DNA of 36,098 bases from a virus. Location: positions 1 to 36,098 of IMG/VR virus record IMGVR_UViG_3300031918_000088, one strand, 5' to 3'. Below are positions 1 through 36,098 of the stretch, piece after piece. The notes beneath the pieces were generated by a model that did no database searches, was not told the DNA's origin, and was given only the letters and a program-made list of their open reading frames with translations. A program made the position numbers and the translations under genes. Within the stretch, counting starts at the first letter, position 1, and each line of letters opens with the position of its first letter.

Positions 1-545
1 GCATCTACAGGAATATCAGACTCTTTAATAAACTCGGATATACAAATAATGCGCGGGTGAATATTGATGGTTGGTTTACCTAGCGTGTTGACCGTGATCC
101 CTTCGGTAGCATCGAAAAAATTATACAGATGCTTAATTGATTTTATCTCATCTATAATAATCAGTTTTGTTTGTTCGGTACACCCATCGAAGAAAAAATC
201 AGAAACGGTTCTTTTCCTGAACATGGAGAAATAACATACTTCATTTTTTGAATATTCAGCAGCAATTTCGTTTGCTCGTTTGGTTTTACCGCTTTTTGGA
301 GGACCGATAATAAGAAGATGTTTTGGCGAAGGCAATGCTTTTTCAACCGAGATATCTTTTTCGGTGGGGGTTGAAACTTTTTTCCGATCGGTACTCAGGT
401 ACCTGGTATCAGTACCACAGCAGTGTTTTTGTTTTTTGCCTGAGTTACACAGGCATTTATCGTTTGGCCGTACTTTGCGGCTGAGTAACTGGCAGCCTTT
501 GTCTTTTGGGGCAAAGCCGTTGAGTAAGCGTTTTTCTTTTTGCAT
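1..545 (-). CDS. SEC-C motif + P-loop NTPase protein, C-terminus cut by window edge
   Basis: The frame is open from an ATG at 545 to the left window edge, giving 181 residues with the C-terminus missing. Residues 31-43 hold a SEC-C type zinc motif (CLCNSGKKQKHCCG; C31, C33, C42, C43). A Walker A motif GPPKSGKT lies at 81-88 and a Walker B-like LIIIDE at 128-133, so a small zinc-binding module precedes an ATPase domain. It is the furthest gene of the leftward early operon. In phages an ATPase here could be a replication or transposition helper (MuB-like or DnaC-like), but nothing seen is specific enough to choose. Only the metal-binding and nucleotide-binding parts are secure. Confidence 0.75.
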   Translation of the reverse strand, partial: MQKEKRLLNGFAPKDKGCQLLSRKVRPNDKCLCNSGKKQKHCCGTDTRYLSTDRKKVSTPTEKDISVEKALPSPKHLLIIGPPKSGKTKRANEIAAEYSKNEVCYFSMFRKRTVSDFFFDGCTEQTKLIIIDEIKSIKHLYNFFDATEGITVNTLGKPTINIHPRIICISEFIKESDIPVD

Positions 546-611
546 AAGGATTTTACTTATAAGTGGATTAGTCTTTTACTAAATACAGTGTTAAATGAAA
601 TACTCCGGGAA

Positions 612-695
612 TCACCAGGCATCGATGATCATCCCTGGCTCCAGTCCGATCGCAACGAGATCAAATTCAAGGTTTCCTTTTAGTTTTATACTCAT
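612..695 (-). CDS. possible 27-aa microprotein
   Basis: A 27-residue frame (MSIKLKGNLEFDLVAIGLEP, then GMIIDAW) lies between the end of the 706-969 gene and the NTPase gene, in the same direction. Its ATG at 695 follows the upstream stop by about ten bases. It fills the only gap in an otherwise gapless operon, which is the main argument for it. It has no recognisable domain and could be chance. Confidence 0.35.
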   Translation of the reverse strand: MSIKLKGNLEFDLVAIGLEPGMIIDAW

Positions 696-705
696 GATTT
701 TAAGT

Positions 706-969
706 TTACCAGGCTGATTGTTCGTTGAATTCAGCTAATAAGTTTTTCAATCTGTAAATGATATCGCTGTGTTCACGCATTTTACTCTCCTTTTTGATAA
801 TGTTTTCGTAAACAGTATCCTCTACTCTTTTCAATAAAGCTTCATGTTTTTTAATTCGTTCGTCGAAAAGACTGACATATAGTGCTACATCTATTTCATC
901 AAGAAATAAATGAATGGGATGGCTTTCAGGTTCTTTATCCAGCGATTCGGTTTTTATACTTGCTATCAT
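706..969 (-). CDS. small early protein, unknown (87 aa)
   Basis: Start chosen at the ATG at 969, which overlaps the upstream stop as ATGA; a longer frame exists but would run through the neighbour. The 87-residue product (MIASIKTESLDKEPESHPIH...) is predicted helical, with a charged, coiled-coil-like stretch in its middle (DERIKKHEALLKRVEDTVYE). No domain is recognised. It is the last of the chain of overlapping tiny genes and is probably translationally coupled to them. Confidence 0.65.
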   Translation of the reverse strand: MIASIKTESLDKEPESHPIHLFLDEIDVALYVSLFDERIKKHEALLKRVEDTVYENIIKKESKMREHSDIIYRLKNLLAEFNEQSAW

Positions 970-1160
970 GATTTCTTCTCCTGTTGAATAGCTATGGCTC
1001 TTTTTAAATCCGAAACCAGGCACTCGGCTTTTATAAGTGCGCATTCAAACTGCCGTACGTCAATCCAACCACGTACATTGTTAAGTTGGAATACAACATT
1101 TTGAGTTGCCTCTTCTAAAGAGTCAATATCCAAAACATATACTTGTTTTTTATCGCTCAC
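966..1160 (-). CDS. small early protein, unknown (64 aa)
   Basis: A 64-residue product with a GTG start at 1160 that overlaps the upstream stop as GTGA; no internal methionine offers another start. The protein is acidic in its first third (LDIDSLEEATQNV) and basic at its end (LKRAIAIQQEKKS). No domain is recognised. The overlap on both sides points to coupled translation within the early operon. Confidence 0.6.
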   Translation of the reverse strand: MSDKKQVYVLDIDSLEEATQNVVFQLNNVRGWIDVRQFECALIKAECLVSDLKRAIAIQQEKKS

Positions 1161-1375
1161 GATTTCGGATTTGAAGAGTCGCTTTGGTTTTCTTTAATGA
1201 GTTCTATTATGTGGTCAATAAGTTCATTGGCCTTCAGGTTTTCATCCAGCAGAACTCTGCGATCGGTACAATTAAATGTATGGGGTAGGTTAATGAGGTT
1301 GTCAACCACCAGTACTTCACAGGCTTTTTGTAAAAGCGTGAGTAACGGAACGCTTGATATTTGGAGCATTTTCAT
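1157..1375 (-). CDS. small early protein, unknown (72 aa)
   Basis: A 72-residue product whose ATG at 1375 overlaps the upstream stop (ATGA) and whose stop overlaps the next GTG. The sequence is helical, with a leucine-rich first third (LLTLLQKACEVLVVDNLINL) and an acidic, polar tail. No domain is recognised. Confidence 0.6.
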   Translation of the reverse strand: MKMLQISSVPLLTLLQKACEVLVVDNLINLPHTFNCTDRRVLLDENLKANELIDHIIELIKENQSDSSNPKS

Positions 1376-1602
1376 AGCTGCTTCTCCCAGTTAACAGTAA
1401 TTTCATTATCAGCTATTTCGTTGATATCATTTTTTATATCGGCGCGTAGGGCGCGTGCAGCTTCCAGATTCTCTGTTATTTTTTTGTGAGCCAGGCAAAA
1501 AGGAGGAAGATGTTTTTGATAATATTCCAGCTCATCAATTGTACGCTGCGAAAACTGGAGCTCATAGCTCAGAAGGCGGTATTTATTTACCAGTTCGTCC
1601 AT
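1372..1602 (-). CDS. small early protein, unknown (76 aa)
   Basis: A 76-residue product from the ATG at 1602. A GTG one codon upstream (1605) is also possible. The start overlaps the stop of the 58-aa gene before it. The protein looks helical (LVNKYRLLSYELQFSQRTID) with C-terminal Asp/Glu/Asn-rich sequence. No domain is recognised. Confidence 0.6.
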   Translation of the reverse strand: MDELVNKYRLLSYELQFSQRTIDELEYYQKHLPPFCLAHKKITENLEAARALRADIKNDINEIADNEITVNWEKQL

Positions 1603-1778
1603 CACATGGCGTGTTGAAAGGTTTCGCGCACGTGGTATTCGGTGTTGTTTTTTGACATGCGTTTATCGAGCATGTCAATAGCATCGGGCAGCGAGGGAGC
1701 TTCAAACTTCACTTCGGCACTGTGCTCTTCGCCGTTAACAATGGCGGTGTACTTAATGGTAAATGCTTTTTTAGGCAT
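1602..1778 (-). CDS. small early protein, unknown (58 aa)
   Basis: A 58-residue frame from the ATG at 1778 (MPKKAFTIKYTAIVNGEEHS... to FQHAM). It begins a run of five genes whose stops and starts overlap, which supports it being real. The 18-bp direct repeat at 1789-1806 lies ten bases before its start codon. It is predicted mainly beta at the N-terminus and helical after residue 30. Function unknown. Confidence 0.55.
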   Translation of the reverse strand: MPKKAFTIKYTAIVNGEEHSAEVKFEAPSLPDAIDMLDKRMSKNNTEYHVRETFQHAM

Positions 1779-1788
1779 AAGGTTGGTT

Positions 1789-1806
1789 TTTGGGCGCGGG
1801 TACGCA
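1789..1806 (+). repeat. 18-bp direct repeat, left copy
   Basis: TTTGGGCGCGGGTACGCA occurs here and again, identical and in the same orientation, at 3350-3367 next to the integrase start. This copy sits in the 31-bp gap between the LuxR-type gene and the 58-aa gene. The two copies bracket the regulator genes. It is GC-rich in an AT-rich setting and is not part of a common promoter, since the genes beside the two copies face opposite ways. Confidence 0.9.
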
Positions 1807-1809
1807 GTG

Positions 1810-2349
1810 TTATATGATTTTATTGGTAAAAGCGTAATTGAGTAATAACCGGTCGGGGTGTGTATGGCCGGTAAAACCTAGTTTACGGTAAATATTATTG
1901 ATATGATTATGAACCGTATCCTTTGAAATGTATAGTTTCCCGGCAATGGATTCATTATCGGATCCGCGGACGAAAAGTTTTACTATTTCTATTTCCCGAT
2001 CGCTCAGCGTAGTTTCGTTCGAACAAAATACAGCTTTGCATTTATGGCGTATTGGGCAGGGTACCCGCTCAGTAGTAAGAGTAAAATCATCATCTATATC
2101 CGGTCGGCCATCGCGGGTTGAGAAATTGCAGGCCGAAAACTGATATATCCGGTTAAAAGCGAATTGCGGACCATAACCACATTCATCGCACAGCGCTTTA
2201 TATGCTTTGGGGCGCATGGTAGCGATGGACGAATCAAGTTTCTGAACCTTTTCATTATTCCAGTCCTCCATGCGTTGTGTGGTTCCCATTACAACATCTT
2301 CTGACATCAGGGTCGACCGGGTTTCGTTCCAATAAATTTCGATTGCCAT
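1810..2349 (-). CDS. LuxR-type transcriptional regulator with N-terminal Cys cluster
   Basis: The 179-residue product ends in a clear LuxR/GerE-type helix-turn-helix (about residues 114-179; LSDREIEIVKLFVRGSDNES, followed by a recognition helix at KDTVHNHINNIYRKLGF). The N-terminal half has no receiver domain. It carries paired cysteines (C54/C57 in CDEC, C98, C104, C109) that could bind a metal. Stand-alone LuxR-type proteins are common in Bacteroidetes mobile elements. It sits second in the early operon, three bases after the preceding gene, so it may control early or late phage genes. It is one candidate for the activator of the GTCCTTTT promoters described below; that link is inference. 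Confidence 0.8.
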   Translation of the reverse strand: MAIEIYWNETRSTLMSEDVVMGTTQRMEDWNNEKVQKLDSSIATMRPKAYKALCDECGYGPQFAFNRIYQFSACNFSTRDGRPDIDDDFTLTTERVPCPIRHKCKAVFCSNETTLSDREIEIVKLFVRGSDNESIAGKLYISKDTVHNHINNIYRKLGFTGHTHPDRLLLNYAFTNKII

Positions 2350-2351
2350 GA

Positions 2352-2588
2352 TCAGAGAATTGAAGAGGATATATCTGATTTAAATTCTGCTACAATTTTT
2401 TCAACGGCTTCGCGCTCCAGTGCCGTCCAGGAATCGTTGTTTATTTTATTGTAAAATGTCATTTTACTTCTGAACTCCAGCTTATCAATTATACGATCGC
2501 GGAGCTCGGACTGAAGCTCTGCAAGATTTTTATAATAGTCCGTAAAGGTTATTTTTTGATCAGAATTGTTTAGGGGCTTGCTTTCCAT
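2352..2588 (-). CDS. small helical protein, possible Cro/Ner-like HTH (78 aa)
   Basis: First gene of the leftward operon, divergent from the XRE repressor and sharing its operator region. The 78-residue product is helical. The stretch MTFYNKINNDSWTALEREAV resembles the second half of a Cro/XRE domain, where a helix with a short basic/aromatic start is followed by an acidic helix, but a full HTH is not obvious. Its position opposite a repressor would suit a Cro-like role. Function is unproven. Confidence 0.6.
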   Translation of the reverse strand: MESKPLNNSDQKITFTDYYKNLAELQSELRDRIIDKLEFRSKMTFYNKINNDSWTALEREAVEKIVAEFKSDISSSIL

Positions 2589-2622
2589 TGTTTTTCGTTA
2601 TATATTTTATACTGCAAATATA

Positions 2623-2697
2623 ATTTAGATTTTACATAATGCAAACTAAATCTTTCAATATAGAAACAATATATTTCAATTTAGAATCAATCTAAAT
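2623..2697. promoter_or_regulatory. divergent operator/promoter region with ATTTAG repeats
   Basis: The gap between the leftward early operon and the XRE gene holds a perfect inverted repeat, ATTTAGA (2679-2685), five bases, TCTAAAT (2691-2697), ending eight bases before the XRE start codon. Two further half-sites, ATTTAGATTT near 2623 and ACTAAATC near 2645, face each other. This is the layout expected for binding sites of a repressor that controls both directions, including its own gene. Confidence 0.65.
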
Positions 2698-2705
2698 GTA
2701 ACAGT

Positions 2706-3068
2706 ATGAATTACAGTAAGATCAGAGTTTTGCAAATGCAAAAGAATCTTAGCGACAGAAAATTTGCTGAAAGCATTGGAATGAGCGGTCCAGGTTATAA
2801 AGGCATGCTTGATAATCGCACTTGCAGCATCGAAACAATAGAACTTATATGTAAAACATATAATGTGTCTCTTTCCTATTTTTTTGATGAACCGGGCAAT
2901 CAGTTTAATGAGCCTGCAGTTAAATATGGAAATTGTAAGGAATGCGCAAAGAAAGATGTTTTGATAGAGGAATTAAGGCGTGAAATAAAGTCACAAAAAG
3001 AAGATATCGCCATGTTAAACCGAGAAGTAGGAAGGAATTTGCCTGGAGAGAGAGCGAAAGTTGGCTGA
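2706..3068 (+). CDS. XRE-family repressor with coiled-coil tail
   Basis: The 120-residue protein has an N-terminal XRE helix-turn-helix (about residues 4-60; MQKNLSDRKFAESIGMSGPG, then YKGMLDNRTC). A CKEC pair follows at 77-80, then a short heptad-like helix (84-108) likely used for dimerisation. It is transcribed divergently from the early operon over operator-like repeats, so it is the probable immunity repressor. It is smaller than CI-type repressors and has no LexA-like protease domain, so induction would not be by self-cleavage. Confidence 0.8.
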   Translation: MNYSKIRVLQMQKNLSDRKFAESIGMSGPGYKGMLDNRTCSIETIELICKTYNVSLSYFFDEPGNQFNEPAVKYGNCKECAKKDVLIEELRREIKSQKEDIAMLNREVGRNLPGERAKVG

Positions 3069-3349
3069 AATGCGTGTAATTTATTTTAAATATAGTAGCC
3101 TTTAGAGATCATTTTTTTTATATCAGATAATTATATCAGTCAGCGAAGATTTACGCATTAGACAAAAACGAGGTTTAACAGACGAAAACATACAGATCAG
3201 ACAAGATGTAAGGCAGTGAATAACAATTAAATAGAAAATACAAATCAGGTTCCCATACGCTCCACCGAAAAACACAATTTGCAGCAGTTCAGTAAGTTGT
3301 ATTTCAGAGATTGAAAAATAGACAAGAATACGGCTTTTTTTCAGACAAG
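3069..3349 (+). repeat. integrase upstream region with five YAGACAAG direct repeats
   Basis: This stretch between the repressor and the integrase holds no convincing gene. It contains five same-strand copies of a short motif: TAGACAAAA at 3159, CAGACGAAA at 3179, CAGACAAGA at 3198, TAGACAAGA at 3319 and CAGACAAGT at 3342. Spacings are 20, 19, 121 and 23 bases. Repeats of this kind beside an integrase resemble arm-type binding sites of an attachment site. Two similar copies occur at 32310-32327 before the late genes. Confidence 0.6.
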
Positions 3350-3367
3350 TTTGGGCGCGGGTACGCA
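3350..3367 (+). repeat. 18-bp direct repeat, right copy (candidate attachment core)
   Basis: Identical to 1789-1806. It directly abuts the last arm-like repeat (CAGACAAG at 3342-3349) and lies 13 bases before the integrase ATG. A small perfect inverted repeat ATTCGA-G-TCGAAT (3370-3382) overlaps the integrase start. Its position suits an attachment-site core, but the second copy only 1.5 kb away in phage-like DNA is unexplained. Confidence 0.6.
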
Positions 3368-3380
3368 CAATTCGAGTCGA

Positions 3381-4604
3381 ATGAAAAAGCAAATAGAAGT
3401 GGTTTTGCCGTATGTGGTGAAATCGAACGACCAGAAAACCTGGTATGTTGAATACCGCTGTTTTAATTCTAAAACAGAAAAGCTTGATCGATTCAGGCAT
3501 TATAAAGGTTTTTCCAGAAAAAATACTGACGACGAAAAACAAGCCTATGCGAATGAGCTTGTAAAGTATTATGATCTGAAACTTAAATCGGGATGGCGGC
3601 CTTGGGACAGCGAGAAATATATTTACCAGGATGCAATCCAGTATCAGAGTATCACAGATCATTTCGGATCATCTAAAAAGGATAATTCCCATCTCCGGAA
3701 ATATCTTTCCGACTTCCTGCATGAAAGAAAGAAAATACTGTCTCCCAAATCATACGAATCCTATTTGAGTAAAACTAGGTTGTTTTGCCAGTGGCTCGAA
3801 CAAAACGGATATGCTGAACTTCGCATTTTTGAGATATCGAACATGATATTAAAACAGTTTTTTACTTACCTGATTGATAAGCGTAAACTGGATAAAATTA
3901 CCGTTGCGAAATACAAGCAAAATCTTGGAGCCATGTTTCGTTATTTTAAAAATGCGAAGCTTTTGGATACAGTTCCGATGGAAAATCTACCAGCAGCTCG
4001 TAAAATAAAGGATATGTCGGCACGGCCTATGATGGATGCCGATATTAAAACATACCTGGAGTATATGGCCAGTAATGACAAGCAAATGTTCCTGGCCAGC
4101 TTGTTTCAGTTTTTTTTGTGCTGCCGCCCCGGGAGAGAACTCAGGGAAATGAAAATTGGTGATATTGATATTTATAACAAAGTGGTATACATTCGCCTGG
4201 ATACAGGAAAAACAGGCAGCCGGCAGATAAGTATGCCTGATGCGTTAATTGAGATTTGCGAAAATTACAAACTCGACCGGTTTAACCGCGAATTTTATGT
4301 ATTCGCCCGGGGAGGGGGGCCGGGATCGGAACTGTTAGGGAAAAATCATTTTGGTAATCGGTTTCGTGAGGTACGCGACTTGCTTAAATTACCGAAATCA
4401 TACAAGTTTTACTCATTCAAGCATACCGGAGCAGGAAAGTTGCTTGAGAGCGGAGCTACATTTGCCGAATTAATGAACCACTTGGGGCATACCTCAGTTG
4501 AAAGTACCATAGCCTATGTACGCAGGCATTTTGGCGAACAGTCGAAAAAGGTGATTGATTTCAGGCCGGAAGTGCTGAATGGATTATGGAAAGTAAAAGT
4601 TTAA
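3381..4604 (+). CDS. phage tyrosine integrase
   Basis: The 407-residue protein has the length and layout of Bacteroidetes phage and conjugative-element integrases: an N-terminal arm-binding part (1-80), a SAM-like core-binding domain (about 100-205) and a catalytic domain. Catalytic candidates are R249 in CCRPGREL, K277 in TGKTGSRQ, K347-H348 in YSFKHTG (where most families have HxLRH), H370 in HLGHTS and nucleophile Y379 in TIAYVRRH. I chose the ATG at 3381; an upstream TTG at 3351 would start inside the 18-bp repeat. The stop overlaps the stop of the convergent tail gene. It probably carries out integration and excision at a site near its own 5' end. Confidence 0.93.
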   Translation: MKKQIEVVLPYVVKSNDQKTWYVEYRCFNSKTEKLDRFRHYKGFSRKNTDDEKQAYANELVKYYDLKLKSGWRPWDSEKYIYQDAIQYQSITDHFGSSKKDNSHLRKYLSDFLHERKKILSPKSYESYLSKTRLFCQWLEQNGYAELRIFEISNMILKQFFTYLIDKRKLDKITVAKYKQNLGAMFRYFKNAKLLDTVPMENLPAARKIKDMSARPMMDADIKTYLEYMASNDKQMFLASLFQFFLCCRPGRELREMKIGDIDIYNKVVYIRLDTGKTGSRQISMPDALIEICENYKLDRFNREFYVFARGGGPGSELLGKNHFGNRFREVRDLLKLPKSYKFYSFKHTGAGKLLESGATFAELMNHLGHTSVESTIAYVRRHFGEQSKKVIDFRPEVLNGLWKVKV

Positions 4605-6802
4605 CAGGTATATGCTTCAATTTCCGCTTCACTTAAATGATCATTAACAATATTTACCCTTATTTCTTTAATCAAATAGGTATTGCCAAGTATACGATAC
4701 TTAGTAGCATAATTTATGGAACGCAACTGGGAAGGTGTCATCACGGCTTTTAATTTCACAGGTTTGGTACTAAAAACAAGCCATTCGAGCCATGCCTGCA
4801 GTTCCTCGGTAAATGTGTTAGGTTGCAAGCCGTCAACACAAAGATTAGGATTGAGAAACGTGCTGCCAACCACATTTTTTTTGCCGGTAATAGCAAGCGG
4901 ATACTCCTCGTAATTGCTATCCATTTGCAATCCTTTGAAAAAAAGAAGTTGCATACCATATTCGGCGCTCATATCCGGGAATCCTTCGAAATTTCCTGCC
5001 TGCCAGCTTACAGGAATAATCCAGGTTCTATTGGCTGGAGCACCAACAGTTTCATCCAGTATTCTGTGATCGATAACCGGTGCCATGTCGCACGAAATTT
5101 CCAGATATGGGGCTTCTCCATATTCGCGGGTTAAGAAAAAATTCTTGCTGTAAAATCCCCATGCCAGCCGATACAATTCTGTACTGTATTTCCATACAAT
5201 AAGTTCGTTAGTCGATTCAACCAGGTACCTATCATTCACAGTGTTTCCGGTAGCAGGCAAACCACTAAAACCGCTTACACTTCCCTTATCTACATATTTG
5301 GGGTTTACTGCTTTAATTCGCTCGCTTATATACTTATCACTACCGGCTTTAAGCTCAATTTTAAAGCCCTTGTATTCCGGTGCAACAATTACTATAGGCG
5401 ACTCCGTAATAATGCCAGGAAAAGGCACATTGGCGGTTGATTCTATCACTGTACGCAGCCTCACAAAGGTAATGGTGCGCATTTCGGTATCAATATCAAT
5501 CCGCCTGCCGGTTATTTTACAAAGCGAATTTAGGAAGGTAGCAATTGGCGTTTCCGGAACATGATCAACCAGGTTAAAGGTAGGCTTAACGTTGATCATC
5601 CTGGCATCATCAATTAAATATGTGTTTTCAGCAAACGCATTATATAAAACAGCATTAAAATAAGGTGAATCTGTAACAAATGGAGAATCTATTAATTCAT
5701 AATTCAAATCGGCTGCAATCTGATCCAGGAGATATTTTATATATACGAAAGGTGTAAAAACATTCATCGCAAATGTATGATTTCCGTTTTTTTCGCCCGA
5801 AAGCATATACGGGAAATGTCCATCTTTCCAGTAATTCTGTACAAAGAAACTTTCATTGTAAACCTGTTGAATATTTACATTATCAATCTTGAATTCATCC
5901 TTCGGAAAGTTATCAAAAAAGTTAGGGTTTTCAATAGGGAATACTGTATAGTCGAAAGTAGACTGATCACCCGAAGCAACATCTATAAAAAGAGAATCGT
6001 CTGTTCGCATTTCAATAAAAAAATCTTTTGCGATTGCAAAATAAATCACATCATTATTAGCTAAATCATTGCCTGAATAGGCAAATAATTTATATTCAAT
6101 TACATCATCTGTTTGCAATGACCAATTATTTTCAATAATGTTTACTCCATTCAACAATTCAACATCTAATAAAATAACACTGTTTTTGAATATTTGTAAA
6201 AAAATCTGTCCATATGTTATCCCAACATCAAGAATAATCTTTGATTTATATGTCGTTGTTGAAGGAACTGTAAATGTTGTATTTGAAATGGTAAGACTGT
6301 TTGTAAAATCAACTATTATCTTATTGATTGCTAAAATTTGTTCTAGAGTCCAATTTCCAGTATTTCTGAAATCATTTATTTCAATGCTTTCAGTATTTGT
6401 TGCAATGGAATAAGGTCCAGTTGAGAAAGCCCTGTCTCCTCCCAAATCCAGATCCTTTAATGTTTTTTCTGATACTTCGGCGGCAAAGTCGCCATTACGG
6501 ATTTTTAACAGCGTTTCATAAGCTTTTGAATCCGCTTCCTGTACTGAACTGGTGCCTGAATAGCGCAAACTACCTTGTTCCATCGCGAAAGGCAACTCTG
6601 CTGTTGCGCGTCCGTTTCGAGAGGGCCTGTGTGCCTGCTCGAATTCTTCGCGCAATTCGGGAGTAGCCGGTAGTTTAGGATTAAAAATAAAACTGCCCGG
6701 TGTTTTACCATCCGAGTTATCGAATAACGGCGACCGGAGCACCAGCGCTAAACTGGTGCCCGGATCGATGGGTATATTGGATGATCCTATTTTAAGTCGC
6801 AT
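4601..6802 (-). CDS. large tail/baseplate-type structural protein
   Basis: The 733-residue product is the last gene of the late block and has its own late promoter (6831-6865). The N-terminal part (SSNIPIDPGTSLALVLRSPL) and the long beta-rich middle suggest a distal tail or tail-tip protein, as expected downstream of tape measure and fibre genes. No catalytic motif is visible. The coding strand of the middle third is noticeably more AT-rich than its ends. Its stop shares TTAA with the integrase stop, leaving no room for a separate terminator between these convergent genes. Confidence 0.7.
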   Translation of the reverse strand: MRLKIGSSNIPIDPGTSLALVLRSPLFDNSDGKTPGSFIFNPKLPATPELREEFEQAHRPSRNGRATAELPFAMEQGSLRYSGTSSVQEADSKAYETLLKIRNGDFAAEVSEKTLKDLDLGGDRAFSTGPYSIATNTESIEINDFRNTGNWTLEQILAINKIIVDFTNSLTISNTTFTVPSTTTYKSKIILDVGITYGQIFLQIFKNSVILLDVELLNGVNIIENNWSLQTDDVIEYKLFAYSGNDLANNDVIYFAIAKDFFIEMRTDDSLFIDVASGDQSTFDYTVFPIENPNFFDNFPKDEFKIDNVNIQQVYNESFFVQNYWKDGHFPYMLSGEKNGNHTFAMNVFTPFVYIKYLLDQIAADLNYELIDSPFVTDSPYFNAVLYNAFAENTYLIDDARMINVKPTFNLVDHVPETPIATFLNSLCKITGRRIDIDTEMRTITFVRLRTVIESTANVPFPGIITESPIVIVAPEYKGFKIELKAGSDKYISERIKAVNPKYVDKGSVSGFSGLPATGNTVNDRYLVESTNELIVWKYSTELYRLAWGFYSKNFFLTREYGEAPYLEISCDMAPVIDHRILDETVGAPANRTWIIPVSWQAGNFEGFPDMSAEYGMQLLFFKGLQMDSNYEEYPLAITGKKNVVGSTFLNPNLCVDGLQPNTFTEELQAWLEWLVFSTKPVKLKAVMTPSQLRSINYATKYRILGNTYLIKEIRVNIVNDHLSEAEIEAYTC

Positions 6803-6830
6803 AATCGATAACCGGTTTTAATATTTAATG

Positions 6831-6865
6831 CAATGATAAAACAGGTTGCCCACCTTAAAAAGGAC
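6831..6865 (-). promoter_or_regulatory. late phage promoter P8 (GTCCTTTT-19-TATCATTG)
   Basis: On the minus strand GTCCTTTT (6858-6865, preceded by T) is followed after exactly 19 bases by TATCATTG (6831-6838), 28 bases before the ATG at 6802. Same motif and spacing as seven other sites in the late region. Confidence 0.8.
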
Positions 6866-6932
6866 AGAAACCAATTTTACTTCCTGAAAAAATTATTACC
6901 CGCAATTTGTTTCGAAATGTTTCCAAGTCGAA

Positions 6933-7175
6933 CTAAGCCGTTAAATCTTTTACAAGCTCATTAGCTTCCAGTTCTGTCTTGCCGTCTGCAATTAATGCGT
7001 TAACAATTGCAACCTTGTCAGGCACTCCCTCAACGGTTACCAAATCAGCAAAATAACTGACGTGTTCACGTCCTTCATTGTTTGTTGTTTCGCTTCCTTG
7101 TGCAAAACAAAATTCATATTTACCGTCTCCTAAAATCACAATTTGAGGTATCGGACTATCGCTGTATTTTTTCAT
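6933..7175 (-). CDS. small tail-region protein, unknown (80 aa)
   Basis: An 80-residue acidic protein (MKKYSDSPIPQIVILGDGKY...) with a helical end (KTELEANELVKDLTA). It lies between the HNH gene and the last tail gene. Short proteins next to tail-fibre genes are often fibre-assembly helpers, but nothing specific shows that here. Confidence 0.6.
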   Translation of the reverse strand: MKKYSDSPIPQIVILGDGKYEFCFAQGSETTNNEGREHVSYFADLVTVEGVPDKVAIVNALIADGKTELEANELVKDLTA

Positions 7176-7197
7176 AGTTTATTGGAATTGATATGTT

Positions 7198-7854
7198 TCA
7201 TTTATGGATTGAATTGTAGTATCTCTGCTTTTTGTAAGCACTCTCACACGCTTTGCAGTTGTATTTATAAGATGGATTGCCTTTCATTGTTTTTGTTGTG
7301 TGAAAGTCTGTTATGGGTAATTCCTTATTACAAACCCTACATATTTTAAATCCTTCTTTGGGTGTATAAGGTTTTACTTTATTCTTTATCCAATTAGTTA
7401 AAGCGGTTTCATATTTTATAGAGGCAATTTCGGCATTATCATACAGCCCTAAAAAATACCTTTTCCCTTCTATCTGAATTTCAGCACCCCACTTATTATC
7501 CTGACCAAACAGCCTTACACCTCTGTAATTAGATTCTCTATTCTTGCCCCTTGTTGTATTCTCTCTTGTTGGTATCTGCCTTAGATTATAAGCCCTGTTA
7601 TTTGTCTTAACTGAATTAATATGATCTATAACAAGTGTTTTATCCCGATCACCACAAAAGGCATCAAAAACAAGTTGATGTACTACTACTGTTTTTCGCA
7701 CTCCAGGAATTGACAAGGTACATGATTTATACCCTGACATATTAATCCTTTGGCTTAGTTCTATACCCCTGCGTAGGCTCTTTATTGCCCCGTAATTGCT
7801 GACTTCATAAAAGCCCTCAAATCCCGCTATTGATTTCCATTCTATCTTTTCCAT
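7198..7854 (-). CDS. NUMOD4-HNH homing-type endonuclease with AP2-like and zinc domains
   Basis: A 218-residue protein. NUMOD4 occupies about residues 3-30 (WKSIAGFEGFYEVSNYGAIK), the HNH nuclease about 58-95 (H59, D77, H78, N80, N90), an AP2-like DNA-binding segment 108-157 (YRGVRLFGQDNKWGAEIQIE), and a C-terminal zinc ribbon has C172, C175, C200, C203. This is the domain order of free-standing phage homing endonucleases. It breaks the run of tail genes, has no late-promoter motif of its own and lies 140 bases after the stop of the putative variable receptor-binding gene. It is likely a selfish insertion, or may aid gene conversion there. Confidence 0.88.
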   Translation of the reverse strand: MEKIEWKSIAGFEGFYEVSNYGAIKSLRRGIELSQRINMSGYKSCTLSIPGVRKTVVVHQLVFDAFCGDRDKTLVIDHINSVKTNNRAYNLRQIPTRENTTRGKNRESNYRGVRLFGQDNKWGAEIQIEGKRYFLGLYDNAEIASIKYETALTNWIKNKVKPYTPKEGFKICRVCNKELPITDFHTTKTMKGNPSYKYNCKACESAYKKQRYYNSIHK

Positions 7855-7994
7855 AATTGCGATTATTAATTTATGTAAAGATAATCATTTTAATCATAAT
7901 AACGAATCTAATTTAGTTTAATTATTACCGCCACAGATCAGAGCAAGAAACATACAACCTTCAATTTTATTTTTTTTCGTTTTCCGTTTTCGTT

Positions 7995-9233
7995 CTACCG
8001 TGCAAAAAGGCGCGCCCCGACAGGCGTATTCGCACCCGACGCACCGTAATTCGCAGACGCAGACAAAGGACCCGCAACCGCCCCAGAATACGCAGCACCG
8101 CCCGAGAGCAGAGCCCCCCAACCGCTTCCAAAAGCAGGGTTATAAGTGTAGTCGCAAAATTGAGTTGTGCTTGATCCTCCGATTGACTTAGCTATAATAT
8201 CACCTTTATCACCAAACTGGATTGTTTTTATCCATCCGTCCGACGGATGCAGTCCGGCGAATCTTGCGTTAACACTTGTATTGTCAACTATTAGATCAGG
8301 ATTATCGAAAATGTAAACCTCACGAGTAGATGCAAGGTGATTGAAAGAAACACCATCAACCCATTTCCAGAGGTGTCCGAACAGATTTTCAATACCTCTG
8401 TAGCGTGGAACAGTGAATGTCCTATTTATCCCAGCACCTCCAAAGTTTGCGATAACTACCGGAACTTCACCGATGCCGTTTGCAAGAGCGTCACTGGCTC
8501 CACATGTGATAAAAGGATTGTATCCGTTGAATGTAGACCATTCGGCTGAAACTGCCGTTGTAACTCCGTTCCCCAATCCGCCTTTCTTATAGCCTTCGAC
8601 TGTAAGACTATTATCTACAGGTTTTTGAAAGTCAGATGTAGCAAATTCGATCATAAACAGCCACAGTTGCTCCTTGTAAGGATCATAATACTGCTGTTGG
8701 TACCCTACTCCATTTGCTCTTGCGTCAGCCCGAAATGTAGTTTCTGAACGCGATGTTGTTGGAAGTACACCTGCAACACTTGAAAGTTTAGTGCCAACTA
8801 ATCTACCTTCGTAAGAGCTATAAAAACATTTTGAGCTTTTTATAAAACCAACTAAAGGGTATTCGGAAAGTTTTATACGCTCTATATTGCCAACTGTTTC
8901 GTACTTCCAGTAACAATCCTTTGACCTATATGCCATTACATTGCCGTCAACTCCTGTTCTGTTACTTGCCGTTCCGTCTGCTTTCTTAGTCCAGTCATCT
9001 GTTTTCAGATAGTAGTTTACCGACTTATCGGCATTCATCAAAACACCTTTGATAGAATTTTGAACAGGCAAAGTAGCGTGAAGCGACATAAAACCAGTTC
9101 CGGCAATTCGTGTAAAGTCTTTTGATGCAATAGTATTATCGCGTTCAATTCCATACCAGGCGTTCTGGTTCAAAGATGACCAGAGGTGTGCCTTATCCTG
9201 TACCAATAAAGATATATTTCGTGTAATTCCCAT
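7995..9233 (-). CDS. receptor-binding tail protein with DGR-like variable C-type lectin end
   Basis: A 412-residue protein with an N-terminal structural part and a C-terminal lectin-type fold. The region from about 275 (YRGIENLFGHLWKWVDGV) to the end has the FGE-sulfatase/C-type lectin pattern of DGR target proteins, ending GWGALLSGG...VGARLFAR. The last 133 coding bases before the stop (7998-8130) have only about 10 adenines on the coding strand, far below neighbouring genes, and are rich in GCG, GGT and TCT codons. That fits repeated adenine-specific mutagenesis. No reverse transcriptase or template repeat is visible in this window. Host-receptor binding is the likely role. Confidence 0.75.
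   Translation of the reverse strand: MGITRNISLLVQDKAHLWSSLNQNAWYGIERDNTIASKDFTRIAGTGFMSLHATLPVQNSIKGVLMNADKSVNYYLKTDDWTKKADGTASNRTGVDGNVMAYRSKDCYWKYETVGNIERIKLSEYPLVGFIKSSKCFYSSYEGRLVGTKLSSVAGVLPTTSRSETTFRADARANGVGYQQQYYDPYKEQLWLFMIEFATSDFQKPVDNSLTVEGYKKGGLGNGVTTAVSAEWSTFNGYNPFITCGASDALANGIGEVPVVIANFGGAGINRTFTVPRYRGIENLFGHLWKWVDGVSFNHLASTREVYIFDNPDLIVDNTSVNARFAGLHPSDGWIKTIQFGDKGDIIAKSIGGSSTTQFCDYTYNPAFGSGWGALLSGGAAYSGAVAGPLSASANYGASGANTPVGARLFAR
7998..8130 (-). other. candidate DGR variable region (adenine-depleted)
   Basis: C-terminal coding segment of the receptor-binding gene with strong coding-strand adenine depletion and a GC-rich end (GTCGGGGCGCGCC) that could serve as the initiation-of-homing sequence. 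The assignment rests on composition and on the protein fold. The template repeat would have to lie outside this window. Confidence 0.5.
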
Positions 9234-9242
9234 AACCGAAAA

Positions 9243-9527
9243 TTATTTAGAATAAACCTGGTACATACTGGCTCCGGATCCGGTTTTAACCTTGGCGATA
9301 CGCGAAGGGGTAATTTCGTTCACGGTCATGGTGATGGATCCGGAATTACCATATTCATCTTCATATACCAATGCAGCGCCATCAACGCCACGATTTTGTA
9401 TCCAGCTTGGATAATCGAATGTTATTTCGGCCGATACAGTGCCTACCGCTTTAAAACCTCCGGTAACTCCACGCGAGGTGCGGAATGTGTTTGTAAATAT
9501 TTGGGCTAATGATTCCAGGATATTCAT
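9243..9527 (-). CDS. small tail protein, unknown (94 aa)
   Basis: A 94-residue beta-rich protein (...VGTVSAEITFDYPSWIQNRG...) starting 27 bases after late promoter P7 and nine bases before the receptor-binding gene. The pairing suggests a fibre-base or adaptor subunit made together with the receptor-binding protein. No known domain is recognised. Confidence 0.65.
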   Translation of the reverse strand: MNILESLAQIFTNTFRTSRGVTGGFKAVGTVSAEITFDYPSWIQNRGVDGAALVYEDEYGNSGSITMTVNEITPSRIAKVKTGSGASMYQVYSK

Positions 9528-9554
9528 GGTTATATGTTTTTGTTAATTTTCGGA

Positions 9555-9589
9555 CAATGTTACTACCCGTTTCTTTTTTTTAAAAGGAC
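9555..9589 (-). promoter_or_regulatory. late phage promoter P7 (GTCCTTTT-19-TAACATTG)
   Basis: GTCCTTTT (9582-9589 on the minus strand, preceded by T), a 19-base spacer that begins with eight A residues, and TAACATTG (9555-9562). The ATG at 9527 lies 27 bases downstream. It should drive the small tail protein and the receptor-binding protein. Confidence 0.8.
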
Positions 9590-9613
9590 ATTTTTAAAAC
9601 AGTATGCTTACAC

Positions 9614-9943
9614 CTATAATTTATCCCATAACTCTTTGTTTTTTGTGAGTTTCAACTTCGCTTTTCGGCGCAGGTATGCTGCATGCTGGCTATGCGGAAT
9701 TTCCTCATAAGGAAATCCGGGAGAAAAACCCCAGTATTCTGGATTTGTAAATACAATACTTTTATCCTGGATCGGTTTTTCATTCTTAACTATTTTTCCG
9801 CAAGGTAATACCCTAACAAAAATATCGGCATAATTGAGTACCGCTTCGTTTCCATCAACCCAGCCCAGGACTTTAAAACCTTTCGTTTTTAGCTTATCAA
9901 TATTTTCCTGCTGTATAGATGGAATAAATGGCGGGGAAATCAT
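9614..9943 (-). CDS. tail-region protein, unknown (109 aa)
   Basis: A 109-residue protein with alternating beta and helical segments (KLKTKGFKVLGWVDGNEAVL) and a basic C-terminus (YLRRKAKLKLTKNKELWDKL). It lies between the FISUMP-type gene and promoter P7, so it is probably the last gene of the P6 unit. No domain is recognised. Confidence 0.55.
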   Translation of the reverse strand: MISPPFIPSIQQENIDKLKTKGFKVLGWVDGNEAVLNYADIFVRVLPCGKIVKNEKPIQDKSIVFTNPEYWGFSPGFPYEEIPHSQHAAYLRRKAKLKLTKNKELWDKL

Positions 9944-9976
9944 TTAAATAATCAGATTAATTTTTAACATTTTTTT

Positions 9977-10702
9977 TTAAACATTACTCCAATCATTGTT
10001 AAATGCATATGATCCTTCCGTTGTTAAGGCAGCCCATTCAGCATTTGTAAAAAATGTGGGGTCTGCTCCGCCCATGGTTATTAAATCCCCGTTTCCGAAT
10101 TTGATTTCGGCTAAGTCGTTCACAAGCCATTCTACGCCGCCAAAACATTTAGTACGATATACTTTATGATCATTTCCTGTATAGGTGCCTGTTTGGCCAT
10201 CCGAAAGCGAAGTTGATGGGTTAATTAAACGTAAACCACAGCCTCTTTTGTACGAAGCATAAACGTTATGGCATAAACAATAATTGAGATTGTAATATAT
10301 GCCAACCGAAAATGCGGATCCAGGGCTATCCGAATTAGTGCTGGTCCAATACCCGCTCTCTGATTTTAAACCAACGAAAGAACCATCAGTATGCATGCGC
10401 ACTCCATGCCCACGGGCATTAAACCCAACATCATTAATACCGGTATTCCCTGTATTCCAGTATGTAGTACCTGATTCTTTAAGATGATATCCTGCATCAT
10501 TTGCAGTTGGACCATCCCAATCGGGGCTATATGGATTATACGTCGGATCAATATACATGGCCAATTGTACCCAGTAAGCCATAGAGGGTACTTCCCATCC
10601 CGTATTCGCTATATGCCTGGCATCCATAACGGCCGGCCAGTTATAGCCCAGGCCATATTTAATGGATGCAAACCGCCTGGGTATGTAAAGGATCCTTCCC
10701 AT
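9977..10702 (-). CDS. FISUMP-type tail protein
   Basis: The 241-residue protein shows the FISUMP pattern common in Bacteroidetes: GWEVPSMAYWVQL near residue 40, then GYWTSTNSDSPGSAFSV around 118 and a CGLRLINP-type end near 160, followed by an 80-residue extension. FISUMP domains share the C-type lectin fold and often mediate surface binding. The gene starts in a TAATG overlap with the upstream gene and is likely part of the tail tip or fibre. Unlike the 7995 gene, its binding region is not adenine-depleted. Confidence 0.7.
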   Translation of the reverse strand: MGRILYIPRRFASIKYGLGYNWPAVMDARHIANTGWEVPSMAYWVQLAMYIDPTYNPYSPDWDGPTANDAGYHLKESGTTYWNTGNTGINDVGFNARGHGVRMHTDGSFVGLKSESGYWTSTNSDSPGSAFSVGIYYNLNYCLCHNVYASYKRGCGLRLINPSTSLSDGQTGTYTGNDHKVYRTKCFGGVEWLVNDLAEIKFGNGDLITMGGADPTFFTNAEWAALTTEGSYAFNNDWSNV

Positions 10703-11340
10703 TATATCCTGATTAATTTAAGCTTGCCGCGAATTAATGTGGGCGATCCAGTAATATAAATTCCTGTCGCGGCTAACCATAAATATACCAGATCGCCTGT
10801 ATTTACAGTTTCGTTTTCACCGGTTCGGGCTCCCACTTCGGTGATGTCGGTATTTATTACAAACCCGTCTAATCCAAGTACGGCGGTTTCATTGCAAACA
10901 ATCCAGGGGAATAAGGTACCGTCATCCGTTTGCATAATAGCACTAATAATCTTGTAGGGATAACTAGCCTTAATATCTAAAATATATTTTTGTTCTGTTC
11001 CAAGAGTAATGTCGCGAAATTCGAACGATATATCTTCAATGTTCTTTTCAATATACTCAATCGCCCCCGTAGTCGCATTGGTAGCCACCACCTTATTATA
11101 ATCCGCTTCAGCTGCAGCAGCGTGATCGGCAGCACTGATCATGCTATGTAACCTGGCATGTGTGGCGGGAGGACTTAACTCGGCTCCCAGGCAAACTACC
11201 GATTTAACGCCACCAACAATTTTAAGCCCGTAAAACAAGGCATCAACCCGGTTGTATCCTACATTTAATAAAGCCTGTTCCAGTTGGCTCACGGTAGGCA
11301 CACGGCCGGCAATATTGGATATATAGGGTTCTTTTGCCAT
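10702..11340 (-). CDS. tail structural protein, unknown (212 aa)
   Basis: A 212-residue protein with an alanine-rich helical middle (ISAADHAAAAEADYNKVVAT) followed by a beta-rich half (ISFEFRDITLGTEQKYILDI). The shape suits a fibre or tail-tip subunit. TAATG stop/start overlaps on both sides place it in one transcript with its neighbours under P6. Confidence 0.65.
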   Translation of the reverse strand: MAKEPYISNIAGRVPTVSQLEQALLNVGYNRVDALFYGLKIVGGVKSVVCLGAELSPPATHARLHSMISAADHAAAAEADYNKVVATNATTGAIEYIEKNIEDISFEFRDITLGTEQKYILDIKASYPYKIISAIMQTDDGTLFPWIVCNETAVLGLDGFVINTDITEVGARTGENETVNTGDLVYLWLAATGIYITGSPTLIRGKLKLIRI

Positions 11341-12476
11341 TATACCGATTCAATTACGGGCGTTTGCAAATATTCGAATTCGAGCGCTACGCTTATCAGC
11401 GCGTTATCGTCGTTAAGCTGCTGCATTTTTTCGGTGCGCAGTTCCACAGGTACCAGCACAGCGCCCTGTACTTCATATATTTCGGTACTGGTAAGTAATT
11501 CGTTACTCCAGGCAGTTTCGGCCTTAAGCATATAACCGGTTTCGGCAGCCAGGGTTTGCCTGCCCTGGTTGTACCAGGTTACGCGGTCGGGTACCTGTGC
11601 GCCATCATACCCGGCTTGCCGGCTGGCCGTAAGGCGGTCGGTAGTGGCGTTAATAATTCCGAGGCCGCGGAGCATAAGCTGATCGAACGTGCCGTACGAA
11701 TTACGGAAAAATAACTGCCGCGGATTGGTATACGGCAAACGGTTAATTACAAATGTGCGTGTTTCGCTAACCGGAACTACTACACTTAAATCATTAATAT
11801 AAGCAGCCCTTACCGTATAGCCCGCCACGGTTTTGGTAGGCTCATCGGTCAGTGCCCAGGCTAATACAATAGCCGGGCTGGCATCGAGCTGCACCACTTC
11901 GTATTCGCCTGCCTGGCCCGAGTATGCGCCTTCGAACACGGCGGTAGTGCCATCGGTATACGTAACCGTAAACTGCAGCTGGTACAGGTACTCGACCGAA
12001 TCCTGAACCATATAATACAGGTGGATGATTTCGGCCGGCAATACTTTACGCACCTGGTTAGGGTACCAGGTTAAAAACGGCTTATGGGCAACAATATAAT
12101 CGTTAATGGTTCCGCTGAAATCGTGCTTCCAGTGCGGTATGCGGGCCGGCATAATACGATACTCAGAGGTAGTAAGTTCATTGTGGCTGGTGGGTGGCGT
12201 TCCATAACGTTCGCCGAATACAAAGGCCTGCAGCGGGAATGCCTGCGCGTGTATGGCAGGCACGGTGAGCGATGCGGGCAGTACCGGTTTATCGCGCACA
12301 AAATCGGAAAGTTCGAAGGTAACTTTATGCGCCGTGTCGGGTTCAATGCTGTCGCCGATGGTGCCTACCATACCGGTGATATGGCACAGGGAAGTATAAT
12401 CGGTAGTTAATTGGAACACTACCGGCATACGGGCGGCAATAAGCGTGGGAGGTGATTTAATTATAGTAAGGGCCAT
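11340..12476 (-). CDS. tail protein downstream of tape measure (378 aa)
   Basis: Start taken at the ATG at 12476 (MALTIIKSPPTLIAARMPVV), 22 bases after promoter P6; a longer frame would run through the promoter. The protein is beta-rich throughout. Its place right after the tape measure gene is where distal tail (Dit-like) proteins sit in siphophages. That role is inferred from position only. Confidence 0.7.
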   Translation of the reverse strand: MALTIIKSPPTLIAARMPVVFQLTTDYTSLCHITGMVGTIGDSIEPDTAHKVTFELSDFVRDKPVLPASLTVPAIHAQAFPLQAFVFGERYGTPPTSHNELTTSEYRIMPARIPHWKHDFSGTINDYIVAHKPFLTWYPNQVRKVLPAEIIHLYYMVQDSVEYLYQLQFTVTYTDGTTAVFEGAYSGQAGEYEVVQLDASPAIVLAWALTDEPTKTVAGYTVRAAYINDLSVVVPVSETRTFVINRLPYTNPRQLFFRNSYGTFDQLMLRGLGIINATTDRLTASRQAGYDGAQVPDRVTWYNQGRQTLAAETGYMLKAETAWSNELLTSTEIYEVQGAVLVPVELRTEKMQQLNDDNALISVALEFEYLQTPVIESV

Positions 12477-12482
12477 GGGGAT

Positions 12483-12497
12483 GTACGATTTACGATT
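12483..12497. repeat. isolated GTACGATTTACGATT repeat
   Basis: GTACGATTTACGATT lies in the leader between promoter P6 and the ATG at 12476. It matches the core of the 14-bp tandem repeat at 17167-17236. Confidence 0.6.
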
Positions 12498-12498
12498 G

Positions 12499-12533
12499 CA
12501 AAGATGATTTAGCTGATGTGTTTTAAAAAGGAC
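12499..12533 (-). promoter_or_regulatory. late phage promoter P6 (GTCCTTTT-19-CATCTTTG)
   Basis: GTCCTTTT (12526-12533, preceded by T), 19 bases, CATCTTTG (12499-12506), then ATG at 12476. It begins two bases beyond the tape measure stop, with no terminator in between. Confidence 0.8.
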
Positions 12534-12534
12534 A

Positions 12535-15123
12535 TTACATAGCCGTTGAATCTTCGGCATACTTATCTTTTTTCTGCAGGTCCTTTAGTTTTTGATAATT
12601 AAGCTGAACACCCTCCTGTTGAAGCTGCTGCAGCAACTTTATATTTTCATTCATTAATGCCAATAAAGCAGGATTTGAAATGTCGGATGCCGGATGTTGC
12701 ATATCCAATGTAGCCCGGTCGGGTACCCGCCCGCTATAGTGCTGCGGCACGGCGCGTATGGCTTCCAGTATCTCCGGGTAGTTCATGGTAATATTGCGCG
12801 AGCGCAGGTGATCAATTACAATTTCGCTGCCATGATCGGCTATTAACGTGGGGTGCGTATACATGCCGGTAGTGGCATTGCCGGCATAAGGCACATTGGT
12901 ATATTGCCGGCCATCGAGGGCGCCGGTAACGTTGCGGCCGGCAAAGAACTGGGGGACTGGCTGAGATGCAATTACAGCTATTTGAGCCGCTCCGGCCACA
13001 CCTGCCAATATCATTGCAGGTATATTAGCCGGAGGCATTACTCTGTTGGCTGAAGCAATTGATAGCGCAGTATTAATAACAGCTTGAATTATATCTGCTG
13101 CTTTCTGCTTTTTAAATGCGTCCTGTTTAAGTTTTTTAGCTTTCGCATCATATTTAGCATTAATTGCTTCTTTTTCAGCTTCTGTAAGATTTTTATTGCT
13201 TAACTCTTTTTGCCGTTGCTTTTCGAGTAAATTATTTTGATTATCATACTCAGCCTGTTGGCGGCTTGCTACTATATTAAAAATGGCCTCATTTGTTATT
13301 TTTGCTGATTCAAGTACAGTATTTTTAACTTCGCTTTCCTTTTTATCTTTGCTTTCAATATCTGTTAGTGCGCCTTTAATTTTATGACCCATTGATTTTT
13401 CAACTCCAGCAGCGGCCTGCGCATCTGATAATGCTAATAATGCGGCCTCTTCGTCTTCGATCAGTTTGGTTGCGATTTTACGAGCTTCGTTATCCAATAA
13501 TCTCTTTTGCGTAGCATTCCATTCCATTTCGGTATTTACACTCACGGCCATATCAAGCTGTCCAAGCGATTTAACCGCTTCATCAATGGTTTTCTTTTTT
13601 GCTACCAAGGCATTATATACAGCAGTTTCAGCAGCGGATAATGCTCCACCCGATTTTATTTTTTCAACATAAGAATCGATTTGGGATGACAGTTTTTCAT
13701 AGGCCGTTTTTTGCTTATCAGTTTCAGATGTCTCTTTCTTTGTCGGATCTATCAACTCATTAAGTATTGCTATTTTTGATTTTGTAGTGTTTACTATCGC
13801 CTGCTCCAGTTGCTGCTTTACTTTTAAGTCGTTCATTTCTTTTGAGGTAATAACTCCATTGCCATCATTACGCATCCCGGTCGTATTGTTTTCAATTTTT
13901 TTCTTAGTTGCATCAACTAACGCTTGCTGTTGCATCATCTTTTTATTCAAATCATCGATCCCGTTTTTCTTGATTAAATTCCATCGTGTTTCGTCTTTCT
14001 GTGCTTTCTCCATTTCCGAACGAAAATTTGAAACGGAAACAGCCGTTGATTGAATACCATCCTTCTGCGCGTTCCATGCATCGCGGCTGCCACCAAATGA
14101 AAAGAAAACGTCGGTAACATCTTTTAATATTGTTAATATTGAAGTAAGCTTTTTTATTACCCAATCAAGAGGGCCATTAGTTCCAAACCCAAGTGACTCT
14201 TTAAATTCGCCCCATGCCTGTGTCATTTTTGAAACTGCAGTTGCACTTTCTTCGGCAGTACCTTTATATTTTGTTAAAACCAAATCAATAGCTGCACCAT
14301 TCTTTAACTGGGTAGAACTTAGGTTTTTGAAATCAGAATCCAGGCGGGGCAAAGTCTTATCCATTTGGCCTACCAATGTTTTATTAAGTGCCAAATAGGA
14401 TTGCTGGAGTTCTTTACCCGTTATGGATGATAATTGAATTGAAGCTTCAGTAATTTTCTTTACTTCTTCGGTACTTTTACCGGAAGTAACTCCAAGCATT
14501 TGTATCTGACTGATAACAGAGTCTTCGATACCGGTTGCCATTTGCAATTTACTCGATTGTTCATTGAGTTGTTGAAAAGCATCAATATTGCCTCTTAATG
14601 CAAATAGTAATCTGCGGTCTGCAACTCTTTGTTCATCGGCAGCATCATACAATTTTTTAAATGCATAAAATACACCTGTAATTGCGGCAGCCCATCCCAA
14701 AATTTTAGCATAAGCCATCCCCATTTCACCGAATGATTTTGAAAAAGCGGATCCGGTTTGATTTGCAGTGCCTTTTAATTCTTTTAACCGGACTCCAACG
14801 GCATCAGCTTCCTTTTTAAGATCGGCATATCCTTTCATGCTCGGGCTCATATGTGCCAATACGGCATTGAGTTCTGCCTGTCGCATTTTTAATTCCTTGA
14901 GGCTAAGGTTAGCGATGCCAATGGATTCATATACTTTATCCATTTTGAGTTTAACCTGTATCATTTCCTGCTTGAGCCGTTCCCAATCGGCAGTGCCTGT
15001 AGCAAACTTTTTTTGTTCGGTAGCCAGTGATTTATAATCACCTTCAAGTTTACGCAGTTGCTGGCGCGCCTGGTCGTTGTTAATTACTATATCCAACTGT
15101 ACGCGGTCGATCTTTAAACTCAT
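12535..15123 (-). CDS. tail tape measure protein
   Basis: The 862-residue protein has the tape measure pattern: coiled-coil N-terminus (QARQQLRKLEGDYKSLATEQ), a hydrophobic segment near 135-160 (ILGWAAAITGVFYAFKKLYD), long helical stretches rich in Lys, Gln and Glu, and a second hydrophobic region near 690-730 (INTALSIASANRVMPPANIP). By the usual 1.5 A per residue rule the tail would be about 130 nm long, which indicates a long-tailed siphovirus. The gene has its own late promoter (P5) and the preceding unit ends in a terminator, so it is expressed separately from its neighbours. Confidence 0.92.
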   Translation of the reverse strand: MSLKIDRVQLDIVINNDQARQQLRKLEGDYKSLATEQKKFATGTADWERLKQEMIQVKLKMDKVYESIGIANLSLKELKMRQAELNAVLAHMSPSMKGYADLKKEADAVGVRLKELKGTANQTGSAFSKSFGEMGMAYAKILGWAAAITGVFYAFKKLYDAADEQRVADRRLLFALRGNIDAFQQLNEQSSKLQMATGIEDSVISQIQMLGVTSGKSTEEVKKITEASIQLSSITGKELQQSYLALNKTLVGQMDKTLPRLDSDFKNLSSTQLKNGAAIDLVLTKYKGTAEESATAVSKMTQAWGEFKESLGFGTNGPLDWVIKKLTSILTILKDVTDVFFSFGGSRDAWNAQKDGIQSTAVSVSNFRSEMEKAQKDETRWNLIKKNGIDDLNKKMMQQQALVDATKKKIENNTTGMRNDGNGVITSKEMNDLKVKQQLEQAIVNTTKSKIAILNELIDPTKKETSETDKQKTAYEKLSSQIDSYVEKIKSGGALSAAETAVYNALVAKKKTIDEAVKSLGQLDMAVSVNTEMEWNATQKRLLDNEARKIATKLIEDEEAALLALSDAQAAAGVEKSMGHKIKGALTDIESKDKKESEVKNTVLESAKITNEAIFNIVASRQQAEYDNQNNLLEKQRQKELSNKNLTEAEKEAINAKYDAKAKKLKQDAFKKQKAADIIQAVINTALSIASANRVMPPANIPAMILAGVAGAAQIAVIASQPVPQFFAGRNVTGALDGRQYTNVPYAGNATTGMYTHPTLIADHGSEIVIDHLRSRNITMNYPEILEAIRAVPQHYSGRVPDRATLDMQHPASDISNPALLALMNENIKLLQQLQQEGVQLNYQKLKDLQKKDKYAEDSTAM

Positions 15124-15140
15124 GGTGCAAGTATTTACTG

Positions 15141-15175
15141 CGAATGTAATCCGCCGCTACCGTAGCGAAAAGGAC
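15141..15175 (-). promoter_or_regulatory. late phage promoter P5 (GTCCTTTT-19-TACATTCG)
   Basis: GTCCTTTT (15168-15175, preceded by T), 19 bases, TACATTCG (15141-15148), 17 bases before the tape measure ATG at 15123. It begins four bases after a terminator hairpin. Confidence 0.82.
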
Positions 15176-15179
15176 ATAA

Positions 15180-15207
15180 AAAATCCCGCTCATTGGGGCG
15201 GGATTTT
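15180..15207 (-). terminator. intrinsic terminator before tape measure promoter
   Basis: A ten-base perfect stem (AAAATCCCGC / GCGGGATTTT) with an eight-base loop. On the minus strand it is followed by T residues that run into ATGTCC of promoter P5. It closes the long portal-to-lysis unit. Confidence 0.85.
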
Positions 15208-15229
15208 ACGTAAACTTTTACAGGAGTGC

Positions 15230-15484
15230 TCAGGGTGCTTTTAGCTCTTCAATCCATTCCACTATAATGGCCAGGTCGCTTACAAGCTCGTGCTTGCTTT
15301 TAATTACTTCGGGCCGGTCGTCGTTATTCGGATCAAGACTTATATACATAATGGAGCGCAGTATTTTACTTACTATCATCTCAATCGTATCGTTATCCTG
15401 CTCCTGCAGCAGCTCCATGCGCTTTACGCAGGTATCGGTAAGTATGGCGGTGCCTACCTGCAGTACATTTTTAGCCTCATTCAT
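15230..15484 (-). CDS. small helical protein, unknown (84 aa)
   Basis: Start at the ATG at 15484 (MNEAKNVLQVGTAILTDTCV), which overlaps the end of the antirepressor-like frame by eight bases. It is an 84-residue helical, acidic protein. The position right before tape measure is where tail assembly chaperones are often found, but no homology is seen. Confidence 0.6.
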   Translation of the reverse strand: MNEAKNVLQVGTAILTDTCVKRMELLQEQDNDTIEMIVSKILRSIMYISLDPNNDDRPEVIKSKHELVSDLAIIVEWIEELKAP

Positions 15485-16036
15485 TACCGGCCTCCTTTCC
15501 TTCCTTAAACAGTTCCATCTGATATCTGTCAGCAACATACTTTTCATAGGTCAGTTTTCTTACCTGGTCAAGATCAGCCTCAGCTTCGTTCATCCGGGCA
15601 CGCGCCTGGCTGTATCCGCTTTTGGCTTCCTTAAACCGCTCAAGTTCCTCTTCCATCAGGCTGGCCCGGTATTGTACAAACTCAGCGTATTGAAACAACG
15701 AATTGTAAAGCGCGTTAAACAATGAAGCTGATACTTTAAAACGGATTCGCGGCTTTCTTCCTTCACGTTCCGGGAGTCGATCCGGAAGAGCCAGCCAAAA
15801 ACAAATTTAAAGGGAATGGTAACCATTTCGTACTGCTTTCCATCGGCTCCAGTTGTAACCTCCAGGGTTATAACTGAACTCAGAATTGGGTCCTCTTTTA
15901 AGCGTTCAATTTGCCTTTGAAAAGCAATTCCCAAAGCCTGGCAAATTGGTTTTACGGCAACACGTTTTTCGTCGCCTTCGATAATAATGATTTCAACATT
16001 ATTAACTTTTGCCACAGCAGTTGTTTTACTTTCCAT
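15477..16036 (-). pseudogene. P22_AR_N-type antirepressor protein split by a frameshift
   Basis: The first frame (16036 to 15656) gives MESKTTAVAKVNNVEIIIIE, ICQALGIAFQRQIERLKEDP and TIPFKFVFGWLFRIDSRNVK: the N-terminal antirepressor domain of P22 Ant-type proteins. It reads up to YQLHC and then leaves the family. The family-like continuation FNALYNSLFQYAEF... is found one frame back (15722 to 15477), with a coiled-coil tail to KEGKEAGNE. One T seems to be missing near 15720, in TTGTTTAAC. The gene may be broken, wrongly sequenced, or read by a -1 shift; TTTTAAAG upstream, around 15731-15740, is a slippery-type string. Its place in a late operon is unusual for an antirepressor. Confidence 0.65.
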
Positions 16037-16211
16037 TTGCAAACTCCTTTCCGCGCATGTACGATGGCATTTCGTTAATACTGTTGGTAATGGCGCGAAC
16101 TTCGGTGCGGTTCGCATGGTCGAGGAAAGTAAGTACTTCCATCAGGTTGGTTTGTGGCTTACGTGCCTTTAACCTGCGCTCACGGGCGTGAGCTCTCATT
16201 TTGTTAAACAT
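16026..16211 (-). CDS. small basic protein (61 aa)
   Basis: Start at the ATG at 16211 (MFNKMRAHARERRLKARKPQ), preceded by a strong GGAGG eight to twelve bases upstream. The product is 61 residues with a very basic first third. It overlaps the antirepressor-like gene by 11 bases. The ribosome binding site lies just after a structured RNA element. Function unknown; the basic N-terminus suggests nucleic-acid contact. Confidence 0.6.
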   Translation of the reverse strand: MFNKMRAHARERRLKARKPQTNLMEVLTFLDHANRTEVRAITNSINEMPSYMRGKEFANGK

Positions 16212-16339
16212 TGGTTTTCCTCCATGAGAAAACCCCTGTAACACGCGTTAGGAAGCCCGCTAAAGCTTCTGTCCCATTGCTGGGCCAACGTGATACAGGG
16301 GTTTCCCCTATAAAGGTGATTGTTCTTGTTTATTGACAT
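16196..16339 (-). CDS. possible 47-aa ORF overlapping the RNA structure
   Basis: A frame from ATG 16339 (MSINKNNHLYRGNPCITLAQ...) runs through the whole structured element and overlaps the next gene. Its sequence is shaped by the stem arms (RGNPC... and ...CYRGF), so the RNA may be the selected product instead. Either a leader peptide or nothing. Confidence 0.3.
   Translation of the reverse strand: MSINKNNHLYRGNPCITLAQQWDRSFSGLPNACYRGFLMEENQCLTK
16230..16304 (-). ncRNA. three-way-junction RNA element with GCAA tetraloop
   Basis: On the minus strand AAACCCCTGTATCACG (16304-16289) pairs with CGTGTTACAGGGGTTT (16245-16230), 15 of 16 positions. Inside are two hairpins: CCCA-GCAA-TGGG (16284-16273), whose loop is a GNRA tetraloop, and GAAGC-8 nt-GCTTC (16269-16252). 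The element ends 19 bases before the ATG at 16211, and GGAGG follows at once. It may be a cis-regulatory leader, an attenuator (the stem is followed by TTTTCTC) or a free RNA. Confidence 0.55.
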
Positions 16340-16431
16340 GGTAGCGGTTTTTCTAACTTCATTCAGATGTCTGGCTGAATGATGTCGCAAATGTACAATG
16401 AAAATGTAAAAAACCTACCAGTGTCGCAAAA

Positions 16432-16656
16432 TTATTTTTTAAGCGCTTCGTTTAAAGCAGTCAATAATTCTTCAACTTTCTTTTCGTGTGCTTCATCTTC
16501 TTTTCGTTTGCTTGCAAATGCAATTAAAATGCCGGCAAGCGGACTAAATAATAATGAAGCAAAAAACACGATAAAGAAACCGATTTTCCTTTCGCTTGCA
16601 ATAGCAGCAGCAACAAAACTCATAAGAGCCCAGGCAATAATAATAGATGTATACAT
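16432..16656 (-). CDS. small membrane protein with two transmembrane helices (74 aa)
   Basis: A 74-residue protein with two hydrophobic helices (about 3-20 and 26-48, IGFFIVFFASLLFSPLAGIL) and a charged C-terminal helix (SKRKEDEAHEKKVEELLTAL). It resembles short phage and host membrane proteins of the holin or superinfection type. It lies downstream of the lysis cassette, so an accessory lysis role is possible but not shown. Confidence 0.65.
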   Translation of the reverse strand: MYTSIIIAWALMSFVAAAIASERKIGFFIVFFASLLFSPLAGILIAFASKRKEDEAHEKKVEELLTALNEALKK

Positions 16657-16691
16657 GATAGAGGTTTTAAAGTTATCATGTAAAGATATAA

Positions 16692-17162
16692 TTAAATAGG
16701 TTTAACTCCGTACCCTGATGCAATTACCTGCTTCATGCGTTCCAGTTCGTAATCGGTAAACTCGTACATAATTTTACCAATCAGCGTATTCAAAGCGCCA
16801 TATACGGTGCTGGCATAAAAACGGGTATCCTTGCGGCGCCGGCTGGTTTTGGGCCTGGTACGCTGTCCCATCAGGGCGGCGTTGGCTTGCTGGTTAAGGG
16901 TGGTCCACATGCCGGTATTCTGGCTCTTTTTTTTGTAAGCCGATATATCCTGGAAACGGCCGTAATCGGGAAACGAAAGTTCCAGGTGCGGGTTTATCCC
17001 GTACATGCCCACGCGCCAAATAAAGCTATCCATTAACTCGCCCGTTTTTATGAGGTTGCGGGCCTCAATGGCGCTGATAAGCAAATCGCGCACATACTCC
17101 CCGTGCTGATCAAGCTGATCATCAATAAAAGCGAGTTCCAGTTCGGAGAATTTGCCGGGCAT
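16692..17162 (-). CDS. tail/connector-type structural protein (156 aa)
   Basis: A 156-residue protein with an N-terminal helical part (SELELAFIDDQLDQHGEYVR), a GELMDSFIWRV segment and a basic middle (MGQRTRPKTSRRRKDTRFYA). The motif and size recall HK97 gp10-like neck or minor tail proteins, but the match is loose. It sits between the lysis genes and the tape measure unit. The 14-bp tandem repeat lies directly upstream of its start codon. Confidence 0.55.
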   Translation of the reverse strand: MPGKFSELELAFIDDQLDQHGEYVRDLLISAIEARNLIKTGELMDSFIWRVGMYGINPHLELSFPDYGRFQDISAYKKKSQNTGMWTTLNQQANAALMGQRTRPKTSRRRKDTRFYASTVYGALNTLIGKIMYEFTDYELERMKQVIASGYGVKPI

Positions 17163-17166
17163 TATA

Positions 17167-17236
17167 AGGTACGATTTACGAGGTACGATTTACGATTTAT
17201 GAAGTACGAGGTACGATTTATGAGGTACGATGTACG
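17167..17236. repeat. five 14-bp tandem units (AGGTACGATTTACG)
   Basis: Units AGGTACGATTTACG at 17167 and 17181, a degenerate unit ATTTATGAAGTACG at 17195, AGGTACGATTTATG at 17209 and AGGTACGATGTACG at 17223 follow head to tail with no gaps. They fill the gap between the spanin-like and 156-aa genes. The core TACGATTTACGA recurs at 12484. Confidence 0.85.
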
Positions 17237-17238
17237 AA

Positions 17239-17808
17239 TTACGGCATGTACCGTTTTATATAAAACTGAATGCCTTTAACAATGGCTACAACTATTAAAA
17301 TACCGAATGCAATACGGCCCAGCCACAGTTGAAATATTTGCCACTGGGTTAAGTAGTTAATTTTGGTAACTACGGTTTTGGTAATGGTTTTATACTCCAC
17401 ATGCGATTCGCGCTGTATGGCATCGCGTATGGTTTTGGCAATTTCGGCCGGTTTCTGATACAGGGTATGAAAAAGTAAGCCGTTCAGCACATAGGCAATG
17501 GAATACGCATATTCGGTATCGAGGCGGTGCTGGTCGGTTTGCGCCAGGCCGTTACGCAGGTACACCGTATCAACCGACCTTACGGTATCGGCTTTAATAT
17601 ACACATAAATGGTGGTATCGTGGTGCACGCGTATGGTAGTTTCCTTTATAACCGTATCGGATTTGGCTACCAGCGGGCATCCCCATCGATAAGCGGCCTT
17701 TTCGTACTTCAGCTGTGCTTTGGTGCATTTACGGTCGGCAAGCTGCTGAGGGCTGCGGCACGATGCCAGGGAAGCAATAATAGTGATGAGTAACAGAAAC
17801 TTTTTCAT
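17239..17808 (-). CDS. spanin-like lipoprotein with C-terminal membrane helix
   Basis: The 189-residue protein starts with a lipoprotein signal ending at C17 (FLLLITIIASLASC) and ends with a transmembrane helix (about 163-184, RIAFGILIVVAIVKGIQFYI). Between them is a mixed helical/beta periplasmic part. Having an outer-membrane lipid anchor and an inner-membrane helix in one chain is the layout of unimolecular spanins (T1 gp11 type), which fuse the two membranes in the last step of lysis. It overlaps the endolysin gene by four bases. The role is inferred from topology and neighbours. Confidence 0.7.
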   Translation of the reverse strand: MKKFLLLITIIASLASCRSPQQLADRKCTKAQLKYEKAAYRWGCPLVAKSDTVIKETTIRVHHDTTIYVYIKADTVRSVDTVYLRNGLAQTDQHRLDTEYAYSIAYVLNGLLFHTLYQKPAEIAKTIRDAIQRESHVEYKTITKTVVTKINYLTQWQIFQLWLGRIAFGILIVVAIVKGIQFYIKRYMP

Positions 17809-18278
17809 GCTGTATAGGTTTTAGTGATGTCGATATAAATGGTTTTGCCATTGCGGTTAATGGATTGCAGCACCTGGTGCTTATTCGTGCCGGCGCTCAG
17901 CGATACATGCACCCAGGTTGGGTTACTGCCGGTGCCGAATTCCCATATCAACTGGTTGAATGGAAGGTTCGCGAATATATAATCGAACAGCTGTTTGTTG
18001 GTAACAGGCGCATCGGCGTGTATATCCATAGCCTGCCCGAGTACATGTTCGGAGTTGGAGGCTCCTCCTATAAGGGTATTAAGCAGCGGCGCCCGGTAAA
18101 AACTGTTGAGGAATATAGGCGCATGAATAGCTTCGCGCAGGGGCTCAAATACCACTTCGGCCAGATGTTGCATAGCCTGCAGTTCCTTTTCGCCCGGTAC
18201 GTTCGGGATATTATGCAGTATGGCATAGTTGCTGCGGGTGGCTTCGTCCAGGGTAATGTGTTTCGAAATGTCTGTCAT
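17805..18278 (-). CDS. M15-family peptidase endolysin
   Basis: A 157-residue protein of the peptidase M15 (M15_3) type, a zinc D-Ala or L-Ala-D-Glu carboxypeptidase/endopeptidase that cuts peptidoglycan stem peptides. Visible motifs are SFYR at 59-62, the zinc ligands H78 in NSEH and D85 in AMDIH, and H124 in WVHVS. No signal peptide, so export needs the holin. It overlaps both the holin gene (stop/start at 18278) and the spanin-like gene, a compact lysis cassette. Confidence 0.9.
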   Translation of the reverse strand: MTDISKHITLDEATRSNYAILHNIPNVPGEKELQAMQHLAEVVFEPLREAIHAPIFLNSFYRAPLLNTLIGGASNSEHVLGQAMDIHADAPVTNKQLFDYIFANLPFNQLIWEFGTGSNPTWVHVSLSAGTNKHQVLQSINRNGKTIYIDITKTYTA

Positions 18279-18727
18279 TACGTTTTGGGTTGATTGTTTT
18301 TAGCTTTTAAACCGCTTATATATTCTTCAATTTTATCTTTTATCAGGTTCCATATGGCATGTATAAGATCAACCTGCCGTATGCGGCTTATATTTTCGTA
18401 ATTACTTTTTACTTCAATGCTGCCTATATACAGCGCAACAATGCGGGCCAGTTCGGTGCCATCATTTATTATTTTTTGCAGCACATAGGCAATAATGATG
18501 GCAATGGCGTAAAAAATAAATTTCTCAACCGTATTGCGTAGTTTATGGGCGTTAAATTTCTGCCCTTCCTTAATGGAGGCCCAACTTCCGGTAATCAGGT
18601 CGAGAGCCACCAGTACCAGCACCAGGTGTACATAATTGCTGATGGGCGTTAAAAAAAGTATGATAAATGCAAAAATCTGGATCAGGGCATTGCAAACATC
18701 GTGGAATACAGGATAAAGGCGGTACAT
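18278..18727 (-). CDS. phage holin (holin_4_1-like)
   Basis: A 149-residue protein with hydrophobic helices near residues 15-30, 32-48 (VHLVLVLVALDLITGSWASI) and 68-86 (EKFIFYAIAIIIAYVLQKII), and a charged C-terminus. The pattern DLITG...LRNTVEKFIFY...YIGSIEVKSNYENI is that of the Bacillus/Bacteroidetes holin family PF05105. It lets the endolysin reach the wall at lysis. It precedes the endolysin gene directly. Confidence 0.85.
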   Translation of the reverse strand: MYRLYPVFHDVCNALIQIFAFIILFLTPISNYVHLVLVLVALDLITGSWASIKEGQKFNAHKLRNTVEKFIFYAIAIIIAYVLQKIINDGTELARIVALYIGSIEVKSNYENISRIRQVDLIHAIWNLIKDKIEEYISGLKAKNNQPKT

Positions 18728-18744
18728 GATTAAGAGTGTTTAAG

Positions 18745-19206
18745 TTAAAAACCAGTTGAAGTGAGTATAAACGAGAGGCTGTAGCCGTCGCATCCCAGGT
18801 AATTGTATTCGGGGTCGGTATGCATGCGGTTAAAATCAATGCGTTCAATAAATCGGTGATACGTTGCATTGCTGTTAGTGGCATCGGCGTATAACTGCGA
18901 TTTTAAAGCAGTTATACAGTCCTGGGTAAGTTCCATGCCGGTAACTATATCGGCATCGATCTGGTTAGCGCGGTCCACTTTCATTACGGTATACAGGATC
19001 AGGGTTTCCTCCTCCAGTATATTGTCCTTATCGCGTTCCCTGGTATCGCTCGATGGTATTACCACCACCAGGAACAACTCGCCTGCAGTTACCTGTTTAA
19101 TTTTTTGTGCCAGTTCGGTTTCGTTACGCACCAGTATGCTTTTGGTGGCTTGAATACGGTTGGCCATCGAATCAAAATACGCTTTCAGTACACTAATCTT
19201 TATCAT
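18745..19206 (-). CDS. head-tail connector/tail terminator-type protein (153 aa)
   Basis: A 153-residue protein (…ELFLVVVIPSSDTRERDKDN…YSLSFILTSTGF) of alternating helices and strands. Size, fold and position two genes after the connector agree with a neck or tail terminator protein. No direct family match is claimed. Its start overlaps the upstream gene by 14 bases. Confidence 0.55.
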   Translation of the reverse strand: MIKISVLKAYFDSMANRIQATKSILVRNETELAQKIKQVTAGELFLVVVIPSSDTRERDKDNILEEETLILYTVMKVDRANQIDADIVTGMELTQDCITALKSQLYADATNSNATYHRFIERIDFNRMHTDPEYNYLGCDGYSLSFILTSTGF

Positions 19207-20107
19207 TTTTTTTGCTTTTAGCTACCATGGCATCATAATCTGTTTTAAGCTGATACAACCGTACCAATATATCGTACAGGTTCGTATTGCTTGTTTTTTC
19301 GGCATTACCGAAAACAGACGATTCGGCCAGGGAATAAATTATCCCGGTTAAGCCTATTCCTGATGGGCCGGAATCGTCCTTATTTTTCGAAAACAGCAGG
19401 GAGAAATCGATCTCGATACCATCGATGGTTGGTTTACCCGATACAATATATTCGATGCAGTTGCCAAACCACAGCAACACGGCGGTTTTAATGTGCTCGG
19501 GCAAATGGTTTACCCTGCCGGCTCGCCGGGCTAACCTTTCGGGACCTGTTTTTTCGGTAAACGACTGCCGCTCTTCCATACTGTTCCAGGATAAAAGTTT
19601 ACGTATGCCATAACAAAATTTACGCGGGCGGTATAGTATGGCAATAAGCGTAACAAGCGTTTCCGTATCCTTATTTTTCAGGTAATCGGTATAGCGGGTA
19701 AAGGCTTCCTTGTATTCGTAAATGGTGCAGTTAGTCAGCGCGTCGGCAGGTCCCACCAGGTTGCCTATGGTTGGCATCATTTGCTTAATCCAGTTGAGGG
19801 AAAGCTTTTTTACCAGCTTGCCATCCTCTTCCGTGTGTTCGTAAAAACTATCAATGGTTTCGACCAGCCGGTTCATGTTATCGTGAACCAGTTCGCGTTC
19901 GGCGGCAGGCATCATGTAATACGTTACGGTTTTTCTAATGTTCAGCAGTTTCAGCGTAAGCATAAACCTGAAGTGCTCAATGGTTATTTCGCCTTTTTGC
20001 TGCATAAGCAAAAGTTTCATCATGTAAATAAATTCATCATGCGAAAGCTCCTCTATACACGAAGCGTACTGTACGGTTTTATACCCGGTGATATCGATAG
20101 TATGCAT
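19193..20107 (-). CDS. structural-region protein, unknown (304 aa)
   Basis: Start set at the ATG at 20107 (MHTIDITGYKTVQYASCIEE), just after the stop of the upstream gene at 20112. The 304-residue protein is mostly helical, with a cluster of Met and Leu (FIYMMKLLLMQQKGEITIEH). It lies between connector genes and is likely a virion or assembly protein. Function unknown. Confidence 0.65.
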   Translation of the reverse strand: MHTIDITGYKTVQYASCIEELSHDEFIYMMKLLLMQQKGEITIEHFRFMLTLKLLNIRKTVTYYMMPAAERELVHDNMNRLVETIDSFYEHTEEDGKLVKKLSLNWIKQMMPTIGNLVGPADALTNCTIYEYKEAFTRYTDYLKNKDTETLVTLIAILYRPRKFCYGIRKLLSWNSMEERQSFTEKTGPERLARRAGRVNHLPEHIKTAVLLWFGNCIEYIVSGKPTIDGIEIDFSLLFSKNKDDSGPSGIGLTGIIYSLAESSVFGNAEKTSNTNLYDILVRLYQLKTDYDAMVAKSKKNDKD

Positions 20108-20111
20108 AGGG

Positions 20112-21191
20112 TTACGACATAAAGAAAGATTGCGTGGTATCGGTTGTTTCTTCCACAACCGGGGCTACCGGCAGCAACGCTATAATATAATTCTGCAGAG
20201 GGATCAGTTCGCGGCGCCCGTCGCGCTCAAGCAATGACGATACCGCAATGCGATCGGATGATAAGGCCGGCTTCGACTGCTTTACGTCCATGGCCATAAA
20301 ACTTTGCACTACTGCGTCGGGAAGCAGTTCCACAGGGAGGCGTTTCAAAGCTACCGACATCGTTAGCAACACAACCGGAACTTTTGAAAGTTCATAAATT
20401 TCTTTGCTTTCGGTATTGTCGGCCACGTTCGGGTCGTTACTGTCGCCTGTTAAATCAAGCTCTTCGTCTTTAATCAGTTCACGTATTAAATCGTACCGGG
20501 TTGAGCCGATCACCGGGCGTATATATCGCAATTCCACCTCCCTGATAAACGGGACCAAGGCCAGGTAAAGCCGCCTGGATGCATTAATCGGGAATATGTA
20601 ATCAAACTCCCGGGCCGAATTAATAAACAGGTCCTTCAGTGCCGAATACGTGGCCGACGACCGCCAGGTATCTTCGATCGTATTGGCTGTAGCTTCACCG
20701 GTAAGAGCTTCCTGGGTTGGCACGTACGGAATAGGCACCTGTTCGTCGAGCCATTCGAGCAACAGATCGGTAGCTTCGTGGGCCAGGTCGAGCAGGCTGG
20801 CATTATCGCGGGTAAGCATCCACTCAAATGCAGGTTTCTGTTGATCGGTTACCGTAATTAGCCGGCCCGCTTCCGAATGCGATAAATCGTTAAGCGGGGC
20901 AAACCTACGGTATGCATTCAGTATAACTGGCAATTGTATAAGCCTTACCAGTTCGTCGAGCAATACCAGTTGCGGATCGGGCGTAGTTTCCGGAACGGGA
21001 GTTACCTGGTAATCGTCCGATTGGTAATGATTTTCAGCCAGTTTAAAAACTTCGGGGCCGATAACCCGTTTTATATCGCGTTCGGCAATGGTTACATAGG
21101 TTAACAGGTTTTCGAAATTATTCGATTTGTAAATAAACCCGAGCAACTCTTTTGTTTCGACAGCGCCGTTGGTTGATTTGTTAAAGATCAT
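20112..21191 (-). CDS. head-tail adaptor-type protein (359 aa)
   Basis: A 359-residue, mostly helical protein that directly follows the portal gene with an ATGA overlap. It has two similar helical halves: KELLGFIYKSNNFENLLTYV...GPEVFKLAE and later REFDYIFPINASRRLYLALV...VIGSTRYDLI. Each resembles the helical core of gp6-type connector adaptors. A tandem adaptor would be larger than the usual single-domain form. Assignment rests on this and on location. Confidence 0.6.
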   Translation of the reverse strand: MIFNKSTNGAVETKELLGFIYKSNNFENLLTYVTIAERDIKRVIGPEVFKLAENHYQSDDYQVTPVPETTPDPQLVLLDELVRLIQLPVILNAYRRFAPLNDLSHSEAGRLITVTDQQKPAFEWMLTRDNASLLDLAHEATDLLLEWLDEQVPIPYVPTQEALTGEATANTIEDTWRSSATYSALKDLFINSAREFDYIFPINASRRLYLALVPFIREVELRYIRPVIGSTRYDLIRELIKDEELDLTGDSNDPNVADNTESKEIYELSKVPVVLLTMSVALKRLPVELLPDAVVQSFMAMDVKQSKPALSSDRIAVSSLLERDGRRELIPLQNYIIALLPVAPVVEETTDTTQSFFMS

Positions 21192-22576
21192 GGTTTATTG
21201 TTTTTTATGCGATCGGCCGGAGCGGTTTGCGCTTCAGTTATAACTGCATCGTGATAAAATCCGAGTTTCAGTCCCTTACCCGGGAAATTGGCGGCTATGG
21301 CATTATTGATATCGCGGCATACGATGGATTCGGGAATATCCACACCCGTAAGCAGGTAAAGTTTAAACGCATACAGCTGTTCCGATCCGCTTGGTAGGTT
21401 GCCATCGAAACTGATATTGCTCAGCGCCGGGTGCAACCCGATACCGGCGGTAGTTTCGAGGCTGGCCTGTTTGGCTATGTTTACCTGGGCATCAATAAAA
21501 TCTTTCACTTTCTGATCCAGCACATCAACGGTCCAGCCTACATATTTACCCGATGTTTCGTCGAACAGTTCCTCTGTAGTCAGGAATTTCCCAACGTTGT
21601 CGACACCGCGCAATACATCGGCAAACTCCTGCATTTTTTTCTTCTTGAAATCAGTAAGCAGCTTATCGGCATAAGCAACGCCGTCGCGGTTGCATTTATC
21701 TTTCAGTTCCTGCTCGGCATTATCCCAGTAAATGCCTGGCACTTTAATGTGATATTTAATGGCAGCCGAATTTTTATTAAAATTGCTCAGCAGTTTGGCA
21801 ATGCTGGTAGCCAGCCTTATCCATCCGAGCGAACCGTAATAACTGGGGCGGCTGTAATCGTTACTCAGCGCAAACGAATACAGGTTGCTGTAGCGCATAG
21901 TTACCGGCCAGGCAAAAGGATCCTGTTCCGAATACACCGGGTAGGCACGCAGGCCATACTTCCAGGGCTGCGCGTAATCGCCTACAATAATATTATTAAT
22001 CAGGTGATACTGGTCGGGCCATTCGAGGCGGGCAAACATACTGCTTACATGCTCAAGTTTAGTAATAAATCCAGGCTCGCCGATACGGAAGCCGCGATTG
22101 CGGAAATACTTAGTATAATGGCCGTTCATATGGCGGAATTCGATGGTTGCCTTTTGCAGGTAATCCTCAAAATTCCACGACCGGAGCCAGCCTTCCACTT
22201 CCGGATCCGAATCAAAATATTTTTTCCGTTCCCCGTTTTCGAATTTTAATTTATACAGAGCCGGACCCTGACCCCAAAGCAACGAGGCTTGCTTATCGAG
22301 TATGCCAGGCGTGAGGTTATTTTCGTCCAGTAATATACGTAAATCGGTAGGCAATTGATTTTGTTCGCCATGCGGAACAATATCAAAGTTCCCGATTTTC
22401 ATCGGCAACAATGCCCGTATGTTGGTATAAAATGGCAATACACCTGGCTGTGCAAAAGTTTGTGATCCTGATACTTCAAAAGTATATACTTCGCTTCCGG
22501 CAGTAATTATACCGGAATTTCCATGATCATGAACCTGGATGTCGTTTTTTTTATATCCGATGGGTTGATTGTTCAT
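21188..22576 (-). CDS. phage portal protein
   Basis: A 462-residue protein with portal features: a charged clip-like segment (ENGERKKYFDSDPEVEGWLR), a helical stem and an N-terminal part with LDENNLTPGILDKQASLLWG, typical of portal proteins that begin with a DNA-channel arm. It would form the dodecameric ring at one capsid vertex through which DNA is packaged. It follows the 96-aa gene with an ATGA overlap and precedes the adaptor. Confidence 0.8.
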   Translation of the reverse strand: MNNQPIGYKKNDIQVHDHGNSGIITAGSEVYTFEVSGSQTFAQPGVLPFYTNIRALLPMKIGNFDIVPHGEQNQLPTDLRILLDENNLTPGILDKQASLLWGQGPALYKLKFENGERKKYFDSDPEVEGWLRSWNFEDYLQKATIEFRHMNGHYTKYFRNRGFRIGEPGFITKLEHVSSMFARLEWPDQYHLINNIIVGDYAQPWKYGLRAYPVYSEQDPFAWPVTMRYSNLYSFALSNDYSRPSYYGSLGWIRLATSIAKLLSNFNKNSAAIKYHIKVPGIYWDNAEQELKDKCNRDGVAYADKLLTDFKKKKMQEFADVLRGVDNVGKFLTTEELFDETSGKYVGWTVDVLDQKVKDFIDAQVNIAKQASLETTAGIGLHPALSNISFDGNLPSGSEQLYAFKLYLLTGVDIPESIVCRDINNAIAANFPGKGLKLGFYHDAVITEAQTAPADRIKNNKP

Positions 22577-22863
22577 TGTAATATAATTTTAGTTCCGTTG
22601 AAGTACATAAGTAAAGGCTGCCAGCACACGCGCGGTTCCTGGTAGTAGTCGTCCCAATAAAATAACTTGTAATCGGAGTTCCGGATATCGTCTTCTTTGG
22701 CAGCCGGGCGGAGTTTGGCTCGCTTCACGCTGGTTAATCCCTGGGTGCGTCCTGTATTTCGGTTGTAAGTGGCGAACGTAAACGAAAAGAAACCGCTTTC
22801 AGCGGTAATTTTACGCATCATGGCGATTGCCTCGTATAGGGTTATGGTTGTTCGTTCGTCCAT
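22573..22863 (-). CDS. small protein opening the portal operon (96 aa)
   Basis: Start at the ATG at 22863 (MDERTTITLYEAIAMMRKIT), since the longer frame would pass through the promoter and the terminator. Only five bases separate the -7 box of P4 from this ATG, so the transcript may be leaderless. The alternative start at 22821 (MMRKITAES) has a GAGG upstream. The protein is basic in its middle (GLTSVKRAKLRPAAKEDDIR) and aromatic-rich at its end. Function unknown. Confidence 0.65.
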   Translation of the reverse strand: MDERTTITLYEAIAMMRKITAESGFFSFTFATYNRNTGRTQGLTSVKRAKLRPAAKEDDIRNSDYKLFYWDDYYQEPRVCWQPLLMYFNGTKIILQ

Positions 22864-22867
22864 GATG

Positions 22868-22902
22868 CGAAAGTATGATTGTGATAAGGGTAACGAAAGG
22901 AC
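22868..22902 (-). promoter_or_regulatory. late phage promoter P4 (GTCCTTTC-19-TACTTTCG)
   Basis: GTCCTTTC (22895-22902, preceded by T), 19 bases, TACTTTCG (22868-22875). The only one of the eight with C at the last position of the upstream motif. It drives the portal, connector and lysis genes. Confidence 0.82.
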
Positions 22903-22907
22903 AAAAA

Positions 22908-22932
22908 AATCCCCGCTAACCAGGCGGGGATT
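22908..22932 (-). terminator. intrinsic terminator after the exported-protein gene
   Basis: A nine-base perfect stem AATCCCCGC / GCGGGGATT with a seven-base loop, followed on the minus strand by TTTTTT that leads into TGTCC of promoter P4. Confidence 0.88.
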
Positions 22933-22959
22933 CAAACCAAAAACCAAGATATGAAAAGT

Positions 22960-23373
22960 TTAGGCGATGTCGTACCAGCTAATAGGAAAGACTTCTGTCC
23001 GGTTCGTTCTGTCAATAATCAGTAGTTTGTCTGATCTGCAATTAAGAGCGTTACCTGCTAAGAGAGGATAATCGCTAAATCGAATTATTTTATTAGAGCT
23101 CAGCCACAGTATACTATTAAATACGGGAGGATGCCATATATCGGCGCTATAACCTGTAAGCTCCGCCGATTCGATTGGCATTCCGAGTTCGGGAATAGTG
23201 CCTGCAAAAGGTAGTTCATAAAAAACTACTGCTTCAAGGATATAGGCCGGTTGAACCGGATCTATAGTTTGCGAAACAGTGGCTGAAACCGGATCGCAAT
23301 CCTTAAGCACAGGCCCCGAGGCATAGCACGCCATTCCAATCAGGAGCATGCAAAGTACCAGGAACGTTTTCAT
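22960..23373 (-). CDS. exported (probable lipo-) protein made from its own late promoter
   Basis: A 137-residue protein with an N-terminal signal (MKTFLVLCMLLIGMACYASG); the IGMAC sequence may serve as a lipobox. The mature part is beta-rich (PAYILEAVVFYELPFAGTIP). It is monocistronic, bracketed by promoter P3 and a terminator, between the terminase and portal units. That position is typical of morons, such as superinfection-exclusion or surface-changing proteins, but made late. No family is recognised. Confidence 0.7.
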   Translation of the reverse strand: MKTFLVLCMLLIGMACYASGPVLKDCDPVSATVSQTIDPVQPAYILEAVVFYELPFAGTIPELGMPIESAELTGYSADIWHPPVFNSILWLSSNKIIRFSDYPLLAGNALNCRSDKLLIIDRTNRTEVFPISWYDIA

Positions 23374-23408
23374 AAATAAAATGAATTAGTTAGTAATGAT
23401 TTAGGAAG

Positions 23409-23443
23409 CGAAACTAACCGGATTTCACCAGGTGTAAAAGGAC
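23409..23443 (-). promoter_or_regulatory. late phage promoter P3 (GTCCTTTT-19-TAGTTTCG)
   Basis: GTCCTTTT (23436-23443, preceded by T), 19 bases, TAGTTTCG (23409-23416); the exported-protein ATG lies 35 bases further on at 23373. Confidence 0.82.
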
Positions 23444-23754
23444 AAAAAATATTACAGTATTCTTTCTGATTTTTTAATGTCACATTCCGCCTAAACACTG
23501 CTAAAATTGTTAAGCATTAGTTTGTTTCAGCCTGTAATTATATCATTAATCGAAAAAACCTACACAGAAACAAACAGAAAAAGCACAGAAACTGAGCAAA
23601 ATCGTACAGTTTTAAAAATTTTTGTACGTCAAAACTTTGATTTGCAAACAACAAACCCACCCGCCAGCAGAAAAAATATCAATAAAAGACAACTCTTACC
23701 GACCCGCTCAGACCCGCATACGCAATTGCCGGCGTGCCCAAAACCGGATATATG

Positions 23755-23790
23755 ACAAAGCCCTGGTCCGGGATCGGATCAGGGCTTTGT
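23755..23790 (-). terminator. strong hairpin after terminase gene
   Basis: Perfect eleven-base arms ACAAAGCCCTG / CAGGGCTTTGT with a further internal TCCG-GGAT-CGGA pairing, 18 bases after the terminase stop. There is no long T run, so termination may rely on the stem or on Rho. Confidence 0.7.
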
Positions 23791-23808
23791 AAATGGTTTA
23801 GTTATAAC

Positions 23809-25512
23809 TTAACTGGTTATGCCTGCTGTACTATGCTTCTTTTGCTTTGCCATCTTCATGTATTGCTTACGGCAGATGAAGTACTTGAAGGCATCACTCA
23901 TGTTGGTACTCTCCATAGGCAGGCGCTTGATGCTTAGCTTCTCACTCTTCTTAACCTTAATGATATTGCCTTTCGTATCCTTTGCCAAAGGAGCAAGATT
24001 GAGACTACTATATAGTTCTTTGCATTCGAACTTATCAATGAGTAGGCGTGGTAAGCGTGGATTCTTTTCGCCCATCATTTGGTTAACCAGGTCGTACTCT
24101 TCGCCCATGGATATATTACCCTGTCCTACACTCATAAGGTTAACACGCCATCCTGTTGGCTTGCCTTGCTTATCGTACTCAATGGCATGTTTAACCTGGC
24201 TTGCAAAGTCCTGTTTGGCTGTACGATAGTTGTTTGCTGCTCTATCGTAATAAAGGTTCAATACCTTGCACTTATGTGGAGCAAAGAATGTGCAATATAA
24301 TGAACCAAGTTCAGGGATCCAATCAGGCGATAGTGTGAATAGACTCTTAAGGCATCGTGTGGTATGGCCTTGTTCCTGGCCTATAACCATACTCATCATA
24401 TTGCCTGCGTCGAAGCCAGCGTCTAAGGGTTGATCATGCTCTATATATTTGAGTCCTTCACTTGTCTGGGTAATATTATCGCGCAAGCCAAATCGATCAT
24501 AATAGTCGTAATTATATCCATCTTCATAAAAATGTTTATCGGCTAATTGAGCATAGAAACGGGCTCCTACCTCAAGGCTTGCCTTCATGCTCAGGATGGC
24601 TGTTTTAAATTCCTCGTATTTGAGGGTGTTTATGTTTGTGATCAAATAATCAAAAGTTAGAATATCGATGTTCACCAGGGAACTAACGATCATAAAAAGC
24701 GTGGAATTCTTCCTCACTTTGTGCAAACGTGCCTTTTCGCGATCGAGGCGAATGGTAATGTTTTTAATTTCCTTTTCGCTGGATCCGGATTGCTGAGCCT
24801 GGTAAAGTTCATACTCAATTTCGTTTACATGCAAAGCTTTGTAAAATATGGCCAGTATCTGAGTAACATCCATATTGTTTTTCATGCGAAGGATCCAGTC
24901 GTGTTCGCCATCGGCAGGATTAGGCATATCGGTTGCAAATGTCTGGCCCATAAAGTAGGGAGAATCTTTATATAGCAAATAATCACCTCTTAAAGTTGGA
25001 ACGCTTTTCTTCAGTTTTGTTTCGTTCGCAAACTTAGCTTCATCACCGAAATTGTGAACGGTTGATATTCCGGCGTTGGAACTGGGCCTATCGAGCGATT
25101 TAATCATAAACAGGCAACCGTTAAAAGTGCTAATTGTATGCCTAAATTCGTTTGCCCTGGTATATGGACGTTCGTAATCAATTGGCGGTTCCTTATCGCA
25201 AACAAAATGACCGGGACGACGAATTCCACCAATATTAAGATCCTCGAAGAATCCCTGGCGTTCCCAGCCTGTTATGAGGTTAGGAATTATGTTGGTAATC
25301 GCGTTTACATATGTATCGGCCAGAAAAGCGAAAGTTCCCCTGGGTAAGCTGTAAATGATATCGATGGATCGTTTGGCAATAATATCCTGAGTTTTGGCGG
25401 TTCCGCGACCACCAACCACATACAGGTTCTTTGGCTTAATGATATCAATTATCATCGATAGCCAATTGCTGTATCGGTATTCGACTTCCTCCACTGTGGG
25501 TTTATTCGACAT
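23809..25512 (-). CDS. terminase large subunit
   Basis: Start at the ATG at 25512 (MSNKPTVEEVEYRYSNWLSM), overlapping the upstream gene by 11 bases. The 567-residue protein has a Walker A-like GGRGTAKT at 34-41, a Walker B/catalytic segment NFGDEAKF near 154-161 (D157, E158) and C-terminal nuclease acidic residues around DAGFDAGNMMSMV. It is the motor that pumps DNA into the capsid and cuts it. The neighbouring small genes probably include the small subunit. Confidence 0.88.
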   Translation of the reverse strand: MSNKPTVEEVEYRYSNWLSMIIDIIKPKNLYVVGGRGTAKTQDIIAKRSIDIIYSLPRGTFAFLADTYVNAITNIIPNLITGWERQGFFEDLNIGGIRRPGHFVCDKEPPIDYERPYTRANEFRHTISTFNGCLFMIKSLDRPSSNAGISTVHNFGDEAKFANETKLKKSVPTLRGDYLLYKDSPYFMGQTFATDMPNPADGEHDWILRMKNNMDVTQILAIFYKALHVNEIEYELYQAQQSGSSEKEIKNITIRLDREKARLHKVRKNSTLFMIVSSLVNIDILTFDYLITNINTLKYEEFKTAILSMKASLEVGARFYAQLADKHFYEDGYNYDYYDRFGLRDNITQTSEGLKYIEHDQPLDAGFDAGNMMSMVIGQEQGHTTRCLKSLFTLSPDWIPELGSLYCTFFAPHKCKVLNLYYDRAANNYRTAKQDFASQVKHAIEYDKQGKPTGWRVNLMSVGQGNISMGEEYDLVNQMMGEKNPRLPRLLIDKFECKELYSSLNLAPLAKDTKGNIIKVKKSEKLSIKRLPMESTNMSDAFKYFICRKQYMKMAKQKKHSTAGITS

Positions 25513-26122
25513 CGGCAAACGGTATATCAACTATTTCGGCATCCAATACGTTTCCTTCGCTTTTGCTGGTCATTCCATCGCGATGCATCCTGATGCGGTC
25601 CTCGTTCGGAATATCTTCGAGGCTGTCAATCCATTGTGCAAGCTTCGGGCGGCTGGCTTCGGGTAAACCGATATCTTTAGGGCGGATGGTGTAGAAGATA
25701 GGACGGCGTTCGAGCAACTGTTTAGGTATACTTTGATTTACTATTTCGCCCATGCGGAGCTTTGCAGCATCCATTGTACATTTCTGTGCTGTAGTCCAGT
25801 CGTTATCTGCTATTGCCAGTAATGCTATTTTATCAAGCTTATCTGCGTAAACCTGTGCCCAGGCTTCGCGTTTTATTTCGTTACTAGAATAAAAAAAGTT
25901 TATTGCCTCATTAAATAGCTTTTGAGCCCGGTATTCGTTTAGCGACCAGGGAGGCAACAATAAAGTCTTTATAATAAATTTCTTCTGTTTGTATTTATCA
26001 TACATGCTGCGGACCAGTTCGAGCGCCTGCAGATAATTGACAAGATCGACCGGCAAGTCTTTTGATTTACCGGTTTCAATCCATGCCTGGAGTTGTTCAT
26101 ATGATGTATCGTCAAAGTCCAA
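25502..26122 (-). CDS. terminase-associated protein (206 aa)
   Basis: A 206-residue helical protein (LPVDLVNYLQALELVRSMYD; later AQVYADKLDKIALLAIADND) with an acidic C-terminus. It sits between the small-subunit candidate and the large terminase, overlapping both by 11 bases. Coupled translation suggests one complex, possibly a second DNA-recognition or regulatory terminase subunit. Not recognised further. Confidence 0.65.
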   Translation of the reverse strand: MDFDDTSYEQLQAWIETGKSKDLPVDLVNYLQALELVRSMYDKYKQKKFIIKTLLLPPWSLNEYRAQKLFNEAINFFYSSNEIKREAWAQVYADKLDKIALLAIADNDWTTAQKCTMDAAKLRMGEIVNQSIPKQLLERRPIFYTIRPKDIGLPEASRPKLAQWIDSLEDIPNEDRIRMHRDGMTSKSEGNVLDAEIVDIPFADVE

Positions 26123-26411
26123 AGAGCTCGTGCTTTAAATTATTAATTCTTGTTTTTTCCTGCTCTTTCAGGTAAATTTGAACGGCAGTTGAATTTTTAT
26201 CCATAGCCTCTTTCATATTCGCAATAAGAACATCCGCATTTGCAATTAACTTTCCACGATCGTAATGATAAGTAAATTCCGATTCTTTATCCTCGTATTC
26301 AGTGAGCAGAAATTGAACTGAAATATCAAAATAAACGGCAACTTGCCGGATGGAATAATTAATTCCGGCAAGTTGCTCAATAGTTTCAAATTGTTCAGGT
26401 GTGAAATCCAT
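26112..26411 (-). CDS. terminase small subunit candidate (99 aa)
   Basis: A 99-residue protein with an N-terminal helix-turn-helix (about 15-45; LAGINYSIRQVAVYFDISVQ) and a helical C-terminus, like small terminase subunits that bind the packaging site. It lies two genes before the large subunit in an overlapping run. Confidence 0.6.
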   Translation of the reverse strand: MDFTPEQFETIEQLAGINYSIRQVAVYFDISVQFLLTEYEDKESEFTYHYDRGKLIANADVLIANMKEAMDKNSTAVQIYLKEQEKTRINNLKHELFGL

Positions 26412-26412
26412 A

Positions 26413-27189
26413 TCAGGAGCTCAGCCCTAAAATCCCGTTCACAACAGTAAGTTCAACTTCAAATTTTGCAACACTGGCTTTGCGATCCGAAGTATTTTTA
26501 TGTTCAGGCTGTTCAGCAATCTTTTGCTTTGTACGGGCAATGTTATTCATCAGGTTTTTCTGCAGTTTCACCTGATCGGCTGTGGTCATGTTCCGGATCT
26601 CAAGCATGCGATCGGTAGTGCTGAAAATTACATGCTTGCCAAGGATTTTACCGTTTTCCTTGTAATAATTAAGTTCATCCCATATTTCGCGGTTCTCCAG
26701 GTAATTTTCAACAACTGTAGAGGCTACTTCCTGTAATTCGTCACCCGTAGTAACCTCGAACAGGCGTTTGTGCCCATCCACATAATTGGCATATGCTGTA
26801 AGCATATCGTGTACCAATATTTTAAATTTGTCAGGGCACTTGGGATCGGCCAGAAACGGGAAATCATCGCGCAACCGTATCGTTTTGCGGATTTGTTCCG
26901 GTATTTCGCGGATAAATACTTCTTTTTCTTCAGGAGATACCGGAGTTTCCATAATTTCCTGTTTAGCAGCTAACGAAACCGGCTGTAGCAGCATGATTCT
27001 GAATTCATCAGGCGAAATGCCGCCCTCAATGCGAAGTTGCTCAAGTAATACCCCGAGGTTGTGTTCGGAATATCCCTGGTTGTTCAATGTCCTTTTCAGG
27101 GATAAGGATTTGCCATGCTCTAAATAGAGTTTCAGTCCTCCCGCAAACGACCGGTCCTTGTTCAGATAGTTTAAGATTTTTGCTTTCAT
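26413..27189 (-). CDS. phage protein, unknown (258 aa)
   Basis: Start at the ATG at 27189, 14 bases after promoter P2; the longer frame is excluded because it would contain the promoter. The 258-residue protein is helical (KSLSLKRTLNNQGYSEHNLG; later VVENYLENREIWDELNYYKE). It opens the terminase unit. Function unknown. Confidence 0.65.
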   Translation of the reverse strand: MKAKILNYLNKDRSFAGGLKLYLEHGKSLSLKRTLNNQGYSEHNLGVLLEQLRIEGGISPDEFRIMLLQPVSLAAKQEIMETPVSPEEKEVFIREIPEQIRKTIRLRDDFPFLADPKCPDKFKILVHDMLTAYANYVDGHKRLFEVTTGDELQEVASTVVENYLENREIWDELNYYKENGKILGKHVIFSTTDRMLEIRNMTTADQVKLQKNLMNNIARTKQKIAEQPEHKNTSDRKASVAKFEVELTVVNGILGLSS

Positions 27190-27203
27190 GATAAATATTT
27201 TCA

Positions 27204-27238
27204 CAAAGGTGCAATTGCATGCCTGCTTATAAAAGGAC
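27204..27238 (-). promoter_or_regulatory. late phage promoter P2 (GTCCTTTT-19-CACCTTTG)
   Basis: GTCCTTTT (27231-27238, preceded by T), 19 bases, CACCTTTG (27204-27211). Drives the terminase unit. Confidence 0.82.
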
Positions 27239-27255
27239 AACCCATAAAACACGAA

Positions 27256-27273
27256 ATCCCGATAAATCGGGAT
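27256..27273 (-). terminator. terminator before the terminase unit
   Basis: Stem ATCCCGA / TCGGGAT with a four-base loop, followed on the minus strand by TTCGTGTTTT. It ends the protease-capsid unit 28 bases after its last stop and precedes P2. Confidence 0.7.
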
Positions 27274-27301
27274 CCGTGCGGCAAGGAAGGCAGGCAGGAG
27301 A

Positions 27302-28114
27302 CTAGGTGCGGGAGAGTTCGAGATACTTGTACGTTGAAGCGCCATCTTTGAAGGCTTTCACGGTAAGAGTGGCACCTGCTATGGCTGTCCATGCGGTTCC
27401 GTTTTTCAACAGGAAGCTTCCGCCGGTAATGGTCGAAGGATGCGCTCCTCCGGATCCAAGCAGTTTGTAAACGAGTCCGTCGCTGGCATTGGCAAGCGCG
27501 GTAATGGTAGCAGCTGCTGAAGTTCCGGTGGTAAGCTGATATTCACCCTGTCCGTTGGTAACATCAACGGTAGTTGCATCGGCAGCCTCGGTATCGGTAA
27601 CAGTATCAAAAGACAGCGTTCCCTGGTAATCACATTCAATCGGTCCCTTTTGGGTCGATGCAAATGTAAAAACAGTATGATCAGTATCTTTGGTGTCCTG
27701 TTTTTCCGAAACCATCTGCAGCGGAGCGCATGGAGTGCCGTACAACATTTTTTTTGTGTCGGAGCAACGCTGGATGATAATTCCAACATTACGGTTCAGC
27801 CAATTTGCATCGAATTCGAGAATAGCGGCTTCGCTACCCGGATGCTCGAATTTTACATTTTGGATATATCCCTTTTTATCAGGATCGCCTTCACCTTTGT
27901 GCCCGCACTCAATAGTATTTTGAGTTGCATACAATTTGATCATGTAGGCACCGGGCTTAAAGGTAATATTATCAACCGAAACATGGCCATTCTCATCCCT
28001 TGCAGGATAAGTAAGGTAATCGTCCATATCAAATATAACGATTTCGGCCTTTTTGTTTCCGCCAACACCGAGGTTCATTCCCGGTTTGTTGACATTTACT
28101 TTTACATATGACAT
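27302..28114 (-). CDS. virion protein sharing a repeat domain with the capsid (270 aa)
   Basis: A 270-residue protein; the N-terminal 150 residues form a beta-rich body. The last ~90 residues (SAAATITALANASDGLVYKL..., ending YKYLELSRT) match the domain that occurs twice at the capsid protein C-terminus (ITTFDDAVTNVLYTVYG... ending FYEINRA). A decoration or head-completion protein is likely; a tail tube role is also possible. Confidence 0.65.
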   Translation of the reverse strand: MSYVKVNVNKPGMNLGVGGNKKAEIVIFDMDDYLTYPARDENGHVSVDNITFKPGAYMIKLYATQNTIECGHKGEGDPDKKGYIQNVKFEHPGSEAAILEFDANWLNRNVGIIIQRCSDTKKMLYGTPCAPLQMVSEKQDTKDTDHTVFTFASTQKGPIECDYQGTLSFDTVTDTEAADATTVDVTNGQGEYQLTTGTSAAATITALANASDGLVYKLLGSGGAHPSTITGGSFLLKNGTAWTAIAGATLTVKAFKDGASTYKYLELSRT

Positions 28115-28146
28115 CTTAAAAATGTATTTGAGATTACAAAAGCGCA

Positions 28147-28168
28147 GGTACCGGATTGCTCCGGTACC
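28147..28168 (-). terminator. hairpin between capsid and downstream gene
   Basis: Perfect eight-base arms GGTACCGG / CCGGTACC with a six-base loop, 15 bases after the capsid stop. On the minus strand it is followed by a weak T run (CTGCGCTTTTG). It may reduce transcription beyond the capsid gene and so set a high capsid-to-partner ratio. Confidence 0.5.
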
Positions 28169-28182
28169 GTTGCTCAGTTTGG

Positions 28183-30303
28183 CTATGCGCGGTTGATCTC
28201 GTAGAATTTGCCGTCGGTGGCCGATTTACGAATGCTGATCCAGTGACCGGTTGAAAGTGTCATCGCTGCAGTAAGAACGAAGTTCCCGCTGTTGGCAATA
28301 GTGGAAGCATTTGTTGAACCGGCACCATAAACGGTATATAAAACGTTGGTAACTGCATCATCAAATGTTGTGATAGCCGTTGCCGTTGTATTGGCATTGG
28401 TAACAAATGTTGAACCACCCAATACGCTTGGAGTTGCATCGTCAGCGGCAAAAGCGTTGGCAATGGAAGCCGGGTTAATACGTGAAAGTTCGAGGAACTT
28501 TCCATCCGAACGTTTTACAACTTCCAGCACTTCGTCCAAACCAGGATTCCAAGCAGCTGCAATCAGTGAAAAATCACCGGTTTTAGCGATTGTGATTGGA
28601 TTGGTTACATTTCCGCATTTGATGCGGATAATATCACCTGTCACCGCATCATCGATGGTGGTAATAACTGTAGCGCCTGTATTGGCTACCGAAACAAGCG
28701 ATTTATGTACGGATACGCTTGGGCTGGTATCATCCTTTGTCATCGGGATGTAATAATCAGCAGGAAGATCCACGTCGTTGACAAAAATAAGCTGTGTGCT
28801 GTAGTCGGTCGGGATTGCAGCTGCAGAAGCATATTTTTTACCAACCAGGTAAGCCCAGAGGCTTTCTTTCCAGTTCGACCATACTTTCAATGCCCAATCC
28901 TGTTGTTCGAAATTGAAAGCAACCATTTCGCCTGGCTGATCTTCGAACAAACGGATATTGCCGGCCAGTGTCCAGATAAAGCGTTTTGATTCGCCCATAT
29001 TCGGAACAACTTCAATAGCTACATTCGGGTATTCCTTTACATATTTGATGCCCGGTTTATAGTCCTGGTTTAAACCGTACAGTGTTTCGTTATTGCGAAC
29101 GTAAGCAGTGTAAGCATCAGGGCTCATGTAAAGAACTACATTTCCCGAATCACGAACAGCAATAGGAACATACGAAGTACCACGACGAACATAATCGCTT
29201 ATGGTTGTATCGGTCCATTCGCCCATAACGAACGGGCGGATTTTGAACAATGCGATCTGATTTTTTATAAACTGGCGCAATCCGTTGGAAGCACCGATGG
29301 CTGTACCAAGTACATTGGCCGTTGGATTTGACCTGATACCCGAAACGCGGCGTATTTCACGCTCGTTCTGAAGTTTCTTGGTAGTTTCAACCATCACGAA
29401 TTCAATGAACGACCATTTCATCACGTTGGATCCTTCGCGGTTAAGATAACCGAGCCAGTTTTTCTCCAGCGCTTTCAGATCGGTGAATTTATGTGCGAAC
29501 ATAACACCGTACATGGTAATCACTTCGGGTTCGAATTTGTACGCGCCCTGAACCATGCTGTCAAAAGTACTTCCAATCGTATTTTCGGCCTGTGAAAAAT
29601 CACCGGTCAAAAACATGTTTACTAATACGGCCTGATCCTGATACCCGCTTTCCAGAGGGAAAATGGTTTCGAGACTTGGCAATCCCATAAGGAACGACTG
29701 AATACGATCCTGTTTGCGTACACGGTAATAATCGCCCAGGTCGGATGTAAGACTTGCATAGTCCATGCTCGAAGCTTTCGGTACCGGTATTTCGATGCCG
29801 AATTTTTTAAGCATCAGGTCGGAATAAGCACGTTTGTTATACCCGTGTTTATCGTCGATTGCCATATAAGGCTGCTGAACGCCACCCAGGAACTTATCGT
29901 TCTGATCGTCCCATGCATTACCATCCACAATGATTACTTTTTTAGGAGCAGGTTCATCTTCAGATTTTGAACTCAGGAGTGTAATCACGTCTTTTTGGGA
30001 TTTCAAAGTGGAATTTAATTGAACCTTTTCGGCTTCGAGTGCGGTTTTAGCATCGGCAAGTGTTACCTTTTCCTTTTCTGCTAATTGGAGTTTTGCCTGC
30101 AGGTCAGCTATAACCGAGGCATTTGTATCGAGATATTCGTCAGCATTGGCCTCGAAGGTTCCGAGGAGCTTGGCAACGAAAGCATCACCGAAAGTAGCGG
30201 TGAGCGTTGTTTTCTGTTCTTCGGTCAACGTGTTTTTGCCTTCGTATTGAGCAAAAGCAGTTATCCCGAGCAGGGTCAGAACAGTGGCCCACATTTTACG
30301 CAT
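28183..30303 (-). CDS. major capsid protein with fused scaffold-like N-terminus and two C-terminal repeat domains
   Basis: The 706-residue protein follows the protease gene by three bases and has the length and place of a fused HK97-type capsid protein. Residues 1-18 are hydrophobic (MWATVLTLLGITAFA, followed by Q) like a signal peptide. Residues 60-112 form a coiled coil (LQAKLQLAEKEKVTLADAKT), the likely scaffold removed by the S49 protease. The middle (about 120-520) is the capsid body. The last two ~90-residue blocks are repeats of one domain, each ending in a F-(L/Y)-E-(L/I)-(S/N)-R motif. Capsid identity is inferred from order, size and the scaffold layout. Confidence 0.8.
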   Translation of the reverse strand: MRKMWATVLTLLGITAFAQYEGKNTLTEEQKTTLTATFGDAFVAKLLGTFEANADEYLDTNASVIADLQAKLQLAEKEKVTLADAKTALEAEKVQLNSTLKSQKDVITLLSSKSEDEPAPKKVIIVDGNAWDDQNDKFLGGVQQPYMAIDDKHGYNKRAYSDLMLKKFGIEIPVPKASSMDYASLTSDLGDYYRVRKQDRIQSFLMGLPSLETIFPLESGYQDQAVLVNMFLTGDFSQAENTIGSTFDSMVQGAYKFEPEVITMYGVMFAHKFTDLKALEKNWLGYLNREGSNVMKWSFIEFVMVETTKKLQNEREIRRVSGIRSNPTANVLGTAIGASNGLRQFIKNQIALFKIRPFVMGEWTDTTISDYVRRGTSYVPIAVRDSGNVVLYMSPDAYTAYVRNNETLYGLNQDYKPGIKYVKEYPNVAIEVVPNMGESKRFIWTLAGNIRLFEDQPGEMVAFNFEQQDWALKVWSNWKESLWAYLVGKKYASAAAIPTDYSTQLIFVNDVDLPADYYIPMTKDDTSPSVSVHKSLVSVANTGATVITTIDDAVTGDIIRIKCGNVTNPITIAKTGDFSLIAAAWNPGLDEVLEVVKRSDGKFLELSRINPASIANAFAADDATPSVLGGSTFVTNANTTATAITTFDDAVTNVLYTVYGAGSTNASTIANSGNFVLTAAMTLSTGHWISIRKSATDGKFYEINRA

Positions 30304-30308
30304 AATAA

Positions 30309-31205
30309 TTAAGGATTTGAGTTAAAAAATGATTTAATTGAAAATTCCAGTCCAAGTTTATACGCCAGGTTAACTGCATATTCGAAGGTGTTTATTTCGT
30401 GGGCAAGTCCTACTTCAATTGCCTGGGTGGCATTGAATATCTTACCGGTAAAAACATCAGAGGCCGGATCAATGCCAAGATTGTCCTGTATAGCCTGATG
30501 AAAAAATTCGTTTACATAATTCAGATCTTCCCGGATGGAAGCGGTACGCTGATCCATAGGAAGCGATTCGTCGAGGAGCGTGCGGATCTCTATGTTTTTG
30601 TTTGTCGACTTATCGGCATAAATATCGAAAACATCAATATTGAGTTTCTTTTTCAGAAAACCGGCAATATCCATAATACTTGCCATGGTGCCGATGGATC
30701 CAAGCCGGTCGAGCGGTGAACTGGCTATGATCCTGCCGGTTCCCGAAATAAGCCACATGGCTGCGCTTGCTGCCATATTCATTACAAAAGATACGGATGG
30801 TTTTTGCATGCTTTTGATAGCAGCTGCAGCGATATCGGTATAAAAAACCATTCCTCCCGGGCTGTTAACCAGGAATACCACGGCAATAATATTCGGATTA
30901 GATTCGGCCTGATCAATAAACTGAACCAACTCCATGGTACGCCACGAAAGTATTTCGCTTTGAATAGGAATAACAGCAACTGAATTTTCAGGTACATTCA
31001 TATCCTGAAGATCATACCTGTTTACCAGGTCGATAGTTCCGGATGAGGCTGCAATAAGATAAGGTTTAGCGCGATCCTCTTCGGATGCATCAAAATCTAT
31101 TTTGGTACCCGATAAAAACGCCAAAAAAGCCGGGAAATAATTATATACTACTTCCTGGCTAATAAGCCAACGCGCATTTAGAATTTGGGATATACGATTG
31201 ATCAC
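30309..31205 (-). CDS. S49/ClpP-like head maturation protease
   Basis: A 298-residue protein with the S49 (SppA/SohB-type) protease pattern: NSPGG at 114-118, the nucleophile S147 in NMAASAAMWL and GSIG at 169-172. In phages this family cuts scaffold and capsid precursors during head maturation; here the next gene is the capsid protein with a coiled-coil N-terminus. It starts 22 bases after promoter P1. Confidence 0.88.
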   Translation of the reverse strand: MINRISQILNARWLISQEVVYNYFPAFLAFLSGTKIDFDASEEDRAKPYLIAASSGTIDLVNRYDLQDMNVPENSVAVIPIQSEILSWRTMELVQFIDQAESNPNIIAVVFLVNSPGGMVFYTDIAAAAIKSMQKPSVSFVMNMAASAAMWLISGTGRIIASSPLDRLGSIGTMASIMDIAGFLKKKLNIDVFDIYADKSTNKNIEIRTLLDESLPMDQRTASIREDLNYVNEFFHQAIQDNLGIDPASDVFTGKIFNATQAIEVGLAHEINTFEYAVNLAYKLGLEFSIKSFFNSNP

Positions 31206-31227
31206 AGCATTGTTTTAAATAATGCTG

Positions 31228-31262
31228 CAATATTAAGGCGTGGCTATTGTGGTTAAAAGGAC
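31228..31262 (-). promoter_or_regulatory. late phage promoter P1 (GTCCTTTT-19-TAATATTG)
   Basis: GTCCTTTT (31255-31262; preceded by A, not T), 19 bases, TAATATTG (31228-31235). Drives protease and capsid genes. Confidence 0.78.
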
Positions 31263-31270
31263 TTGAAAAA

Positions 31271-31282
31271 AGGGCTTACCCT
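31271..31282 (-). terminator. short terminator overlapping the stop of the 150-aa gene
   Basis: On the minus strand AGGG-TAAG-CCCT is followed by TTTTTT and then by promoter P1. Its stem contains part of the stop codon at 31281-31283. The stem is short, so efficiency is uncertain. Confidence 0.5.
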
Positions 31283-31733
31283 ATTCAATTACCAGGAAAC
31301 GCGCACGTTCGTCGCTATCGCAGGCAATACTTATATTAATACCTGTTGAATCGCTTGCCGATAATGAAAAGAAAAGTCTGGCAGGAACATCCATCGATCC
31401 GATAACCTGAACCAAACCATGCTGATAGGTTATTTTATAAATTGCCGGCGTGCGCTCAAGTAATACTAATTGACTATGCGACAAAACTTCAATTCCCGGA
31501 TAATAAACAGAAAGCTTTTGTTTGAATAGTAATCCGGCAGCTGATACGTCGGATGGCTCGCTGAACGTATGCGACGAAGGTGTGCCATACAATTCATTGA
31601 ATACCTTACTACCTTTCATGGTTATATCAACCTGGTTAAGCTCCACGTTTTCCATTGTTAGGATATCGTCTGGAAAAGCATATTCAATTTTACAGATCAG
31701 TGGATTCGATTTACTGTTTTTTGCGATTGACAT
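31281..31733 (-). CDS. phage protein, unknown (150 aa)
   Basis: Start at the ATG at 31733 (MSIAKNSKSNPLICKIEYAF); earlier in-frame codons run into the upstream gene. The 150-residue protein is beta-rich in the second half (YKITYQHGLVQVIGSMDVPA). It precedes the protease unit and lacks the GTCCTTTT promoter. Could be a head or regulatory protein. Confidence 0.6.
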   Translation of the reverse strand: MSIAKNSKSNPLICKIEYAFPDDILTMENVELNQVDITMKGSKVFNELYGTPSSHTFSEPSDVSAAGLLFKQKLSVYYPGIEVLSHSQLVLLERTPAIYKITYQHGLVQVIGSMDVPARLFFSLSASDSTGINISIACDSDERARFLVIE

Positions 31734-31768
31734 GGCTGTTTTATTAAAAATAATTACATTTCTTACAG

Positions 31769-32275
31769 TTAATGACACACAGGACAAAAAGCGCTTTTAA
31801 CTGACGATATTTTTTTTATTTTACGATGATCTAATACATAGCGGGAGTTTCGGTAACGCTGGTAATCTTTTATCAGCATATCGTACGAATCCTGGTTGAT
31901 CGAATATTTTTCCATGAATAGCTGAATAGCTTTAAAGGTTTTTATTTCCAATAAGCGGTATTGGTCCATCTCGTCGCGGAAAGTAAGCTTGAAAGTATTT
32001 TCAATTTTATCAACCAGCACACTCTCCTGTATAGCTGATAAATTGAAATTGTAAAGTACATTTTTATCCTCAAAATAAGGCAGTTGAATTTCGAGGTTAG
32101 TATCGCTGCGGATATAATTACTTGAAGTAGCCGGTTCCTTTTCCATAAATTTATTCAGGATACGGTTAAAATTATTTTTACGAGGAAATGAAATGGGTTG
32201 AGATCCGAATAATGACTCAAGGAAGTTTACCAGGTGTGGCTGTATCCGGATGCTGATAGTTAATGGAGATGGCAT
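31769..32275 (-). CDS. first gene of the late block, unknown, possible regulator (168 aa)
   Basis: A 168-residue protein with basic helices in its last third (MLIKDYQRYRNSRYVLDHRK) and a C-terminal CPVCH that could bind zinc. The N-terminal part includes a LFGSQPISFPRKNNFNRILN segment. It lies downstream of two palindromes and the AT-rich repeat region, not of a GTCCTTTT site. A gene at the head of the late block with a separate control region is a natural candidate for a late activator; this is inference. Confidence 0.6.
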   Translation of the reverse strand: MPSPLTISIRIQPHLVNFLESLFGSQPISFPRKNNFNRILNKFMEKEPATSSNYIRSDTNLEIQLPYFEDKNVLYNFNLSAIQESVLVDKIENTFKLTFRDEMDQYRLLEIKTFKAIQLFMEKYSINQDSYDMLIKDYQRYRNSRYVLDHRKIKKISSVKSAFCPVCH

Positions 32276-32290
32276 AAAAGTATTTTTCTC

Positions 32291-32309
32291 TAAATTACGT
32301 AGTAATTTA
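32291..32309. promoter_or_regulatory. palindrome near late-block start
   Basis: TAAATTAC-GTA-GTAATTTA, perfect arms, 16 bases before the ATG at 32275. Likely operator. Confidence 0.55.
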
Positions 32310-32337
32310 TAGACAAATCAGACAATAATTTAGTAAA

Positions 32338-32355
32338 GTTTGCACATGTGCAAAC
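32338..32355. promoter_or_regulatory. 18-bp perfect palindrome (operator candidate)
   Basis: GTTTGCACATGTGCAAAC, perfectly self-complementary, 63 bases before the first late gene. Length and symmetry suit a dimeric regulator. Confidence 0.6.
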
Positions 32356-32403
32356 AATTCCAATACTTATACCTCTGAAAAATAATTTCAAAATTCGAAA
32401 AAT

Positions 32404-32676
32404 TTGTATTTTTTACCATAAAACACTATATAACACACTGATACTCAGCAAATACAAATTTTAAAATAGGCTTGTATTTTACAAGCTAACTATCTGATAA
32501 TCAGAAATACAATTTTATTGGTAAAATTGAAATTTTATTAAAAACAGGATGATCAGGCCCTGAGAAAAAAATACAAATTTGTTAAAAATACAAAATCAAT
32601 TTTAAATTGTATTTTTTTTGTAATAGAGTAATTCTCTGATTTTCTTTAAGTTATCTATATAAAATACAAAATACAA
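32404..32676. repeat. nine copies of AAATACAA in both orientations
   Basis: Plus copies at 32450, 32505, 32569, 32586, 32662 and 32669; minus copies (TTGTATTT) at 32404, 32472 and 32607. One lies in the palindrome GCTTGTATTTTACAAGC (32470-32486). Another copy is at 3236 by the integrase. Base composition raises the chance rate but does not readily explain nine exact copies in 273 bases. Confidence 0.7.
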
Positions 32677-32887
32677 TTTATTTAGTAAAAAGGGGGTTAG
32701 GGGGTAAAACGCAAAAGAGCGAAAAAAAGCGAAAAGGCTCCACAACTCGTGCAAATAGTTATGTCGGCAATCGCTTTATATGCACTGCGTTGCTATGTTG
32801 GAAAAGGATATAGTTTATTTTGGCGAAGGGGGAAAGGATGTATAGTGTGAACAATGAAAAGTAAAGGTATGCTTCGCATGTAAATGA

Positions 32888-32914
32888 CAGAAGCACGCTG
32901 TGAGCGTGCTTCTG
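32888..32914. terminator. strong hairpin after recombinase gene
   Basis: CAGAAGCACGCT / AGCGTGCTTCTG, perfect twelve-base arms with a GTG loop, 30 bases after the recombinase stop. No T run on either strand, so terminator action is uncertain. Confidence 0.55.
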
Positions 32915-32944
32915 GAAATCGGAATGGCTTAACCAGGATAAAAA

Positions 32945-33778
32945 CTATATGCGGATATTATTGATTGGAGATTCTATTTTATTCACAATATTGTGCGACA
33001 TGTGAATATATATGCAGGTGGTTTTTACCGATGCGTGGCCGGCCTGGTGTTGTATAAGATTTATATCGACTCCGTTTTCGACCATATGGGTAAAGCAGTT
33101 ATGCCGCATTAGATGAGTATGAACATGTTTATTAATACCGGCTTTAAGGGCCAGAGATTTCATTATTTCGTTCACACTCCCATCAGAGTATTGATTTTTG
33201 AATTGTCCGTTCAATATGTACTCCTTTGGCTTATATGCATAATAATATTGCTCAAGTAACGGTATAATGACTGCAGGGAGATTAACCTGCCGATCCTTGC
33301 CGCCTTTGCCGTGGATAATGTTTATTACCATGCGGCTTCGATCCAGGTGCGACCATTTAAGGTTGATCAGTTCGGAAACGCGTAGCCCGCACGCATACAG
33401 GAGGCTCAGGATCACTTTGTGCTTTATATTGATACATACATCGAACATACGCTGAACTTCCTGCTGGCTAAGCACAATGGGAAGTTTCTTTTCGGAACGC
33501 GGATATTTGATGTATTTCAGCTTCATGGGCTGCTTGCCGGTAAGCGCATAAAATAGTTTCAGCGCCGAAAGGCGATGTGAGATTGAATTCTTTGTTTTGC
33601 ACTGCAGCAACCACTCTTTAATCTGTCGTTCAGATATTTCGGACGGTTTGGTAGCAACCGGATCAAAGTGTTTGAGGAACAGTTCCACCTGGCACGAATA
33701 ATTTTCGATTGTACTCACGGCATAGTGCCTGAGTTTTAAATCGTCGGAATACATAGCAACATACTTTCCGATATTCAT
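32945..33778 (-). CDS. XerC/D-like tyrosine recombinase
   Basis: A 277-residue protein with an N-terminal SAM-like domain (MNIGKYVAMYSDDLKLRHYA) and a complete catalytic set: R133 in CGLRVSEL, K158 in HGKGGKDR, H222 and R225 in HTHLMRH, H248 in AGHAS, Y257 in CIYIHMS. It lacks the inserted domain that marks integron integrases and the arm-binding domain of the 3381 integrase. Transcribed toward the phage late region. It could resolve dimers, invert or excise DNA, or move the cassette-like units to its right. Confidence 0.9.
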   Translation of the reverse strand: MNIGKYVAMYSDDLKLRHYAVSTIENYSCQVELFLKHFDPVATKPSEISERQIKEWLLQCKTKNSISHRLSALKLFYALTGKQPMKLKYIKYPRSEKKLPIVLSQQEVQRMFDVCINIKHKVILSLLYACGLRVSELINLKWSHLDRSRMVINIIHGKGGKDRQVNLPAVIIPLLEQYYYAYKPKEYILNGQFKNQYSDGSVNEIMKSLALKAGINKHVHTHLMRHNCFTHMVENGVDINLIQHQAGHASVKTTCIYIHMSHNIVNKIESPINNIRI

Positions 33779-33828
33779 GGTATAAAGGTTTAATTATTAA
33801 TTAATTGTGATGGACGAGTACATATAAC

Positions 33829-33932
33829 TGTTAGCAATAATAGCCGCTTACGGAAATCTTATAAAAACCACTCCCAGAAACAAATGAACGGCACAACAAT
33901 CTATGAACGTGAAGCGGCAACTATTGCTAACA
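33829..33932. repeat. imperfect inverted repeat 1 (attC-like)
   Basis: TGTTAGCAATAATAGCCGCTT (33829-33849) pairs with AAGCGGCAACTATTGCTAACA (33912-33932), 19 of 21 positions. It lies between the recombinase start and the first small gene. Ends GTTAGC...GCTAAC, like repeat 2. It does not fit the strict RYYYAAC/GTTRRRY core of integron attC sites. Confidence 0.75.
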
Positions 33933-34021
33933 CGTGCTAAAGCAAATGCACAGTTCACAGCCTCAATCAAAATGTGTCGGTTCATTCCATAAATAATTAA
34001 CATGGTTCACGAGCATTTTTA

Positions 34022-34201
34022 CTACTTTACAATTATTCGATGTATCTCACAACCTTGGATAATTACAGGCTTCCCGATTACCGGCCTCAAACCCGCATTA
34101 AAAAGTGTCTGATAAACCCAGCCCTTTTCTTCGCAGCACTTCTTAAAAGTTCCCCAGCCGTGATCTATGTCCGGGGAAATCTGTATTATGATTGTTTTCA
34201 T
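34022..34201 (-). CDS. small protein, unknown (59 aa)
   Basis: Start at the ATG at 34201 (MKTIIIQISPDIDHGWGTFK), one base after the upstream stop; a longer frame would overlap the neighbour. A 59-residue protein with a helical middle and a beta end (GKPVIIQGCEIHRIIVK). Nearest gene to inverted repeat 1. No domain recognised. Confidence 0.55.
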   Translation of the reverse strand: MKTIIIQISPDIDHGWGTFKKCCEEKGWVYQTLFNAGLRPVIGKPVIIQGCEIHRIIVK

Positions 34202-34202
34202 A

Positions 34203-34403
34203 TTACCATGTTTTACCTGTTGATTCATAATTTCCATCAGGATTAAGATATACTGTACATTGCCCGTTAAAGGCGCTGATAAAAATCAGGTTATTATCAG
34301 TACTTTCTTTTTTAGCTATTTCAACGGCTTCTTTTTTTGAGCAGTCAACAAATGTTGATAATGTGTTGCCGTTTTCATCGTTTACTTCTACTGTGTGTTT
34401 CAT
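34203..34403 (-). CDS. small protein, unknown (66 aa)
   Basis: A 66-residue protein with a beta hairpin (MKHTVEVNDENGNTLSTFVD), a helix (CSKKEAVEIAKKESTDNN) and beta strands (LIFISAFNGQCTVYLNPDGN). The pattern recalls small stand-alone ferredoxin-like or antirestriction-type proteins, but no match is claimed. Runs in tandem with its neighbours. Confidence 0.55.
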   Translation of the reverse strand: MKHTVEVNDENGNTLSTFVDCSKKEAVEIAKKESTDNNLIFISAFNGQCTVYLNPDGNYESTGKTW

Positions 34404-34422
34404 TTTACTAAGTTTTTAGTTA

Positions 34423-34674
34423 TTAACCTATTTTTACATTTGTACCATCAATGATTAAGCCCTTTGCCATAAGATCAACCATAGGTTTCCTTATTGTGTC
34501 AAGTTCTTGTGCCGTTGTAGCTATGCCCCAAAAAGTGTCAAATGCCATTTTTTTGTAACCAAGTGATTCAGCTAATTTTGCAACTTCACCATCAACAGGT
34601 ACATAGGTTAAAACAACCTTAATTTCAATGCCTTTTTCAGTTTTGTTTTTTTCTAATCTAATCCTTGCTTCCAT
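34423..34674 (-). CDS. small protein, unknown (83 aa)
   Basis: An 83-residue basic protein (MEARIRLEKNKTEKGIEIKV...) with a helix-rich second half (WGIATTAQELDTIRKPMVDL). It is the first gene of a three-gene group downstream of the 34777-34807 operator-like repeat. Function unknown. Confidence 0.55.
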   Translation of the reverse strand: MEARIRLEKNKTEKGIEIKVVLTYVPVDGEVAKLAESLGYKKMAFDTFWGIATTAQELDTIRKPMVDLMAKGLIIDGTNVKIG

Positions 34675-35152
34675 GATTTCTATGTTTTAATCAAATAACT
34701 TTGTTGTTGTTTGATGAAGTAAAGATACGCAGTATTATAACTATCCCGACATTTTATTGAAAATATATTTTTAACAATGTAACATACTGTTATTATGTAA
34801 GTTACATTTATAAATATAGTAATAATATACAGTATTGTAACTTTTAGTATCATTATTTTAGTAGTAAAACGTCGTATTATTACTAAAAAGGTAAAACAAG
34901 CGTTAATTATTTATTTCTTCAGGGCAACAATTTAACATCGGGTAGCACTTGCCTTAGCACCAAGCGTTAGCCAGCAATGTTGCATACATTACAATCTTAA
35001 AACCTCGTCGGGCAGCTTCATACAGGCGCAACAATTCAGAAACATGGGTGCAACACTGCTGCTAACACAAGCTATACACAATGCTTGCATTTCGTTTTCA
35101 ATTGGGCTGTGTGCGTTGGTAATCATAATTTTAATGTTTTGGAGACGAGCAA
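34675..35152. other. gene-free region with operator-like and attC-like repeats
   Basis: The left part (34735-34910) is very AT-rich and holds ATGTAACATAC (34777-34787) facing GTAAGTTACAT (34797-34807), ten of eleven paired, plus further GTAAC/GTTAC half-sites to 34841: a likely promoter/operator for the 34674 gene. The right part (34920-35090) is GC-richer and holds inverted repeat 2. No gene seen. Confidence 0.55.
34965..35067. repeat. imperfect inverted repeat 2 (attC-like)
   Basis: GTTAGCCAGCAATGTTGCA near 34965 pairs, with one gap and one mismatch, with TGCAACACTGCTGCTAAC ending near 35066. Same size (~100 bp) and same GTTAGC...GCTAAC ends as repeat 1. Lies 3' of the next gene group. Confidence 0.7.
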
Positions 35153-35527
35153 TTATACTTTAAAATTAGTTAGTGCTTTTTCAATGGCGGTTTGTAGGTC
35201 CTTATATCCAACAACAGTCCATCCTTTTTCTCCATCAATTTTAAAATGAAGTTCATCAATTTTATCGTCAAGCGTAAAAATCTTAATGATAGCATCGTTT
35301 TCTCTGCAAGCGTAGGCTGTACACCTGTTTAGGCTACTTAGTTTTACTTCTTTTCTCACCACTTTACTTACCTCTTGCGATTCGTCTTTTAGCTTTTGGC
35401 TTTCAAGCAACTCCTCGCATTGATGATAGGCATATTTTTGCATAGCTTCTGTAACATGGTGTAATTCAATAGTGCCTTTCGGTGGTTCACAAATCCACAT
35501 TGTGTGCAAAAATTCTTCTGGTTTCAT
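35153..35527 (-). CDS. unknown protein (124 aa)
   Basis: A 124-residue protein with a helical N-terminal half (VTEAMQKYAYHQCEELLESQ) and a beta/helix C-terminus. Its stop lies 86 bases from repeat 2 and its start six bases from the methyltransferase stop, so it is in the same transcript. No domain recognised. Confidence 0.6.
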   Translation of the reverse strand: MKPEEFLHTMWICEPPKGTIELHHVTEAMQKYAYHQCEELLESQKLKDESQEVSKVVRKEVKLSSLNRCTAYACRENDAIIKIFTLDDKIDELHFKIDGEKGWTVVGYKDLQTAIEKALTNFKV

Positions 35528-35533
35528 GGTTTT

Positions 35534-36098
35534 TTATTTAAATAGTTCGTACTGATGTTTATGTTTTTTTAGTCGTTCAACCGATTTCAAATAGTATTCT
35601 TCGTCAATTTCGTAACCGATGAAATATCTATTCAAATTCATGCAAGCAATCCCAGTTGAACAACTTCCGCTGAAAGGATCAATTACTATATCATTTTCTT
35701 TTGTGACCAATGCCAAAAGTCGTTCAATCAATGCAGTTGGTTTTTGTGTCGGGTGTATGCTTGTGTAGTGGTCTCGTATTTCCCTTATTATTGTTTTTTC
35801 ATTCATTCCGCAATGAATTGATTGCATAGAATTACATGCTTTATCCCCATCTTTTACCTTATCTGAATATGTTAGCATGTGTTTATTGCTCCTTTCCCCT
35901 AAATCGGTTCTAATGATGGTCTTTTCATTCATTCCCTTTTCCATACTGATAAATGATGAAAGTGCTTGATCTGGTTTATATTTACCGGGGCTTATTGTTA
36001 TTGCCTCGCTCATTGGTGAACTATTCGTTTTATCTGAGTTATTAATGAGAAAGTCATTAACAGCATCAAGCGATTTTGTATTTTTCAAAACTGCCTTT
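35534..36098 (-). CDS. DNA N4/N6 methyltransferase, C-terminal part (cut by window edge)
   Basis: The frame is open to the right edge; 187 residues are present. It has HPTQKPTALIERLLALVTKE, then the SAM-binding motif DPFSGSCSTGIACMNLNRYF and IGYEIDEEYY, the C-terminal end of N6_N4_Mtase (PF01555) enzymes with motif order IV-I. The catalytic DPPY-type motif should lie beyond the edge. An insert before HPTQKP contains GMNEKTIIR twice about 50 residues apart. Phages use such enzymes to mask restriction sites; here it may equally be a cassette cargo. Confidence 0.85.
   Translation of the reverse strand, partial: KAVLKNTKSLDAVNDFLINNSDKTNSSPMSEAITISPGKYKPDQALSSFISMEKGMNEKTIIRTDLGERSNKHMLTYSDKVKDGDKACNSMQSIHCGMNEKTIIREIRDHYTSIHPTQKPTALIERLLALVTKENDIVIDPFSGSCSTGIACMNLNRYFIGYEIDEEYYLKSVERLKKHKHQYELFK

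Follow-up and report, generated by a model that had tools for sequence, protein, structure and literature searches.

Gene layout of the window and its late strand

The window analysed here is the whole 36,098-bp IMG/VR virus record IMGVR_UViG_3300031918_000088, which its gene content and relatives place among the temperate Bacteroidota siphophages near Duneviridae. Its near relatives are Flavobacterium laban6-1 and 6H and Cellulophaga Ingeline, and its more distant ones Bacteroides BT-TP2, Porphyromonas prophages and Polaribacter Leef. Duneviridae-like membership is met, as terminase, portal, adaptor and head genes are common to the window, Ingeline, laban6-1 and 6H. The late genes occupy the minus strand, from about 32.3 kb down to 4.6 kb. 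The features that concern us are the following.

1810..2349, minus strand: LuxR/GerE-type regulator, rejected below as reader of the late motif
2615..2645, minus strand: presumed early promoter, canonical TTTG-N19-TATATTTG, before gene 2352-2588
2706-3068, plus strand: cI-like repressor
3351-4604, plus strand: integrase
6831..6865, minus strand: putative late promoter 8, GTCCTTTT-N19-TATCATTG, before gene 4601-6802
9555..9589, minus strand: putative late promoter 7, GTCCTTTT-N19-TAACATTG, before gene 9243-9527
12499..12533, minus strand: putative late promoter 6, GTCCTTTT-N19-CATCTTTG, before gene 11340-12476
15141..15175, minus strand: putative late promoter 5, GTCCTTTT-N19-TACATTCG, before the tape-measure gene 12535-15123
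22868..22902, minus strand: putative late promoter 4, GTCCTTTC-N19-TACTTTCG, before gene 22573-22863 and the portal gene 21188-22576
23409..23443, minus strand: putative late promoter 3, GTCCTTTT-N19-TAGTTTCG, before gene 22960-23373
27204..27238, minus strand: putative late promoter 2, GTCCTTTT-N19-CACCTTTG, before the ATG at 27189 of gene 26413-27189
31228..31262, minus strand: putative late promoter 1, GTCCTTTT-N19-TAATATTG, before the prohead protease gene 30309-31205
31281..31787, minus strand: acidic protein, encoded between the proposed activator gene and the protease gene
31769..32275, minus strand: proposed late activator, 168 aa, pI 9.1, predicted C-terminal helix-turn-helix (HTH; helices 113-123 and 128-162)

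Beyond these features, a cluster of AAATACAA(A/T)TTT boxes in both orientations lies just upstream of the proposed activator gene (32398-32690) and might be an operator array or origin iterons. A second tyrosine recombinase (32945-33778) adjoins the late region; it is homologous to Ingeline gp28 and Leef gp38, located at the same place, and its family occurs in 20 of 24 phages carrying the motif described below, a count that may include integrases caught by the same profile. Around small ORFs near this recombinase, attC-like TTAGCA...TGCTAAC repeats were noticed by eye at about 33830-33950 and 34950-35100, conceivably marking a cassette-like region.

Eight sites of one geometry

The known Bacteroidota sigma-ABfr promoter carries TAnnTTTG at -7 and TTTG at -33. 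An initial annotation of the window had reported eight minus-strand sites, each composed of GTCCTTT(T/C), a 19-nt spacer and an 8-mer resembling the -7 element, and we find its coordinates, strand, boxes and spacing to be exactly right. Its 8-mer upstream box required correction: the conserved core is GTCCTT, since positions 7-8 vary in relatives, and the spacing is recast accordingly, with the core 21 nt ahead of the -7 box. The sites had also been called intergenic throughout; three of them (27204, 22868 and 12499) fall within mechanically extended ORFs, yet 5' of the start that the promoter implies. The claimed distance of 5-35 nt to a start codon held nearly, the measured range being 4-35 nt, and the start codon is ATG in seven cases and GTG in one (30309-31205).

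This arrangement is far from random expectation. All eight matches to the pattern GTCCTT-N21-YAnnWTYG in the window are on the late strand, where 200 dinucleotide shuffles average 0.05 matches and never exceed 1. The box GTCCTTTY by itself occurs nine times on both strands, where 2.4 are expected and none of 100 shuffles reaches nine; its minus-strand matches are precisely the eight sites, and the plus strand has one extra. A scan of the window with a 16-column matrix returned the eight sites and no other match above 11 bits. The -7 boxes of all eight are each exactly one base off TAnnTTTG.

Individual sites are retained in relatives. Site 1 is conserved in the related loci L009, L010 and L013, site 2 in L008-L010 and L012, and site 4 in L013 and L014; locus L016 has an equivalent of site 2, GTCCTTTT-N19-TACCTTTG, upstream of its terminase.

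Two structural features accompany some of the sites. Terminator-like hairpins with T-runs are present immediately 5' of sites 4 and 5, adjoining the GTCCTT box (22868-22930 and 15141-15205), and in several IMG/VR records such a hairpin lies inside the spacer with its T-run overlapping the -7 box. We infer from the sequence that this placement reflects tight packing of the end of one operon against the next promoter. At site 1 the stretch from the -7 box to the start codon holds a dyad, CAGCATT-N9-AATGCTG (31205..31227, minus strand). Among 52 unique first late sites after the activator gene, 24 have a dyad across the -7 box and initiation region with arm pairing of at least 8/9, compared with 4 of 103 sites elsewhere and roughly 1 of 52 in shuffled sequence; its sequence differs among phages. 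Because the 5' arm is often upstream of +1, a DNA operator is a likelier explanation of the first-site dyad than an RNA hairpin.

The initial annotation spoke of eight late genes, which understates the class, as it occurs widely in Bacteroidota phages from gut, oral and marine sources, many IMG/VR records among them. A matrix built from the window sites and a few related ones gave strong matches at late gene starts in Ingeline (five), BT-TP2, two Porphyromonas phages and two human faecal phages, and weak ones in Polaribacter phage Leef. The same scan found no convincing site array in laban6-1 and 6H, and a de novo motif search of these two genomes did not find a recognisable box of their own. 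On the minus strand of laban6-1 (L017), at 36325, TTCCTTTT-N19-TAACTTTG stands before gp46, one base from the class; it could be a relic or a sign of changed specificity.

The spacing was quantified in 107 loci fetched solely for encoding a relative of the candidate activator. On the activator strand, 101 GTCCTT boxes have a -7 box at offset 27, and no other offset from 18 to 44 has more than one; in the same loci neither the opposite strand nor scrambled boxes give an offset-27 peak. Allowing one deviation in the -7 box, about 286 unique sites are found at offset 27 (135 with perfect and 151 with one-off boxes), against roughly 5-11 at each of eight other offsets (0-6 and 5-9, respectively). 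The logo of the 101 sites reads GTCCTT(Y)-N21-YAnnTTTG(C), its spacer being uninformative, and between paired sites the boxes are 97% identical, the spacers 46%. As a check, it had been proposed to count matrix hits inside genes and between them: among 229 unique sites from the window and its relatives, 199 have an ATG-led ORF of at least 50 aa within 90 nt downstream, at a median of 18 nt. The sites, their spacing and their conservation are thus shown.

Could the sites be some other phage signal, or a chance pattern, rather than promoters? In favour of this view, the promoter reading rests on sequence alone, with no transcript data. Against it stand the tie to the -7 box, exact to one bp, the gene starts 4-35 nt downstream, and the fixity of the boxes while spacers diverge, and we consider it all but excluded.

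A second alternative is that the phage hijacks a host factor, either a regulator or an alternative sigma, which recognises GTCCTT. Since the sites carry the -7 box of the host primary sigma, participation of host polymerase is very probable. However, 396 Bacteroidota genomes contain only 31 scattered matches to GTCCTTYN20TANNTTTGC, with no fewer for the reversed control; there is therefore no excess, and this is not a host promoter class. Nor would one expect an alternative sigma to use the -7 box of the primary one. A host reader is thus very unlikely, and the specificity of the class for phages is shown.

A candidate reader upstream of the protease gene

If a phage protein reads GTCCTT, which one is it? 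The gene 31769-32275 is one of the small genes before the protease gene, its homologs occupy the same place in nearly all relatives, and iterated profiles find the family in divergent phages as well. The family (gp8 in BT-TP2) is basic (median pI 9.4). Both AlphaFold2 models (pLDDT 90 and 93) end in a pair of helices resembling an HTH, with the near-invariant residues K136, N137, Y138, R140 and W141 on the predicted second helix; R140 is invariant in the widest alignment. No usable match to the family was found in Pfam, PHROG or NCBIfam (nothing above chance in the first two), and the best match among PDB sequences was no better than E 0.03. Foldseek searches of the PDB with the two models gave nothing below E 0.5 and no known DNA-binding fold; in the viral library only the Leef homolog was significant, and gp33-like matches were not.

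Given that a profile search of 396 Bacteroidota genomes yielded few homologs, co-occurrence of protein and motif was tested on virus records. IMG/VR was scanned by motif alone, and 50 of the records were then checked for the protein, which avoids circularity. The family is present in 26 of these 50 records and in none of 50 chosen with the reversed box (Fisher p ~3e-10), all of which have a single site. Among the motif-chosen records, those with at least two sites had it in 22 of 30 cases and single-site ones in 4 of 20. All sites share the strand of the gene in 24 of the 26 positive records. Of the 30 multi-site records, eight lack a significant family match, and several of these are fragments. 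The link between the motif and this gene family is thus shown.

When 33 window genes were compared with 24 motif phages, six families occurred in 24/24: terminase, portal, adaptor, one head protein, the acidic relative 31281 and the 31769 family, the last being the only basic non-structural one. This panel was partly chosen for carrying the 31769 family, which leaves the 50-record test as the sole independent one. The 31769 protein is not entirely set apart by co-occurrence from the equally universal genes of the lineage, such as terminase, portal and head genes.

The acidic protein 31281..31787 was considered as a regulator and set aside: it is as universal as the 31769 family, but acidic and related to a head protein. 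An iterated profile built from it also catches the family of the head protein 27302-28114, an apparent relatedness, and the protein is likely a virion component.

Another phage protein might still read the motif, for example the LuxR/GerE protein 1810-2349 or an early gene missing from the record. The former has a clear DNA-binding domain; as for the latter, the window record probably does not cover the whole genome and so misses some early genes, which were not screened. The LuxR/GerE family, however, occurs in just 11 of the 24 motif phages: Bacteroides BT-TP2 and the Porphyromonas phages have no member, yet laban6-1 and 6H, both of which lack the motif, do. Typical LuxR sites are dyads, which GTCCTT is not. 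We therefore regard a different phage reader as unlikely.

It may also be asked whether the 31769 protein binds DNA at all, or instead modifies RNA polymerase to prefer GTCCTT or acts elsewhere, for instance in antitermination. The fixed spacing to the -7 box suggests a reader bound to the holoenzyme, and no solved structure is related to the fold. The strongly basic C-terminus and the near-invariant K-N-Y-x-R-W patch on the second HTH helix nevertheless fit direct DNA reading, and this alternative, too, is judged unlikely.

The 31769-32275 family is, in our judgement, the probable reader of GTCCTT, a likely assignment made without binding data. Some relatives bear on it less clearly. In laban6-1 (gp42) and 6H the homolog has a diverged recognition helix and there is no recognisable motif, which could fit protein and site changing together; the argument is weak, as their own box was not found. 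The Ingeline member is very divergent and lies inside a late operon, therefore simple timing fails there.

A putative activator-dependent late promoter class

The reading we favour, with a probability of roughly 0.77, is that the eight sites are phage late promoters served by host sigma at the -7 box and by an activator of the 31769 family at GTCCTT, transcription starts and binding being inferred. With the -7 element at -12 to -5, as in F. johnsoniae (PMC6847099), GTCCTT is located at -39 to -34. A canonical -33 TTTG would begin 4 nt 3' of the G of GTCCTT, as it does in the presumed early promoter 2645-2615; it is absent from all eight late sites, and in 101 sites a G occupies its last position in only 9%. 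The early promoter is the only intergenic canonical TTTG-N19-TAnnTTTG on the coding strand of the window; early and late promoters thus differ at -33 and share the -7 element.

In our model the host primary sigma (sigma-ABfr) would read TAnnTTTG, and the activator would read the non-palindromic GTCCTT through its predicted C-terminal HTH, taking over the role of -33 recognition and probably touching sigma region 4 or an adjacent surface of RNA polymerase. This contact is proposed because the spacing is fixed to one bp; like DNA binding itself, it is inferred. The activator gene would be expressed with early or middle genes, and its product would then turn on the neighbouring protease promoter and the scattered late promoters, a timing that is likewise inferred. 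One-off -7 boxes and the missing TTTG may be expected of promoters silent without an activator, and a single asymmetric hexamer at one exact distance would suit a monomeric reader held against polymerase. From the lost TTTG, the one-off -7 boxes and the exact spacing we infer a replacement of region-4 recognition; homology to the T4 system is not claimed. The initial annotation's proposal that a phage activator replaces -33 recognition is accordingly supported and gains a concrete candidate, whereas for its eight co-timed transcripts both co-timing and starts remain inferred.

A bolder reading, for which we see as much reason to doubt as to believe, is that an unrecognised activator family of unsolved fold reprograms the Bacteroidota primary sigma by substituting for recognition through region 4. 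It would then control late genes generally in many phages from gut, mouth and sea, and the divergent laban6-1 and 6H members would read another box.

A phage activator acting at scattered host-polymerase promoters is a known kind of control; new here are the motif class, its wide spread among the phages of the phylum and the unnamed protein family. In the open-access literature we found no earlier report of the motif or of a Bacteroides phage late promoter, and isolate papers for Ingeline, Leef and the Porphyromonas phages do not discuss promoters. Bacteroidota phages, though common in gut and mouth, thus had no published late-promoter class or late activator in the literature searched. With a fixed motif and a candidate activator linked to it, late gene control becomes directly testable. 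Late operons can be called by motif from sequence alone, and the class may serve as a marker for lytic induction in transcriptome data and, with its activator, as a candidate orthogonal pair of promoter and activator in Bacteroides genetics. That GTCCTT has a fixed position also bears on how strongly Bacteroidota polymerase uses the -33 region.

How does the class compare with known systems? It shares the -7 element with sigma-ABfr promoters, and the early promoter of the window phage also keeps the -33 TTTG at N19. The late GTCCTT overlaps the TTTG position and extends upstream of it, with the G of TTTG mostly missing. For host promoters, Baez 2019 (PMC6847099) did not discern the -33 element clearly, and the spacing is reported to be variable (Ryan 2020, PMC7366714), unlike the fixed spacing of the late class.

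Among phage systems, the middle promoters of T4 offer an analogy: in MotA/AsiA sigma appropriation (PMC6755090) a phage box replaces the -35 element and host sigma keeps reading -10, as may occur in the late class. The MotA box is centred at -30 and GTCCTT at about -36.5, and T4 applies MotA/AsiA to middle genes, unlike the late class described here; no sequence or significant fold link joins the 31769 family to MotA or AsiA. The late promoters of Mu, with C and Mor (PMC4461284, PMC4390567), likewise combine one small phage activator with several scattered late promoters. Mor sits as a dimer on inverted repeats centred at -43.5, and in Mu the C protein has its site upstream of -35 (same references), whereas GTCCTT is a single asymmetric hexamer with no conserved second half-site in the logo, and no Pfam or PHROG family above chance connects the 31769 family to Mor/C. 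In T4 late transcription small phage proteins on the host polymerase (gp55/gp33/gp45) switch on late genes, as proposed here. T4 late transcription brings its own sigma; in the late class, by contrast, the -7 box of the host is kept.
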